Assembly (NCBI GenBank): GCA_903877645.1
Contig: CAIRES010000042.1
Span: 30,076-94,075 of the forward strand
Source: an uncultured Bacteroidota bacterium
GTDB lineage: Bacteria; Bacteroidota; Bacteroidia; Chitinophagales; Chitinophagaceae
Direction: 5' to 3'
DNA: 64,000 bases
Positions 1 to 64,000 of the stretch are shown here, one piece after another. The position numbers and the translations under genes were made by a program. Below the pieces are notes generated by a model. That model was not told the origin of the DNA and made no database searches. It saw only the letters and a program-made list of their open reading frames with translations. The first letter of the stretch is position 1; each line of letters begins with the position of its first letter.

Positions 1-127
1 TATTAGCTTCATTCTTGCCTAAGTTATGGTACTCTACCGCCATACCGGCATTCACACCAACCTCAAAATTCTGAGCGTTTATTCCGGTTGCTGCGAGTAG
101 TAGTATAGATAAAAGGGTAAATCTCAT
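1..127 (-). CDS. Secreted outer-membrane barrel-type protein, N-terminal part only (cut by window edge)
   Basis: The first 42 codons are visible; the rest lies to the left of the window. The protein starts with a signal peptide (basic start, Leu/Ala-rich core, cleavage before QNFE). The mature start QNFEVGVNAGM closely matches QNFELGLNAGI in the next gene, so the two are tandem paralogues. Bacteroidota proteins with this start are typically small outer-membrane beta-barrels. The ATG is at 127, 16 nt downstream of the neighbour's stop, so the pair is probably one transcript. No specific function can be assigned. Confidence 0.6.
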   Translation of the reverse strand, partial: MRFTLLSILLLAATGINAQNFEVGVNAGMAVEYHNLGKNEAN

Positions 128-143
128 TTTGCGGGTTTTAAGA

Positions 144-785
144 TCAGAGTTTATAACGTATGCCAATGGTAAGCGGATAAGCAAATGCCTGGAACTTATT
201 CATAGGCCCTTCGCTAAAGCGCATATAGTCTGCATTGAGGTCTGCATTGATACCTATGTGCTTAGTGCAGAAGTAAGTAGCGCCTAACTGCATGCATGCT
301 GAATAACCGTAAGAGCCGTTTTTATTGAGTTGAAAAGCATCGGATGCTGCGTAATGGCCTTGCTCATCTTTGATGAATATATACCCCGCCGATACCCCAC
401 CGTAGAACTGAAAACGCTTTAGCGATATTACTCTGTTCAGCAGAAATTTGACCGGGTAATAGACGTTTGCAAAATATGGGGAATACCAATATTTATTCGC
501 ATTTTTCACGTAAACCAGCATAGCGGTGGAACGACCATCTAAATCAACATAGCTATACGATGCTTCTCTTTTCTCAGCCGACAACCCATATTGCCATTTC
601 TTTGTTGTTCGCAACATTTTCAGCGTATATGCTTCTGTTGGGCCGCGATAAAAGTCTGTGACCGGGTTCATATTTCCTATTTGACTATTGACGAGTATAC
701 CTGCATTCAGACCCAGTTCAAAATTCTGAGCGTTGGCATATATTGCTAGCGAAGCGAGCAACGAAAAAAATATGAATTTCTTCAT
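144..785 (-). CDS. Small outer-membrane beta-barrel protein, tandem paralogue of the preceding partial gene
   Basis: 213 residues. An N-terminal signal peptide ends at ...YANA before QNFELGLNAG. The remainder alternates polar and hydrophobic residues with many aromatic positions and ends in ...GIRYKL, as expected of a short porin-like barrel. No catalytic motif is visible. The adjacent partial gene has nearly the same mature N-terminus, which indicates a local duplication. Outer-membrane location is inferred from signal peptide and strand pattern; the role is unknown. Confidence 0.65.
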   Translation of the reverse strand: MKKFIFFSLLASLAIYANAQNFELGLNAGILVNSQIGNMNPVTDFYRGPTEAYTLKMLRTTKKWQYGLSAEKREASYSYVDLDGRSTAMLVYVKNANKYWYSPYFANVYYPVKFLLNRVISLKRFQFYGGVSAGYIFIKDEQGHYAASDAFQLNKNGSYGYSACMQLGATYFCTKHIGINADLNADYMRFSEGPMNKFQAFAYPLTIGIRYKL

Positions 786-858
786 TTAGGTGTAGTTTTC
801 CATTTAAAGATAAGAAATATGATATAAAAGACACCTATTCAGCAAAAATAGTTGGGTT

Positions 859-1980
859 TTATTGTGCACCGGGTATACCATACGTATCGTACCAGTAGCT
901 TTCGGGTATGGATACTACCTGGGCCACTTCTTTGTCTATGGCTATACGGGCTTTGAGGTAGTCTATATCCATGTCTTTGGAGAAAACGAAGCTGCCATTG
1001 GCTACCGGGTAGCCATAGCCTTGCAGCACGGCTATGAATTGGGGGCTATTGAGCATGGCTGCGGTATAGATGAGGTCGCTGCGGGTGATCTCGTATTGCT
1101 GCTCCAGGTGCACCTTACTTTGCGCATAGCCGGTGCTGTAGCTGCTGGTAGTGGTTTCGGTATTGCCGAGTATAGTTATAGACATTTCTTCATTCAGCGC
1201 CTTGATGAAGGATAGCTGCAGGTTGCCGTCGCTGTTGTTTTGCTTACCGTCTTTTATCTCAAAATCGGCCTGGCGCGGTATCATCAGGGATAGGGAGCTG
1301 CCACTCTCGTCAAGTATCTTCTTCAGTTCCAGCTTGGTTTGCTCATCATAAGAATCGTATTTGATGATGCGCACGGGCTGCCCAAAGAGCTCTATATACT
1401 GCGCCCAGTCGGCATAGCCGCCACGCTTATAGAGGCTGTATGGGGCGCATTTCAATAGCAGGCCCAGGTCTTTGTCTTCGCCCATCACCCATATATTGCC
1501 CAGGCCATCATAGGATATGCCGTCAGTACCGGTTTGCTCATAAGTAATTATACCGAGGTCGGGGCGGATGTGCTTCCGGGGAATAGGCTGAAAAGCGAAT
1601 TCCCTTCCGGGTATGAATTCTATACCTGATATGCCCCATAGCTGCGTTTCCATGATGGTGCGCATCACCTCCCTGAAGGGCAATGAGCGTAACAGGCCAT
1701 CCAATTCATGCACTCTTTTGCCATTAGCATGAAAACAAATTTCTTTATTGAGCACCGCATCTATGCGCTTACTGATGACACCGGAGAGGTGGCCATCGAG
1801 TACCACATCTTCGTAGAGATCGTAGAGGCGGGTGCGGGTGGGGTAATACACAGACTCTGCGCTGATGAGCGCGCCACGCCATGTGGCAATGTCTTTGCGG
1901 CTGCGGTCTACCGAGCGTATATTGAGCTCATTGAGTATGATCTCCTGTTTTTTCTGATCGGTCTTATACGTTTTTACCAT
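859..1980 (-). CDS. Phage portal protein, DUF935 / Mu gp29-like
   Basis: 373 residues. The order of motifs (GLLRSLPFREVMRTIME, then an aromatic stretch with LFGQPVRIIKYD, then a long helical C-terminus) matches the DUF935 portal family of Mu-like phages. Portals form the dodecameric ring at one capsid vertex through which the terminase pumps DNA. It is shorter than Mu gp29 (about 510 residues). It is the last gene of module A, downstream of both terminase subunits and the DUF1320 gene. No frameshift is seen. Family assignment is by motif reading, not a search. Confidence 0.8.
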   Translation of the reverse strand: MVKTYKTDQKKQEIILNELNIRSVDRSRKDIATWRGALISAESVYYPTRTRLYDLYEDVVLDGHLSGVISKRIDAVLNKEICFHANGKRVHELDGLLRSLPFREVMRTIMETQLWGISGIEFIPGREFAFQPIPRKHIRPDLGIITYEQTGTDGISYDGLGNIWVMGEDKDLGLLLKCAPYSLYKRGGYADWAQYIELFGQPVRIIKYDSYDEQTKLELKKILDESGSSLSLMIPRQADFEIKDGKQNNSDGNLQLSFIKALNEEMSITILGNTETTTSSYSTGYAQSKVHLEQQYEITRSDLIYTAAMLNSPQFIAVLQGYGYPVANGSFVFSKDMDIDYLKARIAIDKEVAQVVSIPESYWYDTYGIPGAQ

Positions 1981-2062
1981 AGGGGTTTATTTAGTTGAGT
2001 TCGTTTTTTAAAGAATGAGCCGAAATCTATATCTTGTGCTGCTATTACCAGTTGAGAAAACT

Positions 2063-2422
2063 ATGAAACGCTTAATTGCAGACCTCTATAAGATCGTTTA
2101 CAAAATAACGAATGCCAATATGGTATCGCTTATGTTTTCGATATCTTATGTGAGTGTGTTGAATTTCATATCACTATATGGTATCGGGTTGCTACTGGAG
2201 CGCAATTCGGCGGCCAAGATCATACATAAATTAGTTTCGTATCCGGTTTCCATAGCTACCTTCATCGTTATCTTCCTGGTGAACCTTTGGCTGATGACCC
2301 CGATAAAGAATTTATCGAAAGAGCGTAAGAAGCCGCCATTCTATCCGTCCATCATTGCCTATACGCTGGTGTGCATAGTGCTGCTGATATTTATACACTA
2401 CCGCGATAAGCTGCCTAATTGA
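2063..2422 (+). CDS. Small three-helix membrane protein inside phage module A (cargo-like)
   Basis: 119 residues from the ATG at 2063. An in-frame ATG at 2015 would add 16 residues, but the MKRLIADLYK start looks more natural. Three hydrophobic segments are visible: near VSLMFSISYVSVLNFISL, near YPVSIATFIVIFLVNLWL and near IIAYTLVCIVLLIFIHY. The sequence ends in a basic tail. It lies between the portal and DUF1320 genes but on the opposite strand, so it is not part of the module A transcript. This is the usual position of a moron or cargo gene. I do not recognise a family. Confidence 0.55.
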   Translation: MKRLIADLYKIVYKITNANMVSLMFSISYVSVLNFISLYGIGLLLERNSAAKIIHKLVSYPVSIATFIVIFLVNLWLMTPIKNLSKERKKPPFYPSIIAYTLVCIVLLIFIHYRDKLPN

Positions 2423-2722
2423 GGCTTACCACAAATAGCTCAGGAATCTGCTCACTGAGTATTAGCGTGAACGGGTATATCGTAGCCCCAAAGCAAAGTT
2501 CGCCGTGGCCTTTTTCGAAATAAGAGAAGTACATAACCGTAGGATTTGATAGTAAGACAATAAATGTGGTATGTATTGAACAATAGAGCAGTCATGCAAA
2601 CGAAGAGTGGTCATGTTATTCAACATCCCCCTAACCCCCTTCGCCAACACACAAACCCAAGCTACAAGGGGGAATTACCAACAGGAGCATCAGCTTTTGG
2701 TATTTGTAATTTCGCAACACTA
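2423..2722. other. Intergenic stretch with a palindromic G/C-run repeat
   Basis: No convincing gene. The stretch separates the rightward membrane-protein gene from the leftward DUF1320 gene. It holds one inverted copy (2624-2676) of the dispersed repeat also seen at 34929, 37921 and 39489. Short reading frames here have no protein-like composition. Confidence 0.6.
2624..2676 (-). repeat. Dispersed intergenic repeat, copy 1 (inverted)
   Basis: C-rich run catccccctaaccccctt, then cgccaacacac, then aagggggaatt. This is the reverse complement of the unit at 34929-35002, which has ggaaattccccctt at one end and gggggttagggggatg at the other. All four copies in the window are intergenic. Confidence 0.7.
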
Positions 2723-3157
2723 TCAATAGAAATTATTTCGCTTAGGGTTGCTGTTCCAATTGATGGCATCGCCTTCGGGTACGGTTTCAGTTGTGGTATC
2801 GAGGTAGGGCCAGCCGGCGGGCTGTGCCTGTCCGGCCATTATGCTTTTGAGTGTGCCTATGGCGTCCTGGTAGGCGGTGCGGTAGGCGGCAAAGTCTACA
2901 CCGGCATTTGAAAGCCGCAGCAGGTGCCAGCAGGCGAGGTCTTTTACGAGGCTCTCCAGGTATTCGTCTTGTATGACAGGCTCGGCGCTGTCGGTACCAA
3001 ACAGCTGCACAAGGTCGTAGCGGGCAAGGTACATTTTGGCTTCAGAGATTGCGGCATTTATGGCGCGGTCTGCGATCGTGCCGTCGGCACGGGTAATTTC
3101 GGTTATGATCTCGGCATAGATATTCGTAGCGAGATCCGCTTGGGAAATGATAGGCAT
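2723..3157 (-). CDS. Phage head-completion / neck protein, DUF1320 (Mu gp36-like)
   Basis: 144 residues. The N-terminal pattern MPIISQADLATNIYAEII, the helical centre (AINAAISEAKMYLARYDL) and the segment YLESLVKDLACWHLLRL fit the DUF1320 family, which sits between capsid and tail genes in Mu-like phages and is thought to act in head completion. In Mu it follows the major capsid gene. Here it is in module A with terminase and portal, away from the capsid gene in module B, so the gene order has been rearranged. It shares the leftward direction of the module. Confidence 0.75.
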   Translation of the reverse strand: MPIISQADLATNIYAEIITEITRADGTIADRAINAAISEAKMYLARYDLVQLFGTDSAEPVIQDEYLESLVKDLACWHLLRLSNAGVDFAAYRTAYQDAIGTLKSIMAGQAQPAGWPYLDTTTETVPEGDAINWNSNPKRNNFY

Positions 3158-3201
3158 CAGGATTTATTGATAGGGTGATCGTATATTAGTGTTCGGACAA
3201 A

Positions 3202-3762
3202 TCAGTTGTCATCGTCCTTATCTTTCTTGGCAGGCTTGTCGTCATCAGCATCATCATCATCGTCATCGTCTTTGTTCTTTTTATGCACGGTGGGTTTCTT
3301 TGTATCGGTCTTTTTGGGTTCAGCTTTTTCGGGCGCTTCGGCCTTTTCTACTTCTTCGCCATCGCCGGTTTTCTTCAGGGATGTTATTTTTTTCAGTGTG
3401 CGATCAAAGATGGCCTCGTAAGTATTGTTGGATACATCGCCTATATCCTGCTTTATGTAGCCATTGAGCGTTTTGGTGATGGCATCATCTGTAAGATCGG
3501 CAGTATCTACTGCTACAGATACTCTGACCACTACGCCCTTATTGGCTTTTTGCAACGCAGGTATCTTTTTGCGCTCGTCGGCATACTCCTTCAGTGCCAG
3601 CAACTGCCTGCGAAAAATGGCTGCATCAGATTTATTGGCCATCCGTGCATTACGTGCCTGGTTTTGCTCATTCTTTTCTTCGCGTGTCTTTTTTTCCTGT
3701 TGCGCAAAGGTGGTGAGGCTGAGCAAAAGAGTAACAGCCAGGAGTATGTGTTTGTTTTTCAT
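3202..3762 (-). CDS. Secreted protein with a long Lys/Asp-rich C-terminal tail
   Basis: 186 residues. A signal peptide (MKNKHILLAVTLLLSL, cleavage after TTFAQ) is followed by a basic helical region and a middle part containing VRVSVAVDTADLTDDA and ITKTLNGYIKQDIGD. From about residue 138 the sequence is almost only K, E, A, P and D, with a run of consecutive Asp residues. It lies between DUF1320 and terminase on the same strand. A -7-like GAACTTTG box and a gap of about 100 nt upstream suggest its own promoter. Not a phage structural family I know; probably host-derived cargo. Confidence 0.6.
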   Translation of the reverse strand: MKNKHILLAVTLLLSLTTFAQQEKKTREEKNEQNQARNARMANKSDAAIFRRQLLALKEYADERKKIPALQKANKGVVVRVSVAVDTADLTDDAITKTLNGYIKQDIGDVSNNTYEAIFDRTLKKITSLKKTGDGEEVEKAEAPEKAEPKKTDTKKPTVHKKNKDDDDDDDADDDKPAKKDKDDDN

Positions 3763-3859
3763 TAATGTTATTTAAACGCTGTGCAAAGTTCTTAAAAAAT
3801 ATCCATTGTTTAGTGATGTGTTGTATTAATTGTTGGGTGTGCTGTTGTGCCAGCCCATA

Positions 3860-5395
3860 CTAATACCGGTAATTGTTTATTGGCCTGCCCATTGTTACAA
3901 TTCCTTCGTCCACACCTTTAGCGGTCTTCTCCATCATTATCCATATAGCTCCTTCTACCGCATCGGGGCCATCATCGTGTGCGTGGCTGCCGGGTGCAAA
4001 GGCCACAAACTGCTCGGCCAGGCGCTGCATGTGCGGGTTATGCCGTTCCTGTTCATTCAGGTATAGCTCGCCATTGCGGTGCAGCGGCTCCAGCAGGCTT
4101 TCTATTCGCATAAACTTATCGGGCTTTTTACGCTTATCGCCGCGAATGGGTATTTTCATTCCGCTGCGGTTGCCCATATCGTTCATTTCTTTGAGCAGCA
4201 CATCCTGCATAAATACCTCTTCCATAAAATAATAACAGGCGCAGGCTACCACCATCCTCATGATGTTCCGGTGCCATTCCACCATTCGGGCCGTGGTAGC
4301 CTGCTCCAAATAGCATTTAATGATGTGGTATTCATCCCCGGTTTTGCCCACCAGCACGGTGGCTTTGTAGTCGTTAGTGGCTTTATAAGAAGGGTCGGTG
4401 TAGCATACCAGCATTTTATAGTCTGCGAGTGGCCTTGCGGGCTTGTACGCCATTTCTTTAAACACCGACCCTTCGATAATGGGATTATTAAAATATTCTT
4501 TCTGCTGCGCCGCATAGCTCTTCTGGCTGAGCACACGGTCGATATCCGCTTCTGTATTTTTTTCGGGCCATGTGGCATGGCCCTGCTCATCGCGAATGCT
4601 TACTTCCTCCACATGGTCGGCCATGCGGGTGGCACGCTCTATGCAGCAATCTGCGGCTATACGGTTGCCACAAAAAATAATAGTAGTGGGCTGCGATACC
4701 GAGCGTGTACCTATAGCAGCCTCTTCTATCCACCGCCATTTTTTGGCAATGATCTCGGGGTTCAGGCAGTCGGCATCTGTGTCTACATCGTCAAATAATA
4801 TCACATCGGGCCGCACCTGGTCGTTCTTTGTACCCCTTGGGCTTTGCCCGGCGCCGAGCGCACGAAATGCGATACCCGACTGCGTTATGAATTCCTCGGC
4901 ATGCCATGTACCTGAATTTTCCTGTATGCCATAGTCTTGAATAATGCGCTGGTTGTATTGCAGGTTGGCACGGTAAGGCATCAGCAAACGGGCGGCATTG
5001 TCGAGGCTATTGCTTACCATCAGTATATAACGCTTATGCAGCCTGCCGGGCAATACTCTTCCGCTTCTATTGTCTTCGGGTATGTGGCCTGCCAATGCCA
5101 GGTACAGTACTTCCATCATGGTACGGGTACTCTTGGCCAGCTCGCGGCTCCAGAGGCGCACCTCGTACCACTCTGTATTTTGCAGTACCCGCATAGTGGC
5201 CCTTTTATGAAATGCGGCAGGCGGTGCGTAGCTATAACGTGGGAAGTAATACCTGAACCATTCTTCGGGGTTAGCCTCCAGCCGGGCTATTCTTTTTATA
5301 CGGTTTCCATCTGTCTCTTCACTGTCAATTGATGTGGACTCCAATATTTGTTTTACATGCTCATCCCAATGAGCTATTGTTTGCTTCTCTGTCAT
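3860..5395 (-). CDS. Terminase large subunit (DNA-packaging ATPase/nuclease)
   Basis: 511 residues. The terminase-type Walker A variant is LWSRELAKST, near residue 82. Walker B is VILFDDVD, near residue 196. The C-terminal nuclease part shows candidate acidic residues in MLVCYTDPSY (near 332), in MEEVF (near 392) and in HDDGPDAVEG (near 474). The enzyme docks on the portal, pumps DNA into the capsid and cuts it. The length is normal and all motor and nuclease motifs appear intact, so packaging could still work. The small terminase gene lies 54 nt upstream. Confidence 0.85.
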   Translation of the reverse strand: MTEKQTIAHWDEHVKQILESTSIDSEETDGNRIKRIARLEANPEEWFRYYFPRYSYAPPAAFHKRATMRVLQNTEWYEVRLWSRELAKSTRTMMEVLYLALAGHIPEDNRSGRVLPGRLHKRYILMVSNSLDNAARLLMPYRANLQYNQRIIQDYGIQENSGTWHAEEFITQSGIAFRALGAGQSPRGTKNDQVRPDVILFDDVDTDADCLNPEIIAKKWRWIEEAAIGTRSVSQPTTIIFCGNRIAADCCIERATRMADHVEEVSIRDEQGHATWPEKNTEADIDRVLSQKSYAAQQKEYFNNPIIEGSVFKEMAYKPARPLADYKMLVCYTDPSYKATNDYKATVLVGKTGDEYHIIKCYLEQATTARMVEWHRNIMRMVVACACYYFMEEVFMQDVLLKEMNDMGNRSGMKIPIRGDKRKKPDKFMRIESLLEPLHRNGELYLNEQERHNPHMQRLAEQFVAFAPGSHAHDDGPDAVEGAIWIMMEKTAKGVDEGIVTMGRPINNYRY

Positions 5396-5449
5396 ATACT
5401 GCGGGCTTATATAGAACTTTTACTTTTCATTACGGTCACGTTCCAATGG

Positions 5450-5902
5450 TTACAGCCACATATTGGCTGCTATGCGTTGTTTGATGAACGCATTCAATTG
5501 GATAGTGACCGTTTTGGTAAGTTCCAGGTCCTTTTTCAGCAGCCATGTGGTGAACAGCTCTGCTACTTCAATGATGGTGGCAATAGGCAGCGTAGTCTCC
5601 AGGTTTTTGACGGAAGCAGTATACTTGAGTATTAGGTCTACGGTCTTAGGATTTGTATTGCCTTCCTCTTTTGCATCTTTATTCAGCTTTTCCAGCAAGT
5701 CATACAGATGTGTCAACTGGTTAGGCCGCGAGGTGAGCAGGGAGCGCTTCATGCCATCCCATGCGCCGCTTTGTATCCAATGGCGTATAGTGGCTTCGTC
5801 GGCACCTGTATAGGCGGCTATCTCGCTGATAGTGTAATCTTGCTTTGTATAGAGTATACGCGCACTTTCTTTTCGGTCATTGTACTTATCTGCTTCCTGC
5901 AT
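5450..5902 (-). CDS. Terminase small subunit with N-terminal helix-turn-helix
   Basis: 150 residues. The first 50 contain a helix-turn-helix (YTISEIAAYTGADEATIRHW) followed by the GAWDGMKRS stretch found in small terminases of Mu-like and other Bacteroidota phages. The rest is helical and likely oligomerises. The small subunit recognises DNA and recruits the large subunit. It is the first gene of module A. Its ATG at 5902 is 50 nt from the -7 box of the composite promoter at 5952-6052. Function follows from the HTH, the size and the position before the large terminase. Confidence 0.75.
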   Translation of the reverse strand: MQEADKYNDRKESARILYTKQDYTISEIAAYTGADEATIRHWIQSGAWDGMKRSLLTSRPNQLTHLYDLLEKLNKDAKEEGNTNPKTVDLILKYTASVKNLETTLPIATIIEVAELFTTWLLKKDLELTKTVTIQLNAFIKQRIAANMWL

Positions 5903-5951
5903 TTTGATAGGGGATTATAGATATGAAGGGTAAAAATTACCTTTCATAGCA

Positions 5952-6052
5952 CAAAGGTGAAGCGCATTTTTGGAAACAACAATTTGAATATCTATGACAG
6001 ACGCGTACAAGTCTATGACAGCGCGGAAAGCGCGCTGTCATAAAACTTTTTT
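5952..6052 (-). promoter_or_regulatory. Composite promoter/operator of phage module A
   Basis: Read leftward: a T-run on the plus strand (6047-6052), then half-sites at 6035-6042 (CTGTCATA), 6014-6021 (TATGACAG) and 5993-6000 (TATGACAG), in exact 21-nt steps. The first two form a near-perfect palindrome around a gcggaaagc core. Nine nt further is a -33 box (ATTG, 5980-5983). After 20 nt comes a -7 box (CACCTTTG, 5952-5959). Spacing is identical to the promoter of module B. A DnaA-box-like TGTGGATAA (6054-6062) lies just outside. Confidence 0.8.
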
Positions 6053-6062
6053 CTGTGGATAA

Positions 6063-6249
6063 CGTGTATCAGTTACTTGAATTTCTATGCAATAAACATG
6101 CGCATATTATTGCTATGGCAAAGTGCCGTGGAGCGAAGTGAAAAGCAGGATGCCCCGTCATAAAATGAGTGAATTTCTTAATGCATTAAAAGAGCAAGTA
6201 CATGAAATATATTGTTTGGTATCCGGCTCAAATTCCGGCACGGCAGAGT
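6063..6249. other. Gap between module A promoter and lipoprotein gene
   Basis: No gene recognised. There is no terminator-like hairpin with a clear T-run and no further copy of the half-sites. Confidence 0.5.
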
Positions 6250-6408
6250 TCATGCAGAAGCGCTTGTAGGTGGGTGGTATCGGTGCGGGAGCAGTAGGGG
6301 ATTGTTTTTATGGTCGGGTATGATGTTGCTGGCCCGCTGATTACCGTTGCCGCAACTGGCGAAGAACAAGGTGCCAATAGCTATTGAAATGAGTGTGGTT
6401 GTGCACAT
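6250..6408 (-). CDS. Small lipoprotein, 52 residues
   Basis: Reads MCTTTLISIAIGTLFFASC and then GNGNQRASN, ending ...PPTSASA. A short hydrophobic core runs into a lipobox FASC with Cys at 19, so the product should be exported and lipid-anchored, leaving only about 34 mature residues. It lies between the module A promoter and the GNAT gene, on the same strand as module A but upstream of its promoter. No family is recognised. The lipobox makes a real gene plausible despite the small size. Confidence 0.5.
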   Translation of the reverse strand: MCTTTLISIAIGTLFFASCGNGNQRASNIIPDHKNNPLLLPHRYHPPTSASA

Positions 6409-6487
6409 GATGTGTTATAAAAATACCGCTTTATATGCGAATAGCTGCCCGGAATGGTTTGGGTACACAGGTACTTTAATAGTTTAT

Positions 6488-6495
6488 TAACTTTG
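6488..6495 (+). promoter_or_regulatory. -7 promoter box of the GNAT gene
   Basis: TAACTTTG fits the Bacteroidota -7 consensus TAnnTTTG and ends 16 nt before the ATG at 6512. No well-spaced -33 TTTG is seen. Confidence 0.5.
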
Positions 6496-6511
6496 CCGCC
6501 ATTCATTGGTT

Positions 6512-7063
6512 ATGATCGGGCAGCTAACTATATACAGGGCAGACATACAGGATATAGATATACTGGCACATTTGAGTATCAGTACATTCCGCGACGCATT
6601 TGGCCAGGCCAATACCAAGGAAGACATGGACAAGTACCTGGCCGAAGAAATGAGCCGTGAAAAGTTATACGCAGAATTGAATGACAAGGATAATTGTTTC
6701 TTTATGGTGAGTGACCATGAGCGGGTTGTGGGTTATGCCAAAATGCGCGTAGCTGATATACCTGAAGAACTTGCAGGTACTAACCCTATAGAGGTAGAGC
6801 GCATCTATGTGCTACAGGCATACCACAATAAAAAGATAGGCACTGTGCTTATGGACCACTGCATAACATTTGCCATGCATGGAGGCTATGATGTACTGTG
6901 GCTGGGTGTATGGGAGCATAACGGCGGGGCCATCCGGTTTTATGAACGCCTGGGTTTTGAGCTGTTTGGTGCACACAACTTCCTGCTGGGGAACGATATG
7001 CAGACAGATGTGCTGATGAAGAAAAAATTAAGTGGTAGTGATCATATCACTACCACTTCGTAA
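6512..7063 (+). CDS. GNAT-family N-acetyltransferase
   Basis: 183 residues from the ATG at 6512. A TTG two codons upstream is an alternative. The acetyl-CoA binding motif A region is IEVERIYVLQAYHNKKIGTV, with a Q/H-N-K-K-IG variant of the usual R/Q-x-x-G-x-G/A loop. It is followed by LWLGVWEHNGGAIRFYERLG, the classic GNAT motif B. Such enzymes transfer an acetyl group from acetyl-CoA to an amine of a small molecule or protein; the substrate cannot be read from the sequence. Its 3' end overlaps the convergent M16 gene by 22 nt. Confidence 0.85.
   Translation: MIGQLTIYRADIQDIDILAHLSISTFRDAFGQANTKEDMDKYLAEEMSREKLYAELNDKDNCFFMVSDHERVVGYAKMRVADIPEELAGTNPIEVERIYVLQAYHNKKIGTVLMDHCITFAMHGGYDVLWLGVWEHNGGAIRFYERLGFELFGAHNFLLGNDMQTDVLMKKKLSGSDHITTTS
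7030..7058. terminator. Perfect 13-bp hairpin inside the overlapping 3' ends of GNAT and M16 genes
   Basis: Stem AAGTGGTAGTGAT (7030-7042) and its exact complement at 7046-7058, with a 3-nt loop CAT. It encodes the last residues of both convergent genes and contains the stop codon of the M16 gene. It has no T-run, so it may block antisense read-through or stabilise 3' ends rather than act as a canonical intrinsic terminator. Confidence 0.55.
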
Positions 7064-8325
7064 TATGCTTTCGGGTTGAAATATTTTTGTGCCAATGCCT
7101 GTAACTCCTGTGCCGTAACGCTTTTGTATATCTGTACGTTATTATTGAAATAGTCTTCGGTAAAGCCATTTAATATAAGCGTCCGCCAGCGTTGCAGTAT
7201 AGAGAAAGGTCCATCAAGGTCGCCGAGGAGGCCGCCGAGGAGATAGTTTTTAACGAGGAGCAATTCGTCTTCGTCGGCAGCTTCGTTGCAGAGGACATCC
7301 ATTTCATGGTATATCTCTTTTATCGCCTTTTCCACAACATCCCTGCCTGTTTCTGTATGAATAACAAAAGAGCCTCCATTCAACTCGGGAGAAAGTGAAC
7401 TATAAATACCGTATGTATAGCCTTTGTCTTCGCGTATATTGCTCATCAACCGGGAGCCAAAATAGCCGCCGAACAAAGTATTAAGGACTACAAAAGGAGT
7501 GTAGTCGGGGTGGTGACGATTAGGAAATAAACTGCCTATCCGTATAGCTCCCTGTACGCCATTAGGGTCATTGCTGATGTGGTGTACCCTTTCGGTCATG
7601 GCCGGCACCTGAAAAATACCTGTGTTGACTATTTTTTTCCCTGTAGCAACCTTTCCAAAAAAATCATTCAGGTACTTTACTTCTTTATCGCCAACCTGCC
7701 CTGCCATAAAAATACGTGCATCAGCAAAATTGTAATTGTTTTTATGAAAGGCTACGAGGTCTTCGCGGGTGAGGGCTTCAATGCCTTCCTTCTTTGAGAA
7801 CCTACCATAAGGATGGTCTTCCCCAAATAACAACAGATCAATTCTTTGATTAGCTACAAACTCGCATTGGCGGAGATTGATCAGTAATCGCTGAACCGTA
7901 TTCTGCTTGTAGATGCCGAGCTCATGCTCAGGAAAAGTAGCTTCCATGATCACCTCGCGTACTATTGGCAACAGTACCGGAAGGTGTTTGGTGAGCGAGT
8001 AAAGTGTAATAGTCGTAAAATCATTGCCTGCAGACACTTTAAGCTGTGCGCCGTAAAATTCGAGCGATTCATTTATCTGTTCCGCAGTATATTTCAGCGT
8101 GCCATTTTTCAACAGCCCGGCTGTAGCTTGTGCCACAGAAGCCTTTTGTTCCTGCCACAGGCCTGCTTTAAACATCCAGTCTATTTGTACCACGTCCTGC
8201 ACACCGGCGTTCAGCCAATATACGGGCACGCCATTGTCAAGCGATATCTCATTCATTGGAGGAAGCTTGTAATCAAACGTAACGGCATCATGAATTGGTG
8301 GTACTATCTTACGATCTAATATCAT
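7042..8325 (-). CDS. M16-family peptidase homologue lacking the HxxEH zinc motif
   Basis: 427 residues with the M16 two-domain layout: the N-domain opens with ISLDNGVPVYWLNAGVQDVV, and the C-domain carries the conserved segment SRLMSNIREDKGYTYGIYS near residue 290. Where catalytic M16 enzymes have HxxEH, this protein reads SVAQATAGLLKNGT, with neither His nor Glu in place. It therefore resembles the non-catalytic subunit of a two-part M16 protease or a scaffold. No catalytic partner gene is adjacent. A role in periplasmic or cytosolic peptide turnover is inferred only; no signal peptide is visible. Confidence 0.8.
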   Translation of the reverse strand: MILDRKIVPPIHDAVTFDYKLPPMNEISLDNGVPVYWLNAGVQDVVQIDWMFKAGLWQEQKASVAQATAGLLKNGTLKYTAEQINESLEFYGAQLKVSAGNDFTTITLYSLTKHLPVLLPIVREVIMEATFPEHELGIYKQNTVQRLLINLRQCEFVANQRIDLLLFGEDHPYGRFSKKEGIEALTREDLVAFHKNNYNFADARIFMAGQVGDKEVKYLNDFFGKVATGKKIVNTGIFQVPAMTERVHHISNDPNGVQGAIRIGSLFPNRHHPDYTPFVVLNTLFGGYFGSRLMSNIREDKGYTYGIYSSLSPELNGGSFVIHTETGRDVVEKAIKEIYHEMDVLCNEAADEDELLLVKNYLLGGLLGDLDGPFSILQRWRTLILNGFTEDYFNNNVQIYKSVTAQELQALAQKYFNPKAYYEVVVI

Positions 8326-8365
8326 CTTGTATACTTAAAGTATTCTTTAAAATTTTGTTTTGCAT

Positions 8366-8881
8366 TTAAGACTTTACAAATAACGCTCTCAATTCGCCGG
8401 CATCATCTGTACTCATTTTCCCGCCTAGTATCAATCTCAATTGCCTTCTGCGCAGAGCGCCGTTATACATTTCCTTTTCGGCTTCGGTATCCGGGATCAG
8501 ATCGGGCACCTTTCTCGGACGGCCGTTAGGATCCAGCGCCACAAAGGTCATGTATGCTTCATTGGAAAGGTATTTATACTGTGCCGAAAGGTCCTCACCC
8601 CATACGCGCAGATATACCTCCATTGAGGTATTGAAAGAACGGGTAAGCTTAGCCTCTATGGTGAGAAGGTTGCCTAATTTTATAGGATTGGCAAAAGATA
8701 CATTATCAACCGATGCTGTAACTACCGGGCAATTGCAGTGTTTTTGCGATGCGATCGCTGCGGCAATGTCCATCCAATGCATGAGTTTGCCACCCATAAG
8801 GTTACCCAGCGTATTGGTATCATTGGGGAGTACCAACTCAGACATGATTACAAAAGTATCCTGTGGTTTCTTTATTTGCAT
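8366..8881 (-). CDS. Acyl-CoA thioesterase, hotdog fold
   Basis: 171 residues. The hotdog helix region LPNDTNTLGNLMGGKLMHWM is followed by AAIASQKHCNCPVVTASVDN, as in the YciA/BACH family of acyl-CoA hydrolases. The Asn/Asp in the LGNLMGG helix fits the catalytic position of these enzymes. They cleave acyl-CoA to free CoA and fatty acid in the cytoplasm. The acyl chain preference cannot be told. It lies 40 nt upstream of the M16 gene on the same strand, possibly co-transcribed. Confidence 0.85.
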   Translation of the reverse strand: MQIKKPQDTFVIMSELVLPNDTNTLGNLMGGKLMHWMDIAAAIASQKHCNCPVVTASVDNVSFANPIKLGNLLTIEAKLTRSFNTSMEVYLRVWGEDLSAQYKYLSNEAYMTFVALDPNGRPRKVPDLIPDTEAEKEMYNGALRRRQLRLILGGKMSTDDAGELRALFVKS

Positions 8882-8956
8882 GACCTAAAATTAGGGTATA
8901 TTATTTGAAGATGTCTTTATAAGGCATTAATATACTGCATCGATGAATGTAAAGCA

Positions 8957-10390
8957 TTATTTCATCAACTCTTCGTAACTCATTATGCGGTAAGACTGTG
9001 TCGAATCCATTAGAAAATATTCATGGTTAAGCGTATTTACAGGCGTCATGCCAAATACGTCATAAAAGCCACCCGGCACTTTCAGCAGATCTGTTACTCT
9101 TTTGTCCTGGGGGCTAAATGAGAAAAAAGTAACGCGTGGACTATCATTATGCATTGCTGATGCCATGATCGTTTCAAACGGGAACGCCCATGTGAGGACG
9201 CTTATTTCGTTCAAAGACCTACTATCCTTCAATGCCAATTTTACAATCCCCTTCTCTTTCATTTTTTCGTATATCTGCTCTTTAAACTCATACCGCTTAT
9301 GAAAAACAACTGCAGATGAAGCAATATACCCGGTACGCACTAAGAAAATCAACAACATAAATACCACGGCATGGGAGGACTTTAACCTGGGGAGGGCCGT
9401 TAGTACAAATGGGGCTGCCATAATTACGGCTATTGCTTTCCATTCCAGTTCGATGTGAAACAGAAGTACATTCTTATCAAAATCGCCATAAACAACTCCC
9501 ATGAGTATTAGATAGCCAGCGCATGAGAGCAGGACCCATGTGATCAAAAGTTTCTTATTTTCTTTAACGAGATGGTATATGCCAATAAAAAAAACAATCA
9601 TTGCCAGCCAGTAATTAGTACAACACCTGTGGATGAACATTTTTATTACCGGCGTTTTAAATGCGTACACAATATCCGGTATTGACATACGGAACAAGCT
9701 TTTTAATTTGACCGAGTCGTATGATGCCGGCTCGGTCATCATAAACTTTGTACTAACTACGGCCAGGAGAATACAGGTAAGCAGAATGGTATTTTTTGTG
9801 TTGTACTGCCAATGTCTTTTTTCGATAATAAGATAGACCCACAAAAACGTAGTAGGGATAATGAGTACAAAATGAGCCGTGAGTGTAAAAAACGCTAAGA
9901 CTGAGAATGGCAAAACCAACCATAGAATGTTTGCTTTCTTACTACCGTAATGAATGGTTACTGCAAAGAACAGAAACATCCATGCTATCCCTTGGTTGAT
10001 CTCATCATTAGGTAAAAAATAGGAATCACTAACGAACAGAAAATAATAAAGCGCCATGAGAATAGCCATTCCGTATTGCTTATATCTGTAAACAATGATA
10101 GCCGCAACTAAAAAGTAAAACAGATTTACCCACACATCATAGGTAAATAAAATTGTCTTAACTGATAAGTGCAGATGTGTGGCTATATACGGAACAATAA
10201 GAGTGATGATGGCACCGTATCTGTGGTGCTCAATAGAAATGTGTTTCGTATTTATAATATTAAAGAGCAGATAAGCGGAATCTGCAAAAAGTGTCCGCTC
10301 TTTATAAAATATTATGGCACCGATTATTAATACGGCCATTGCGGCAAGTGCAATTTTAGCACACTTCTTTAGGGTATCGCTGCTTTGCAT
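8957..10390 (-). CDS. Polytopic membrane protein, possibly GT-C glycosyltransferase-like
   Basis: 477 residues with about ten hydrophobic helices in the first 365 and a soluble tail of roughly 110 residues. The first periplasmic loop contains LFADSAYLLF and HHRYGAIITLIVPYIA. An acidic residue in the first loop followed by multiple TM helices resembles GT-C enzymes, but I see no diagnostic motif. The gene runs leftward and ends 76 nt from the thioesterase. Substrate and role are unknown; the GT-C idea rests on architecture only. Confidence 0.6.
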   Translation of the reverse strand: MQSSDTLKKCAKIALAAMAVLIIGAIIFYKERTLFADSAYLLFNIINTKHISIEHHRYGAIITLIVPYIATHLHLSVKTILFTYDVWVNLFYFLVAAIIVYRYKQYGMAILMALYYFLFVSDSYFLPNDEINQGIAWMFLFFAVTIHYGSKKANILWLVLPFSVLAFFTLTAHFVLIIPTTFLWVYLIIEKRHWQYNTKNTILLTCILLAVVSTKFMMTEPASYDSVKLKSLFRMSIPDIVYAFKTPVIKMFIHRCCTNYWLAMIVFFIGIYHLVKENKKLLITWVLLSCAGYLILMGVVYGDFDKNVLLFHIELEWKAIAVIMAAPFVLTALPRLKSSHAVVFMLLIFLVRTGYIASSAVVFHKRYEFKEQIYEKMKEKGIVKLALKDSRSLNEISVLTWAFPFETIMASAMHNDSPRVTFFSFSPQDKRVTDLLKVPGGFYDVFGMTPVNTLNHEYFLMDSTQSYRIMSYEELMK

Positions 10391-10408
10391 GTTTTATAGT
10401 ATTCCGTA

Positions 10409-11575
10409 TTACCGCTGCACCGTTAAAGGAATCGTGGTTACCTCTACATTGCCATTGTTTACCTTGAGGTAGTATATACCGGGAATGATCGCGGATGGCA
10501 GTGTTATTGTAGCGCTACTTTGATTTACATTCAATACACCTTTAGCCGCACTCCTGCCATTGATATCTATTAGATCATAAGTCATTTGGCCTGTCATCAT
10601 TGCAGGCACCTGCAGGGAGATGGTATTGGTAACTACAGGGTTGGGATATATTCTCACAGCACTATTGTCCAATATATTTTCAACACCTACATTACTTTTA
10701 AGCCGCTGCACATGGGTTGTGGCCATGTATGGCTGTGTGTATGCAGCGTCATTAAATTCTATTTGCGCCAGCGCAGTAACCTCCTGCGGGCGGTAGTAAT
10801 TTTGTTCGTAAGTGGTATCCTTTTGGCCTTGCGCTAAATGAAAAAAGGTTAATAACGCTGTACTAAATGTACTACCGTTCAGAAAAAAACTATCGGTATG
10901 AATGATCATTGTTTGCACCTGCAATACTTCGTGGTAAGGAGAAGGGGTGCCGTCTTCTTCCTTTACCCTCATGCTGCCCCAACCGATTACCGAATCCTTT
11001 TCTGTGGTGTATATACGCGCCACGCCAGGATTAGGAGCATATGTTGCAGATAGAAGGGATAATTGAAAATTGAGGTCTGAGCTATAAGAAGACACCCATG
11101 ATGTATGGTAAGTAGCAGGGAAGGCAATTTTTGTGCGGGGAGATGTGTACAACATATTCTGCCCGGTTATTACAAAACTGTCAGCTGTAAAGCTAGTAAT
11201 ACTTGCTAAGCTAAAAGCTTTCTGCTGAATAGTAATCCCATATTCTTTGATACCTGCGCTGGTTATATTACAATTGACATTGCCCTGGTAGCCAAAGCCT
11301 CCAAAGTCGTACAAACTACTATCGGCATACTGGTAGGCACCTGCTGCCACCCTATACAGAAAATGCACCGGCACAGAGTCTGTAACCACACTCATATCCC
11401 AGGTGCCGTTTGCCGCGGCAGCCAGTACCGGGTAAGCAGATGGTGAATCTGTGACCTTCAGGCTATCGGTACCTAATACTGAGGACGGATAACTTGCAGA
11501 TGTGAGCGTGATCTGCGCATGAACACCCTGGCTTGCCAGCAGTGCAACAAATAATACCCGCAAAACACTTTTCAT
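10409..11575 (-). CDS. Secreted protein with type IX secretion (Por) sorting domain
   Basis: 388 residues. The signal peptide is MKSVLRVLFVALLASQGVHA. The C-terminal 80 residues form a type A T9SS sorting domain: VRIYPNPVVTNTISLQVP, then YDLIDINGRSAAKGVLN, then IIPGIYYLKV. Such proteins cross the outer membrane by T9SS and are released or anchored after tail cleavage. The middle is beta-rich without a catalytic motif. T9SS tails are restricted to Bacteroidota, which supports the host assignment. Confidence 0.8.
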   Translation of the reverse strand: MKSVLRVLFVALLASQGVHAQITLTSASYPSSVLGTDSLKVTDSPSAYPVLAAAANGTWDMSVVTDSVPVHFLYRVAAGAYQYADSSLYDFGGFGYQGNVNCNITSAGIKEYGITIQQKAFSLASITSFTADSFVITGQNMLYTSPRTKIAFPATYHTSWVSSYSSDLNFQLSLLSATYAPNPGVARIYTTEKDSVIGWGSMRVKEEDGTPSPYHEVLQVQTMIIHTDSFFLNGSTFSTALLTFFHLAQGQKDTTYEQNYYRPQEVTALAQIEFNDAAYTQPYMATTHVQRLKSNVGVENILDNSAVRIYPNPVVTNTISLQVPAMMTGQMTYDLIDINGRSAAKGVLNVNQSSATITLPSAIIPGIYYLKVNNGNVEVTTIPLTVQR

Positions 11576-11611
11576 AAAGCTGATTTACACAAATATATAC
11601 ATGTAAATTGA

Positions 11612-14461
11612 TTATTTACTCAGGTGCATGCTGCGTTCTTTATATAACTGCCTGAACCACGGGTCGCGCAGGTTCTTAATAAAGCGGATAGCCTCGCCTG
11701 TACTCTTCATTTCAGGGCCCAGTTCTTTATTCACATTCGGGAATTTATTGAAGCTGAAGATCGGCTCTTTAACCGCGAAGCCATCCAGTTTCTGCTGTAT
11801 CTTCAGGTCTTTCAGCTTTAGTTCGCCCAGCATCACCTTTGTGGCTATATTGAGGTATGGTATGCGGTAGGCCTTTGCAATGAATGGAGTGGTACGACTG
11901 GCACGGGGGTTAGCCTCTATCACAAAAACCTTGCTGTCTTTTATTGCGAATTGTATATTGATCAGTCCCTTTACGTTCAGGCGCAGCGCTATCTTCCTTG
12001 CTATATCGGCCATTTCTTCTACTACCAATGGCCCCAGGTTGAACACGGGCAACAAAGCGTGGCTATCGCCACTGTGAATACCTGCCGGCTCTATATGCTC
12101 CATGATGCCCATAATGTGCACCTCCTCGCCATCGCATATCGCATCTACTTCTGCCTCCTGGCAGCGGTCGAGGAAATGGTCTATAAGTATCTTATTACCC
12201 GGTAAGTGTTTCAGGAGGCTGACCACACTTTTCTCAAGTTCATCGTCATTAATAACGATACGCATGCGCTGCCCGCCCAAAACGTAAGAAGGCCGCACTA
12301 ATACAGGGTATCCCACTTCCTTGGCCACATCAATAGCCTCATCGGTAGTGTATGCGGTTCCGTAATTGGGGTAAGGAATGCCCAGCTCTTTCAATGTATC
12401 ACTAAATCTTCCACGGTCTTCGGCAATATCCATACTGTCATAAGAAGTGCCTATTATCTTTATGCCTTTCTCGTGGAGGCGCTGTGCCATCTTCAGGGCC
12501 GTTTGGCCACCTAGCTGCACGATCACACCATCGGGTTGCTCATGCTCTATGATCTCCCAAAGGTGTTCCCAATACACCGGCTCGAAGTAGAGCTTATCCG
12601 CAATATCGAAGTCGGTAGAAACAGTTTCGGGGTTACAATTGATCATTATAGACTCATAGCCACATTCCCTTATAGCTATAAGGCCGTGTGTGCAGCAATA
12701 ATCAAATTCAATGCCCTGCCCGATGCGGTTGGGGCCGGAGCCTAATACAATTACTTTTTTCTTTTTTCCGAGCAGGCTTTCGTTAGACAGTATGGTAGCC
12801 GCGCCGGATACGGGCGCACTCTCAAAAGTGCTGTAATAGTATGGGGTCTTTGCTTCAAACTCGGCGCTGCAGGTATCCACCATCTTGAACACACGGGTGA
12901 TGCCTGCTGCCTTTCTATGTTCGTATACTTCTTCGGCAGTGCAATCTTTTACCAGTTCTGCTATCTGCTCATCGCTAAAGCCCATTTGTTTTGAGCGCCT
13001 CAAAAGGTCAACAGGCAGTTTTTCAAGATGTTTATATTGCCTGATCTCCACTTCCATATTCACAATATCCTGTATCTGGTACAAAAACCACCTGTCTATT
13101 TGTGTGAGCTCGCGTATAGTTTTGATAGATACTCCCGCTGCCATTGCTTCTTTTATACGGAAGATACGATCCCATGTAGGCCGTTTCAATGAATCTATCA
13201 ATTCTTCAGGGCGCAACCTGCTGGCGCTGATAAAAGACAGTCCTGTGGCATTGTTCTCCAGGCTTTGGCAGGCCTTTTGCAGAGCCTCGGGAAAAGTACG
13301 GCCAATGGCCATCACCTCACCCACCGACTTCATTTGCAAACCAAGCGTATCATCGGCACCTTTAAATTTATCAAAATTCCAGCGCGGCATTTTTACGATC
13401 ACATAATCGAGCGCGGGTTCAAAATATGCTGAGGTGGTTTGCGTTATCTGGTTCTTCAATTCATCGAGCGCATAACCAACAGCCAGTTTTGCCGCGATCT
13501 TGGCAATAGGATAGCCTGTAGCTTTTGATGCCAGCGCTGAAGAGCGGCTTACACGTGGATTGATCTCGATGGCAATAATCTCTTCGGTCTCAGGATTGAG
13601 GGCAAACTGCACATTGCAACCACCGGCAAAATTGCCGAGGTCGCGCATCATCATTATAGAGGTATTACGCATCAACTGGAATGCGGAGTCGCTCAGTGTC
13701 ATTGCCGGCGCTACGGTAATACTATCTCCTGTATGAATACCCATCGGGTCAAGATTCTCTACCGTACAAATGATCACTACATTATCATTCATATCGCGCA
13801 GGAGCTCCAACTCAAATTCCTTCCAACCCAGCATGGCTCTTTCTACCAGCACCTCGTGCATAGGCGATGCAGTAAGTCCTCTTTCGAGCGCACCATCAAG
13901 CTCCTCTTTATGCATCACGATACCGCCACCGGAGCCGCCCAATGTAAACGAAGGCCGGATAACAATTGGCAAACCTATCTGCTGTGCAAATTCTTTTCCT
14001 TCAAGCAATGAGTTAGCCGTTCTTGCCTCGGCCACAGGCACACCAAGCCTGATCATCCACTGCCGGAACAATTCCCGGTCCTCAGCTTTATCAATAGCCT
14101 TTATATCCACACCGATCAGCCTGACGTTGAATTTCTCCCATATGCCCAGCTCATCTGCTTCCTTGGCCAGGTTAAGGGCCGTTTGGCCACCCATAGTGGG
14201 TAGTACCGCATCTATATCGTTTTCCTCCAATATCTGTTCTATACTTTCGACCGTAAGCGGCAGCAGGTACACCCTGTCGGCCATAATAGGGTCTGTCATT
14301 ATGGTGGCAGGATTGGAATTGATCAATATCACTTTTATCCCCTCCTCTCTGAGGCTCCTGGCCGCCTGTGAGCCTGAATAATCAAATTCGCAGGCCTGGC
14401 CTATAACTATAGGGCCGGAGCCAATAATAAGTACACTTTTGATAGAAAGATCGCGCGGCAT
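11612..14461 (-). CDS. carB: Carbamoyl-phosphate synthase large subunit, short form without the MGS domain
   Basis: 949 residues. Both ATP-grasp halves are present: [17 protein letters not shown] at the start and [18 protein letters not shown] near residue 570, each followed by glycine-rich and acidic ATP-binding segments ([28 protein letters not shown]). The enzyme makes carbamoyl phosphate from bicarbonate, ammonia (from CarA) and two ATP, for pyrimidines and arginine. E. coli CarB has about 1073 residues; here the protein stops after [14 protein letters not shown]. The C-terminal MGS-like allosteric domain is therefore absent. CarA is not in the window. Confidence 0.95.
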
Positions 14462-14843
14462 TGTTTGTCTGAACTATGATTTTTTTTATGATAAAATGGC
14501 CTTATAGATTTTAGGGCAGAAGACGAAGGGAGGTATGTTAAAACCCCACTCATCGTACGGCGTGCAAAAATAGAGAAAAATGGCATTAGATGCGTGTGAA
14601 TATTTTATGAAAAGAGCACAAAAACCAGTGGCTACCCGTTCACTAAAATAAGTATTGAAAATACAGATATGACCGTAAAAATAATAAACTAAATATATAT
14701 TAATTGATACATTATGCACATGACGCAATATTACCTGTTCGGAGATTATTATTTACCTACTTTTGCGTGACAATGGTGTGAAAACCATGTGATCTAGATA
14801 CACTTTTTCGCATTTTGCGACGTTTATAAAAAAATTTGCCATA
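14462..14843. other. Divergent intergenic region between carB and mreB
   Basis: 382 nt, A/T-rich. No gene is supported. The mreB-side promoter box is at 14758-14765. The carB side has a long T-run (14478-14486) but no clear -7 motif. Confidence 0.5.
14758..14765 (+). promoter_or_regulatory. -7 promoter box of the mreBCD operon
   Basis: TACTTTTG matches TAnnTTTG and leaves a leader of about 75 nt before the mreB ATG at 14844. A weak -33 candidate (TGTT, near 14736-14739) is 18 nt upstream. Confidence 0.5.
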
Positions 14844-15875
14844 ATGAGTTTTTTAGGATTTTTTAAATTTCTTACACAAGAAATTGCAATAGATCTTGGC
14901 ACGGCCAACACACTTATCATACACAACGACCAGGTGGTAGTTGATGAACCATCTATAGTAGCCATAGACCGAACTACAAATAAAATTGTAGCTGTAGGCA
15001 AGAAGGCGATGATGATGCATGAAAAAACACATGAGAACCTGAAAACCATTCGTCCGTTAAAAGATGGGGTGATCGCCGACTTCAATGCGGCTGAAGGTAT
15101 GCTGCGTGAAATGATCAAGCTGGTGTACCCGAAGAAACCGATGTTCCCACCCAGTTGGCGCATGGTGATCTGTATCCCATCGAGCATCACAGAAGTAGAA
15201 AAAAGGGCGGTACGCGATTCGGCAGAGCAGGCCGGCGCCAAAGAAGTGTATATGATACACGAGCCTATGGCCGCAGCACTGGGCATAGGTATAGACGTGG
15301 AAGAACCCACCGGCAACATGATCATAGATATAGGCGGAGGCACTACAGGCATATCAGTGATAGCACTGGCAGGTATTGTATGCGACCAGTCTATACGCAT
15401 AGCAGGTGATGAATTTACAGGGGATATAATGGAAGCGATGCGCCGCTACCATAGCCTGATGATAGGAGAGCGCACCGCAGAGCAAATAAAGATACATGTA
15501 GGTTCGGCATTAAAAGAGCTGGATAACCCGCCCGATGATATAGCAGTGAATGGCCGTGACCTGGTGACAGGCATACCCAAGCAAATAATGGTGAGCTACC
15601 AGGAAGTGGCCGAAGCGCTTGATAAATCTATCTTCAAGATAGAGGAAGCTATACTGAAAGCACTTGAAAGCACACCACCGGAGCTGGCTGCAGATATATA
15701 CCGCCGCGGGCTGTACCTTACCGGCGGGGGGGCACTATTGCGTGGACTTGATAAACGCATCTCTCACAAAATAAAATTGCCTGTACATGTAGCAGACGAT
15801 CCGCTGCGCGCAGTAGTAAGAGGCACCGGTATGGCGCTCAAGAATATAGCGAGAATGCCATTCTTAATGAAATAG
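14844..15875 (+). CDS. mreB: Rod-shape-determining actin homologue MreB
   Basis: 343 residues. The actin-fold phosphate loops are clear: IAIDLGTANTLI near the start and NMIIDIGGGTTGISVIALAG near residue 152. The adenosine-binding segment LTGGGALLRGLDKRI is near residue 290. MreB filaments at the inner membrane guide lateral cell-wall synthesis. It starts the operon with mreC and mreD downstream. Start and length agree with the family (about 340-350). Confidence 0.97.
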   Translation: MSFLGFFKFLTQEIAIDLGTANTLIIHNDQVVVDEPSIVAIDRTTNKIVAVGKKAMMMHEKTHENLKTIRPLKDGVIADFNAAEGMLREMIKLVYPKKPMFPPSWRMVICIPSSITEVEKRAVRDSAEQAGAKEVYMIHEPMAAALGIGIDVEEPTGNMIIDIGGGTTGISVIALAGIVCDQSIRIAGDEFTGDIMEAMRRYHSLMIGERTAEQIKIHVGSALKELDNPPDDIAVNGRDLVTGIPKQIMVSYQEVAEALDKSIFKIEEAILKALESTPPELAADIYRRGLYLTGGGALLRGLDKRISHKIKLPVHVADDPLRAVVRGTGMALKNIARMPFLMK

Positions 15876-15959
15876 TATTGTAAAATCCAAATCCCAAAAT
15901 CCGGATTTCAAAATCTGAATTTCAGGTTCCAGGTTTCAAATTTCAACCAATAGAGAAAA
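15876..15959. repeat. Degenerate AAATCC/GGATTT low-complexity spacer between mreB and mreC
   Basis: The spacer repeats AAATCC-like and TTTCAA-like words and contains the palindrome AAATCCGGATTT near 15896-15908. It has no T-run typical of a terminator, so read-through into mreC is likely. Confidence 0.4.
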
Positions 15960-16817
15960 GTGCGCAATTTCATATTTTTCATACGCCGCTTTTTCAATCT
16001 CATATTATTCCTGGCGCTGGAAATAATATGCGTTATCCTCATTGAGCATACCAATACATTGCAAGGCAATGACATTGTGAGCTCAGCAAATACAGTATCG
16101 GGGATCGTGTATAAAAAGCAAAGCGATGTGGTCTATTATTTCGGGCTGAGGAAAATGAATGACAGCCTGCTGAATGAGAACTCCCTGCTGCGCCAAAAAA
16201 TAGACAGGCTGCAAAGCATAGATGTGCTTAAAGACAGCCTGGTACATACAAAGACGGCATCGGCAGATACTACCACCCATATTGTAAAATATGCTGATTA
16301 CCTGTACCGAACGGCACGTGTGGTCAATAACTCTACCAACGCAAATGACAACTACATCACCATCAACCGCGGATCTAAAGATGGCATAGGCAAAAACATG
16401 GCGGTAATATCGGGCACAGGTGTGGTAGGCCGCGTGGAACATGTATCTGCACATTTTGCCAGCATACTATCTGTACTCAGTACCAAACAACGAATAAGCG
16501 CCAAGCTGAAGAACGGCACCAATGGCTTTGTGATATGGGACGAGAAAAGCCCCGATATACTGACGATGATCGATGTGCCGCAGGAAGTAACGTTAAAAAG
16601 GGGAGACTCTGTGTTCACCAATAATTTCTCGCTTTATTTTCCGCCTGATATACTGATAGGTACTGTGGTGAAAACGCAGGCGGTGAAAAAAAACGGCTTG
16701 CTACTCATTTACCTGCAGTCGTCAACAAACTTTCATAACCTGCAGTATGTATATGTGATCGAAAATAAAATGGCCGGTGAAAAGAAACAACTGGAAGACT
16801 CATCAGCTAAAAAATAA
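15960..16817 (+). CDS. mreC: Rod-shape-determining protein MreC
   Basis: 285 residues with a GTG start at 15960. One N-terminal membrane helix (FFNLILFLALEIICVILIEH) is followed by a coiled coil (DSLLNENSLLRQKIDRLQ) and the periplasmic MreC beta-domains (INRGSKDGIGKNMAVI, GVVGRVEHVS). MreC links MreB to the periplasmic PBP2/RodA complex. The C-terminus is charged (MAGEKKQLEDSSAKK). It is 84 nt from mreB and 37 nt from mreD, in one operon. Confidence 0.93.
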   Translation: MRNFIFFIRRFFNLILFLALEIICVILIEHTNTLQGNDIVSSANTVSGIVYKKQSDVVYYFGLRKMNDSLLNENSLLRQKIDRLQSIDVLKDSLVHTKTASADTTTHIVKYADYLYRTARVVNNSTNANDNYITINRGSKDGIGKNMAVISGTGVVGRVEHVSAHFASILSVLSTKQRISAKLKNGTNGFVIWDEKSPDILTMIDVPQEVTLKRGDSVFTNNFSLYFPPDILIGTVVKTQAVKKNGLLLIYLQSSTNFHNLQYVYVIENKMAGEKKQLEDSSAKK

Positions 16818-16854
16818 CGCTAACATAATGTGCAATGATAAATACTAACCGGTA

Positions 16855-17406
16855 GTGAATATGAACGTTTATCTGAAAAATATTTTAAGGTTTTGCATCA
16901 TCATATTGTTGCAGGTGCTGATCCTGAATAAGATAACGCTGCGCTGGTGGAACGAACCATCCGGCTTCCCTATTTTCATTCCGTATGTATACCCGTTGTT
17001 TATACTGCTGCTTCCTTTTGAAACATCGGTATGGGCATTACTGATCATGGGTTTTTTATTGGGCGTGTCTATCGATTCTTTTATGAATACAGCGGGCATG
17101 CACGCCTTTGCTACCATATTACTGGCCTACCTGCGCACCAATGTGCTGAGTGCCTTGCTGCCCAGGAACCTATCGGAATATGCCGGGCAGCAGCCATCAA
17201 TAAAAAGTATGGGATGGATGCCGTTCCTAGTGTATAGCTCCTTTCTCATAGTGCTGCACCATCTTGTATTTTTCACGATAGAACTGTGGAATTTTTCCAA
17301 TATCGGTTTCCTGATGCTGAAGGTATTGGCTTCGTCGGTTACCTCTATGCTCTTCATCATTGTTTATCTTTTGCTCTTCACCCGTCAAAGCACTTCAAGA
17401 ATATAG
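16855..17406 (+). CDS. mreD: Rod-shape-determining protein MreD
   Basis: 183 residues with about five hydrophobic helices. It includes the family features ILNKITLRWWNEP (first loop) and LLIMGFLLGVSIDSFMNTAGMHA. It is an inner-membrane partner of MreC. In most bacteria, including Bacteroidota, mrdA (PBP2) and rodA follow mreD directly. Here the next gene is a leftward phage fibre gene whose stop lies only 6 nt away, and mrdA/rodA are not found elsewhere in the window. Confidence 0.9.
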   Translation: MNMNVYLKNILRFCIIILLQVLILNKITLRWWNEPSGFPIFIPYVYPLFILLLPFETSVWALLIMGFLLGVSIDSFMNTAGMHAFATILLAYLRTNVLSALLPRNLSEYAGQQPSIKSMGWMPFLVYSSFLIVLHHLVFFTIELWNFSNIGFLMLKVLASSVTSMLFIIVYLLLFTRQSTSRI

Positions 17407-17412
17407 TATGGC

Positions 17413-18237
17413 TTAGTCGAGCGGTATTATTGTGTTGAACTCAAGACCATAGCCCAGGACAGATACGTCTGGCTTGATCCAATTGATATATACGTCTCCA
17501 GTAGTATTAACAGCACTATTGACTTGTTTTATCCAAGCTACTCCCAGATCGTCTTCTATCATACCAGATATAAAGTAGATTGATGTAAAAAAGGTATTAT
17601 TATTCGGCCTATACCCTACAGGTAACGTACACATTAATGAATATGTCGCGGAAGGAGATGCCGCAAAATTCTGCGCATTACTCGCAGTCAAAAAACCTCT
17701 GATCTGCAATGTATTCGCCATCATGTCTTTTTTGTAAAAAATAGTTCCGGTAACACCGCCGCTTGGGGCGGGTGTACTCACCGCAGTAGAATTCCAGGTT
17801 GTTTCGCGGCCGTTTTGTCCAAAAGCCACCTGGAAGGGCTGCAATAAAGAGAGCGGGAATTGTGTAGCGCTCGTTACCGAAGGGCCTACTGATACTACCG
17901 CTGTCTTATTAAGCACTGCACCATAGGTACTACCATCGTTGTAAGTGAGGTTAGCAGCAGTGGGCGTGATGTTGACCAGCACCACATCACCAAAACCAAG
18001 CGCCGAATAAGTACTCGGAAGGAATTTGATCATTTCGCCGTTATAAAAAAACCAGCCGCCGGCCACGGTAGTCACCCCTAATGAAAAGCTCTGGCTCATA
18101 CCGGTGATTAATGTGGGGCCTGCACCTCCCATCACAGCAATGGCATTGATACATTCTGTATAGGCTTGTTGTAAATAATCCAGTTCGTCCTGCGTGAGCG
18201 GGAATCCTCCGGTATGTGTGAAGTCAATTGCTTTCAT
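17413..18237 (-). CDS. Probable tail fibre / receptor-binding protein
   Basis: 274 residues. It starts with a short attachment-like region (FTHTGGFPLTQDELDYLQQA), followed by Gly/Ser/Thr-rich beta-structured sequence with YNGEMIKFLPSTYSALGFGD. The last part holds a YKKDMMANTLQIRGF segment and a compact C-terminal domain typical of fibre tips. It is the last gene of module B, downstream of the baseplate genes, which is where contractile phages carry the fibre gene. The target receptor is unknown. Assignment depends on position and composition. Confidence 0.6.
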   Translation of the reverse strand: MKAIDFTHTGGFPLTQDELDYLQQAYTECINAIAVMGGAGPTLITGMSQSFSLGVTTVAGGWFFYNGEMIKFLPSTYSALGFGDVVLVNITPTAANLTYNDGSTYGAVLNKTAVVSVGPSVTSATQFPLSLLQPFQVAFGQNGRETTWNSTAVSTPAPSGGVTGTIFYKKDMMANTLQIRGFLTASNAQNFAASPSATYSLMCTLPVGYRPNNNTFFTSIYFISGMIEDDLGVAWIKQVNSAVNTTGDVYINWIKPDVSVLGYGLEFNTIIPLD

Positions 18238-18282
18238 AGTATTTATTTGAGATGATAAAAGGTTAAAGATCCGGGTTGTGTA

Positions 18283-18786
18283 TTAGTAGGTAACGACTGA
18301 ATAATTACTTCTTCCGGGCAGTCTGTATTTATCTGTCAGTGCCCTGAGATGCGCCAAATCAAAGACAACCGCAGATGGGACATGTATAATAAAGCATATA
18401 CCCAGGAAGTAGGTCTCTGCTTCTGTATATAGCCATTCGGGATCAGGATAGGAAGTGCTGCCTTCTTCACTCACGAGCCCGAGCCATACAGGTTTCACTT
18501 CGGGCACAGTATACAGAAACAGTGGATCCCTGAAAGGGCCGTCTGTGATATATATTCCCCTGCCGATGTTATCAAAAGCATCATTGAGCACAGCTTCCAG
18601 GTAGCAGACTTGTCCATCATGAGCCAGTACGTAAAGGTTAGACGACCTGTTGGCACTAAATATATCGTAAAGCCATTTCACAGGCGCTACAAGGCATTTC
18701 AGCCATGCTATCATTATATCTTTCCTTAGCTGTACCGGCAGTACCTGCAGCACCAAGTCATCGTAGTTTATATCAAACAATCCCAT
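18283..18786 (-). CDS. Baseplate-associated protein at the gpI / Mu gp48 position
   Basis: 167 residues. The start MGLFDINYDDLVLQVLPVQL resembles the N-terminus of small phage baseplate proteins that join baseplate J to the fibre. A helical KDIMIAWLKCLVAPVKWLYD and a beta-rich C-terminal half follow. I do not recognise a named family with certainty. It lies between the J-like gene and the fibre gene, matching the gpI/gp48 place in Mu-like clusters. Confidence 0.5.
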   Translation of the reverse strand: MGLFDINYDDLVLQVLPVQLRKDIMIAWLKCLVAPVKWLYDIFSANRSSNLYVLAHDGQVCYLEAVLNDAFDNIGRGIYITDGPFRDPLFLYTVPEVKPVWLGLVSEEGSTSYPDPEWLYTEAETYFLGICFIIHVPSAVVFDLAHLRALTDKYRLPGRSNYSVVTY

Positions 18787-18825
18787 CTTAGAAATTTTTT
18801 ACGGTTCTACATTTTATTCAGGCAA

Positions 18826-19656
18826 CTATACTGTATAAGGCACATAACTAACATGAGCTGCAAACCAGGTAGCATCAAGCACCAGGTATCCGGCATCGGG
18901 CGTGTATTGCGTGGTGATCACTACAGGTGGTATAGATCCATAGAATGCCTGTACACTTACTTCATCAGCAATGATCACCCCATCTATATCCTGCATAGCT
19001 GTTACAAAATTGTTGAGAATAAATACCCCGTTAAATGGCAGGTTAGCAAGGAAAGCATTGATAGTATCCTTAACAGGTGTAAAAGTTGTTCCATCAAGTC
19101 TCGCACCGGTGCTGTCCAATACAAGCGGATCATAGTAGATCACCAACGTCGGCTGAAAAGTATCAGCAGGGCCACTGGTGCATTGCAACCGGACACCAGC
19201 ATCTTTTATTCGCCCCATGTAAGTAGTAAATGCAGCCAATTGTGGTGTACTTAATGCAGCTAATGACCCGGCGGCCCCGGTAGCAGCCTTTATTCTGACG
19301 AGATTTGTTAATTCGATGGCGGCAGCGTAAGTCACTACAAGGCTTGGATCACCGGCAGATACCACCGGGTCATACACATCGCTTCCGGATGGTAGTGTTG
19401 CCCCGTATTGGAATGCCCTGGACATGATCACGTACCATTGCAAGGTGTGGGGTTTTTGTGTGGCTATGATGCTGTTCACCTCAGTTACGTGGTCATCATA
19501 TAGTACCTCAAGTGTCCAGTGGCAAAAAGCCACTACGTACGTCCACAGGTACCATATAGCTACCGCGCTGGTGCTGGTAAGCAACGGGCCTAATGTTATA
19601 TCAGCTGTTTTTGCATCTACTATACTTTGCTGTATCTGCGCTATTGTTCTTGCCAT
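18826..19656 (-). CDS. Baseplate J-like protein
   Basis: 276 residues. The N-terminal half (MARTIAQIQQSIVDAKTAD, then HTLQWYVIMSRAFQYG) is the pattern I associate with the Bacteroidota phage gene lying between the LysM-like baseplate protein and the gpI-like gene. The C-terminal half (VKDTINAFLANLPFNGVFIL, then IADEVSVQAFY) is like the wedge-forming C-domain of gpJ proteins. It is shorter than Mu gp47 (about 360). Position supports a baseplate wedge role; the exact family needs a profile search. Confidence 0.6.
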   Translation of the reverse strand: MARTIAQIQQSIVDAKTADITLGPLLTSTSAVAIWYLWTYVVAFCHWTLEVLYDDHVTEVNSIIATQKPHTLQWYVIMSRAFQYGATLPSGSDVYDPVVSAGDPSLVVTYAAAIELTNLVRIKAATGAAGSLAALSTPQLAAFTTYMGRIKDAGVRLQCTSGPADTFQPTLVIYYDPLVLDSTGARLDGTTFTPVKDTINAFLANLPFNGVFILNNFVTAMQDIDGVIIADEVSVQAFYGSIPPVVITTQYTPDAGYLVLDATWFAAHVSYVPYTV

Positions 19657-19718
19657 GATTTCATTATTTCAGCACGGGTTCCGCACTTGTTTTTTTAAAA
19701 ATATTTCTTTGTTTGCCA

Positions 19719-20702
19719 CTACCGCACTTCTACTACACACTGCATACCTGATCCTGGTAAAATGCCTCCTGTATAATTGTAGTTGCCAAGTACACCAAAT
19801 GTATAAGTGCCGGCAGCCAGCGTACAACAGAGTTTATTAGGGTTCGTAGGGTCAGCAGGATCGGGACCAAGGCTTGTGATCCCGGCACCCCCCAGTATTG
19901 CATCGTCCCGCCAAATCATGCTATTAACCGTTAATCCGGTAAGGACAGGAGTATAATGACCCCTCGTAAGGCGTACCACTACCCCACCTGGTACTGAACT
20001 TACTAACGTTACATCTAACGACGGCACCAGGAACTCTTTAACCGCTTGGGTAGTTGCATCAAGTATGATCACAGGAGTGCAACGAGCCTGGTTGCCATTT
20101 ACATCTTCAAACGTGGCCAGGGACGCCGGATCTAAGGTGCCGAAAACGATCATATAACTGTGACCGGCAGTCCATGGTATTTTATAAGCAATACTTTCCA
20201 ATGACATATCAGTGGCTACAAGTTCATTTGCAGTAGCCGATACTCCTCCCAGGAGGTCTGCAGTTATATGGTGTACCGTATTAGGCTCACTGGGATAACT
20301 CCCTACACCAGAGACCAGGCCATAAACCGATATGAAACCTGTGTCCCCATCCACACTGAACTGATAATTGTGGATAATTGAAGGTGCGCTTGCGGTAGTA
20401 GGTACAGCCTTAAGTATTGGCATCAATATGATTTCCATAGTTAATGGCGGTGGTGGCGTGAAAGCAAGTGTCCCTATCACATAACCATTCTGGTTGAGGT
20501 ATCTGCATACATAGGCACCCGCTGAACCTGCTGCAGATATGCATGTATCACTTATTCTGTATACATTTCCCACAGCGGGCATATCACTTATTGAGACATT
20601 ATTATCCCGGCAAAATTGCGCAGCCCCTTCCAATGATCCACATCCCATGATGATCACATCCTGCATACTCTGGTTTGGCTTTACTATTATAGTGGTACTC
20701 AT
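19719..20702 (-). CDS. Baseplate protein with N-terminal LysM-like segment
   Basis: 327 residues from the ATG at 20702. A longer start at 20717 (MKRLI...) is less likely. The first 60 residues read TIIVKPNQSMQDVIIMGCGS, then LEGAAQFCRDNNVSISDMPAVG, which follows the LysM pattern seen in tail proteins that contact peptidoglycan or the baseplate hub. The rest is beta-rich with Ig/FnIII-like spacing. It lies between gp25-like and J-like genes. Penetration or hub stabilisation is inferred. Confidence 0.5.
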   Translation of the reverse strand: MSTTIIVKPNQSMQDVIIMGCGSLEGAAQFCRDNNVSISDMPAVGNVYRISDTCISAAGSAGAYVCRYLNQNGYVIGTLAFTPPPPLTMEIILMPILKAVPTTASAPSIIHNYQFSVDGDTGFISVYGLVSGVGSYPSEPNTVHHITADLLGGVSATANELVATDMSLESIAYKIPWTAGHSYMIVFGTLDPASLATFEDVNGNQARCTPVIILDATTQAVKEFLVPSLDVTLVSSVPGGVVVRLTRGHYTPVLTGLTVNSMIWRDDAILGGAGITSLGPDPADPTNPNKLCCTLAAGTYTFGVLGNYNYTGGILPGSGMQCVVEVR

Positions 20703-20745
20703 AATTAATCTTTTCAAACTCTATTAATAAGATGAACAATCGGCA

Positions 20746-21045
20746 TTAAGGGTAATATGCGTCAGTATTGATCATACCAGCCTGATCGAGAAGAATTCGC
20801 TTTACATTCATTCCGTCTCTGGTAAACTCCACACTAATAGCCCTGATCAATTCCTGCAAATGCTCATCATCAAAGTATTCAAATGCGCCAACACAAAGCG
20901 TAGGGTTTTGCTTGAAGTCACCCTTATTATTGAGGATCAGCTGCTTTTGGTGTTGGGCCGTACTTTCGGAGTATGTGAAGTCGCCGGCTGTTATTGCGGT
21001 ATCGGCATTATCTGTAAGTGCTATGTCTATCATTTTAGTTGCCAT
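20746..21045 (-). CDS. Baseplate wedge protein, GPW/gp25-like
   Basis: 99 residues. Segments DFTYSESTAQHQKQLILNN and GDFKQNPTLCVGAFEYFDD match the gp25/GpW lysozyme-like wedge family found in all contractile tails. The C-terminus FTRDGMNVKRILLDQAG fits as well. The protein joins the sheath to the baseplate. It sits 5 nt from the spike gene. Confidence 0.7.
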   Translation of the reverse strand: MATKMIDIALTDNADTAITAGDFTYSESTAQHQKQLILNNKGDFKQNPTLCVGAFEYFDDEHLQELIRAISVEFTRDGMNVKRILLDQAGMINTDAYYP

Positions 21046-21050
21046 GGTTG

Positions 21051-21620
21051 TTAGTGTTTTATGGTGGTGTCTTCAATACTACTATAGCTACCTAATGAAT
21101 CAGTAGCTATTGCCAGCTGTAATTTGGCTTGCAATGCACTTGGTGCTCCGCTTCCGGGTTCATCAATAGGCACTCCGTTGATTACAGCAATTAAGTGGCT
21201 AAGCAGCGTGGTCGTTTTATCCAGTTGTGTCTTCAATTCCGGTGTGATCGTAAGTCCACCATGGCTACCATTATTAAATTGAATCAACCCATCTGTCACT
21301 GTCACTTTGCTCGATCCTAATAGGACGGACACCCTCGCCAGATCGCTTGCTTTTAGCAGCGTCCATTCACCCGGCCCGTCTATACTACCGATGATCACAT
21401 TACTATTGTCTTGCGGTAGTAGCACGACACCGTTCTCGTCGTTTGTGATCGCATTCAGTAGCACGCCTTCAATCGCTTCGGAGCCATCGCTGGGCAGTAC
21501 AGCCATAGTGTACATTGTCGCATCTACGCTACCTGCTACTACCGTTCCGCTGATGATCTCGTAGGGCCTATGCGTTAGCTCCCGGATACCTTTTCTAATT
21601 TTATCTGTATTCTTTGTCAT
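21051..21620 (-). CDS. Baseplate spike protein, gpV / Mu gp45-like
   Basis: 189 residues. An OB-fold-like first part (RPYEIISGTVVAGSVDATMY) is followed by GVVLLPQDNSNVIIGSIDGP, then a short repeated beta section and a helical tail. Spike proteins tip the inner tube. No PAAR gene is seen; the C-terminal TTIKH is not a metal-tip motif. The gene overlaps the end of the hub gene by 1 nt, indicating translational coupling. Confidence 0.6.
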   Translation of the reverse strand: MTKNTDKIRKGIRELTHRPYEIISGTVVAGSVDATMYTMAVLPSDGSEAIEGVLLNAITNDENGVVLLPQDNSNVIIGSIDGPGEWTLLKASDLARVSVLLGSSKVTVTDGLIQFNNGSHGGLTITPELKTQLDKTTTLLSHLIAVINGVPIDEPGSGAPSALQAKLQLAIATDSLGSYSSIEDTTIKH

Positions 21621-22657
21621 TAGCTGTTGTTATTAGCAAATCCTAACTGCGGCCCTATCCCTATTATTCTTCTTGCGCCTGCGGTGCCAAAATGAACTTC
21701 CATATCTTCGATGATGTAGGTTCCATTGCGTTCGGGGTATCTGTCGTCACTTATATAAGCGGTATAACCGGGGATAGTGTATGGCTGCAAAAAGGTATTG
21801 ATACTGCCTTCATATCCTGCATAATTTTTCCTGTATACGGTTTCATTAGCCAGTTGCTTCAGCGCAATTGCATCTGCAACATGGTTGAGTATCTTTTTGT
21901 GGGTGCGAACAAATTTCTTGAAGGCATCAGATGTCCCTGATAACTTATCCCCGTTACCGAGCTTCTTTGAATATTCTACCTGCACGGGGTCATTCTCAGT
22001 TGTTCGTTCTTTCAGGTCATTTGACTTTAGCAGGTTGTACCCCAGGCGATAGTTGACTGTACCTATATTTAAAACATCGGTTCCTTTTGCATAAGGCGTG
22101 TACAATATTCCACACCACAATACTCCCGGCTTTATAAAAAAGCAAGACAAGCTGCCGTCTGTATATTTCGACAGGCTGTTAATGACATCTAAACCACAGC
22201 CGGATACGCCCACATTGCTTAGGGTAATATCAATGTCGCATTGCACGCTGATGGTGTGCTTGCCATCTATACCGGAAACAGCGTCCGTCAAAAGGTCCTT
22301 TATAGTGACCGATGGATAGAATTTATCTATAGTATTCCTCCGCAACAGCCAGCTATATCCTTCGCACTCTACCTCCATCGGCATACTTAGGCTGCATCTT
22401 TTCACAAAGCCCGTAAACTCTGTTTGCAGGTCATTATTATAGCCCAGCTTTATAGTTACCGGATCTCCATCCGAAAATTGCTTGCCGGTAATAACCACAT
22501 CAGGCAACACAGAGCCTTTAGTTACCACTCTTGCTATAGAAGGTATTTTTATGGTGGCTGTCTCCATTATGCTATGTAGACTCCGGCTAATGCTAATCTC
22601 ATTAACACCATTGAATCTGAAGTTGCCAATCGTAATATCACTTACAAGTACAAACAT
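21620..22657 (-). CDS. Tail hub protein, late control gene D / Mu gp44-like
   Basis: 345 residues. Motifs include ISISRSLHSIMETATIKIP, VTIKLGYNNDLQTEFTGFVK and a later conserved WLLRRNTIDKFYPSVTIKDL. This fits the gpD/gp27 hub family shared by myophages, T6SS VgrG and contractile injection systems. It forms a trimer that connects tube and spike. Length is typical. Confidence 0.75.
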   Translation of the reverse strand: MFVLVSDITIGNFRFNGVNEISISRSLHSIMETATIKIPSIARVVTKGSVLPDVVITGKQFSDGDPVTIKLGYNNDLQTEFTGFVKRCSLSMPMEVECEGYSWLLRRNTIDKFYPSVTIKDLLTDAVSGIDGKHTISVQCDIDITLSNVGVSGCGLDVINSLSKYTDGSLSCFFIKPGVLWCGILYTPYAKGTDVLNIGTVNYRLGYNLLKSNDLKERTTENDPVQVEYSKKLGNGDKLSGTSDAFKKFVRTHKKILNHVADAIALKQLANETVYRKNYAGYEGSINTFLQPYTIPGYTAYISDDRYPERNGTYIIEDMEVHFGTAGARRIIGIGPQLGFANNNS

Positions 22658-23325
22658 TATGATATGGATATAAGGTTAAAAGGTTCGTCGCTAACAAGAT
22701 GCAATTCGTATGGCCGTACGTTTTTGACACCTGTGATAGACGGAAATATCAATTCTTTGATCACCACCTGGTCGCTGCCACTTCTGTCTGGCCTTAACAG
22801 GAATATATCTGTTAAAGGGCATTGAATAGATAAAGCTATGTTTTGCTCATACAGGTCGCGCAGGATTGTTACATCTGCTTCCGGAAATTCATTTGTGTTG
22901 CTGATGATAAAACCCTTGACAACTATTTCGTAGTCCTGGATGTTTATTAATTCTTTCACCGTTCCACGTCTTTCCGTTAAAGGAGTTTCAATGATCGTCT
23001 TTCTCGAAGTGATGGAAATGACCGGGTACGGCAACCACCAATCTTTTAGCAATCCCAAATTATCGCTCCCTGCCAGTAAAGCATCTTCGCTATTTAGCTT
23101 TGCATCATCGGGGTAGGTCACTTTTATTGGCATGAAGTATTCCCTGCCATTGGCATCATTGCCATAATAAGCGCTGCCCTGCGAGCCACTATCTGTTCTG
23201 CGAAGCGCGCTTGCATTCAGGCTATTATCGTTAGGTACAGGTTGAAACTGCGGATCGAACGCCTGGGTCTTGTAGCCAAATGCTTGTTCAAACAGATCGG
23301 CCAGGTCAAATGTTATCTCTGCCAT
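22657..23325 (-). CDS. Tail protein, DUF6046-like
   Basis: 222 residues. It contains GREYFMPIKVTYPDD and WWLPYPVISITSRKTIIETP, then RRGTVKELINIQDYEIVVKG. This pattern is typical of the Bacteroidota phage protein family DUF6046, which sits between tape measure and hub. A role in joining tube terminus and hub is plausible from position. It overlaps the hub start by 1 nt. Confidence 0.65.
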   Translation of the reverse strand: MAEITFDLADLFEQAFGYKTQAFDPQFQPVPNDNSLNASALRRTDSGSQGSAYYGNDANGREYFMPIKVTYPDDAKLNSEDALLAGSDNLGLLKDWWLPYPVISITSRKTIIETPLTERRGTVKELINIQDYEIVVKGFIISNTNEFPEADVTILRDLYEQNIALSIQCPLTDIFLLRPDRSGSDQVVIKELIFPSITGVKNVRPYELHLVSDEPFNLISIS

Positions 23326-23329
23326 AGGT

Positions 23330-24685
23330 TTATTGTATTACGTTTGCGCTATTAAGTATTTCCAACAGCACCTCTTCTACTTTTCTTTTCAGATCGGCTA
23401 CTCCTTCCTTTGTGTCTTTTACGTTTATTGTAAAGTGATCGATCAAAGGCTTATTGAGGTTAATGACTATTTGGCGTGATTGACTTCTCTCAAATCCTCC
23501 TCCTGAAGAGCGACCGGGCAGGGACTGCCCTACTTCTATATATCCGTTCCCTGATTCGTCTATCAGGCGGCCTTTTGCTATTTTTATGGCAGAACGGGTA
23601 TATTCGGCATATTGCTTATTGTAGCCTTTCTTGCTTATTTGCCGGTTTAGTTCATTCACCTTCCTGTTAAATGACCCCATTCCTTTTTTTTCACCTATAG
23701 TTATAAGGTCATTGATCATTGGGGTAGAAATATCGGCAAAGCTTTTTTGCGGAAGCAGGCGGTCATTATTCTGCTGCATGGTTGCCTCTCCTAAGAAAAC
23801 ATTATTGGGGTGATCGGTTTGTGGTTGTGGTATCGAAAAGGACGGTTCCGGGGCATATGGACCATATTTCTTTATTGCCTTATTATACTCATCTTGTTCT
23901 CTGTGACTCTTTACCAGCTTAGGCTCTGCATTAATATAATTATCTGCTTCAGTTTCGTCCATATAAAAAGTGCTTAACGCTTCTTCTGTTCCTTCGGCAC
24001 TCAGCCTTCTCTTTTTGTGACGGCTATTTTCAGAAACAAGGTCATTAATAAATGCACTGGCTATTATTGCTCCTCCTACTATCCACTCTCCCGGCCCCAG
24101 GAAACTACCCGATGATGCCAGGCTAGCGGCCCCAGCTAACGCTTCACTGCCTTCCCCTATCTCCTCCATAACAGCCGTTGCTTTTTCAGTTGCAGATAGG
24201 AGATCCTCCACCTCGCTTCCTACTTTGGTAAGATTGTTGAAAGACTTGATCCCTGAATGTAAATTTTTGATTGATTCGGGTAATAAGCCAAAGTGTTCCG
24301 GTATAGATAACAGATTATCACCAATCTCCATTATTGCCTTTATCTTCTTTAAGGTTTTTTCATTGTCGTCTCCTGTTCGCAGCGACTTTGTATAGAGATA
24401 TTTACTTTCAGTATTATCCGGATTAATTTGGTAGGCATCGCTATTCTTATCAACTACCACTTTTTGATTTGTTTCGCCAATTAATGGTATGCTATAGCTT
24501 TTATCCTGTAACGCCAGATTTGCATTCAAGTTATCTATCACATTTGCAAGCCGACCTGCTTTGTTTATTGTCTGTTCAATGCTATCATTTAATCCTTGCA
24601 ATGACACGAAAAAACGTGTGTTTGTCTGATCTATTTTATCCATAAGCAGATCTAACGAGTATAAAAATTTAAACACAGCTTCCAT
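23330..24685 (-). CDS. Probable short tape-measure protein
   Basis: 451 residues, mostly helical, with hydrophobic Gly/Ala-rich centre SSGSFLGPGEWIVGGAII (near 190). The C-terminal end is RQIVINLNKPLIDHFTINVK, then VEEVLLEILNSANVIQ, a tail-assembly-like end. It lies between the chaperone-like gene and DUF6046, where the tape measure is expected. If tail length follows about 0.15 nm per residue, the tail would be near 65-70 nm, shorter than Mu (tape measure about 680 residues, tail about 100 nm). Confidence 0.6.
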   Translation of the reverse strand: MEAVFKFLYSLDLLMDKIDQTNTRFFVSLQGLNDSIEQTINKAGRLANVIDNLNANLALQDKSYSIPLIGETNQKVVVDKNSDAYQINPDNTESKYLYTKSLRTGDDNEKTLKKIKAIMEIGDNLLSIPEHFGLLPESIKNLHSGIKSFNNLTKVGSEVEDLLSATEKATAVMEEIGEGSEALAGAASLASSGSFLGPGEWIVGGAIIASAFINDLVSENSRHKKRRLSAEGTEEALSTFYMDETEADNYINAEPKLVKSHREQDEYNKAIKKYGPYAPEPSFSIPQPQTDHPNNVFLGEATMQQNNDRLLPQKSFADISTPMINDLITIGEKKGMGSFNRKVNELNRQISKKGYNKQYAEYTRSAIKIAKGRLIDESGNGYIEVGQSLPGRSSGGGFERSQSRQIVINLNKPLIDHFTINVKDTKEGVADLKRKVEEVLLEILNSANVIQ

Positions 24686-24756
24686 GGCATTTTTATTTTA
24701 AATAATAGTTTATATTTTTGTTACAGCAATTATTGCAAACGCTTAAATGACGATAA

Positions 24757-25179
24757 ATGGGGAATGAACAGGAAGTAAAAACAGGAAATGATATGATCGT
24801 ATTAACGATCATTTTTGCAAGTGCCGTACTACTTTTTGGTCTTTTTGCTCAGACTCTGGAGAACTACCGTCTAATAATAGTGGCACTGGTCGTTTTTTCT
24901 TTGATGACGGCTTTTATTGGCAAGCAGAGGAAGATTGGCTTCATAAGCGCCTTTTTTCTTTCCTTCCTTCTTTCACCGATAGTTGGCCTGATCGTAACTC
25001 TTGTTTCACCAAAAATCTCTGACGAAGAGTATAAAGCTAAAATACTCCAGCTCACGGTAACTAAACCGTCTATTGATTCTGTAACTGACCAATTATTCAG
25101 GCTTAATGAACTGAGAAAAGATGGGGTATTGACAGAAGAAGAATTTGCAGAACAAAAGCAAAAGATATTAAATGCATGA
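24757..25179 (+). CDS. Membrane protein with C-terminal SHOCT domain (cargo-like)
   Basis: 140 residues. Three hydrophobic stretches (MIVLTIIFASAVLLFGLF, YRLIIVALVVFSLMTAF, FISAFFLSFLLSPIVGLIV) are followed by a SHOCT-like end: DQLFRLNELRKDGVLTEEEF, then AEQKQKIL. SHOCT is a short oligomerisation motif common in small bacterial membrane proteins. The gene is on the plus strand, opposite to the surrounding tail genes, so it is a likely moron or cargo gene with its own promoter. Confidence 0.7.
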   Translation: MGNEQEVKTGNDMIVLTIIFASAVLLFGLFAQTLENYRLIIVALVVFSLMTAFIGKQRKIGFISAFFLSFLLSPIVGLIVTLVSPKISDEEYKAKILQLTVTKPSIDSVTDQLFRLNELRKDGVLTEEEFAEQKQKILNA

Positions 25180-25307
25180 CCTTCTTTTCTGAGTACGACT
25201 ACCTCATTAGCCATTAGCTTAATGCACAAATGTCCATCGGCATACTTAATTTCGGTGTTTTCTCTTGATACAAATACATTCTTATAAAAAATGGCATTCT
25301 TGCCCTG

Positions 25308-25778
25308 GTGTTATTGATGCCTTGTCACGCTTACAGCCAGATTATTTTGCCTCACTATAAATGCTATTACCATAAAGATCAGTGGCCTAATACAATGGCT
25401 GATATGTATAATGGAAATGATACTTTTCGCTTTACATTGTATAGCAGGGATCTATGGGGAGAAGAAGGTGGTAAAAAGTCTTCTCCAGCTGAAGACTTAA
25501 AAATTGGCCTGAAATTGTGCTTTGATGATTTGCCCTACACAAAAACAAATGACGGTCTGTACATATGTACCGGTAAAGGAGACAGTTATTACTATATCGT
25601 TTATGTACCTGAGCAAATGGTTACATTATCCATAAGGTCGGGGCTGCGCGATGAATATTTCAATGAAAAGTCGAAGTGGCTACTTGCCCAGGTAAGATCG
25701 AACAGAAAGAATAAGAAAGACATGTACTTTATTAATGAAAAAAATCAAACTTGCCAGGATCCTAATGCTGATAAGTAG
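25308..25778 (+). CDS. Small secreted protein inside phage module B, with degraded or non-standard start
   Basis: 156 residues from GTG at 25308, which cuts off half of an apparent signal peptide. Reading upstream in frame gives ILIKNGILALVLLMPCHAYS before QIILPHY. This is a complete signal sequence but has no ATG, GTG or TTG at its start (codons ATT 25278, ATA 25284). Either ATT/ATA is used or the start was lost. The mature part has paired Cys and a basic C-terminal half. No family is recognised. It lies next to the SHOCT gene, opposite to the tail genes. Confidence 0.5.
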   Translation: MLLMPCHAYSQIILPHYKCYYHKDQWPNTMADMYNGNDTFRFTLYSRDLWGEEGGKKSSPAEDLKIGLKLCFDDLPYTKTNDGLYICTGKGDSYYYIVYVPEQMVTLSIRSGLRDEYFNEKSKWLLAQVRSNRKNKKDMYFINEKNQTCQDPNADK

Positions 25779-25965
25779 TGGTATTGACATTTCTATTCGT
25801 CAGCGCGATACTCCATCTCCTGTATATATTGTAAATGCGAAAGCTTTTGTGCGAAAGCTTTATCACTTAAAGAACGATGATCAAGCCCCGGTAGATAGTA
25901 CTCAAGTATTGTTTCGAGATATCCTAAGGAATCGTGCGCAGGGCCGCCGCGCGACTCCTCTATAA
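25735..25965 (+). CDS. Doubtful small reading frame downstream of the secreted cargo gene
   Basis: 76 codons (start MKKIKLARILMLIS) overlapping the end of the previous gene in another frame. The first residues overlap that gene's coding sequence; the part after 25780 has ordinary protein composition (IRQRDTPSPVYIVNAKAFVR). It could be a real small gene or the tail of the preceding protein after a frameshift. No homology is recognised. Confidence 0.2.
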   Translation: MKKIKLARILMLISSGIDISIRQRDTPSPVYIVNAKAFVRKLYHLKNDDQAPVDSTQVLFRDILRNRAQGRRATPL

Positions 25966-26283
25966 GTTTACCAGGGTAGCCTTTTTGCCATCCAGTTTTT
26001 CTTTGAGCTCCTGTGCTACGCCTATAAACATCTGGTCGTCTTTGAGTATCTCTTCGCTGCCACCTATAAAAGTAACATTGGCCAGCTCTTCAAAAACATT
26101 CAGCGCTTTATCTCTTTCGGATTTGCTCAGGGCGCAGTTCAGCTCATTCCTGCCCGGGTTTTTAAAATACCCTATATGTCCGTCTACGGCTATGGCGTAA
26201 ATGCCATACTTATACTTGGCTTTCCACTCTGTTATCTGGGGTTCGGTAGCCTGCCCTGTTAGTGTATTGTTGTTGGTCGACAT
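25960..26283 (-). CDS. Probable tail assembly chaperone
   Basis: 107 residues. The sequence WKAKYKYGIYAIAVDGHIGY, then FKNPGRNELNCALSKSERD and ALNVFEELANVTFIGGSEEI, resembles Bacteroidota phage proteins coded between tail tube and tape measure. In contractile phages that position is held by the tape-measure chaperone. I see no obvious slippery heptamer for a frameshifted longer form. Confidence 0.5.
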   Translation of the reverse strand: MSTNNNTLTGQATEPQITEWKAKYKYGIYAIAVDGHIGYFKNPGRNELNCALSKSERDKALNVFEELANVTFIGGSEEILKDDQMFIGVAQELKEKLDGKKATLVNL

Positions 26284-26325
26284 TTTCAGTTAATAATTTA
26301 GTGATTTAAAATGGCATGAGATTTA

Positions 26326-26757
26326 TTATGCAGTTTCCAGTTTCAGGAAAACAATAGGAAGGGTCACGTCCATGTTCTTTGCACCCTGCTCCCATCCTTT
26401 TTCAAAATCTTTTACTTCCACATTCATTAATGTGTCTGTCTGCAATGGCCTTGTTCCTTTGGGCTTGTAAGTGATGATGATGTCGAATTGCATATCTAGT
26501 ATGTCGTCGCCACCTGCTGCTATAGCTGCGCGGTTCATATCATCTATTGCGCCCTTCAGCACTTTTATCTGGCCTTCGTAGCTTCTGTTGCCGCTTTGTA
26601 TGCTTATCGGCTCATCGCCGGCGGCATGCAGCAATTGTTTTTCTTTCGCGGCTTTATATTTTACCCCGCGTATCTTGGTGAGTGGCGACCCGGCAAATAT
26701 TACCGTCATATCGGCCCACTCACAATCTTTACTGTCAAAAAATGGTATTGATGGCAT
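26326..26757 (-). CDS. Tail tube protein
   Basis: 143 residues from the ATG at 26757 (MPSIPFFDSKDCEWADMTVI). An upstream start would add 10 unlikely residues. The pattern TVIFAGSPLTKIRGVKYKAA with LHAAGDEPISIQSGNRSYEG is characteristic of Bacteroidota tube proteins: short beta-barrel, conserved GxPI...G..SY.G loop. The tube hexamers stack inside the sheath. It lies 66 nt downstream of the sheath gene, the usual order. Confidence 0.75.
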   Translation of the reverse strand: MPSIPFFDSKDCEWADMTVIFAGSPLTKIRGVKYKAAKEKQLLHAAGDEPISIQSGNRSYEGQIKVLKGAIDDMNRAAIAAGGDDILDMQFDIIITYKPKGTRPLQTDTLMNVEVKDFEKGWEQGAKNMDVTLPIVFLKLETA

Positions 26758-26822
26758 GGAATAGTGTATTATGATGTACAATATCATGTACTGTATGATC
26801 GGGTTAAAAAATATTTAGGGAA

Positions 26823-28004
26823 CTACTGTGCAGGATTATCAAAGCCAAGGCTTATTTCTATGTCTGTGGCATATCCCACCGGTGTTACGGTCAGCACTAC
26901 ATTCAACTCGTTGGTACTCAGGATATTTTGTGCAGGATCTATAAAGCAGCTAATTGCGCTTATTTCCCTGTTGGCGGTCATAGTATTATTCACCTGGTTC
27001 ACGATCTGTTGGCTCAGCCACTTGCAAAAGCCAGCATCCAGTGTACCATCGGCATTAACAGGTACTTCGTCATCTATCTCCTGCACAAATGTGGTGTAGG
27101 CCAGTATATGGGCTTTATCTATCACCCTGCCGCGTGCCAGCATACAATAGTCATCGGTGGTGGCAGTAAGCATTGGGTCACCACTAAAGAAATACCCGCT
27201 TACGTTGGGGTAAGTAATGAAGGTAATAAACCCTTTACCCGCTATCACTGAGGCATCACCGCCACTTTCTTCAAGAGTCGTAGAATTCAGAAACGCAGTA
27301 GTATTGGTTAGCGCACCGGATCTCACCCTGCTAATTTTTCTTTGCACGGGTATCGATGCTGCTACCCCCAGCAGCAGGCCCACACATGCGGCATGGCCGC
27401 TCACAGTATCACCTATCAATATAGCGGTACGGTTATTGGTTGTTCCAGTTGTTTCATCCGTAAGGCCGGATGGAGTCCCTGCATAAGAGCTGCCGCCTAT
27501 CACGCACCTGAATGGCTTTTCTGCGTCAAAGTATGCTGCTGCCATTACCGCCATGTTGCTTGCTGCAGTATATACATCGGCATTCAGCGAGTGTGTTACC
27601 GTTATAGTGCCGCCACCGCTGGCTACGGCTACATCATCACTCAGCAATCCCAGCAATTTTATCTTGCCGTTGGCATAATCCAGCAATTTTTTTGCGCCAT
27701 TAAGGTTGGTATGGTCTGCCATCTCTGCTATTGTTACAGATGCGGCTGTCAGCATCAGGTACAGTTGTGCGCCATCGCCTGCCTGGTCATAAAACTCCTG
27801 TAGTTGTTTTATGGCAAAGGGGTTAAAGGTTTCCGTTATACCCGCATTGGCTACATCTGTCATGCCGGTTACTAGTATTGGCGTACCGGTGGTATAGCCA
27901 CCGCTCTCGGTAACGCCGGTCAGTACCATACCGGCTATACCGTCATTCGTTTGGATCGTTCCTCCAAGCTGGCAGTTGGCCAGCGTAATATTTACACTTC
28001 CCAT
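26823..28004 (-). CDS. Tail sheath protein, DUF2586-like
   Basis: 393 residues. The N-terminus has MGSVNITLANCQLGGTI and GIAGMVLTGVTESGG. The C-terminal third includes ILAYTTFVQEIDDEVPVNAD and ANREISAISCFIDPAQN, with a beta-strand end used to link sheath subunits. DUF2586 is the sheath family of many Bacteroidota Mu-like elements. The sheath contracts to drive the tube into the target cell. Length is typical and no frame disruption is seen. Confidence 0.75.
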   Translation of the reverse strand: MGSVNITLANCQLGGTIQTNDGIAGMVLTGVTESGGYTTGTPILVTGMTDVANAGITETFNPFAIKQLQEFYDQAGDGAQLYLMLTAASVTIAEMADHTNLNGAKKLLDYANGKIKLLGLLSDDVAVASGGGTITVTHSLNADVYTAASNMAVMAAAYFDAEKPFRCVIGGSSYAGTPSGLTDETTGTTNNRTAILIGDTVSGHAACVGLLLGVAASIPVQRKISRVRSGALTNTTAFLNSTTLEESGGDASVIAGKGFITFITYPNVSGYFFSGDPMLTATTDDYCMLARGRVIDKAHILAYTTFVQEIDDEVPVNADGTLDAGFCKWLSQQIVNQVNNTMTANREISAISCFIDPAQNILSTNELNVVLTVTPVGYATDIEISLGFDNPAQ

Positions 28005-28031
28005 TGTTGGTTTTGTTTTTTGAATCTGTTA

Positions 28032-28271
28032 TTATTCTGCATCGTATTCATCGTACGGGTCTGCTAAAAGGTCATTTTCAGGATCGTAGTTGGCCAGTTC
28101 TTCCAGTTCAGTATCTACTTCTTCCCTGGTCATAGTAGTTATCTTTCGGTCTTGCAGGCCTTTCGCGTGGTTTATTGCATTCTGTTCTTCAAAGAACGCC
28201 AGGTTATCGCTGGTGAAGTAGAGCTTATCTGTGCGTACGTGGTTGTCGAAATGTGATCTTGCATTTTTCAT
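28032..28271 (-). CDS. Small acidic phage protein of unknown role
   Basis: 79 residues, start MKNARSHFDNHVRTDKLYFT, with an acidic C-terminus (YDPENDLLADPYDEYDAE). It lies between the 145-residue helical gene and the sheath gene. Similar short acidic proteins are common at this point in Bacteroidota phage clusters, but no function is known to me. Confidence 0.55.
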   Translation of the reverse strand: MKNARSHFDNHVRTDKLYFTSDNLAFFEEQNAINHAKGLQDRKITTMTREEVDTELEELANYDPENDLLADPYDEYDAE

Positions 28272-28335
28272 GAGCTTGGTTATTCAATTGATTGGATTTA
28301 AAGAGGCTGGGGGAAATATATCTTGTACTGCATTA

Positions 28336-28773
28336 TTATGAGCCTGTCTTTGAAGCCGAGTATTTAGCTTGCGTGTACAGATCATACAGGCTTTGTTTAA
28401 GGCGCTGGCCATCCAGCGTACCTGCCAGAAGGCTGGCCAATTTTTGCAATACTGCATCCTGCAATAGCGGATCGCGCTGTTGTAGCTGTTGCACAAAGCA
28501 GGACAGCTTATCGTTTGCATCGGTATATTGCTTGCAGGTATCGGCTATGGTTAGCGCATCTATTACTTTCGTTAACGCTGCTACCAGTTCCTGGCGTATC
28601 TCATCATCCAGCTCGCCGGGTATGATGGCTGTGATGACATTTGCCGCAGGTGAGGAAAGCATTGATTTAAGCGCCGATGTTATTTGCAGGGCTGTATCTA
28701 TATGCCCGTCTATATAATTATCAAACTCTTTGAGCAATGCCTTTACCTGTGTCTTTAGTTTTGAACAGAACAT
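28336..28773 (-). CDS. Helical protein in the head-tail interval, unknown
   Basis: 145 residues, nearly all helix. It includes ALKSMLSSPAANVITAIIPG, then ELDDEIRQELVAAL and KLASLLAGTLDGQRLKQSLY. The pattern with ...AIIPGELDDEI is like small Bacteroidota phage proteins encoded next to holin-like genes, but no catalytic or membrane motif is clear. It follows the XhlA-like gene by 13 nt and probably works with it. Confidence 0.5.
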   Translation of the reverse strand: MFCSKLKTQVKALLKEFDNYIDGHIDTALQITSALKSMLSSPAANVITAIIPGELDDEIRQELVAALTKVIDALTIADTCKQYTDANDKLSCFVQQLQQRDPLLQDAVLQKLASLLAGTLDGQRLKQSLYDLYTQAKYSASKTGS

Positions 28774-28785
28774 AGTTATTTGGTT

Positions 28786-29064
28786 TTATTGTTGGTGGTT
28801 GTTTTGTATCACACTTGTTTCCAGTGTGTGTATGCGTATAGAATGCTCACTGAGGCGGCGGTGTATCAAGGCATCCTGCTCCTGTAGCCCTTTTATCTGC
28901 TGGCCTTGTATCGTTGTTGCGCGGGTCAGTTGCTTCAGCTCCAGCACTATATCATCCAGCCGTTTAATGACCTGGCCTGTTACCACTTTCATGATAAAGC
29001 CCAGTATAGTAGCCATAATACCCGCCACCCCAATAAGTATCCATATTTTAATTTCAGAGACCAT
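28786..29064 (-). CDS. Holin-like / XhlA-like membrane protein
   Basis: 92 residues: one transmembrane helix (IWILIGVAGIMATILGFIM) followed by a long amphipathic coiled coil (KRLDDIVLELKQLTRATT, then LIHRRLSEHSIRIHTLE). This layout matches small hemolysin XhlA/holin-partner proteins. It could release particles or anchor them at the membrane. No endolysin is found near it. Confidence 0.5.
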   Translation of the reverse strand: MVSEIKIWILIGVAGIMATILGFIMKVVTGQVIKRLDDIVLELKQLTRATTIQGQQIKGLQEQDALIHRRLSEHSIRIHTLETSVIQNNHQQ

Positions 29065-29114
29065 ATCTCTTTATGTAAGTTGTTAAATGAACCGTTGATC
29101 CATTAATCGCATAT

Positions 29115-30029
29115 TTACGCTGCGGCCTGCACTATTGATATGATGCCCTTGCCATCGGCACGGCGTATCCTTGCACCCATACGCACACTCACGCTATATA
29201 CATCGCCATACAATGTAGGGTCGCCTATACGCTCAAAGAAGGTGATCTGTCCCAGCGCCCTTTCTACTGCGCCTATCTGCCAGCACAGTACGCCGTCATT
29301 GTCGGTTGCGTTGGCTGCGCTGCCATAAGGGTTTACAACGGGTGTGCTGTCGTTGGTATAGGTAACTACACCCCCACGCATCATTATATTGAAACCAAAG
29401 AGCCTGCCCAGTACACCATCTTTTACGTTGTATGCCGCGCTGAAATCGCGGTACTGTGTTACGCTCATGTCATCTGTCAGTTGCTGAAACATATCTGCAC
29501 TGATGAGTGCGTACCTGCCTTCCATAGGCACGTTCTGTTTGTTCAGTTGCAACTGTGCGTTCTTCAGGTCAACCACCGTAAAACGGCAGCGGTTGCCGGT
29601 AGTGCCGGCAAGTGTGGTAGCCGTCGAAGACCCTGTGGTACGCACTATTGTGCCTACACCACCTGTGGGTGCCCAGTCTATCAGCAGGTTATCGGCCACT
29701 GTTTGCCTCAGCGAAGACTCATACTCACCCAATACACTTTCGCGCTTGTTGTAGCTCAGTTCATACGCTTCAGCATTAGGGATCAGTATCGGGTCTGTGG
29801 TAAACTCATCCAGTGCGTAGGTGATGTCCGAGTCTGTACGCTGCACTACTGTTGCCGGCAGGCTGGTTCTGTTTTTTACTACGTTGGCTGTTGCCCCTGC
29901 TTGTGGTATATGCACTACATGCCCCTGCAATACATACTGCCCAACGTCTGTTGATGCCAGTAAGAACTCATTGTTCTTAAATAGGTTTCCTTCGATGTGG
30001 TCTTGCCAGATCTCTTTTTGGATTGCCAT
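29115..30029 (-). CDS. Major capsid protein
   Basis: 304 residues. The HK97-type order is an N-arm (MAIQKEIWQDHIEGNLFKNN), an E-loop region rich in Thr/Asp (TDSDITYALDEFTTDPILIP), the spine-helix region VVDLKNAQLQLNKQNVP, and a C-terminal P-domain strand (FFERIGDPTLYGDVYSVSVR). The protein would form the icosahedral head. It follows the protease gene after a gap of 187 nt and precedes the holin-like gene. No frame disruption is seen. Family read by pattern. Confidence 0.75.
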   Translation of the reverse strand: MAIQKEIWQDHIEGNLFKNNEFLLASTDVGQYVLQGHVVHIPQAGATANVVKNRTSLPATVVQRTDSDITYALDEFTTDPILIPNAEAYELSYNKRESVLGEYESSLRQTVADNLLIDWAPTGGVGTIVRTTGSSTATTLAGTTGNRCRFTVVDLKNAQLQLNKQNVPMEGRYALISADMFQQLTDDMSVTQYRDFSAAYNVKDGVLGRLFGFNIMMRGGVVTYTNDSTPVVNPYGSAANATDNDGVLCWQIGAVERALGQITFFERIGDPTLYGDVYSVSVRMGARIRRADGKGIISIVQAAA

Positions 30030-30216
30030 TGTTTACTTGTTTTTGGTTAAAAATTTGAAGATGAATGAAATAGTGGGTGGGATACGGCTATTAAAGACAT
30101 AGCCATTTAATGCCCCGGCCGGAGCGATATACTTACTACAGTATAGAATAGAAAACTACAAGGCCTTACCAGGTCAGAAGAACAGCGCACCCGGCCTGCT
30201 TAAAAGGGAATGGAAA

Positions 30217-31209
30217 TTATGCTGCAAACTTTTTCTCAAACAGTTCTTTATATCTTATTGCGTCATTAGCCTTCAGATCTTTCAGCTTTTTGCCTGTGGG
30301 GTCGTTTGTTTCGTAATCATCCCACTGCCATTGCGCTTCGGTCTTATCCTGCTGCCTGCTTTTTAGTTGCTCAGTTATAGACCTGTATGCGGGCATCACT
30401 GCCAGTAGTTCTTTTAAGCCATCGGGGTTTAGGGCATAGTCGTGGGCCAGTTTTTCTTTCAGTACTACTGTTATCTTTTTATCTTCCAGTGCGCGGTCCA
30501 GTGTGGCTGCGATCTCGTATTGGCCATGTGCCGCTTTAAGGTCAGTGATCTGTTGCTCCAGTGTTTGCCGGTCATTACTTAGTGTAGCATTTTCCAGTTC
30601 CAGTGCATTTGTCTTTGCTGCCATGCTTTGTACTGTAGCCAATATTGTATTGTTGTCTGTTTCATCTGCCAGTTGCAATAGATGGCGCAGCTCATGGGCT
30701 ATATTTTGTTGCAGTGCCTTTATTACGGGTGGCATTATGCCCAGGTCCACGAGGTTCAGCTCATTTTCCTGTGCGTCATACAGCCTTGTAAGTGCATTGC
30801 AGTTGCCAGGTATATCCACCAGGCTACATTCTTTGTTGTACCACTTGGTGATGGTGGGGCCGGTTTGGCCGGGCAGCATCAGCTCGGGGTCTGTGCTGTA
30901 TTCCAGTACTACTATATGCCCTACCGATGCCGCATTCAAAAAGCCATTTTCGGCCTCATCGCATAGCTGCACACCTCTTGCATTAGATAGGTTGATCACC
31001 GGCACGCCCACCACCTGGTCGTCTTGTATTTGCAGGTCTTCCCATTTCAGCGCTATGCCATCTTCCCTGCGGTGCATATAATAGCCTATGGGGTTTTTCT
31101 TAAAGGCCGGTAGCTGGTAGCCCGATGTGAGCAATCTGAACCCGTACTCATTTACTGTACTGTCCGATAGCACATATTGCCTGTCAATTTTCTTAAATTT
31201 GTCTGTCAT
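30217..31209 (-). CDS. Prohead protease with fused scaffold-like coiled coil (Mu I-like)
   Basis: 330 residues from the ATG at 31209 (MTDKFKKIDRQYVL). The N-terminal 165 residues have candidate His in YYMHRREDG and Ser in KECSLVDIPGNCNAL, the pattern of S78/U35-type prohead proteases. Residues 185-250 form a coiled coil (ALELENATLSNDRQTLEQQI), followed by a helical tail ending in LFEKKFAA. This layout is like Mu gpI, where the scaffold is the C-terminal part of the protease. First gene of module B; its ATG is 28 nt from the -7 box. Confidence 0.7.
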   Translation of the reverse strand: MTDKFKKIDRQYVLSDSTVNEYGFRLLTSGYQLPAFKKNPIGYYMHRREDGIALKWEDLQIQDDQVVGVPVINLSNARGVQLCDEAENGFLNAASVGHIVVLEYSTDPELMLPGQTGPTITKWYNKECSLVDIPGNCNALTRLYDAQENELNLVDLGIMPPVIKALQQNIAHELRHLLQLADETDNNTILATVQSMAAKTNALELENATLSNDRQTLEQQITDLKAAHGQYEIAATLDRALEDKKITVVLKEKLAHDYALNPDGLKELLAVMPAYRSITEQLKSRQQDKTEAQWQWDDYETNDPTGKKLKDLKANDAIRYKELFEKKFAA

Positions 31210-31236
31210 GATAGGGATTATCGTTGTTTGATGGCA

Positions 31237-31338
31237 CAAAGATGAAACGGATTTTGGAGCCGGTCAAATCGTGTTTCTATGACAGCGCGCTTTCCGCGCT
31301 GCCATAGTCACCGGCTGTGCTGTCATAGATCTTTTTTT
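31237..31338 (-). promoter_or_regulatory. Composite promoter/operator of phage module B
   Basis: Read leftward: T-run (31332-31338), then half-sites at 31320-31327 (CTGTCATA), 31299-31306 (CTGCCATA) and 31278-31285 (TATGACAG), again in exact 21-nt steps. Nine nt further is a -33 TTTG (CAAA on plus, 31265-31268). After 20 nt comes the -7 box CATCTTTG (31237-31244). Palindrome core gcgctttccgc. All distances equal those at 5952-6052. Transcription should start near 31230, giving a leader of about 22 nt. Confidence 0.8.
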
Positions 31339-31532
31339 GAAGGTAACTACCTGATAAACTGTTTTGTATACGTTAGTAGTAGCCTCATTTTTTTCAAAGT
31401 GGTCCACGAGTTCATTTTGGAGGGTTTTAAAAAACATATTAGCGCCGATTATATTGCATGATCGCGGCCTCGCATTATATTCGCAGACTATACGTTCTTT
31501 CCCTCAAAATCAAATATTATCAAAAAAATCGC
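31339..31532. other. Gap between module B promoter and the ATPase palindrome cluster
   Basis: A/T-rich, no gene recognised. No repeat of the half-site family. It separates the leftward phage transcript from the rightward ATPase gene. Confidence 0.5.
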
Positions 31533-31613
31533 CTAACTGACCTAATTAATGTAAATTGCGTCATATTGCTGACCTAATTAACATTAATTGAGCCAGTTAA
31601 CTGACCTAATTAT
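31533..31613. repeat. Palindromic repeat cluster upstream of the AAA/DUF4143 gene
   Basis: Three units: ctaactgacctaattaatg, gctgacctaattaac and gagccagttaactgaccta. The last is nearly self-complementary (TAATTGAGCCAGTTAACTGA). The cluster ends 7 nt before the ATG. Related units are found after the stop codon at 32772-32840, so the gene is framed by them. Confidence 0.7.
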
Positions 31614-31619
31614 CATTTT

Positions 31620-32753
31620 ATGGATATTCCTCGCCTGCTACAGCAGAAGATCGAAAAACAGATCGGGAAGCAAAAAGTGATCATGCTCTACGGCACCCGC
31701 CGTGTGGGCAAAACCACTATTATAGATCACATCGCCACAAAGTATGGCACTGATGTACTATTGCTGCAAGGTGAGGATATGCAGGTAGCAGGTATGCTCG
31801 CCCAGAGAACTATTGCCAACTACAAACAGCTTACCCGTGGCAAGAAGATCATCATTATAGACGAAGCCCAGGCGGTGCCGGATATTGGCCTTGTATTGAA
31901 GCTGATGATAGATAATATAAAGGGTATCACCGTATTGGCATCAGGCAGCAGCAGCTTTGACCTGGTTCATAAAACCGGTGAGCCATTGGTAGGCCGTAAT
32001 ATTTTACATTACCTATATCCCATTGCTCAGTCCGAATTATCCCAAAATGAAGACTACCAAACTACTGTACGGAATTTAGAACAGCGACTCATCTACGGCA
32101 GCTACCCCGAATTGTGGCAGCTCGAAAACACACAAGAGCAGAGAGACTACCTGAAGCAATTGGTCAATAGCTATTTGCTTAAAGACCTGCTGATGCTCGA
32201 AAACGTGAAGGGTGCTGATGTCATGTTCAAGCTATTGCAGATGCTGGCGTGGCAGGTGGGCAGCCAGGTAAGCACCGTGGAGCTGGGCAAAAGCCTGCAG
32301 CTCAATAAGCTCACCGTAGAGCGCTATCTCGATCTGCTCACGAAGGTGTTTATCATTTATCCCCTTTCGGGCTACAGTAGCAACCTGAGAAAAGAAGTGA
32401 CCAAGAGCAAAAAGTGGTATTTCTATGATAATGGCATTCGCAATGCGCTGATCAACAACTTTAGTCCACTGCTGGCCCGCAATGATATAGGACAGCTTTG
32501 GGAACAATACCTGCTGGCAGAGCGTATGAAATACAATAGTTACCGGGGCTATAATCCACAGTATTTCTTCTGGCGCACTTACGATGGCCAGGAAATAGAC
32601 CTGCTGGAACTCAACGATATGCAATTGCAGGCAATAGAGTGCAAATGGCAGGACAACAGATCAAAAAAACCCGCTGCTTTTGCCAAGGCATACCCCGAAG
32701 CCGAATTTACGATTGTCAACAAAGACAATTACCTGCCTTGGATAGCCGACTAA
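31620..32753 (+). CDS. AAA ATPase with C-terminal DUF4143 (PD-(D/E)XK-like) domain
   Basis: 377 residues. Walker A is YGTRRVGKTT (residue 25 onward). Walker B is KIIIIDEAQ (near 79). A sensor-like LASGSSSFDL lies near 106, and a winged-helix stretch LNKLTVERYLDLL near 228. The end carries the DUF4143 nuclease-like signature GQEIDLLELND...LQAIECKW (D and E-x-K). Family members are widespread, often on mobile DNA, and poorly understood; DNA binding and toxin-like roles have been proposed in general. The palindromes on both sides suggest self-regulation or movement as a cassette. Confidence 0.8.
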   Translation: MDIPRLLQQKIEKQIGKQKVIMLYGTRRVGKTTIIDHIATKYGTDVLLLQGEDMQVAGMLAQRTIANYKQLTRGKKIIIIDEAQAVPDIGLVLKLMIDNIKGITVLASGSSSFDLVHKTGEPLVGRNILHYLYPIAQSELSQNEDYQTTVRNLEQRLIYGSYPELWQLENTQEQRDYLKQLVNSYLLKDLLMLENVKGADVMFKLLQMLAWQVGSQVSTVELGKSLQLNKLTVERYLDLLTKVFIIYPLSGYSSNLRKEVTKSKKWYFYDNGIRNALINNFSPLLARNDIGQLWEQYLLAERMKYNSYRGYNPQYFFWRTYDGQEIDLLELNDMQLQAIECKWQDNRSKKPAAFAKAYPEAEFTIVNKDNYLPWIAD

Positions 32754-32771
32754 TACCAAAACCTGCATTTT

Positions 32772-32840
32772 TGATAATTGAGCCAGCCAACTGGCCCAAT
32801 TAGTATTAATTAAGTCAGTTGACTGACCTAATTAATACTT
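32772..32840. repeat. Palindromic repeat cluster downstream of the AAA/DUF4143 gene
   Basis: Two units: tgagccagccaactggccca and taagtcagttgactgaccta, each nearly self-complementary and related to those at 31533-31613. They lie between the ATPase stop and the clpX promoter. Confidence 0.7.
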
Positions 32841-32879
32841 TTTGAAAACTTCCTTCACTTTATCAATCAACTAATCCCG

Positions 32880-32887
32880 TACCTTTG
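32880..32887 (+). promoter_or_regulatory. -7 promoter box of clpX
   Basis: TACCTTTG fits TAnnTTTG and ends 27 nt before the clpX ATG. A possible -33 (TTTA, 32859-32862) is 17 nt upstream. Confidence 0.5.
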
Positions 32888-32914
32888 CACCTCAAAATTA
32901 TTAGGGAATAAGTA

Positions 32915-34159
32915 ATGGCAAAACAATCCGAAAAAAGATGTTCTTTTTGCGACCGCGCCGAAACAGAAGTTAATATCCTGTTCACCGGTATTAAAGGCAA
33001 TATCTGCGATCAGTGTATAGAGAACGCCCACAACCTGCTGGCCGAAACCACCGGCGAAAAGAACCCGAAAACTGAATCGAAACTCGATTTTCAAAAAAAC
33101 CATAATTATAAGCCAAGGGACATTAAAGCATTCATCGACCAATACGTGATCGGGCAGAATGATGCTAAAAAAGTAATGTCTGTGGCTATATACAATCACT
33201 ACAAACGCCTCACTATGCCACCGCAGGATGATGTGGAAATTGAAAAATCCAATATCATCATGGTCGGCGAAACAGGAACAGGGAAAACCCTGCTTGCCAA
33301 AACAGTAGCCCGCCTGCTACAGGTGCCCTTTGCTATCGTAGATGCTACTGTATTCACAGAGGCCGGCTATGTAGGCGAAGATGTGGAAAGCATTTTATCC
33401 CGCCTGCTACAGGCCAGCAATTTTGATGTGGCCGCTGCAGAGCGTGGTATCGTATACATTGACGAGATTGATAAGATAGGCCGCAAAAGCGATAACCCCT
33501 CTATCACTCGTGATGTGAGTGGCGAAGGCGTTCAGCAGGCTATGCTCAAATTATTAGAAGGCTCAGAAGTGCTGGTGCCACCACAAGGCGGCAGAAAACA
33601 CCCTGAGCAAAAGATGATCAGGGTGAATACTCAGAACATCCTATTCATTTGCGGTGGCGCTTTTGAGGGTATAGACAAAATGATCGCCCGCCGCATACAG
33701 ACTTCTTCTATCGGGTACAATGCAATCAAAGCCACACAGGATATAGACCGCGCCAATCTCTTGCAGCATGTAAATGCGCAGGACCTACGCACATTCGGAT
33801 TGATACCTGAATTGCTGGGCAGGTTGCCGGTAGTTACTTATCTCAATCCGCTCGATGAGGCCTCCCTCAAAAGAATACTTACCGAGCCTAAGAACGCACT
33901 CGTAAAACAATACACAAGGCTGTTCGAATACGAAGGCATCAAGCTTACTGTTGCCGACGAAGCCCTCGATTATATGGTGCAGAAAGCGGTGCAGTACAAG
34001 CTGGGTGGCCGTGGCCTTCGTGCCATCTGCGAGATGATACTCACAGATGCTATGTTCGACCTGCCTTCCGAAAAACATGACGGCACTTTTCACCTCGACC
34101 TCGAATACGCCCGCCAAATGGTAGAACATTCCAAAATGGAACACCTCAAGGCGGCATAA
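32915..34159 (+). CDS. clpX: ATP-dependent protease ATPase subunit ClpX
   Basis: 414 residues. N-terminal zinc-binding domain CSFCDRAE...GNICDQCIE with four Cys. AAA+ core: Walker [15 protein letters not shown], Walker [12 protein letters not shown], then the usual [20 protein letters not shown] segment. The ClpP-binding loop reads QTSSIGYNA (IGY variant of IGF). ClpX unfolds tagged proteins and feeds them to ClpP. clpP is not directly upstream here as it is in many bacteria. Confidence 0.96.
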
Positions 34160-34185
34160 TTGATCACTACCTAATCCATTTTTAT

Positions 34186-34365
34186 ATGCAGGAGCTAATA
34201 GATATACTAAAAGATAAAGCAGGCCTTACCGATGATCAGGCCATCAAGGCAATAGGCGCAATGAAAGAATATATTTCAGGCAAAGTGCCGCCAATGTTCA
34301 GCGGGTTTGTGGATACCTTTTTTGCAGGCGCACCCACATCCGGCGAGATAGATCCTCTGGGATAA
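34186..34365 (+). CDS. Small conserved-looking protein downstream of clpX, 59 residues
   Basis: Reads MQELIDILKDKAGLTDDQAI, then KAIGAMKEYISGKVPPMFSG and FVDTFFAGAPTSGEIDPLG. The first two thirds look like paired helices with a turn at AGLTDDQ; the Pro-rich KVPPMF link is distinctive and looks like proteins commonly found in Bacteroidota. Good codon composition and placement 26 nt after clpX suggest a real gene in the same transcript. Function is unknown. Confidence 0.6.
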   Translation: MQELIDILKDKAGLTDDQAIKAIGAMKEYISGKVPPMFSGFVDTFFAGAPTSGEIDPLG

Positions 34366-34372
34366 GCCTTCA

Positions 34373-34873
34373 TCATTTATGCTGTAATACAAAGTGCTGC
34401 TTTTCTTTGAACGCCTGTTTAAAGAAAAGCAGTCCTTTTCCATACAGGTCTATACTCATCCTCACTTCCTCATTTGCGCATATAGCTCGCCATGCCATGC
34501 TACGCGCAACAGTAGTATGTATATTAGCCACCACTACCATGCCATCTTGCTGCAATGCTTTGATATATTGAAACAGCGAGTTTGCATGTTCCGCATCCAC
34601 CAACAGTATATCATATAATTGCGGAGTAGGAATAGCGCCATTTGTGGGAACCGTCAATAAGCTTTGATAGCCATAATACCCTGCTATCCGCTGCAAAAGT
34701 TTTTGATAATACCCATCCACTTGCGGAAAGCTAAGCCCTGTTCTGTTTACGTCTTGTTTATTATTGAGCAGCACATCTTCTATAAGTGCATACACAAACG
34801 GCGAGTGCGTCCCATGCCGTCCCTTAGCCTTCCATTTATACTTCAGGTATTCAGTAAGTGCGTGCAATGTCAT
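34373..34873 (-). CDS. Short methyltransferase-like protein with degenerate SAM site
   Basis: 166 residues. The start YLKYKWKAKGRHGTHSPFVY and the end SIDLYGKGLLFFKQAFKEKQ are the conserved ends of a Bacteroidota class I methyltransferase-like family that is usually about 230-250 residues. Here the central Rossmann part is shortened; no GxGxG loop is present, only YDILLVDAEHA where the acidic strand is expected. It may be a diverged or truncated, non-catalytic form. Confidence 0.5.
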   Translation of the reverse strand: MTLHALTEYLKYKWKAKGRHGTHSPFVYALIEDVLLNNKQDVNRTGLSFPQVDGYYQKLLQRIAGYYGYQSLLTVPTNGAIPTPQLYDILLVDAEHANSLFQYIKALQQDGMVVVANIHTTVARSMAWRAICANEEVRMSIDLYGKGLLFFKQAFKEKQHFVLQHK

Positions 34874-34928
34874 TGAGTTGGCATTTACAATAATCTGCTA
34901 TCAAAAACAAATCAAGAAGACTGCTTAC

Positions 34929-35002
34929 GATGGAAATTCCCCCTTGCGGGCGGGCTTGTGCGTTGGCGAAGGGGGTTAGGGGGGATGGGGGTTAGGGGGA
35001 TG
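34929..35002 (+). repeat. Dispersed intergenic repeat, copy 2
   Basis: Begins gatggaaattccccctt, followed by gcgggcgggcttgtgcgttg, and ends in a doubled gggggttaggggggatg run. Intergenic between two convergent or unrelated genes. Confidence 0.7.
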
Positions 35003-35027
35003 TTTATACAATATGGACAGTCAAATA

Positions 35028-35531
35028 TCACAACTCCACTCTTTCATACCGCTGAAAAGCAAAGGCATACTGGTGGTTGTCATCCACATGGTGCCGCTCT
35101 TCTGCTACCATCTTCCAGTGCGTATGATCTATATCCGGGAAAAAGGCATCAGCATCAGCAACAGTAGTATGCACCCTTGTGATGTACATCCTTTCCACGA
35201 TATCCATCGTTTTGGCAAATATCTGCCCACCACCTATAATGAACCCTTCTTCCGCATTTTCTTGTTGCAGGCGCTCTACAGCTGCATCTATATGATCACA
35301 TCTTATCACTCCCTGCGGCAGTGCCAGGTCTTTATTACCGGATATTACAATATTCACCCTGCCCGGCAATGCCCTACCCAACGATTCAAATGTTTTTCGG
35401 CCCATCACTACGGGCTTACCCATAGTTGTGCGCTTAAAGAATTTCAGGTCCTCCGGCAGGTGCCACGGCAGAGCATTATGCATGCCTATTGCATTGTTGT
35501 CAGATACGGCTACTATAAATGAAAGGATCAT
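35028..35531 (-). CDS. folA: Dihydrofolate reductase
   Basis: 167 residues. DHFR signatures: SFIVAVSDNNAIGMHNALPW (with the conserved Ala/Trp loop), LPEDLKFFKRTTMGKPVVMG with the catalytic acidic residue E and the GRKTFESLG loop, and IIGGGQIFAKTM. The enzyme reduces dihydrofolate with NADPH. It is 28 nt downstream of thyA in the same direction; ThyA makes dihydrofolate that FolA recycles, a common operon. Confidence 0.95.
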   Translation of the reverse strand: MILSFIVAVSDNNAIGMHNALPWHLPEDLKFFKRTTMGKPVVMGRKTFESLGRALPGRVNIVISGNKDLALPQGVIRCDHIDAAVERLQQENAEEGFIIGGGQIFAKTMDIVERMYITRVHTTVADADAFFPDIDHTHWKMVAEERHHVDDNHQYAFAFQRYERVEL

Positions 35532-35559
35532 CGTTTTTATTTACTACGTGAGAAGAGTG

Positions 35560-36354
35560 CTATACTGCCACCGGCGCCTTGATAGCAGGGTGGTATTGAT
35601 AATCCATCAGTTCAAAATCTTCATACTTAAAATCGAACAGGTCTTTTACCCCGGGGTTTATCTTCAGTGTAGGTAATGGAAACGGTGTTCTTGTTAATTG
35701 CAGCTTGGCCTGCTCCATATGATTGCTATACAGGTGTACATCACCGAAGGTATGTACAAAATCTCCCGCCTCCAGCCCGCACACCTGCGCCATCATCATC
35801 GTCAGCAATGCATACGATGCTATATTAAAAGGCACACCCAGAAACACATCCGCGCTACGCTGGTACAGCTGGCAGCTCAGCTTGCCATTAGCCACATAGA
35901 ATTGAAACAGTGCATGACATGGGCTCAGCTTCATCTTCGGCAGGTCAGCTACATTCCATGCATTCACGATCATTCTCCTGCTGTCCGGGTTTGTTTTAAT
36001 TTGGTGCAGTACATCCTTTATCTGGTCGTATATCTTTCCGTCTGCTCCGGTCCAACTGCGCCATTGGTGGCCGTATATAGGCCCCAGGTCACCATTACTG
36101 TCTGCCCATTCATCCCATATACTCACACCATGTTCTTTCAGGTACGCAATATTCGTATCGCCCTTCAAAAACCAAAGCAACTCATAGATGATAGACTTTA
36201 CGTGCAGCTTCTTCGTTGTCACCAGTGGAAACCCTTTTTGCAGGTCAAAACGCATCTGGTACCCAAAGCAACTTTTAGTACCGGTACCGGTACGGTCGCT
36301 CTTGGTCGCCCCATTATCTATTATATGCTGTAGAAGGTCTAAATAAGCCTGCAT
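35560..36354 (-). CDS. thyA: Thymidylate synthase
   Basis: 264 residues, same as E. coli ThyA. Motifs: [20 protein letters not shown], catalytic Cys in [31 protein letters not shown], and the closing [11 protein letters not shown]. The enzyme makes dTMP from dUMP with methylene-tetrahydrofolate. Followed by folA in the same operon. Confidence 0.97.
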
Positions 36355-36468
36355 GTACCTGATTGAACAACAAAATTAAACATTATACCTGCAATTGCTG
36401 AAAAGATTATTCCACAATTCATGCACTGAAATTTATACTTTTGGCTGCAACAATCTGAACTTAATATT

Positions 36469-36981
36469 ATGCCTGTTATTTTACCCGTAAAAGGAATATC
36501 GCCACAAATACCCGAAGGCTGTTTTATTGCCCCTAATGCCACCATCGTGGGCGATGTCATTATGGGCGCTGATTGCAGTGTATGGTTCAATGCCGTGGTC
36601 CGGGGCGATGTCAATAGCATTCGCATAGGCAACAAGGTCAATATCCAGGATGGCGCCTGTATTCATTGTACCTACGAGAAAACAAAGGTAGTTCTGGGTA
36701 ATAATGTATCTGTGGGTCACAATGCCATAGTGCATGGCTGTACCGTAGCCGACAATGTATTAATAGGTATGGGCGCTATTGTCATGGATAATGTCACCAT
36801 CGGGGAGAATTGCATCATCGCAGCTGGTGCGGTAGTGCTGGAGGGTACTGTTGTCCCCCCGGGTAGCATATATGCCGGCGTGCCGGCCAAAAAGATAAAA
36901 GATATCAGCCCTGAACTGCAAAAAGGAGAGGTTGAACGCATTGCCAATAATTACCTTATGTATAGCTCCTGGTTTAAATAA
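36469..36981 (+). CDS. Gamma-class carbonic anhydrase / left-handed beta-helix protein
   Basis: 170 residues with hexapeptide repeats (GDVIMGADCSVWFNAVVRGD, VLGNNVSVGHNAIVHGC). The three expected zinc His are in GACIHC, VSVGHNAIVH. The C-terminal helix (ELQKGEVERIANNYLMYSS) packs on the trimer. Such proteins hydrate CO2 or act as structural trimers (YrdA/PaaY). Catalysis is probable but not certain. Confidence 0.85.
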   Translation: MPVILPVKGISPQIPEGCFIAPNATIVGDVIMGADCSVWFNAVVRGDVNSIRIGNKVNIQDGACIHCTYEKTKVVLGNNVSVGHNAIVHGCTVADNVLIGMGAIVMDNVTIGENCIIAAGAVVLEGTVVPPGSIYAGVPAKKIKDISPELQKGEVERIANNYLMYSSWFK

Positions 36982-37027
36982 AGATAAAAATTATTTAATA
37001 AAGTGCTTGTTTTCTGAAAAAGGCTAT

Positions 37028-37035
37028 TATATTTG
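37028..37035 (+). promoter_or_regulatory. -7 promoter box of the barrel gene at 37063
   Basis: TATATTTG is a perfect TAnnTTTG. A CTTG (37006-37009) lies 18 nt upstream as candidate -33. The leader is about 22 nt. Confidence 0.6.
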
Positions 37036-37062
37036 TTCTCTAAATTAAAACACACTCGGTAT

Positions 37063-37818
37063 ATGAAAAAACTGATCCTTGCCATTTTAGCAGCAGGAGC
37101 TTTTGCAAATGCAAATGCACAAGAACCTCATAGTATCTTATTGTATGGTGATCTCGGAATTACCACAACAAGAAATGCTGACCTTTCTAAATCAACTATG
37201 TGGGACGCAGCTCCCGGTGTTGGTTATCAGTTCAACCACAACTGGACTGTAGGTCTGCAGGTGATGTGGGGACAAAACGCAACTAAAGAAGGTCAAAACC
37301 CAGGTACAAACCCTGTAACAGGCGCAGTACAAACTCAGGGTGAAAAAAATACGTTCAACAATTACGCTGCAGGTGCTTTCGCCCGTTATTCTAAGTACAT
37401 TGGCAAGAGCGAAACTTTCTTCTGGTTCTCTCAGTTCAATGTAGACTACACTGGTGGCTATCATACCAACGAAGGTTCTCCTGCTGATGCAAAACACACA
37501 GGATTGTCTATCGGTATCATGCCGGCTATTGGTATCAACGTAGGTCATGCAGTATGCCTGAACTTTGGTATCGGCGGCTTAAGCTACGCTACTGACAAGT
37601 ACCAGGATGCTAACTACTCTACAAACGGTTTCAATTTCAACTTCGGTAAAGAAGTTAACGTAGGTATCAGCAAAAATTTCAATTGCGGTCACAAAATGCA
37701 CAGCAACCATGAACCGGGTGATGAAGTTCACCGCCGTAAAGCTGACAAAATGGAAGACGAAGACGACGCAGCTCCAAAGCCAAAGAAAAAAGAAAGGAAC
37801 AGGGATGACGACGAGTGA
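37063..37818 (+). CDS. Outer-membrane beta-barrel protein with charged C-terminal tail
   Basis: 251 residues from the ATG at 37063. The signal peptide is MKKLILAILAAGAFANANA. The barrel region has alternating strands (SILLYGDLGITTTRN; GVGYQFNHNWTVGLQVMWG; FNFGKEVNVGISKNFNCG). After residue about 215 comes a charged tail with clusters of D/E and K (MEDEDDAAPKPKKKERNRDD). A general outer-membrane role is likely; nothing more specific can be read. It has a strong own promoter and a terminator, so it is monocistronic and perhaps abundant. Confidence 0.7.
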   Translation: MKKLILAILAAGAFANANAQEPHSILLYGDLGITTTRNADLSKSTMWDAAPGVGYQFNHNWTVGLQVMWGQNATKEGQNPGTNPVTGAVQTQGEKNTFNNYAAGAFARYSKYIGKSETFFWFSQFNVDYTGGYHTNEGSPADAKHTGLSIGIMPAIGINVGHAVCLNFGIGGLSYATDKYQDANYSTNGFNFNFGKEVNVGISKNFNCGHKMHSNHEPGDEVHRRKADKMEDEDDAAPKPKKKERNRDDDE

Positions 37819-37841
37819 TCCTTCTCTCCTCAAAAAATATA

Positions 37842-37876
37842 CAAACGTCCTGCATTTTGCGGGACGTTTGCTTTTT
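37842..37876 (+). terminator. Intrinsic terminator of the barrel gene
   Basis: Stem CAAACGTCC/GGACGTTTG with two further GC pairs, loop ATTTT, then CTTTTT. Confidence 0.75.
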
Positions 37877-37920
37877 AGCTGCTTCCACAAACCGTTTATA
37901 ATAATTGCCACCATTCCTTG

Positions 37921-37981
37921 CGATGGAAATTCCCCCTTGCGGGCGGGCCTTTGTGCCGTAGGGAAGGGGGTTAGGGGGATG
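37921..37981 (+). repeat. Dispersed intergenic repeat, copy 3
   Basis: cgatggaaattccccctt then gcgggcgggcctttgtg then agggggttagggggatg; close match to copy 2 (34929-35002). Confidence 0.7.
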
Positions 37982-38058
37982 TAGCATATAATACAGAGAA
38001 TCTCTTCCATACTATTCTTTTCATTTTACCGTTTAAAGGAAACACAATCGCCCAAAGA

Positions 38059-39435
38059 ATGAAAAAATGCCTCACCCTGCTACTGGCAATGGGATCTGCT
38101 TCCGCTTTCGCTGCACCCGCCGATACCGCCTACCACCCCATACAGGTACAGCATCTGCCTTTCGAGAAGAACAGCACAATAGCCACACTCTCTCTCGGCT
38201 TTATTGACCGGTACAGGAACAGCCTTTCTCTTCCGGCCGGCTTCGGAAAAGCTACTACCTCAGGGTTTGCACCCATTTACGCCAAACTGGAATATGGCGT
38301 GAGTAAGCACATCAGTATCGCGGGCACTTTTGGTTACGATGCATTTACCGAGAATTTCCGCCAGGACTATGTAGGTACCGTAGACCCGGTTACCCGCTAC
38401 AGGGCCAATAACACGCGCATATTCAGCGGCGGGCTTACTGCATACTATCACCTCGTCAATGTCATTCCCGTAAAGCATTTAGACCCCTTCATTGGCCTTG
38501 GGTTCTCGCTCAATAACATTCGCTACAGCCAGTACCCGCAGGGCGATAGCACAATGATAAAACTCGATCATACCCTCACACCCTATATCAAAGCCGGCGC
38601 CCGCTATTATATTTCTTCCGCATTCAGCCTCTTTGGCGATGTGGGCTACGATCATCATTCCGCTTTCAGTATTGGTGTCAGTTGCAGGTTTGCAAAAGAC
38701 AGGTACTACCCCGATGCCGACCGAGATGGCATTCCCGACTTTGTCGATTCCTGTATGCACGACAAAGGAACTAAAAAGCTGCATGGCTGCCCCGATGCTG
38801 ATGGCGATGGGATCATAGACAAAGAAGATTCTTGTCCTAACGAGGCCGGCACAGCCCTGCTGCACGGTTGCCCCGATTCTGATGGCGACGGCATAGCCGA
38901 CAAAGACGATGATTGCCCCCACGATAAAGGCCCCGAAAAATTCAAAGGCTGCCCCGACCGCGACGGCGATGGCATACCCGATAAAGACGATGCCTGCCCG
39001 GATGTCCCCGGTATTACTGAACTCCGCGGCTGCCCTGAAAAAGTGCGCGAAATCGCAGATCCTGTTCTGATACTTCCCGAGGTAACCAAGCTACCGCTAA
39101 AGTTCATAACATTCAAAACAGGCAGTGCTGTTATTCAGCCATCATCTTATACCTACCTGGGCGAAATAGCCGATACACTCAATACACACCGCCCTGCGGC
39201 TATAATGATAGATGGCTATACAGACAATACGGGTAATGCTGCCATCAATAAGCGACTATCTGCGGCAAGGGCCGAAGCCGTCAAAAAATACCTGTTGCAT
39301 AAAGGCGTTGATGTGGCCAATATCTACACTAATGGTCACGGCAGTGCCTCGCCCGTTGTCAGCAACCGCACTAAAAAAGGTAGGGCCAAAAACCGCAGGG
39401 CCACTATAAAACTGAAGCAGCCCAAAGACAACTGA
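38059..39435 (+). CDS. OmpA-family protein: barrel, thrombospondin type 3 repeats, OmpA C-domain
   Basis: 458 residues. A signal peptide (ends ...SAFA) is followed by an N-terminal barrel to about residue 215. From about 222 to 325 there are four Ca-binding TSP3-type repeats of the form DxDxDGIxDxxDxC. The C-terminal OmpA domain follows (MIDGYTDNTGNAAINKRLSA, then RRATIKLKQ), which binds peptidoglycan through the conserved D and R positions (YTDNTG, LSAARAEAV). It ties the outer membrane to the wall. The barrel part is duplicated in the next gene. Confidence 0.88.
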   Translation: MKKCLTLLLAMGSASAFAAPADTAYHPIQVQHLPFEKNSTIATLSLGFIDRYRNSLSLPAGFGKATTSGFAPIYAKLEYGVSKHISIAGTFGYDAFTENFRQDYVGTVDPVTRYRANNTRIFSGGLTAYYHLVNVIPVKHLDPFIGLGFSLNNIRYSQYPQGDSTMIKLDHTLTPYIKAGARYYISSAFSLFGDVGYDHHSAFSIGVSCRFAKDRYYPDADRDGIPDFVDSCMHDKGTKKLHGCPDADGDGIIDKEDSCPNEAGTALLHGCPDSDGDGIADKDDDCPHDKGPEKFKGCPDRDGDGIPDKDDACPDVPGITELRGCPEKVREIADPVLILPEVTKLPLKFITFKTGSAVIQPSSYTYLGEIADTLNTHRPAAIMIDGYTDNTGNAAINKRLSAARAEAVKKYLLHKGVDVANIYTNGHGSASPVVSNRTKKGRAKNRRATIKLKQPKDN

Positions 39436-39488
39436 TAACCACCCATTTCAAAAATGCTTTATTGTTCAATGGCAATTTTATGCTCACG

Positions 39489-39570
39489 TTGGAAATTCCC
39501 CTTGTAGTTTAGACGGAGTACGTTTGCGACAGCACAGTCCCGATCGCTATCGGGAGGGGTTAGGGACGAT
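39489..39570 (+). repeat. Dispersed intergenic repeat, copy 4 (diverged)
   Basis: ttggaaattccccttgtag at one end and ggaggggttagggacg at the other, with a small inner palindrome (cccgatcgctatcggg). Confidence 0.6.
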
Positions 39571-39592
39571 CTCTCAGCTAAGGAAAAAAGTC

Positions 39593-39665
39593 AACCCCGA
39601 AGGGGTGGCATTATTATAGAAACATATCGAAGAACAAGGATAAACCCTGAAGGGGTGACATTATT
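39593..39665 (+). repeat. Two direct copies of an AACCC(C/T)GAAGGGGTG(G/A)CATTAT unit
   Basis: Copies at 39593-39615 and 39643-39665, 50 nt apart. Each contains the small hairpin CCC-GAA-GGGG. Only two copies, with no spacer-like regularity, so not a CRISPR. The rest of the 39436-39774 gap holds no gene. Confidence 0.55.
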
Positions 39666-39774
39666 TCGCGAGAAAAATCTTTAAGGGTTATCAGGTCTGT
39701 TTTTTTATCATAGTGACGGCGTTTCATTAGCAGCTTTTTGTAATTACAGCTACATTCATTAGCTTGCTATCCGT

Positions 39775-40434
39775 ATGAAAAGCTGTCTGCTCTCTTTGCT
39801 GTCCCTTATCTCCGTTTCTGCATTTGCGCAGGATACTACTACCGCGCGGCCTGCGCGTAGTGTTTATGAATATCACAGTATCATTGCCACCGCATCCCTT
39901 GGCTTTGTGGATGGCTACAAGCAAAGCTACACACTGCCGGCAGGCTTTCAGAAAAACAACACCTCAGGCTATCACCAGATATATGCCAAGCTGGAGTATG
40001 GACTTACCAAACACATCAGCCTCGCCGCTACATTCAGCTACGATGCCTTTACTTACAACTTCGGGCAGGAGTATACCGGCAATAGCGGTGCCTTCACCCG
40101 TTACCGCACCGACAATTTTCGTTTGCTCAGCGGCGGTCTTACTGCATTTTACCACCTCAATAACGTGATCCACGTCAGGAATCTCGACCCGTTCGTAGGA
40201 GTAGGCCTCTCGCTCAACAACATTCGCTTCAGCAACTATCCCCAGGGCGACAGTACAGTCACCAGGTTGGAACACAATGTAACCCCCTACCTCAAAGTAG
40301 GCGCCCACTACTATATCACCTCCGTATTCAGCATTTTCGGCGATGTGGGCTATGATAAGGAAAGCATCTTCAGCATCGGCGGCTCCTGCCGCTTTTTCTC
40401 GAGGAAGAAAACCCCGGCAGTTACAAAACCTTAG
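39775..40434 (+). CDS. Barrel-only paralogue of the OmpA-TSP3 protein
   Basis: 219 residues. After the signal peptide (MKSCLLSLLSLISVSAFA) the protein aligns along its whole length with the N-terminal barrel of the gene at 38059 (shared: PAGF, IYAKLEYG, KHIS, LNNIR, NYPQGDSTV-type strands; end GGSCRF). The TSP3 and OmpA domains are absent. This is a tandem duplication with loss of the wall-anchoring part. It has its own terminator. Confidence 0.8.
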   Translation: MKSCLLSLLSLISVSAFAQDTTTARPARSVYEYHSIIATASLGFVDGYKQSYTLPAGFQKNNTSGYHQIYAKLEYGLTKHISLAATFSYDAFTYNFGQEYTGNSGAFTRYRTDNFRLLSGGLTAFYHLNNVIHVRNLDPFVGVGLSLNNIRFSNYPQGDSTVTRLEHNVTPYLKVGAHYYITSVFSIFGDVGYDKESIFSIGGSCRFFSRKKTPAVTKP

Positions 40435-40454
40435 TGCAATAACGATCTTTAAAA

Positions 40455-40495
40455 AAAGGAAAGGTAAAACCTCAGTTTTACCTTTCCTTTTTCAT
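40455..40495 (+). terminator. Strong intrinsic terminator
   Basis: 16-bp perfect stem AAAGGAAAGGTAAAAC (40455-40470) with its complement at 40475-40490, loop CTCA, then a T-run. Ends the barrel-only gene. Confidence 0.85.
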
Positions 40496-40634
40496 TGCTT
40501 ATTCCTCGTGATCATTTTCCTTTATTCTTTTTGTGTGCAGGGTGCTTACCCAGTAGATAACCTACCTGTATACCAAAAGACGAAGTATGTATAGTGACTC
40601 CTGAATCCCAATGATCATCAGCCACTTAGCCCAG
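40496..40634. other. Spacer before the third composite promoter
   Basis: No gene or repeat recognised. Confidence 0.5.
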
Positions 40635-40740
40635 AAAAAAAATCTATGATAGTCTTACACAAGACTATCATATTACGCTTTCCGTACTATCATGTAAATC
40701 CAATTTGGAGGCGTCATTTTCTGTAATGACCTTTGTGAGT
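40635..40740 (+). promoter_or_regulatory. Third composite promoter/operator, diverged copy of the phage-module promoters
   Basis: A-run (40635-40642), half-sites 40645-40652 (TATGATAG), 40665-40672 (CTATCATA) and 40687-40694 (CTATCATG). Nine nt further is a -33 TTTG (40704-40707). After 20 nt comes the -7 box GACCTTTG (40728-40735), followed by TGTG-type bases as in the other two. The outer distance (42 nt) and all core distances are the same as at modules A and B. The core CGCTTTCCG is kept. No convincing gene follows for 590 nt. Confidence 0.65.
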
Positions 40741-40787
40741 TTGTAATGCTCATTTTGCTGCGGCAACAGCAATAGTGCTACGCAGAC

Positions 40788-41060
40788 ATGCTCACAACTG
40801 TAAAGCAATTTTCAGGACGACCCACACTGCTTATCTGTGAAATCCATTCAATCTGTGATTCAGAAAAATGGGACATCCAAAAAATTAAATACGGCCAAAA
40901 ACCCTTCGACGGCCATAGCTTTAGCGACGGCGGTTTACCCACACACACTTACATGAAAAAAAATAATCAGAGTTATCCACATAAAATAATTTCAGCGCAT
41001 GGGACATTTGACCAGAAAATGAGTAAACTCCCATACTGGACAGGCAATACCTCCCTTTAG
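40788..41060 (+). CDS. Doubtful reading frame behind the third composite promoter
   Basis: 90 codons with an ATG 52 nt after the -7 box, a distance much like that in module A. The composition is odd and half of it is the dispersed repeat (QKPFDGHSF, DGGLPTHTYMK), which recurs at 41150 in the same reading frame type. Probably not protein coding; listed because it is the only frame placed where the promoter would drive it. Confidence 0.15.
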   Translation: MLTTVKQFSGRPTLLICEIHSICDSEKWDIQKIKYGQKPFDGHSFSDGGLPTHTYMKKNNQSYPHKIISAHGTFDQKMSKLPYWTGNTSL

Positions 41061-41260
41061 GGTCGGGGTTGTACTCGTGCACGGCACTCGCGTAAACCAA
41101 AATCAGGATTACCAACTTCGACGGGACATTAAAAACATCAAATTTGACCAAAAACCCTTCGACGGCCATAGCTTTAACGACGGCGGTTTACCAATACACA
41201 CCCACATGAAAATCAATAATAAGAGTTATCCACAAAGATTTTTTTCAGGACATGGGCATG
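40810..41260 (+). repeat. Two degenerate copies of a dispersed repeat with DnaA-box-like TTATCCACA
   Basis: Copies share AAAAACCCTTCGACGGCCAT, then AGCTTTA(G/A)CGACGGCGGT, then ACATGAAAA and AGAGTTATCCACA. TTATCCACA boxes lie at 40973-40981 and 41226-41234. Short lead-in words (TTCAGGACGA, AAATCAGGATTA, GGGACAT) accompany each copy. A third, inverted copy is at 63700-63914. There is no protein-coding or IS-like inverted-end structure. Confidence 0.6.
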
Positions 41261-41325
41261 CACAAACCCCTTTCTACTCCACACTATATTCGTAACTTTA
41301 CACTTCGTTATATTTAATTTTCAAT

Positions 41326-44300
41326 ATGTCTTATTCACTTAAGAATAAAGTGCGCCTCGTTACGGCCGCATCATTGTTTGATGGCCACGATGCCTCTATT
41401 AATATCATGCGCCGCATTATGCAGGCCAGCGGAGCCGAGGTCATTCACCTGGGCCACGACCGCAGTGTGCAGGATGTGGTAGACTGCGCCATACAGGAAG
41501 ATGCCAATGCCATAGCCATCACCTCTTACCAGGGCGGCCACGTGGAGTATTTTAAATACATGTACGACCTGCTGAAAGAAGCAGGCTGCGGACATATCAA
41601 ATTATTTGGCGGCGGCGGTGGCGTTATCCTCCCTTCCGAGATCAAGGAACTGGAAGATTACGGCATCACCCGTATCTACTCGCCCGACGACGGCCGCTCC
41701 CTGGGCCTGCAAGGCATGATAGACGACCTCCTGGAGAAAAGCGACTTCCCTACAGGCAACCAACTGAACGGTGAGCTGGGGCATATTGCCGAGCGGGATG
41801 TAAAATCCATAGCCCGCCTCATATCGGCAGCAGAGAATTATTATGATGCAACCGAGACACAGGCAGCGCTGAAAAAAGTAAAAGAACAGGCTGCTGTATC
41901 GCATGTGCCGGTGCTGGGTATTACCGGCACGGGTGGCGCAGGTAAAAGCTCGCTGGTAGATGAGCTGGTACGCCGCTTCCTCATAGATTTTAAAGACAAG
42001 CACATAGGCATCATATCTGTGGACCCCACCAAGCGCAAGACAGGTGGCGCACTGCTGGGCGACCGCATACGCATGAATGCCATCCGTAGCAACAGGGTAT
42101 ATATGCGCTCTATGGCTACCCGCCAGAGCAACCTTGCTGTATCTAAATATATACACGATGCAGTGAACATCTTAAAGGCTGCCAAGTACGACCTCATCAT
42201 CCTCGAAACATCGGGCATAGGCCAGAGCGATACACAGATCACCGAGCATTGCGACATGAGCATGTATGTGATGACACCGGAATACGGTGCGGCATCGCAA
42301 CTCGAAAAAATAGACATGCTGGACTTTGCCGACGTGGTGGTGATCAACAAATTCGACAAGCGTGGCGCCATGGATGCACTGCGCGATGTAAAGAAACAAT
42401 ACCAGCGCAATCACAAACTGTTTGAAAAAAAATCGGACGATATGCCTGTATATGGCACCATCGCCTCACAATTCAATGATCCCGGCACCAACTCGCTGTA
42501 TAAATCACTGATGGACCTGGTCGCCGAAAAAACCGGCGCACCACTCCACTCCAGCTACCAGGTAACCGATGAGATGAGCGAGAAGATATACATTATACCG
42601 CCATCGCGCACACGCTACCTCAGCGAAATATCGGAGAACAACCGCAAGTATGATAAATGGGCCAGTGACCAGGGTAATGTAGCCCAGAAGCTGCAATCTA
42701 TTGCCAGCACCATAGGCACACTGCACGCCGGCAAAATAGAAGACAAGGACAGGCTCATCAAAACCCTGCAGGAAGTAGCCGCTAAAGTGGAGCTGGACCT
42801 GGACCCGAAGAACAAACTTTTTCTGGACCAATGGGAACAAAAGAAAAAACAATACACTGATGAGTTCTACACCTTTAAGGTGCGGGACAAAGAACTAAAG
42901 ATAAAAACACATTCAGAGTCGCTCTCTCATTTGCAGATACCCAAGGTAGCTGTGCCCCGCTACGAGGCTTGGGGCGATATACTGAAGTGGGCGCTGATGG
43001 AAAACTTCCCCGGCGAGTTCCCTTATGCAGCAGGTATATATCCCTTCAAGCGCGAAGGCGAAGACCCTGCGCGTATGTTTGCCGGCGAAGGCGGCCCGGA
43101 GCGCACCAACAAACGCTTCCACTACGTATCGCGCGGAATGCCTGCCAAACGCCTGAGCACTGCTTTCGATAGCGTGACACTCTATGGCCACGACCCCGAG
43201 CACCGCCCGGATATTTATGGCAAAGTGGGCAACTCGGGTGTAAGCATTTGCTGCCTTGATGATGCCAAAAAACTATACAGTGGCTTCAACCTGGCCGACC
43301 CCAAGACATCGGTATCTATGACCATCAATGGCCCCGCACCTACCATGACCGCCTTCTTCATGAACGCAGCCATAGACCAGCAGTGCGAACTGTACATCAA
43401 AGCCAATGGACTGGAAGAAGAAGTAAACAAAAAGATCGAAGACATATTTAAAGCCAAGGGCCTCGATAGGCCATATTATAACGCAGATGCCGCTTCCGGT
43501 AATACCTCCCTCTCCCTTGGAGAGGGCCGGGGAGAGGCCGCCCTGCCCGAAGGCAACGACGGCCTCGGCCTGATGCTTCTCGGCGTTACCGGCGACCAGG
43601 TACTACCTGCCGATGTGTATGAAAAAATAAAAGTAAGCACACTGGCCGCCGTGCGTGGCACTGTGCAGGCCGATATACTGAAGGAAGACCAGGCACAGAA
43701 TACCTGCATCTTCTCTACAGAGTTCTCCCTGCGGGTGATGGGCGATGTGCAGCAATACTTCATTGATAATAAAGTGCGCAATTTCTATTCAGTGTCCATC
43801 AGCGGCTATCATATTGCCGAGGCGGGCGCTAATCCAATTTCGCAACTGGCATTTACTTTGTCAAACGGCTTTACGTTTGTAGAATTCTACCTGAGCCGCG
43901 GCATGCATATCGATGATTTTGCGCCCAACCTTTCGTTCTTCTTCAGCAATGGCATAGACCCTGAGTATAGCGTAATAGGCCGTGTGGCCCGCCGCATATG
44001 GGCCAAGGCAATGAAGATAAAGTACGGAGGCAATGAGCGCTCACAGATGCTCAAGTACCACATACAGACATCGGGCCGCTCGCTGCACGCGCAGGAGATC
44101 GACTTCAACGATATACGCACCACGCTACAGGCGCTCTACGCCATATACGATAACTGTAATTCGCTGCACACCAACGCCTACGATGAGGCAATAACCACCC
44201 CTACCGAAGAAAGTGTGCGCCGTGCAATGGCCATACAGCTCATCATCAATAAAGAATTGGGACTGGCTAAGAATGAGAACCCCCTGCAAGGCTCATTCAT

Positions 44301-44754
44301 AATAGAAGAGCTGACCGACCTGGTAGAGCATGCTGTACTCGCCGAGTTCGACCGCATCACCGAGCGCGGCGGAGTATTGGGCGCTATGGAAACAATGTAC
44401 CAGCGTGGCAAGATACAGGAAGAAAGCCTGTACTACGAAACACTGAAACACACAGGCGAGTTCCCGATAATAGGTGTGAATACCTTCCTCAGTTCAAAGG
44501 GATCACCCACGGTGATACCGCAGGAGGTGATCCGCTCCACTACCGAGGAAAAAGAATTCCAGATACAGTCGGCAGAAAATTTGTGGAAGCGCAACGAGGA
44601 TAGGAGCAAGGCATTGCTGCACGACCTGCAGCAAACAGCGGTACACAACAAGAACATTTTTGCCGCCCTCATGGAAACAGCCAAGTATTGCTCCCTGGGG
44701 CAGATCACCAATGCATTGTTTGAAGTAGGTGGGCAGTATAGGAGAAATATGTAA
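41326..44754 (+). CDS. icmF: Fused acyl-CoA mutase IcmF: B12 domain, G-protein chaperone, mutase
   Basis: 1142 residues. B12 domain first, with base-off motif DGHDAS (near 19) and LFGGGGG. The MeaB-like GTPase follows, with P-loop [12 protein letters not shown] (near 199), then a linker. The catalytic barrel starts near [32 protein letters not shown] is the substrate-end loop typical of IcmF rather than MCM. It interconverts isobutyryl-CoA and n-butyryl-CoA (or related branched acyl-CoAs) with adenosylcobalamin. Residues 726-738 ([13 protein letters not shown]) are encoded by an inserted palindromic repeat in a surface-loop region, with no frame break. Confidence 0.92.
43505..43537 (+). repeat. 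Palindromic repeat inserted in frame in icmF
   Basis: cctccctctcccttggagag then ggccggggagagg: two overlapping CTCTCC/GGAGAG palindromes. The same sequence type is known as a dispersed intergenic palindrome in many genomes; when captured in a gene it reads [10 protein letters not shown]. Confidence 0.75.
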
Positions 44755-44788
44755 ATATATAAGTAACTCATATTGTGCAAGAAGAGTT

Positions 44789-44817
44789 GTGAAAGCCATT
44801 GAATAAATGGCTTTCAC
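44789..44817 (+). terminator. Hairpin after icmF
   Basis: Perfect 12-bp stem GTGAAAGCCATT/AATGGCTTTCAC, loop GAATA, followed by CATTTTAC (weak T-run). Confidence 0.65.
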
Positions 44818-44889
44818 CATTTTACAGGGCAGCAAAGTGGGCAGGCCGAATATTATCGGGTACAATTTTTATAAGGATACTATATACCG

Positions 44890-45237
44890 ATGCGTAAGTT
44901 CCTGAAAATCACACTATGGATCATTGCCAGCATTTACAAGTTTTTGAATGCCGCTGTGTTTTATGATGCCGGAAATATCTGGATATATAATAGCAACCCA
45001 AGCTTGCCGGGTGGCAAGTTCACTTCTGATTTTTATAAGGAGCTGGCAGCAGATGTAGGCGTTGGCCTTCGGTTCGATTTTAAGATACTCATCCTTCGCC
45101 TCGACCTGGGTATGCCTGTGCGCGAGCCATGGCTGCCGGAAAATGAACGCTGGGTCTTCAATAAAATAGACATCACCGATCCCGCATGGAAAAAGAATAA
45201 CCTCATACTCAATATAGGAATTGGGTATCCTTTTTAA
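44890..45237 (+). pseudogene. C-terminal fragment of an Omp85 (BamA/TamA-like) outer-membrane protein
   Basis: 115 codons. From residue about 22 the sequence is the last barrel strands of Bacteroidota BamA/TamA-like proteins: FYDAGNIWIYN, FYKELAADVGVGLRFDFKIL, LRLDLGMPVREPWLPENERW, and the closing NLILNIGIGYPF, with terminal Phe as outer-membrane signal. POTRA domains and most of the barrel are missing and no upstream remnant is seen. The first 20 residues may be chance. It could be translated but would not fold as a pore; most likely a gene remnant. Confidence 0.7.
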
Positions 45238-45250
45238 TTGCAGCAGTCAT

Positions 45251-45886
45251 TTATTTCGCTTCAGCCAATATTACTTCCAGCTCGCTGATGATCATAGCTG
45301 TGGCACCCCATATTATTGTTCCGTCTTTTAGCTGGTAGGCATTTACAGTCCTCTTCACATCAGGCTGCATAGGAGATATTACTTCCGTTACCGTTTTCCT
45401 TTCGGCATGCAGTAGCTCATTCAGCGGCACTTCAATAGTGTAAGACACCTCATCATGACTAAGGTTATACACAGGTCGCTGATTTACATAGCCCACATAG
45501 GGGTACACATTAAAATTGCTCACCGGTATGTACAGGGTTGTCAGCGCTCCCAGTATATCCACATTTGCAGACATGATGCCTACTTCTTCCTGTGCTTCTC
45601 TCAGTGCAGTAGCTTTCATATCTGCATCGCTTGCTTCATAGCTGCCACCCGGAAAGCTCACCTGCCCGCTATGCGCAGTTTTATCCTCCCTCCTTTTCAT
45701 CAGCAACACGTGCAGTTCATTATTGAGAGGGAACAGCAGGCACAATACTGCACTTGGCCGTGCATGCTCAGGTACTTTTACGGGCATAGCAACTACCCGG
45801 CCCATCATGCGTTCCTGTGCAGTGCGGCCGGGTAGTTCCCGTTTCAATCTTTCTCTAAGCCACTCTATCTTTTCCTGTTCGCTCAC
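45251..45886 (-). CDS. Nudix hydrolase, CoA pyrophosphatase-like
   Basis: 211 residues from GTG at 45886. A longer frame upstream would overlap the Fe-S gene and carries unlikely sequence. The Nudix box is GGSYEASDADMKATALREAQ then EEVGI, preceded by the CoA-type GQVSFPGG. This is the NudL/YeaB pattern for hydrolysing CoA derivatives to phosphopantetheine and 3',5'-ADP. The start lies 5 nt after the stop of the Fe-S gene, so the two are coupled. Confidence 0.8.
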   Translation of the reverse strand: MSEQEKIEWLRERLKRELPGRTAQERMMGRVVAMPVKVPEHARPSAVLCLLFPLNNELHVLLMKRREDKTAHSGQVSFPGGSYEASDADMKATALREAQEEVGIMSANVDILGALTTLYIPVSNFNVYPYVGYVNQRPVYNLSHDEVSYTIEVPLNELLHAERKTVTEVISPMQPDVKRTVNAYQLKDGTIIWGATAMIISELEVILAEAK

Positions 45887-45891
45887 GCCTG

Positions 45892-46104
45892 TTACTTTTC
45901 TTTTTGCTCGTAGCTCAGTGCGCCCGATGGGCATCGCCTTACCTGTGCCTTTATTTTTTCCAGTTCGGCCCCATCCATATCTATCCATGGCGAGCGGCGT
46001 GGATCAAAAACCTCTGCGAGGCCATGAAAACAGATGGCACTGTGCTGGCAAAGTTCAGGCGTCCATACCACGGTTACATCTTCTTTAATATAGTGCTTGG
46101 TCAT
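45892..46104 (-). CDS. YjdI-type (4Fe-4S) mono-cluster protein
   Basis: 70 residues. Cys pattern CQHSAIC...VRRCPSGAL and the closing C-P-S-G-A-L are the mark of the divergent 4Fe-4S mono-cluster domain family. It starts MTKHYIKEDVTVVWTPELCQ. Function is not known in general; it is 5 nt upstream of the Nudix gene. Confidence 0.8.
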   Translation of the reverse strand: MTKHYIKEDVTVVWTPELCQHSAICFHGLAEVFDPRRSPWIDMDGAELEKIKAQVRRCPSGALSYEQKEK

Positions 46105-46150
46105 ACTGCATTATTTACTTACTAAATATACCAATTCTACTCAAATTCAT

Positions 46151-46867
46151 CTACATCAACATCGGCACTTCAAATATCAGCACATCACTTGTGGCGGTTG
46201 CACTCATCTCAAAATCTTCAGCTTCACTGATGCCCAATGCGTCTCTCTTACCCAGTGCCTGCGTACCTATGTTCACGTTGCCATCTACCACGAAAATGTA
46301 TGCGCCATGCCCATCGTGCAGTTTGTGTGCTACACTTTTACCCGCTTCTAATGTGGTGCGATATATCCACGCATCCTGGTGTATTTTTAATCCTTCATCA
46401 TTGTTGTCAATAGAAGACACCAATGTTTGCATCTTATTCAACCGCTCCTGCGGGTCGAACATTTTTTGGTCATAGCGTGGCTGTACTCCCTTTTTGTCCG
46501 GGAATATCCATGTTTGTAACAGGTTTGCTGCCTTTTCAGGATCAGGGTTGTACTCGCTATGCGTTACACCGCTGCCTGCGCTCATCACCTGCACCTCATT
46601 GGGTATGATCTGCTGGGTATGGCCCATGCTGTCCTTATGTTCCAACTTGCCATCAAGCACTATGGTAATGATCTCCATATTATCGTGCGGATGACGGCCA
46701 AAGCCTTCTCCTCCTGCTACAATATCATCATTCAGCACGCGTAATGCGCCAAAATGTACCTTATTGGGATCGTACCAGTTAGCAAAACTGAATGAATGAT
46801 GTGCATTGAGCCACCCATGGTTGGCATGGCCTCTTTTGTCTGCTGCGTGAAAAATTGCTTTTGCCAT
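46151..46867 (-). CDS. Pirin-family bicupin protein
   Basis: 238 residues from the ATG at 46867; a longer reading frame upstream is not protein-like. The cupin-1 metal motif is seen in FGRHPHDNMEIITIVLDGKL (His, His, Glu) and MSAGSGVTHSEYNPD. The second cupin ends ...DVLIFEVPMLM. Pirins are Fe-binding; some act as quercetinases, others as regulators. The metal ligands look intact. Confidence 0.85.
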   Translation of the reverse strand: MAKAIFHAADKRGHANHGWLNAHHSFSFANWYDPNKVHFGALRVLNDDIVAGGEGFGRHPHDNMEIITIVLDGKLEHKDSMGHTQQIIPNEVQVMSAGSGVTHSEYNPDPEKAANLLQTWIFPDKKGVQPRYDQKMFDPQERLNKMQTLVSSIDNNDEGLKIHQDAWIYRTTLEAGKSVAHKLHDGHGAYIFVVDGNVNIGTQALGKRDALGISEAEDFEMSATATSDVLIFEVPMLM

Positions 46868-47051
46868 TTCTTTGAATTTATATGTACATACATGCAAATT
46901 ATATACCGCACCGAATACATGACAAAGTTGCAGGAAAATGAGGCAAAAATTGGCAAAATCGCCGTTCTTTTTCAAACAAGAAGGCATTAAGGCTGTTTTA
47001 GGCAACAATAGCCTAATTTTGCACCCCAATTGTGAATACACTCTGATCTCT

Positions 47052-47558
47052 ATGCAGCGAACATTAATAATGGTACGGCACGCCAAAAGCAGTTGGGCCA
47101 ACCCCTTACAAAGCGATTTTGATCGGCCGCTCAATGATCGTGGTAAGACAGATGCCCCCGCCATGGGCGAAAAACTGAAGAAACTGGGTATTTCCCCGGA
47201 TCTGATCGTTTCCAGCACCGCCAAAAGGACCCGCCAAACAGCGAAAAAACTGGCCGCAGCATTAGGGTATGATGAAGAGGCAATCAAATGGGAGGAAAAA
47301 TTGTATCATTGCATCCCTTCTGTACTTGAAGAAGTGATCTATGAAGCAAGTGACAAGGTAAAGACACTGTTGATCGTAGCCCATAATCCGGGTATCACCG
47401 AATTTGTGAATCAGATTGCACCGCCGTTCAGTGTAGATAATATGCCCACATGCGGTGTTGTAGGCGCGCATATCAGTACAAAGGAATGGAACAACTTCCT
47501 GATTGCAGAAAGAAAAGTATTTTTGTTTGAATATCCCGGAAAGCATGATAACTCGTAA
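47052..47558 (+). CDS. sixA: SixA-type phosphohistidine phosphatase
   Basis: 168 residues from the ATG at 47052. It has the RHG-type catalytic motif MVRHAKSSWANP and the second His in LLIVAHNPGITEF. SixA removes phosphate from His in signalling proteins of the PTS or phosphorelay type. The gene overlaps the next by 14 nt (ATG at 47545), so the two are likely translationally coupled. Confidence 0.85.
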   Translation: MQRTLIMVRHAKSSWANPLQSDFDRPLNDRGKTDAPAMGEKLKKLGISPDLIVSSTAKRTRQTAKKLAAALGYDEEAIKWEEKLYHCIPSVLEEVIYEASDKVKTLLIVAHNPGITEFVNQIAPPFSVDNMPTCGVVGAHISTKEWNNFLIAERKVFLFEYPGKHDNS

Positions 47559-49023
47559 TAAATCAGTAGCACAGATAACAGGCATATTAGAAAAGCTGTT
47601 TGAAGAGCATTTTGAAAAAAAACCAGACATTGTAGAAGCGCTCCCTGTATCAGGATCTGATCGCAGATACTACCGCATTGTGAGTGGCAAAACCTCCGCT
47701 ATAGCTACGTACAATACCAACGTGGCCGAGAATAACACCTATTTCTACTTTACCGAGCTTTTTCGCAGGCACGAGATCAATGTGCCTGAAGTATATAAGA
47801 TCAGCAAAGATCGTAGGGCTTATCTACAGCAAGACCTCGGCAAGTCGTCTTTGTTCGACATGGTGATCAAGGAAGGGTATACCGAGCCGGTCCGTAAACT
47901 CTACCATAAAGCCCTTACCCAACTGGCGAAGCTGCAATGGGTGGCAGGCCGCGAGGCTGATTACAAACAATGTTTTGTATCAAAGCAGTTTGATGAGAAA
48001 GCCATCATGTCAGACCTGCTGTACTTCAAATATTATTTCGCCGATCTGCAAAACATCCCTTACGACCGGTCATTACTGATCAGTGAGATGGAGTTGTTGA
48101 GCAAAGACCTTGGCCGTGTACAGCCCCAAACATTGATGTACCGCGACTTCCAGAGCCGCAACATCATGGTACATGAGGGCAAGATATTCTTTATAGACTT
48201 CCAGGGAAGCATGCAAGGTCCGCCACAGTATGATATTGCTTCATTATTATGGCAGGCAAGGGCACAGCTACCCGGTCAATGGAAGGAAGACCTGCTGAAT
48301 GGCTACATCAGCAGCCTCAACGACCTGCATGTGCCCCGCATGGATGAGATCTATTTCAGGCGTGGTTATGTGCAGTTTGTACTGGTAAGATTGTTGCAGG
48401 TATTGGGCGCTTATGGTTTCCGTGGCCTGCTGCAGCACAAAGCACACTTCATCACCAGCATAGGACCTGCACTTAAGAACCTCGAGACGTTCCTTTCAGA
48501 TCATCCGCAAACACCGGCATATCCCGAATTGAGGTCATTGCTCGAAAAATTATCGTCTCCTGAAATGCAGGAGCGGTACTCTACAGCCAGCAAAGAAGAA
48601 AAACCAAAACTGGCAGTACAGGTGAATAGCTTCTCCTACAAAGCAGGTATGCCAAAGGTAACCAGCCCCCATGGTGGTGGTTTCGTATTCGATTGCCGTG
48701 GCATCCTCAATCCGGGAAGATATACCGCTTACAAAACCCTTACGGGTAATGACGAACTGGTACGCCAGTTCCTGGAGCGGGAAACCCGCATGCCCGACTT
48801 TATGAACTATGTATACGCGCTGGTGTCTATCAATGTAGAAGATTATATAGCCCGTGGCTTTGAGCAGCTAAGTGTATCCTTCGGTTGCACCGGTGGCCAG
48901 CACCGCTCGGTATATGCCGCCAACCAACTGGCGATCTACCTGAAGACACGGTATAACCTGGATGTGACCGTGACCCACTGCAATGAAAGCAAATGGGTAT
49001 TGCAGGAAGAGGCCAAAGCCTAG
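47545..49023 (+). CDS. APH-fold sugar kinase fused to RapZ C-terminal domain
   Basis: 492 residues from the ATG at 47545. The N-part is aminoglycoside-phosphotransferase-like: Brenner-type loop MYRDFQSRNIMVHEGKIFFI (catalytic Asp, Asn) then DFQGSMQGPPQYD. The C-part from about residue 365 is the RapZ/YvcJ C-domain: NSFSYKAGMP, FDCRGILNPGRY, FGCTGGQHRSVY. The usual RapZ P-loop half is replaced by the kinase. In E. coli this C-domain binds small RNA and senses GlcN6P; the kinase half resembles AmgK-like amino-sugar kinases. Amino-sugar sensing is inferred. Confidence 0.8.
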   Translation: MITRNKSVAQITGILEKLFEEHFEKKPDIVEALPVSGSDRRYYRIVSGKTSAIATYNTNVAENNTYFYFTELFRRHEINVPEVYKISKDRRAYLQQDLGKSSLFDMVIKEGYTEPVRKLYHKALTQLAKLQWVAGREADYKQCFVSKQFDEKAIMSDLLYFKYYFADLQNIPYDRSLLISEMELLSKDLGRVQPQTLMYRDFQSRNIMVHEGKIFFIDFQGSMQGPPQYDIASLLWQARAQLPGQWKEDLLNGYISSLNDLHVPRMDEIYFRRGYVQFVLVRLLQVLGAYGFRGLLQHKAHFITSIGPALKNLETFLSDHPQTPAYPELRSLLEKLSSPEMQERYSTASKEEKPKLAVQVNSFSYKAGMPKVTSPHGGGFVFDCRGILNPGRYTAYKTLTGNDELVRQFLERETRMPDFMNYVYALVSINVEDYIARGFEQLSVSFGCTGGQHRSVYAANQLAIYLKTRYNLDVTVTHCNESKWVLQEEAKA

Positions 49024-49046
49024 GCATTTCAGCATTTTCAATACTA

Positions 49047-49076
49047 AAAGAGGGATGACAATTGTCATCCCTCTTT
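49047..49076. terminator. Bidirectional terminator, perfect 30-nt palindrome
   Basis: AAAGAGGGATGACAA and its exact complement, with a T-rich side in both directions; between convergent genes. Confidence 0.8.
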
Positions 49077-49103
49077 CCTTTCTAAAAACAAAAGAACTGT
49101 TTT

Positions 49104-49712
49104 TTATTCCGGTCTTCCGGCAAGTGGTGGTAATCCGACAGGGTTAGCAAAGTTCATATTCCTGTAGTTATTCTTTTGTGGTCCGTCATCCTGTGGGCTT
49201 GGGCATCCTTTATAAGGAGCTTTGTTGTTTTCTGCCACATTATCGCCGGTATAACATGAGGTACCTGGTTTATAGCCTGCATAAGAACTGCTGGTGGATG
49301 CTCCAAAGTCTGCGCTCTTGTCCAGATCAGCTACATAGCCTGTAGGGTATGATTGTGAGCCTGCTTCAGCGGACACCATTGCTACAGAGCCCGGCACATC
49401 TGCATATTGTCCTTCGGGCGCTGTTCTTGATTTGAGTACATAACGTTCATTATACTGGCTCATATCTTCCTGTGTTGTTCCCAGCGATGCTACATAGCCG
49501 CTGCGGGTAGAGTTAGTGTTGGTTGGTGTTTCTCCGCATATAGTATATCCCCTGTTGGTTGGGCATACCTTGAAATTCTCAGCATACCTTGTCTTATAGC
49601 AGGAAACTCCATTTTTAGAAGATGCTGTACAAACACGGCTTTCGGTATTCTGCGCTATTGCACTCATCTGGCCTGTTACGGCGAATAAGAGGGCTATTAA
49701 TATCTTTTTCAT
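49104..49712 (-). CDS. Secreted Cys-containing protein of unknown function
   Basis: 202 residues. Signal peptide MKKILIALLFAVTGQMSAIA, then QNTESRVC. Six to seven Cys (pairs in SSKNGVSCYKTRY, VCPTNRGYTIC, GTSCYTGDN) suggest disulfides in the periplasm or outside. The second half is Ser/Tyr/Pro-rich and flexible. The words KNGVSCYK recall the KNGVSVMEC stretch of the secreted protein at 56523; a distant link is possible. Confidence 0.6.
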   Translation of the reverse strand: MKKILIALLFAVTGQMSAIAQNTESRVCTASSKNGVSCYKTRYAENFKVCPTNRGYTICGETPTNTNSTRSGYVASLGTTQEDMSQYNERYVLKSRTAPEGQYADVPGSVAMVSAEAGSQSYPTGYVADLDKSADFGASTSSSYAGYKPGTSCYTGDNVAENNKAPYKGCPSPQDDGPQKNNYRNMNFANPVGLPPLAGRPE

Positions 49713-49877
49713 GATCTTTCGTTTTAGTTGGTTAAATGATCTTCAACGACCTATCTATGTAAAAAGCGTTCCCAGCTATGTTAAAAGAAATAAAAAGAAT
49801 AAAAAGGCAATAAATGGGGCATAGTATGCCCAACAAGCAGAATAATATCCCATATCTGCCTTAAATACTGATACCTA

Positions 49878-50075
49878 ATGACTGTGGTAACATTAATATA
49901 TGGAGAAACAGATCAATTAATATACGTGATGCCAGTAATGCTTCTGATTCTTGCGGTAATAGTGGTGGTGGGGAGTAACAATACAGGAACTGACGAAGAG
50001 AGCGGCGATGATGGCGGTGGCGATAATTGTCTTTTTCATAAATATCAGGGGGGTAATCCTACCACAATTTATTGA
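49878..50075 (+). CDS. Small single-helix membrane protein (uncertain)
   Basis: 65 residues: a short polar start, one clear transmembrane helix (IYVMPVMLLILAVIVVVGS), then an acidic Gly-rich tail with one Cys. Composition is plausible for a small inner-membrane peptide. No family is recognised. Confidence 0.35.
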   Translation: MTVVTLIYGETDQLIYVMPVMLLILAVIVVVGSNNTGTDEESGDDGGGDNCLFHKYQGGNPTTIY

Positions 50076-50166
50076 AAAATACCGAAAAAGGGACACTTTT
50101 TCATCGTTATCGATTTAACCTTAGTACCTATTGGTATAAATGATTCGATTAAAGCAGGTATTTCAG

Positions 50167-50174
50167 TATTTTTG
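50167..50174 (+). promoter_or_regulatory. -7 promoter box of the Nfu gene
   Basis: TATTTTTG fits TAnnTTTG; ATG of the Nfu gene is 17 nt further. No clear -33. Confidence 0.45.
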
Positions 50175-50190
50175 TACAAATTCTATTGAT

Positions 50191-50781
50191 ATGTTGAAGA
50201 CAGGAAATACAATTGTGAGCATCTATACGGAGATGACGCCCAACCCGGAGACCATGAAGTTCGTGGCCAACAAACTATTATACCCGGGCAAGAGCATAGA
50301 TTTCCCTGATGAATCATCTGCTGCTCCATCTCCACTGGCGCAGGAGCTGTTTGCTTTTCCATTTGTGCGCAGTGTATTTATCGCCAGCAATTTTGTAACA
50401 CTTTCCAAAACTCCGGATACCAACTGGGATGATGTGATACCTACTATCAGGCAGTTTCTCAAAGAATACCTGGAAGAAGGCAAGGCTGTAGTGAATGAAG
50501 ATCAGGTGGTGGTGAAAAAAGATAATTATGTGATCAGCGCAAGTGATGAAGATGTGGTAGGCCGCATTAAAGAACTGCTCGAAAATTATGTGAAGCCTGC
50601 CGTGGAAATGGATGGTGGCGCTATAGCCTTCCGTGGCTTTGAGAATGGCACAGTAAAGCTGATGATGCAGGGTTCCTGCTCAGGCTGCCCATCTTCTATG
50701 ATCACCCTGAAGACAGGTATAGAAGGTATGATGAAGCGCATGATACCTGAAGTAAAAGAGGTGGTTGCAGAATCAGAATAA
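50191..50781 (+). CDS. Nfu-type iron-sulfur cluster scaffold protein
   Basis: 196 residues from the ATG at 50191. N-terminal Nfu_N domain (YTEMTPNPETMKFVANKLL; FPFVRSVFIASNFVTLSK) followed by the NifU C-domain with cluster-binding CxxC in MQGSCSGCPSSMITLKTG. It accepts and hands on 4Fe-4S clusters. It is followed by a clear terminator, so it is monocistronic. Confidence 0.92.
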   Translation: MLKTGNTIVSIYTEMTPNPETMKFVANKLLYPGKSIDFPDESSAAPSPLAQELFAFPFVRSVFIASNFVTLSKTPDTNWDDVIPTIRQFLKEYLEEGKAVVNEDQVVVKKDNYVISASDEDVVGRIKELLENYVKPAVEMDGGAIAFRGFENGTVKLMMQGSCSGCPSSMITLKTGIEGMMKRMIPEVKEVVAESE

Positions 50782-50803
50782 TATGACTTTAATACTTTTA
50801 TAT

Positions 50804-50841
50804 GCAAATGCCTGCCCTTATTACGGTGGGCATTTGCTTTT
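50804..50841 (+). terminator. Intrinsic terminator after the Nfu gene
   Basis: Stem GCAAATGCC/GGCATTTGC followed by TTTT. Confidence 0.75.
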
Positions 50842-50966
50842 AAATATATCTGCAGGGTAGCCACAATATTGCTGATTTATACTATTTTTATCCTCTCATA
50901 CAGCTACCCGGGAATAGTGAATATACTGGCCCTGTAGCTTTCACCTTTTTTGACTCTTGAACTCTA

Positions 50967-52052
50967 ATGAGCATTCAGAATAATTATGTGGCCATTATGG
51001 CCGGCGGTATTGGCAGCAGGTTCTGGCCTGAAAGCCGCACGCATTATCCAAAACAATTCCTTGACCTCCTGGGCACTGGCCGCTCGCTCATCCAGTGGAC
51101 GTACAACCGCTTTAAGCACATTTGCCCGAAGGAAAATATTTACTTCATCACCAACGAGCAATACATTGCCACGCTTAAGAGCCAGATACCTGAAATAAGC
51201 GATGATAATATCATCAGTGAACCGAGCCGCAAGAATACGGCGCCCTGTGCCGCATACTTTGCACACAAGATCATGGCGCTGAACCCTAAGGCCAACATCA
51301 TCATGTCGCCTGCAGACCACCTGATCATGGACGAGCATTCATTTGAGCGTACTGCGCATGAGGCACTTGATTTTGTAGCGCATCATCCATCATTACTCAC
51401 CCTCGGCATCAAACCTACACGGCCTGATACCGGCTATGGCTACATACAATATGATGCCGAGCATGAGGTAGATAAAACATACCGGGTAAAAACTTTTACC
51501 GAAAAACCTTCCCTGGAACTTGCCCGTACCTTTTTAAAGAGCGGCGACTTCCTTTGGAACTCCGGCATATTCGTTTGGAATGTGCAGACCATCATGGACG
51601 CGTTAGAGCATTTCCTGCCGGAAATGAACGAAGTATTTTCGCAAGCCAAAGAAGTATACAACACCCCTGCCGAGCGCGATGTGATCACTAAGCTTTACCC
51701 CCATTGTACCAATATATCTATTGACTATGGTATTATGGAGAAGGCACGAAATGTGTTCGTGATCCCTTCTTACTTTGGCTGGTGCGACCTCGGCACGTGG
51801 GAGTCGGCCTATGACAACTGCACCAAGGATTACCTGGGCAACGCCGTACTGGGCAGCAATGTAATGGTGATAGATGCATCTGAATGTATGGTGAAGGCCC
51901 CGAACGAAAAGCTGGTGGTGATACAGGGTCTCGAAAAATTCATTGTAGTCGACACCCCCGATATACTGCTCATCTGCGAGCGCAACCGCGAGCAGCAGAT
52001 CAAGGAGTATGTTGCTGAGGTGAAACGCAATAAGGGCGATAAGTACCTGTAA
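50967..52052 (+). CDS. manC: Mannose-1-phosphate guanylyltransferase
   Basis: 361 residues. Nucleotidyltransferase start AIMAGGIGSRFWPESRTHYP with PKQFLDLLG. Later FTEKPSLELARTFL and GDFLWNSGIFVWN, typical of GDP-mannose pyrophosphorylases. It lacks the fused isomerase domain of long ManC forms. Product GDP-mannose feeds glycan and O-antigen synthesis. A small membrane gene follows 14 nt downstream. Confidence 0.9.
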   Translation: MSIQNNYVAIMAGGIGSRFWPESRTHYPKQFLDLLGTGRSLIQWTYNRFKHICPKENIYFITNEQYIATLKSQIPEISDDNIISEPSRKNTAPCAAYFAHKIMALNPKANIIMSPADHLIMDEHSFERTAHEALDFVAHHPSLLTLGIKPTRPDTGYGYIQYDAEHEVDKTYRVKTFTEKPSLELARTFLKSGDFLWNSGIFVWNVQTIMDALEHFLPEMNEVFSQAKEVYNTPAERDVITKLYPHCTNISIDYGIMEKARNVFVIPSYFGWCDLGTWESAYDNCTKDYLGNAVLGSNVMVIDASECMVKAPNEKLVVIQGLEKFIVVDTPDILLICERNREQQIKEYVAEVKRNKGDKYL

Positions 52053-52066
52053 CTATGTAACAGCAG

Positions 52067-52405
52067 ATGTTGAAACAGATGAGGGCATTAGTTTATTATT
52101 TTGTCCTGATCCTCTGTTTCGCCGTTTGCCTTTTTCAGTCGGTTATTTATTCCCTATACGCCTATGACAGTATCACAGGAAGCGGTGATACCTCATTCTC
52201 CAAACCGGTCATAGTTTACTCGTCTTTGGCATTCGTTTACTACCTCGTTGCGCTTATCCTTATAGTCAGGAATCTTTATCGTCGGCAGCAGAAGGCAGTA
52301 ATGCTCATTTCTGTCGCTGTATTCCTGTTAGTGGTCGCTCAAATGTTATTTGAATCATCTTTTGTTATACCAAGTCACATCTATCAGTCCGGACCCGGGC
52401 CCTGA
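52067..52405 (+). CDS. Small membrane protein, unknown
   Basis: 112 residues with three hydrophobic helices (YYFVLILCFAVCLFQSVIY, IVYSSLAFVYYLVALILIV, AVMLISVAVFLLVVAQMLF) and a short polar end. It starts 14 nt after manC, probably same transcript. No motif. Confidence 0.55.
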   Translation: MLKQMRALVYYFVLILCFAVCLFQSVIYSLYAYDSITGSGDTSFSKPVIVYSSLAFVYYLVALILIVRNLYRRQQKAVMLISVAVFLLVVAQMLFESSFVIPSHIYQSGPGP

Positions 52406-52441
52406 AACATTGTACTTTACTTTTTTTACTTTTGGAGTATT

Positions 52442-53590
52442 ATGCAGCTACCACAAAAACACTCCGCCACAGGCACTACCATATTTACCGTAATGAGCGC
52501 ATTGGCCGCAGAGCACAATGCCATCAATCTATCGCAGGGGTTTCCTGACTTTCATATTGATGAGCAACTATCCCGTTTATTGGGGGAGGCTGCAAAAAAT
52601 GGCCACAACCAATACTCGCCTATGCCCGGCCTGCCTGCATTGCGGCAGGCAGTAGCGGCAAGTTTTAAGAAACGTTACGGCCTCACCGTAGACCCTGATA
52701 CAGAGCTCACCATTACCCCGGGTGCTACCTATGCTATCTACACAGCTTTTACGGCTATATTGCAACCGGGTGATGAAGCGATAGTATTAGAGCCAGCCTA
52801 CGACAGCTACATACCGAATATAGAAATGAACGGGGCTAAGGCTGTGCCGGTAGCCCTTACTGCACCCGACTTTCATGTAGACTGGAACAAGGTAAAGGAT
52901 GCCATTACGCCCCGCACAAAAGCTATCATCGTTAACACACCACACAACCCCACAGGGGCTATATGGAGCAAAGAAGACTGGGACCAGCTTGCTGAGCTGG
53001 TAAGAGATACAGAGATCATCATCCTCTCCGATGAGGTGTATGAGCAACTGGTGCTGGACGGCAAGAAGCATAATAGTGTACTGGAACATGAAGAACTAAG
53101 GCAGCGTAGCTTTGCCCTGTACTCCTTTGGTAAAGTATACAACAACACCGGGTGGAAAATAGGCTACTGTGTGGCGCCACCTGCTTTTACGCAGGCATTC
53201 AGGCGCATACACCAGTTCCTTTGTTTTACGGTGAATACACCGGGGCAATACGCACTGGCAGGGCATATAGCAGCGGATACTGCCGCTCCTGTGCATACCA
53301 TTATGCAGCAGAAGCGTGACCACTTTCTTTCTATAATGAAGGATACGCCGTTCACAATATTCAAGCCTGCCGCAGGTAGTTACTTCCAGATAGCAGGCTA
53401 TGAGCGGGTGAGCGATATGCCCGATATGGAGTTTGCGCAATGGCTCACGAAGGAGCACGGTGTTGCCACCATACCCGTGAGCGCATTTTACAGCAATAAG
53501 AAAGATGATAAGCTGATTCGGTTCTGCTTTGCCAAAAAAGAAGAGACACTGGATGAAGCCGTAAACCGGCTGAAGAAAATAAAAGGGTGA
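52442..53590 (+). CDS. PLP-dependent aminotransferase, methionine/kynurenine-type (YbdL-like)
   Basis: 382 residues. Class I/II fold: INLSQGFPDFHID at the start (substrate loop), the cofactor region TPGATYAIY, NTPHNPTGAIW, SDEVYEQ, and PLP-Lys in SFGKVYNNTGWKIGY. The sequence is closest in pattern to methionine:2-oxo acid aminotransferases that take part in methionine salvage. Substrate is inferred. It ends in a strong terminator. Confidence 0.88.
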   Translation: MQLPQKHSATGTTIFTVMSALAAEHNAINLSQGFPDFHIDEQLSRLLGEAAKNGHNQYSPMPGLPALRQAVAASFKKRYGLTVDPDTELTITPGATYAIYTAFTAILQPGDEAIVLEPAYDSYIPNIEMNGAKAVPVALTAPDFHVDWNKVKDAITPRTKAIIVNTPHNPTGAIWSKEDWDQLAELVRDTEIIILSDEVYEQLVLDGKKHNSVLEHEELRQRSFALYSFGKVYNNTGWKIGYCVAPPAFTQAFRRIHQFLCFTVNTPGQYALAGHIAADTAAPVHTIMQQKRDHFLSIMKDTPFTIFKPAAGSYFQIAGYERVSDMPDMEFAQWLTKEHGVATIPVSAFYSNKKDDKLIRFCFAKKEETLDEAVNRLKKIKG

Positions 53591-53612
53591 CTTTCATTCT
53601 TCAACATAAAAA

Positions 53613-53647
53613 AATCCCGCGCTGAATGACCAGCGCGGGATTTTTTT
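53613..53647. terminator. Bidirectional intrinsic terminator
   Basis: 12-bp stem AATCCCGCGCTG/CAGCGCGGGATT (53613-53624/53631-53642), loop AATGAC, A-run on the left and T-run on the right. Between convergent genes. Confidence 0.85.
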
Positions 53648-53662
53648 ATGAATTGCTTTACA

Positions 53663-55549
53663 TTATGCCCTCAACGTGAGGTGCGAAAAGTTTGGCGCTT
53701 CGGTATTCCTTATTGAGTTGTAGGTAGGAATGATGTAGCGGGCACTGTAGTCGTTGTCCGATATGAACTTAACAACATACTCCACTGCAAAAGCAGGGTC
53801 GTTCTTTTTGCCTACCAGTAAATACTCGAGGTAGAAAAGGCTGATGCCTGAGTCAAACGAACCACCATTGTCCTTGCCTATCCATTTTTCGGCAAAAGCT
53901 ACAATGTCGTCCTTATTGTCTGCCAGCCTTTCGTGCAGTTGTTTCAGTGTATATACTTTCAGGAAACGCAGGCGTTCCACATCTCCTTCTATATCGATCT
54001 CAAAATTGATCTTGGCACCCGCACGTTCAGCGATCTGCTGGTCTACCTCTTTCAGCAACTTGCTGTTCAGCACATACTCCCGCAGGGTTATGTCTGTCAT
54101 CGGAGCATTCTCATCAAGTTGTATAGACTTAGTAGCCTTATTAGGAACGGTTTCGTAAAATGCTGCCTTATCTGCATCCGGTATGTGTTCTGCAACCTGC
54201 TCCATGGCACCATTGCTGTTCACATTAAAGTTACCGCCCACTGGCAAAGGAATAGATGCTGCAATAGGGGCGATCACTTCTTCCTGAACTGCTTTCGGAA
54301 CTTCTGCTACTACCTGGGGAACAACAGGTATTTCTACCGGTGCAGCAACAGGTGTTTCTTTTTGAACATTGTTGATGCTGTCGGCAAGCGCTTTAAGGCT
54401 ATCAACACCATTGCCTGCTATACCGCTAGTAGCGGCCTCCGCTATTGGTGCTATATAAGTATGCTCTGCTGCAATATCTTTTATCTTATCCTCTACTTGT
54501 TCGGCAACTACAGCTATTGGCGCAGCAGCGAGTATCGGTTCTATTTTGGCTATTATTGGTTGTGCAAATGCAGGAATTTCAAATGCAGGAACCGCTTGTG
54601 GTACTCCTGCTACAGGCTGTGGTGCTGGCTGCGGTATAGGAACAACCGGTATATCAAATACAGGCGCCGTAACTTCCGGAACAACAACAGGCGCAGCAAC
54701 TGCTACCGGCATTTCAACTACTGGTGCTGCTACAACAGGCTCAGGTATGTGTACTACCGGCTGCGGAGCTGTAGCCACTGGTTGTGGTATGTATACCTCC
54801 GGCTGTGGAGCAGGTGCAACAGGTGCCACATACACAGGCGCAGGCGCTGTATATACAGGTTGCACAGGTGCTTCGGCTACCGGCTGAATAACAGGCTCCG
54901 GTTGTGGTGCGGTTACTACCGCAGCAGGCTGTGGTTCTTTAGCTACCGACTGTAAATGTTCTGCAAATGTATTGACAGGTTCTGTATGAGCTGCCCGCTT
55001 TTTCGCATGTTCTGTTCTTACCCTCAGAAATTCTATATCTGCCATTTCCAGCAGTGCGCCTACACGGTAGAAATCTCTTTTTGCTTCATCGGGTACTATG
55101 TTATCATCGTAACCCAATTCCTTTTCTATGGCCGACCAGGCATCCTGCAACATAGAGGATATCTGTATCTCGAATTTTTTATCGCCAAGCCTTTTGTATT
55201 CAGTAAGCTCGCGGCGGTTCGACTTAAGCCCGGCTGTATAATTGATGTGCTTATAGGAGAATGTCTCTACACGAATATCCTTCTTGCTGAGCGAGCGCTC
55301 CTGCTCCACGTCCAGTTCAGACTCCAGTATATGCGATATTTTAGCTACCGTATCTTCAAAATAAGTAATGATCCTGATCACAGGCACATACTGCTCATCG
55401 AGCGAGTTGCCGGCATGATGATCCACCATTGATTCGATTCTGTAATAAGGAATATCGTTTTGTACAACGATCTCCCTGATCAGGTCTTCTATCTTGATGG
55501 TAAACGTACTGAAACGTTCTATTGCAGACTGATGACTCCTAAAATGCAT
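53663..55549 (-). CDS. RelA/SpoT-like domain protein with long Pro/Val/Ala/Gln-rich linker
   Basis: 628 residues. Residues 1-190 follow the RelA/SpoT synthetase fold: YYRIESMVDHH, VIRIITYFEDTVAKISHILE, FEIQISSMLQDAWSAIEKEL. But the catalytic RxKxxxS motif reads RIESMVD and the DxxGxRI motif reads EQYVPVIRI, so synthetase activity is doubtful. Residues 200-440 are low-complexity (repeated QPV, APV, PQP words). The last 180 are helical. Possible role: ppGpp binding or a scaffold without synthesis. No partner gene is adjacent. Confidence 0.65.
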   Translation of the reverse strand: MHFRSHQSAIERFSTFTIKIEDLIREIVVQNDIPYYRIESMVDHHAGNSLDEQYVPVIRIITYFEDTVAKISHILESELDVEQERSLSKKDIRVETFSYKHINYTAGLKSNRRELTEYKRLGDKKFEIQISSMLQDAWSAIEKELGYDDNIVPDEAKRDFYRVGALLEMADIEFLRVRTEHAKKRAAHTEPVNTFAEHLQSVAKEPQPAAVVTAPQPEPVIQPVAEAPVQPVYTAPAPVYVAPVAPAPQPEVYIPQPVATAPQPVVHIPEPVVAAPVVEMPVAVAAPVVVPEVTAPVFDIPVVPIPQPAPQPVAGVPQAVPAFEIPAFAQPIIAKIEPILAAAPIAVVAEQVEDKIKDIAAEHTYIAPIAEAATSGIAGNGVDSLKALADSINNVQKETPVAAPVEIPVVPQVVAEVPKAVQEEVIAPIAASIPLPVGGNFNVNSNGAMEQVAEHIPDADKAAFYETVPNKATKSIQLDENAPMTDITLREYVLNSKLLKEVDQQIAERAGAKINFEIDIEGDVERLRFLKVYTLKQLHERLADNKDDIVAFAEKWIGKDNGGSFDSGISLFYLEYLLVGKKNDPAFAVEYVVKFISDNDYSARYIIPTYNSIRNTEAPNFSHLTLRA

Positions 55550-55659
55550 AATTCAAAAACATTAGTCTAGAACAATACGATTTTTTTCTTAATTGTAAGC
55601 CATTAGGAATTCGCTTAACAACTGATTAGGAAAATATTAACCTTTCATTATAATTAATG

Positions 55660-56382
55660 CTATGTCGGAGTATCACTGCTTGTTTTTTGTTCTGCTGGAA
55701 CTCCACCTTTCCAGAACGTTTTCCACTCAGCCGGTGTAAGGGCATCCTTCACATCAAAGTTGCCGATCTTAGTACGCCTCAGCTCCTGCAGGTAAGCTCC
55801 GCAACCCAGCAACTGTCCTATATCCTGGGCCAGTGAGCGTATGTAAGTACCAGTGCTGCACACTACCCTGAAGTGTACCTCGGGTAGTGATATTTTAGTT
55901 ATTTCAAATTCACTCACTATCACCGGGCGGGCCTGCAAAATTACATCTACACCGGCGCGTGCGAGGTCGTAAGAGCGTTTGCCATCCCTTTTGATCGCTG
56001 AGTGTATGGGCGGCACCTGCATGATCTCCCCGGTAAGTTTTTGGGCTGCTGCATATACCTGTTCATGAGCTATTTGCTCAAAAGGCATAGGATCTTCGGG
56101 ATCACTCTCTTTATCATAAGTAGCAGTAATAGCGCCGAGGTGAAAGATGCCGGTGTATTCCTTGGGCAGTTGCTGGTAACTGGATATCTGCTTGGTCATA
56201 GCGCCGGAGCAGCAGATGAGCAAGCCTGTAGCCAGAGGATCAAGGGTGCCGCAATGGCCTATCTTAGCCCTGAGCGCTATCTTAATAGCATTTACCGCAT
56301 CAAAAGATGTCCATTTATAGGGTTTATCCACAAGTATCACCCCACCTTTTTTGAGTTCGGGGGGCATTGGCCTTTTTTCCAT
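55660..56382 (-). CDS. truB: tRNA pseudouridine-55 synthase
   Basis: 240 residues from the ATG at 56382; the longer frame upstream carries non-coding-like sequence. Catalytic Asp in GHCGTLDPLATGLL, first motif ILVDKPYKWTSFDAVN, later CSTGTYIRSLAQDIG. TruB makes pseudouridine at position 55 of tRNA. A TACCTTTG -7 box at 56388-56395 ends 6 nt from the ATG, so the mRNA may have almost no leader. Confidence 0.95.
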   Translation of the reverse strand: MEKRPMPPELKKGGVILVDKPYKWTSFDAVNAIKIALRAKIGHCGTLDPLATGLLICCSGAMTKQISSYQQLPKEYTGIFHLGAITATYDKESDPEDPMPFEQIAHEQVYAAAQKLTGEIMQVPPIHSAIKRDGKRSYDLARAGVDVILQARPVIVSEFEITKISLPEVHFRVVCSTGTYIRSLAQDIGQLLGCGAYLQELRRTKIGNFDVKDALTPAEWKTFWKGGVPAEQKTSSDTPT

Positions 56383-56387
56383 TGGCG

Positions 56388-56395
56388 CAAAGGTA
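56388..56395 (-). promoter_or_regulatory. -7 promoter box next to the truB start
   Basis: TACCTTTG on the minus strand, 6 nt upstream of the ATG. No -33 with normal spacing seen. Confidence 0.4.
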
Positions 56396-56522
56396 ACCCC
56401 ATACAGGCAAATAAGTGAAAAACAATGCACTATACACTTTAACAGGCCGTGGCACACTTTTTCGTATATCCTATGCAAAACAAGGAAAGAACATTCAATG
56501 ATAACCGCTAAAAACAAAACAC

Positions 56523-57017
56523 ATGAAAACGACAATATTAGTATCGCTGCTGTGCTTGGGCTCGCTTTGCGGCTCCGCACAATTTCAGTATACCACCAAA
56601 GATCATCCTATACTGAGGCAAGGTGAACGCATCCCTGTAACACCTGCATTTGATGGTGCTTTTACAGTGGTCACAGATACGCCATGCTATATGTACATTA
56701 GTAAGCACGGCTTATATGTAGTGGATTGCCCCGGTGTATGGTTTCCACCTGAAAAAAGGACCGCTGACGAAGGCGTGGCCGTGTATCAACCCGCTACCGG
56801 AGATATAACTGTACAAGGCGAAAAGAGCTATTCAGGCTACTATCCCGGTAAAACTGCCCTGCACAGAGACCCTGATATGCCTGCCAATGCAGTGCCTGCA
56901 TACCCTACCAGCGCTTATATACCTTTATACGACCCGCCATGCTACAGGTACACTGATAAAAATGGTGTTTCGGTAATGGAATGTCATGGATTACAGTTCT
57001 TGCCCGAAAAGAAATAA
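56523..57017 (+). CDS. Secreted protein with two repeated Cys modules
   Basis: 164 residues. Signal peptide MKTTILVSLLCLGSLCGSA. Two similar segments: DTPCYMYISKHGLYVVDCPG then VWFPPEK (near 52), and DPPCYRYTDKNGVSVMECHG then LQFLPEK (near 138). Each has two Cys with the same spacing, hinting at two disulfide-bonded hairpins. Unknown family. Confidence 0.65.
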   Translation: MKTTILVSLLCLGSLCGSAQFQYTTKDHPILRQGERIPVTPAFDGAFTVVTDTPCYMYISKHGLYVVDCPGVWFPPEKRTADEGVAVYQPATGDITVQGEKSYSGYYPGKTALHRDPDMPANAVPAYPTSAYIPLYDPPCYRYTDKNGVSVMECHGLQFLPEKK

Positions 57018-57039
57018 TACTTGCTACATATCGCAACTG

Positions 57040-57065
57040 AAAGGGTACTTACGAGTACCCTTTTT
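57040..57065 (+). terminator. Intrinsic terminator
   Basis: 10-bp stem AAAGGGTACT/AGTACCCTTT, loop TACG, then TT. Confidence 0.75.
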
Positions 57066-57112
57066 GCTTTTGTAAGCAGCAGAAATATGGCCACTGTTGT
57101 TCCACACGTTAT

Positions 57113-57120
57113 TACATTTG
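57113..57120 (+). promoter_or_regulatory. -7 promoter box of the small membrane gene
   Basis: TACATTTG, perfect TAnnTTTG, 8 nt before the TTG start at 57128. Confidence 0.45.
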
Positions 57121-57127
57121 TACCAAC

Positions 57128-57403
57128 TTGAAAAAGGTATTCGGATATATATTCATCCTTATAGGCAGTATACTCAGCTTGTCCTTGCTGGTAGATATAC
57201 CGCCGCTCATCAGGGCTTTTCTCAACGTGAACAGGGAAGCTAACGGGAGCACCCACGGAGAAGCCATAGGCTATGCTGCGGGTATGGTAATTTTTATGGG
57301 AGTAGTGATACTGATCGTCGCACTATTGTTATGGCTGGGTATAAAGTGGACGAAGAAGAAACCACCTGCAAAAGAAGAAGAAACCGAAAGCCGGATATTT
57401 TAG
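57128..57403 (+). CDS. Two-helix small membrane protein
   Basis: 91 residues with TTG start at 57128. Two helices (YIFILIGSILSLSLLVDIP and MVIFMGVVILIVALLLWLG) and a basic tail (KWTKKKPPAKEEETESRIF). No family. Its -7 box lies 8 nt upstream of the start, so the leader is very short. Confidence 0.55.
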   Translation: MKKVFGYIFILIGSILSLSLLVDIPPLIRAFLNVNREANGSTHGEAIGYAAGMVIFMGVVILIVALLLWLGIKWTKKKPPAKEEETESRIF

Positions 57404-57482
57404 TTACGGCTTCCTGTTATTTTCTCCCATCTTATTACAATCCTCTACCATTTAAAAGGCTCCATTTATCTGTATAGCCCCT

Positions 57483-57490
57483 TACCTTTG
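57483..57490 (+). promoter_or_regulatory. -7 promoter box abutting the aroF start
   Basis: TACCTTTG ends 4 nt before ATG 57494; transcription would begin at or near the start codon. Confidence 0.5.
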
Positions 57491-57493
57491 CGT

Positions 57494-58570
57494 ATGTCTT
57501 TTTTCAGGTCGGTGAGGCCGTTTATAGTGGCTGGGCCATGTAGTGCAGAAACGAGGGAGCAGGTATTGGTTACTGCCGCCGCCCTGGCAACCATCGGCAT
57601 TCAATTGTTCAGGGCTGGGGTATGGAAACCCCGTACCCGGCCCGGGTCTTTTGAGGGCTCCGGTATAGAAGCACTGGCATGGCTGAAGGAAGTAAAAGAT
57701 ACTTACCAACTACCCGTAACGGTAGAAGTAGCAGAGACCGCACATATAGAGCAGGCGCTCGCATATGGCATAGACGTGCTGTGGGTAGGGGCCCGCACCA
57801 CCGTAAACCCCTTCCAGGTGCAGCGGCTGGCAGATGCCCTACGTGGCGTGGATATAAAGGTGATGGTGAAGAACCCTGTAAGCCCCGATACCGACTTGTG
57901 GCAAGGAGCCATAGAGCGCTTTGAGCAGGCAGGAGTGCAGGAGGTGGCTGCAATACATCGGGGCTTCTCGGGCTACGGATCGGCCACCGGCTACCGCAAC
58001 CAGCCCAACTGGCCCATACCGATAGAACTCAAAAGACGTAAGCCCGAACTACCCATCATCTGCGATCCCAGCCACATTACCGGCAAGCGCGACCGCGTGG
58101 CAGAAATGGCACAAAAGGCCATGGACATGCACTTCGACGGGCTGATGATAGAGACCCACCCCACCCCCGATGATGCGTGGAGTGATGCCGCACAACAGAT
58201 CACCCCGCAACAATTGAAGGATCTGCTTGCAGGCCTCATTGTTCGCGAAGAGTATACACAGGATATGAGCGGGCAGATGCAACTGGAATACCTGCGCCAA
58301 CTCATGGACAGTATAGATACCGAAATAACTGACCTGCTGGGAAAACGCATGGAGCTAAGCGAACAAATGGGCGAGGTGAAGAAGGCAAGCAATATGACCA
58401 TTTACCAGCCTGCCCGCTGGCGCGAGATACTGGAAACTCGTGTAGAGCATGCCGCATCCCGCCACCTCTCGAAGGAATTTGTGGCAGCGATATATGAGCA
58501 GATACACCACGAAAGCATCCGCAAACAACTGGCGGTACTGGAAGAAGCCACTAAACAAACCAAAAAATAG
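57494..58570 (+). CDS. Bifunctional 3-deoxy-7-phosphoheptulonate synthase / chorismate mutase type II
   Basis: 358 residues from the ATG at 57494. DAHP synthase part: FIVAGPCSAETREQV, then FRAGVWKPRTRPGSFEG, IDVLWVGARTTVNPF, CDPSHITGKRD. The C-terminal chorismate mutase domain follows (LRQLMDSIDTEITDLLGKRM, then EQMGEVKKASN). It gives the first step of the shikimate route plus prephenate formation. This fusion order is common in Bacteroidota. Confidence 0.93.
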   Translation: MSFFRSVRPFIVAGPCSAETREQVLVTAAALATIGIQLFRAGVWKPRTRPGSFEGSGIEALAWLKEVKDTYQLPVTVEVAETAHIEQALAYGIDVLWVGARTTVNPFQVQRLADALRGVDIKVMVKNPVSPDTDLWQGAIERFEQAGVQEVAAIHRGFSGYGSATGYRNQPNWPIPIELKRRKPELPIICDPSHITGKRDRVAEMAQKAMDMHFDGLMIETHPTPDDAWSDAAQQITPQQLKDLLAGLIVREEYTQDMSGQMQLEYLRQLMDSIDTEITDLLGKRMELSEQMGEVKKASNMTIYQPARWREILETRVEHAASRHLSKEFVAAIYEQIHHESIRKQLAVLEEATKQTKK

Positions 58571-58630
58571 CATGGAAGGCCGTATTTTTGATTGAACGGT
58601 CTATATTTACCCTGAAAATAAAACAGATCA

Positions 58631-59425
58631 TTGGCACTAAAGCAACATCTTGACGATAAAGTACGTTTCGACCAGCAGGTTGATAACTCGGGGGCATATG
58701 TACTGCCATTCATAGAAAAGACCAAGCCGCTTGGCCCCGGCATCAATGTGCTGGAGGTAGGTACCGCCGAAGGCGGCGTGCTCCGGCCGTTTACGGATCG
58801 TGGTTGCTATTGTGTGGGCGTGGACCTTGCCGAAGCAAGAGTAGAAAATGCCAAAGTGCTGATGGCAGAAGAATACAAAGCCGGCAAGGTAGATTTCATC
58901 TGCCAGAATATATATGACGAGGCATTTATCACCAGGTTCAAAAACAACTTTGATGTCATCATCCTAAAGGATGTGATAGAGCATGTGCCGGGGCAGGAGC
59001 AATTCATTCCCCACCTGAAGACTTTCTTACGCCCCGGTGGGCAGATATTCTTTGGCTTTCCGCCGTGGTATATGCCCTTTGGTGGCCACCAGCAACTGTG
59101 CCGCAAAAAATGGGCCAGCGTGATACCCTGGTACCACATACTACCCACACCTATTTACAAAGGTATCTTAAAAATGGCCGGAGAACATCAGGTGGTTATA
59201 GACGAACTCCTTGAAATAAAAGACACCCGCATCACTATAGAGCGTTTTGAGCGCATTGTAAAAGCCAGTGGATTGAAGGTGCTGCATAAAGAACATTACC
59301 TCATCAACCCTATATACAAATACAAATTCGGGTTACAGCCCCGCAGGCAATTTGCACCTATTACCTGGCTACCATACCTACGCGATTTTGTAACTACTTG
59401 CGTATATTATACCGTGGGTGAATAA
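58631..59425 (+). CDS. Class I SAM-dependent methyltransferase
   Basis: 264 residues, TTG start at 58631. SAM loop VLEVGTAEGGVLRPF (GxxEG variant of GxGxG), acidic CVGVDLAEARVENAK, and motif DVIILKDVIEHVPGQEQFIP, LRPGGQIFFGFPPWY. The C-terminal half is aromatic-rich with no marker for substrate. It follows the DAHP synthase gene by 60 nt. Confidence 0.8.
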   Translation: MALKQHLDDKVRFDQQVDNSGAYVLPFIEKTKPLGPGINVLEVGTAEGGVLRPFTDRGCYCVGVDLAEARVENAKVLMAEEYKAGKVDFICQNIYDEAFITRFKNNFDVIILKDVIEHVPGQEQFIPHLKTFLRPGGQIFFGFPPWYMPFGGHQQLCRKKWASVIPWYHILPTPIYKGILKMAGEHQVVIDELLEIKDTRITIERFERIVKASGLKVLHKEHYLINPIYKYKFGLQPRRQFAPITWLPYLRDFVTTCVYYTVGE

Positions 59426-59432
59426 CAAACGA

Positions 59433-59993
59433 TCAACTGAGTAAAAATTCTATAGCACGGGGATAATAGAAGTGCTCCAGCTTGTGTATGCGGCCTGCCA
59501 GGGTTTCCGGGTTGTCATATTCTGCCACCTCACATCGCGCCTGTAATATGATTCCACCATCGTCATACACCTCATTTACATAGTGTATCGTTATCCCCGA
59601 TTCTTTATCACCGGCTGCCATTACAGCATGGTGTACTTTACCGCCATACATACCCTTACCGCCATAGCCGGGCAAAAGAGCCGGATGAATATTAATGATC
59701 CTGCCGGGATATACGTCGATCAGCGCCTGCGGTATCTTCCATAAAAAGCCCGCAAGTACGATGAGCGATGGCTTGTAGTCACCGATCTGCTCTAAGAGCA
59801 ATGTTTCATTAAAAGTTTTTTTATCCACGATAAGAAATGGGATCTCTTCCCTGCGCGCTATATCCAGTACCCCTGCTTCGGCTTTATTACAAACGATCAG
59901 TGCAACCCGTGCTTTACCATTACTTTTGAAATGCTGTATGATGGCATCGGCATTGGTACCTGTGCCTGATGCGAATATGACGAGTGATTGCAT
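59433..59993 (-). CDS. purN: Phosphoribosylglycinamide formyltransferase
   Basis: 186 residues from the ATG at 59993. Catalytic set: Asn/His in RIINIHPALLPGYGGKGMYG and Asp in VNEVYDDGGIILQ. It adds the formyl group from 10-formyl-THF to GAR in purine synthesis. The stop lies 7 nt from the convergent methyltransferase stop. Confidence 0.93.
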   Translation of the reverse strand: MQSLVIFASGTGTNADAIIQHFKSNGKARVALIVCNKAEAGVLDIARREEIPFLIVDKKTFNETLLLEQIGDYKPSLIVLAGFLWKIPQALIDVYPGRIINIHPALLPGYGGKGMYGGKVHHAVMAAGDKESGITIHYVNEVYDDGGIILQARCEVAEYDNPETLAGRIHKLEHFYYPRAIEFLLS

Positions 59994-60009
59994 GGTGTAA
60001 AAATAGCGG

Positions 60010-60867
60010 TTATTTTTTGCGCAGTATAATAATAGCGCCCTGCCCCTTGGATATACTGGCAAAAGCGTTGTGCTTTACTTTACCATCTGACAAAGTGATG
60101 CGCGATGTGTTGGGTGGTACTTTCCCTTCATTCTCTGCTATAATGGTCAGTATATTCACCTGCTCCACAAGTGGCAGCTTTACCTGCTTTTTCTTCCTCA
60201 CCAGGGAATAATCAGATAGCACTACGCGACCGTTATATACCAGTGTTACTATATCCCCATCAATGTATTCATTGTCCCATATCTCCATATAGCAGGTATC
60301 AGAATTCCATTCAAACACTTTTTCTTTCGCAGCTGTGATAGTCTCCACGTTGTCATGCGCTTCCCCGCCATTTGCCCATCCTGCCTGTACATCACCTTCT
60401 TCATGTTCGGCTCCACGTCCTGTTTTTGGTGGGTCAAATAACTGATTCATTTCCTTAGCCACATCAAATGCTATAGTGCCTTCACTACAGGTGAGGTCAT
60501 TTTTTTTGCCCCTAAAGCTTCCCTTCAATACATAAACACCCTTTTCCAGCCGGTATGGCAGCTTAGCCTCCACCATACAATCTTCAAACATAGTCATACC
60601 GGGTGTAGCCACTTCTTTAAAATAGAGGGTTTGCTCCGGCTTGTTTATTTTACCATTTATTGCAGCCTTCAGCTCCAGGCCATCCTGCATATAAGTAATG
60701 GCGTAGCCTTTAATGTTATCGCCGGTGGCTTTAAAGACAAGCTTGTATTTAGTGTTCTCGCCGCCCTTCATATGCAACACACCTTTGAGGACGTAGTCCT
60801 TCTGCTGCCCCATTAAATGGAACGGCAATGTAAAGAACAAGATCATCAATAAAATAGCATGGCGCAT
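60010..60867 (-). CDS. Secreted protein of unknown function
   Basis: 285 residues. Signal peptide MRHAILLMILFFTLPFHLMG. Beta-rich start (KDYVLKGVLHMKGGENTKYK) and a C-terminal segment with SLVRKKKQVKLPLVEQVNIL and PPNTSRITLSDGKVKHN, possibly a polysaccharide- or metal-binding fold. No motif I can name. It is 32 nt downstream of the TPR gene on the same strand, likely one operon. Confidence 0.6.
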   Translation of the reverse strand: MRHAILLMILFFTLPFHLMGQQKDYVLKGVLHMKGGENTKYKLVFKATGDNIKGYAITYMQDGLELKAAINGKINKPEQTLYFKEVATPGMTMFEDCMVEAKLPYRLEKGVYVLKGSFRGKKNDLTCSEGTIAFDVAKEMNQLFDPPKTGRGAEHEEGDVQAGWANGGEAHDNVETITAAKEKVFEWNSDTCYMEIWDNEYIDGDIVTLVYNGRVVLSDYSLVRKKKQVKLPLVEQVNILTIIAENEGKVPPNTSRITLSDGKVKHNAFASISKGQGAIIILRKK

Positions 60868-60899
60868 TGGTCGGAGTGCGTTACTTTGTCTTTCTTTTT

Positions 60900-62711
60900 T
60901 TATGGTATATTTCGTCCGTTCAGCTCATTGAGCCGCTGACGGGCTATTTGCGCATAGGTACTACCGGGGTAGTCTATAAGCAGTTGTTCGTAATATTTTT
61001 TTGCTTCTTCTTTTTTGTGCAGGTCGTTATCGTATATGTCTCCCATCTTAAAAACAGCATCGTCGCCCAGCACATCCTGCCCGTAGTCTTTAAGTATGGC
61101 AGCGAGGTATACGAGGGCTTTGTCATAGTCTTTATGCTTCACAGCCATATCAGCACGGGCCATGAGTATATCGTCATTGAGCGGATGCTTGGGAAATGCT
61201 TTGTTGATGCTATCCAGCAATGCTTCTGCCTCTTTGTCTTTATTCTGAAACATCAGCAGGCCTGCATAGGCAAACCGCTGCAGCGGCACCATATTGCTGT
61301 CTTCCACGTTCTCGGTGATCAGTACAGAAAGATAAATGGCATCATTGGCGATCAGCTCCGATGTAGCAGACTTCAGCCATCCCAACTGCTGCTGTGCCCA
61401 GTTGAAATCGCCCTGGTAGTAAGCCAGCTTAGCATTCCTGAAGCGGGCATCCTCACCCATAGGGTCTTGTTTGAATTCTTTATCTACCTGGCTATACACC
61501 AGCGATGCCTCCCATACCTGCCCTGTGAGTACATAGTAGTCGCCCAGTTGCAGCCTTAATGAGCCGGCCATAGTGCGGCGCACATCCGGCTCACCTATTC
61601 CTTTTTTAAGAATGGCAATAGCCCCCTCCACATTATTACCATACTGCGCCAGCAGCATAGCATCATCAGATGCTGCCTGCATACCATAATACTTTGGATA
61701 CGCTACCAGGAAGCTATCATACAATGCTTCTACATGCACTACATCAGCCGTTGTATAATTCGGATTAGCTTCCAGTTGGTTCAGTGCGGCGGTCAGTTCT
61801 TCGCTTTTAGCCATGATGTAGTAGGGCAGGTCTTTGCCTTTGGCCACTATGTCTTCGTAGGCTTTTACTGCTATACCATATTGCTTTGCGGCAACTGCCA
61901 CCCGCGCAAAATCCATGAGGCGCTTGCCCGCTTCTTTATTGCGCTCATCCACAGCTTCCATTTGCAGCAGTGCGCCATCCCAGTCGTCCTTTTGTGTGTA
62001 TATCCAGGTCAGCAGGTCAGCGAAGTAGTTATTCTCGGGATGTTCGTTTATTTTTTTGATGATGGCTTTCTGTGCCTGCTGCAGTTTGTCGGCATCGCTG
62101 CCCAGCAGCTCCAGCAGTATAGACTTAATGTACTCGGTATTCATACCGGGCACCTGGTTCAGTGCCAGCAGGGCATCTATGGCCTTACCCAGGTCGTTAC
62201 ATTTGGCATACATGTTCGCCAACTGCGCTGCGTATAGGTATGGACCTGTGAAATTGGTTGCAGCCCGCTCATAAGTGGCGATCGCATATTCTTCCAGCCC
62301 TGCATCAGTAAATGCTTTGGCCACCTTTTGCGTGTACATATCGTCGCCATTGATAGAAAGTACCAATGAGTCATATTGGGCGCGGGCTTTGTCTATGGCG
62401 CCTTCCCGTTCGTACACATTGCCAAGGTCTATGTACAGCAACTGGTTCAGCCGCAACGTCCGTTGTTTGGCCACCACCTGTTCCGCCTGTTTGTAATCTT
62501 TTGTTTGTACCAGCGTTTTCAGGTACTCGCTATACACTGAATCAGGGGCGGTGGTATATATCTTGCTGTATAATTCTTTAGCCTTTGTATACTCTTTATC
62601 CTCAGCAAATTGCCGTGCTTTCACCAGGTCCGACTGTGCAAAAGCATGGCTCGTGAGCAGCACTAACGCACATCCAGACCACAACCTCACTATGTTCACC
62701 ATTCTTTGCAT
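60900..62711 (-). CDS. Periplasmic TPR-repeat protein
   Basis: 603 residues; an ATG 3 codons later (62702) also fits. A signal peptide (ends SHAFAQ) is followed by about 14 helical TPR-like repeats over the whole length (AEDKEYTKAKELYSKIYTT; NAKLAYYQGDFNWAQQQLGW; KDYDKALVYLAAILKDYGQ). TPR arrays build protein scaffolds in the periplasm or outer envelope. A partner cannot be told; the next gene encodes the secreted 285-residue protein. Confidence 0.8.
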   Translation of the reverse strand: MQRMVNIVRLWSGCALVLLTSHAFAQSDLVKARQFAEDKEYTKAKELYSKIYTTAPDSVYSEYLKTLVQTKDYKQAEQVVAKQRTLRLNQLLYIDLGNVYEREGAIDKARAQYDSLVLSINGDDMYTQKVAKAFTDAGLEEYAIATYERAATNFTGPYLYAAQLANMYAKCNDLGKAIDALLALNQVPGMNTEYIKSILLELLGSDADKLQQAQKAIIKKINEHPENNYFADLLTWIYTQKDDWDGALLQMEAVDERNKEAGKRLMDFARVAVAAKQYGIAVKAYEDIVAKGKDLPYYIMAKSEELTAALNQLEANPNYTTADVVHVEALYDSFLVAYPKYYGMQAASDDAMLLAQYGNNVEGAIAILKKGIGEPDVRRTMAGSLRLQLGDYYVLTGQVWEASLVYSQVDKEFKQDPMGEDARFRNAKLAYYQGDFNWAQQQLGWLKSATSELIANDAIYLSVLITENVEDSNMVPLQRFAYAGLLMFQNKDKEAEALLDSINKAFPKHPLNDDILMARADMAVKHKDYDKALVYLAAILKDYGQDVLGDDAVFKMGDIYDNDLHKKEEAKKYYEQLLIDYPGSTYAQIARQRLNELNGRNIP

Positions 62712-62808
62712 AATTAAATATACTCAATGCACTCATATTGTCAAGCCCTTATTCATCAAAACGAAAGTTATCCCCGATGGGGCGGGATAGAATTACAAAA
62801 ATATGACA

Positions 62809-63615
62809 TTATTTGCCGGTAGCAGGCTCATCGGCCTTATCAAAAACATAAAATTCGCCATTGAACTTATAAACGATGAAATCGCCGGTATAGTCACCGC
62901 CATCGTCCACATCAGGCATATACAGGAATTGCTTGTCCGGGCTGAGGTGGATAGTGGGTTTCTTACCTTTCAGCTTCTCAATAGAGCGGGGATCATAGTC
63001 GTACTCCAGGTGACTGAATTTCTTGAGCCTTTTGTGAAAGAGCAGCACCTTCACCAGCTTATCATCTATGACCGAAAATGCGGTCACCTGCTCACTTTCT
63101 TCCCTTTCAGACCCGGCAGAGCCGCTCATAACGAGGTAAACAGGACGGCCACTGGCCTGTACCGTAATGATACTTGTATAGAACCCACCCGGATCGCCCT
63201 GCACATTGGGGTCTATCATATCCACAAATCCGGCGCCGTCTGATACCGTATACTGGGCAAAATCGGCAAAAAAGTGGATAGAAGTACCCATCTGCATGTC
63301 CCAATAATAAAAGCGCAGGTTGCCGTCGTCAGAGGTTACATAATGCATCCCCTTGGCTTTGGCCAGCTTAAAATTGCCCTTGAGCGTAGCGGGTGCCAGT
63401 GGGAACACCTTCTTCATATAATCGATGAGGTGGTCATTGGCATAGGCCAGCGAATCAAAAGCGTGTGCCGACTGCCTGCTTTTCCAGTAATTGATCTTAC
63501 CGAGGTAATGCACGAGCCCCTTATCTATCTGCGTCACGGTTTGCGCCCTGCCTGCCCCACCCATAGTGGCGACAGCAATAACCAATAAAAAGACCGTTTT
63601 GCGCAATACCTGCAT
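62809..63615 (-). CDS. Secreted protein, unknown
   Basis: 268 residues from the ATG at 63615 (a longer frame to 63666 is not favoured). Signal peptide MQVLRKTVFLLVIAVATMGG then AGRAQ. Later segments NLRFYYWDMQMGTSIHFF and YTSIITVQASGRPVYLVMSG resemble a beta-propeller-like repeat; the end YTGDFIVYKFNGEFYVFDKA is similar. No catalytic motif. It lies 98 nt upstream of the TPR gene, same strand, possibly part of that operon. Confidence 0.6.
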   Translation of the reverse strand: MQVLRKTVFLLVIAVATMGGAGRAQTVTQIDKGLVHYLGKINYWKSRQSAHAFDSLAYANDHLIDYMKKVFPLAPATLKGNFKLAKAKGMHYVTSDDGNLRFYYWDMQMGTSIHFFADFAQYTVSDGAGFVDMIDPNVQGDPGGFYTSIITVQASGRPVYLVMSGSAGSEREESEQVTAFSVIDDKLVKVLLFHKRLKKFSHLEYDYDPRSIEKLKGKKPTIHLSPDKQFLYMPDVDDGGDYTGDFIVYKFNGEFYVFDKADEPATGK

Positions 63616-64000
63616 ATTAATAGGGTAAAAATAGCTTTCTTTTAGGCAATAGCAAGATAATGCCATTGCCTGCCTGCAATTTTATGAAAACCCATGTAAA
63701 CCACCTTATGTCCCATTCGCTGAAAAAAAATTTTTGTGGATAACTCTTATTATGAAATTATATACACATCAGTTCCTGTAAGGGTTTCGACGATTTACCG
63801 GTTTCAGAATGTCCCATTCGATGTCCCATTTTCTCACGGTGGGACATTTTGCCTCGTCCTGCCTCGTCCTGAAATAGGTTTACACGTTGGTTAGATAATC
63901 CTGATTTTTGTTTACTGCCATTTTGTTAGTCCTGCTTTTACTTTACAATCTGAGTTTTAGTCCTAAAAGAGGTTTACACCTTTGAAAAGTTATACCCAAA
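63616..64000. other. Terminal intergenic stretch with an inverted copy of the TTATCCACA repeat
   Basis: No gene seen. It contains TGTGGATAA (63735-63743), several TGTCCCAT words (63707, 63811, 63821), a short doubled gcctcgtcct and a short AAATCAGGATTA-type word (inverted, near 63898). This matches the family at 40810-41260. Confidence 0.55.
63700..63914 (-). repeat. Inverted copy of the dispersed TTATCCACA repeat
   Basis: On the minus strand it shares, in the same order, AATCAGGATTA, TTCAGGACGA, GGGACAT, AGAGTTATCCACAAA and a T-run followed by TTCAG with the copies at 40810-41260. It is the third member seen in this window. Confidence 0.6.

Follow-up and report, generated by a model that had tools for sequence, protein, structure and literature searches.

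A three-half-site array with a promoter-like core recurs before two Mu-like phage modules and TerS-like genes in a Bacteroidota genome

Phage modules and promoter-like sites in the window

The window is a stretch of 64,000 nt from an uncultured Chitinophagaceae bacterium. It holds two groups of phage genes that are 25 kb apart and set among the host genes carB, mreB, mreC and clpX. Module A carries terminase and portal genes and module B carries protease, capsid and contractile tail genes:

859-1980, minus strand: Mu-type portal (PF06074, E 1.4e-61)
2723-3157, minus strand: Mu gp36-like head-tail adaptor (PF07030, phrog_195)
3202-3762, minus strand: protein A186 of module A, without family match, kept in relatives
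3860-5395, minus strand: large terminase TerL (phrog_38, E 1.3e-72)
5450-5902, minus strand: terS-like gene, first of module A (Terminase_5; phrog_4151; AlphaFold model helical, pLDDT 91, with an HTH-like start)
17413-21620, minus strand: distal module B genes, six ORFs, five without a PHROGs match
21620-23325, minus strand: two baseplate hub genes (phrog_4930, phrog_5233; DUF6046)
26326-26787, minus strand: probable tail protein B153 (matches both phrog_9206, named major head protein, and phrog_4579, tail)
26823-28004, minus strand: tail sheath, DUF2586 (PF10758, phrog_907)
29115-30029, minus strand: major capsid protein (phrog_267, PF19821)
30217-31209, minus strand: Mu-like protease, first of module B (PF10123; phrog_11321, phrog_328; ATG start by inspection)

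The listed TTG start of the protease at 31239 falls within the presumed -7 box of the site upstream, which makes the ATG at 31209 the better candidate; this overlap had been missed in the earlier note.

One promoter-like site lies upstream of each module (sites A and B), its boxes being presumed from the sequence:

5993-6042, minus strand: site A array, half-sites 5993-6000, 6014-6021 and 6035-6042, read directly and matched exactly in the genome search
5980-5983, minus strand: site A presumed -33 box, ATTG (CAAT on the plus strand)
5952-5959: site A presumed -7 box, CAAAGGTG, equal to CACCTTTG on the minus strand
5949-5959, minus strand: site A presumed -7 box with the following bases, CACCTTTGTGC
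6047-6052, minus strand: site A A-tract past the outer half-site (T-run on the plus strand), where the 46 promoters described below have A-rich columns
6054-6062, minus strand: 9-mer TTATCCACA, upstream of site A and beyond the A-tract
31278-31327, minus strand: site B array, half-sites 31278-31285, 31299-31306 (one mismatch) and 31320-31327, from the sequence and the genome search
31265-31268, minus strand: site B presumed -33 box, TTTG (CAAA on the plus strand)
31237-31244: site B presumed -7 box, CAAAGATG, equal to CATCTTTG on the minus strand
31234-31244, minus strand: site B presumed -7 box with the following bases, CATCTTTGTGC
31332-31338, minus strand: site B A-tract (T-run on the plus strand)

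The earlier note had described a composite promoter with the same geometry at both modules, and direct reading of the sequence agrees with its letters and spacers base for base. The half-sites stand at steps of 21 nt, the spacers of 13, 13, 9 and 20 nt are identical between sites A and B, and the middle half-site is inverted in A relative to B. The core boxes common to both are [A/T]TTG and CA[C/T]CTTTG. Bacteroidota sigma-A promoters have a -33 TTTG and a -7 TAnnTTTG about 20 nt apart; the -33 box and the spacing of sites A and B fit this consensus, and the first base of the -7 box is C. That the likeness is more than recent duplication also holds, as no alignment common to A and B was found (plus strand, E 1e-3), yet every spacing is kept. 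A simple duplication of A into B is not supported.

The 9-mer TTATCCACA, which we take to resemble a DnaA box, was not remarked on previously. It is present with at most one mismatch in 19 of the 35 terS promoters and 1 of the 11 protease promoters in the 46-promoter set.

A third site of the same build, also missed at first, was found in the genome search, at 3 mismatches:

40645-40735, plus strand: half-sites at 40645, 40665 and 40687, TTTG at 40704-40707 and GACCTTTG at 40728-40735

The 9 and 20 nt spacers are kept and the half-site steps are 20 and 22. The site faces right, and the 90-aa ORF behind it, at 40788, has no Pfam match.

Sites across the genome

The pattern TATGACAG-N34-CTGTCATA, with at most 1 mismatch, has 11 matches in the genome and the reversed control has 0, which rules out a chance origin of the array. 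With 3 mismatches allowed, the pattern and its control give the same number (26 vs 26), so that weak matches alone carry no meaning. Taken singly, the half-site shows no enrichment in the window (64 matches with at most one mismatch, 54 expected).

The genome has at least 17 such sites, each with both array and core, the third window site among them; four have the middle half-site displaced by one base. Two lie before the structural modules and three before orphan TerS-like genes, one of which is interrupted. Directly behind each of the other 12 there is neither an intact TerS-like gene nor an intact capsid gene, and the core of many of these sites has diverged. According to the earlier note, recovery of just the two modules and a few further sites would define the regulon; this restricted two-module regulon is ruled out by the number of sites found. 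The opposite outcome that it named, the pattern upstream of many unrelated genes, is seen in part, in that 12 of the 17 sites lack an intact phage gene, and is softened by the 3' end of a TerS-like element that several of the twelve retain.

Conservation of geometry in related genomes

Among 116 other genomes of the family searched at 1 mismatch, four have a single match and three a single control match, and none has this array sequence. The exact search was fruitless because the letters of the half-site drift between relatives, and anchoring on the core solved the problem. A second half-site pattern, TATGATAG-N13-CTATCATA, has 1–15 sites per genome in 9 of the 14 relatives searched and is absent from the other 5; its control matched once.

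Promoters of relatives were anchored by the core only, the array not being used. Of 115 upstream regions, 34 had no acceptable anchor and were dropped, and a further 35 anchored rows were set aside because they came from outside the pre-listed clade or were truncated at a contig end, giving a set of 46 in which core conservation is partly by construction, since anchors were picked for core-like letters. The array geometry recurs before terS and protease genes. Across these 46 promoters, two rows of which come from the window itself, the window register (offset 41, step 21) ranks first among 660 offset-step combinations. At this register the middle and an outer half-site share at least 6 of 8 letters in 27 promoters (22/35 terS, 5/11 protease); 19 fall below this, the weakest being the terS promoters of L140, L173, L141 and L158. 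When 30 loci were anchored by a palindrome score, two gave no row and 13 show a clear array by eye.

Half-site letters agree within a genome. The distance between A and B half-sites is 2.30 within and 3.84 between genomes (11 genomes; permutation p=5e-5, kinship uncorrected); those of L140 do not agree (6.5). The share of 7-mers in common with the terS array of the same genome is 0.32, and 0.075 with those of others, for 19 other arrays picked for clarity from 10 genomes (p=5e-5, kinship uncorrected), 4 of which are closer to an array of another genome.

TerS-like genes and dispersed copies

The three orphan sites precede relatives of TerS, and matches were found in 20 of the 20 relatives searched. 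Terminase_5 matches were found by profile search, and the AlphaFold model of TerS keeps an HTH-like start. The orphan TerS model is poor (pLDDT 65). Fold searches with both models produced no match with an E-value of 0.001 or better, so TerS is assigned here from sequence profiles and gene order.

Many sites can be aligned through their flanks, from about -110 to +100, and copying or gene conversion is therefore also a possible source of array similarity within a genome. The arrays may be parts of a self-copying dispersed repeat family, consisting of terS and flanks, that owe their likeness to copying and not to a shared regulator. Gene-less copies retain a 3' block, some with 10-nt repeats, and the sites without an intact phage gene fit such a family, as does a 29-bp palindrome in G119 that is the same on several contigs and often close to a contig end. 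However, site A shares only 31–34 nt with two other sites and none with site B at the threshold used, every spacing being kept, and the geometry survives where the letters have drifted. In addition, the N-terminal 150 codons of the TerS-like genes have dN/dS values of 0.04–0.12 in 7 of 8 pairs (the eighth is saturated and several pairs are paralogues of one genome), which indicates purifying selection. A repeat family is possible but doubtful. The 10-nt repeats themselves occur at 6 loci, 5 of them at array sites, with 4 matches in the reversed control; reading of three orphan loci in G123 showed none of them behind the genes, which speaks against a general pac role.

Inheritance with the host

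Modules A and B are inherited largely with the host and are not one prophage, a point the earlier note had not seen. The TerL and carB trees, from the genome studied here and the 26 of 30 genomes that have a usable carB locus, have 11 of 24 splits in common vs 0.26 for shuffled trees (rho 0.60, 27 genomes). Of dN/dS values, computed for TerL and TerS-like genes, those of TerL are 0.04–0.09 in 7 of 7 pairs. The host neighbours of module A are the same in L156 and L161, and in L191 MreB-MreC-H183 is next to the end gene of module B. With a real transposase as query, a Mu-type transposase was found in 11 of 14 free-prophage genomes and was not found in the genome studied here nor in 16 of 18 clade genomes, a transposase-like match being present in the other two (G122, G126). 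Searching with PF09299 was uninformative, being blind to its own controls and weak in relatives (3/24).

These data bear on the possibility that the sites are ordinary late promoters of a decaying Mu-like prophage. In Mu, late promoters are activator-dependent and driven by C, with separate late operons, one of which begins at the protease gene. The presumed late operons here are similarly separate, one beginning at a protease, and their promoters may likewise depend on an activator; portal, protease and adaptor are all Mu-type, and three-half-site arrays are found just upstream of terS in eight phage-like loci (L080, L094, L096, L097, L103, L119, L183 and L192), though arrays were seen in just 26 of 145 loci scanned under one array rule, some of these being coding repeats. 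The three half-sites at 21 nt, the Bacteroidota-type core and the modules, which are not one prophage, differ from Mu. The position of the modules among host genes, the conserved neighbours in other species, the agreement of trees and the low dN/dS have already weakened a decaying prophage as an explanation, and it is quite unlikely.

Proposed regulon

In this genome the same array and core stand before both modules and before TerS-like genes; relatives have them with other half-site letters. We predict from these sequence comparisons that they are, with fair probability, the late promoter shared by the parts of a Mu-like phage that has been dispersed and domesticated and would form a gene-transfer-agent-like particle. 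One putative trans-acting regulator would bind the half-sites two helical turns apart and recruit RNA polymerase to a core whose -7 box is off consensus. The modules descend for the most part with the host, purifying selection acts on TerL, and no transposase like that of the free relatives was found. Switching on the regulon may give contractile-tailed capsids that package chromosomal DNA. In the ancestral layout, terS and protease genes probably diverged from a single control region, an arrangement seen in free relatives; the separation of the two modules would have left one array with each.

The array could instead be the TerS binding site, a packaging signal and operator combined. Pac sites are often located in or near terS, TerS-like genes follow site A and the three orphan sites, and the phasing of the half-sites is two helical turns. 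This is very unlikely in view of site B, which leads into a protease with no terS nearby, and of the fixed distance of the array from the core. Moreover, TerS paralogues of one genome have different presumed recognition helices yet share one type of half-site and array, and for this reason the regulator is probably separate from the TerS proteins. A tailocin-like particle without DNA, for which the contractile sheath and baseplate hub might speak, is barely plausible given that TerL, portal, protease and capsid are all retained and TerL is strongly constrained.

Comparison with known systems

Several properties expected of a gene transfer agent are present: genes for phage head, tail and DNA packaging (TerL, portal, protease, capsid, sheath, hub), a number of separate chromosomal loci with TerS-like genes on other contigs, and host inheritance with purifying selection, yet 13 of the 24 TerL splits are absent from the carB tree. 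The transposase and the one contiguous genome of a Mu-like transposable prophage were not found. Phage structural and packaging genes at several loci with host descent are a likeness to RcGTA and CcGTA (multiple loci: PMC11841831). Caulobacter GafY binds the GTA promoter, its own promoter and 18 further sites (PMC11150451); the layout here, by analogy, appears to be of the same kind as this one activator for a cluster and many accessory promoters. The differences are a Mu-like contractile-tailed ancestor, a Bacteroidota host, a TerS gene family and a three-half-site promoter. The RcGTA-type TerS has been proposed to be without an N-terminal DNA-binding domain (PMC6854486), whereas several DNA-binding-type TerS genes are here under one putative switch. 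Because of the HTH-like TerS start and the Terminase_5 matches, the modules are not classed as an RcGTA-type gene transfer agent.

Mu-like prophages of Sphingobacterium, Flavobacterium and others (among L181-L209) have related terL, portal, protease and capsid genes, some with arrays between divergent modules. They differ in that most have a Mu-type transposase nearby and a single region between the modules. Phage-inducible chromosomal islands switch on their own TerS together with the late genes of a helper. The predicted co-switching of TerS with late genes is a likeness, but no helper is in evidence here. Viral-collection contigs L084-L088 encode TerL 59–70% identical, and some of them may be chromosomal modules. 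In the open-access literature, no Bacteroidota gene transfer agent was among the matches listed and no paper was found on late promoters of Mu-like Bacteroidota phages. Lateral transduction by a Bacteroides phage and GTA-like packaging in other gut bacteria are described in PMC12946183.

A further idea, speculative and in our view unlikely, is that one switch serves the capsid and a scattered TerS family with differing DNA-binding helices, so that packaging begins at chosen chromosomal sites and not at random. If so, those orphan terS genes that carry 10-nt repeats of their own would count as the smallest selfish elements that redirect packaging, with the gene-less copies as what is left of them. 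A real particle would represent the domestication of a Mu-like contractile phage in Bacteroidota, and the promoter would provide a sequence handle on the regulon and its regulator. Whether such particles choose their cargo becomes a testable question with a TerS family under this one promoter.

Sites before the two phage modules

Module A (terS-like gene to portal) and module B (Mu-like protease to distal genes) are each preceded by a promoter-like site, in which three half-sites (the array) are upstream of a core, i.e., presumed -33 and -7 boxes. Direct reading of the sequence bears out all spacers of the common geometry first described for these sites.

Sites A and B, minus strand: A-tract, half-site, 13 nt, half-site, 13 nt, half-site, 9 nt, [A/T]TTG, 20 nt, CA[C/T]CTTTG, TGC
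Third array site, window positions 40645–41060, facing right: before a 90-aa ORF with no match in Pfam

Downstream of site A are the terS-like gene and TerL, then a gene for an uncharacterised protein, and after it those for a Mu gp36-like adaptor and a Mu-type portal. The series downstream of site B begins with the Mu-like protease and continues through capsid, sheath and baseplate hub to the distal genes. The modules are separated by an ORF given the label gnat by eye, genes for an M16 peptidase and a thioesterase, and carB, mreB and mreC; an AAA gene, clpX and thyA are to the right of site B. On the opposite strand, between the adaptor and portal of module A, is a 135-aa ORF (positions 2015–2422, plus strand) with several hydrophobic stretches. 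It is found at the same place in many relatives with 24–44% identity and gave no match in a Pfam search; a role in the membrane or in lysis is possible.

Sites of the same build in the source genome

The pattern TATGACAG-N34-CTGTCATA, with up to one mismatch, is present at 11 places in the source genome vs. none for the reversed control. A search allowing up to three mismatches, followed by reading of the sequences, gives 13 sites that have a core and all three half-sites in exact register; the box is CA[C/T][C/T]TTTG in seven, TACCTTG in one and ACCTTTA-like in five. Four further sites (window position 40645, L012, L014 and L015) have the middle half-site shifted by one base. Orphan TerS-like genes, i.e., those outside module A, are downstream of three sites (L020, L021, L022); the L021 frame stops early and related residues continue in a separate ORF. 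A 3' block resembling the end of the TerS-like elements is kept at gene-less sites L019, L023, L024 and L026. A 10-nt repeat resembling GGAAAGAATC or GGTAAGAATG occurs at six loci, five of them array sites. Arrays with an ACCTTTA-like core at L018 and L025–L028 are before unrelated or distant genes and are possibly decayed copies.

A different promoter-like family, without the array, consists of 11 sites resembling TTGGAGCGTATT...ACCTTTGTG (L217, L219, L221, L222, L225, L230, L231, L234–L237). Most share an upstream stretch, and mostly only short ORFs are behind them.

Promoter geometry in relatives

From 115 upstream regions, 81 were anchored and 46 promoters counted (35 terS, 11 protease). 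An offset of 41 with a step of 21 scores 9.65, the best of 660 combinations (median 5.5); its phase neighbour, 40/22, scores 9.43. The middle half-site matches an outer one in at least 6 of 8 letters in 27 of the 46. The letters vary by lineage, e.g., TATGGTGG in Flavipsychrobacter stenotrophus (L144) and L147, and TATGATAG in L130. Half-sites of A and B are alike within a genome, with 2.30 differences vs. 3.84 between genomes (p = 5e-5, 11 genomes, by a permutation that ignores kinship), L140 being the exception with 6.5. Nineteen other arrays resemble the terS array of their own genome, sharing 0.32 of 7-mers with it vs. 0.075 with those of other genomes (p = 5e-5, kinship again ignored); four of them match another genome better.

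Beside site A, at positions 6054–6062, is TTATCCACA, which we take to be DnaA-box-like. Among the promoters counted, 19 of the 35 for terS have a similar 9-mer on the far side of the A-tract vs. 1 of 11 for the protease, a sequence pattern that suggests a link to DnaA or replication state.

Module arrangement and inheritance

TerL relatives are present in 19 of 117 family genomes, the source genome included. A scan of named genomes retained the best 80 of 167 loci, and among these the closest relatives are from Flavipsychrobacter, Taibaiella, Bacteroidetes or Chitinophagaceae. Surroundings of module A were compared at 67 loci. The window's neighbours (carB, two ORFs, thioesterase, M16, gnat, terS) recur at L156 and L161. 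The computed protease–terS gap is about 2–6 kb at L132, L138, L141, L147, L148, L150, L153 and L154, and about 0.5 kb at L140. For at least 8.8 kb upstream of terS, no module B is seen at L130, L135, L136, L137, L144, L145, L149, L152, L156, L158, L161, L162, L163, L172 and L173. Contig numbers or matching positions place carB and module A on one contig in no fewer than 11 of 26 genomes (G119, G122, G123, G127, G129, G130, G136, G138, G139, G140, G146), about 7–69 kb apart. Five IMG/VR contigs (L084–L088) have TerL 59–70% identical to that of module A; these may represent chromosomal modules rather than viruses.

TerL and carB distances are correlated (Spearman 0.60, p = 2e-4, 27 genomes), and their trees have 11 of 24 splits in common; when labels were shuffled 200 times, the average was 0.26 and no shuffle gave more than 3. 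TerL dN/dS is 0.04–0.09 in 7 of 7 pairs (dS >2 in two) and that of carB 0.006–0.019 (5 pairs with usable dS); thus TerL is constrained, but less than carB. A Mu-type transposase query matches 11 of 14 relatives with free Mu-like prophages, with a computed distance to TerL of 11–15 kb in six whose contig and accession numbers are concordant. The query also matches G133 and G142, which have both kinds of locus. It found no transposase in the source genome, nor in 16 of the 18 clade genomes.

The TerS family and a proposed regulator

All 20 of 20 clade genomes match a profile built from five orphan proteins, with 2–15 matches per genome, counting module A's own TerS where scored; G133 has two weak matches only. 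The orphans are full-length TerS relatives, since the profile aligns with module A TerS over 140 columns (probability 99.7%). For the first 150 codons of the TerS-like genes, 7 of the 8 pairs give dN/dS of 0.04–0.12; several pairs are paralogues. At 30 fetched orphan loci, a clear array is seen by eye at about 13, and a C-terminal tail is common to six.

The array would serve a single regulator as its operator, with a spacing of two turns between half-sites; we infer the binding of this regulator and every later step. TerS paralogues of one genome have different presumed recognition helices but one common half-site type, which argues for a regulator separate from TerS. A second argument in the same direction is weak: the h1 helix is alike in G000 and G123 although the half-sites of these genomes are not, but the difference is a single letter.

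In RcGTA, TerS is reported to be without an HTH, which the authors tie to random packaging (PMC6854486). Here, in contrast, an HTH-like start is kept and the TerS genes are multiplied, and this is the most surprising point of the analysis.
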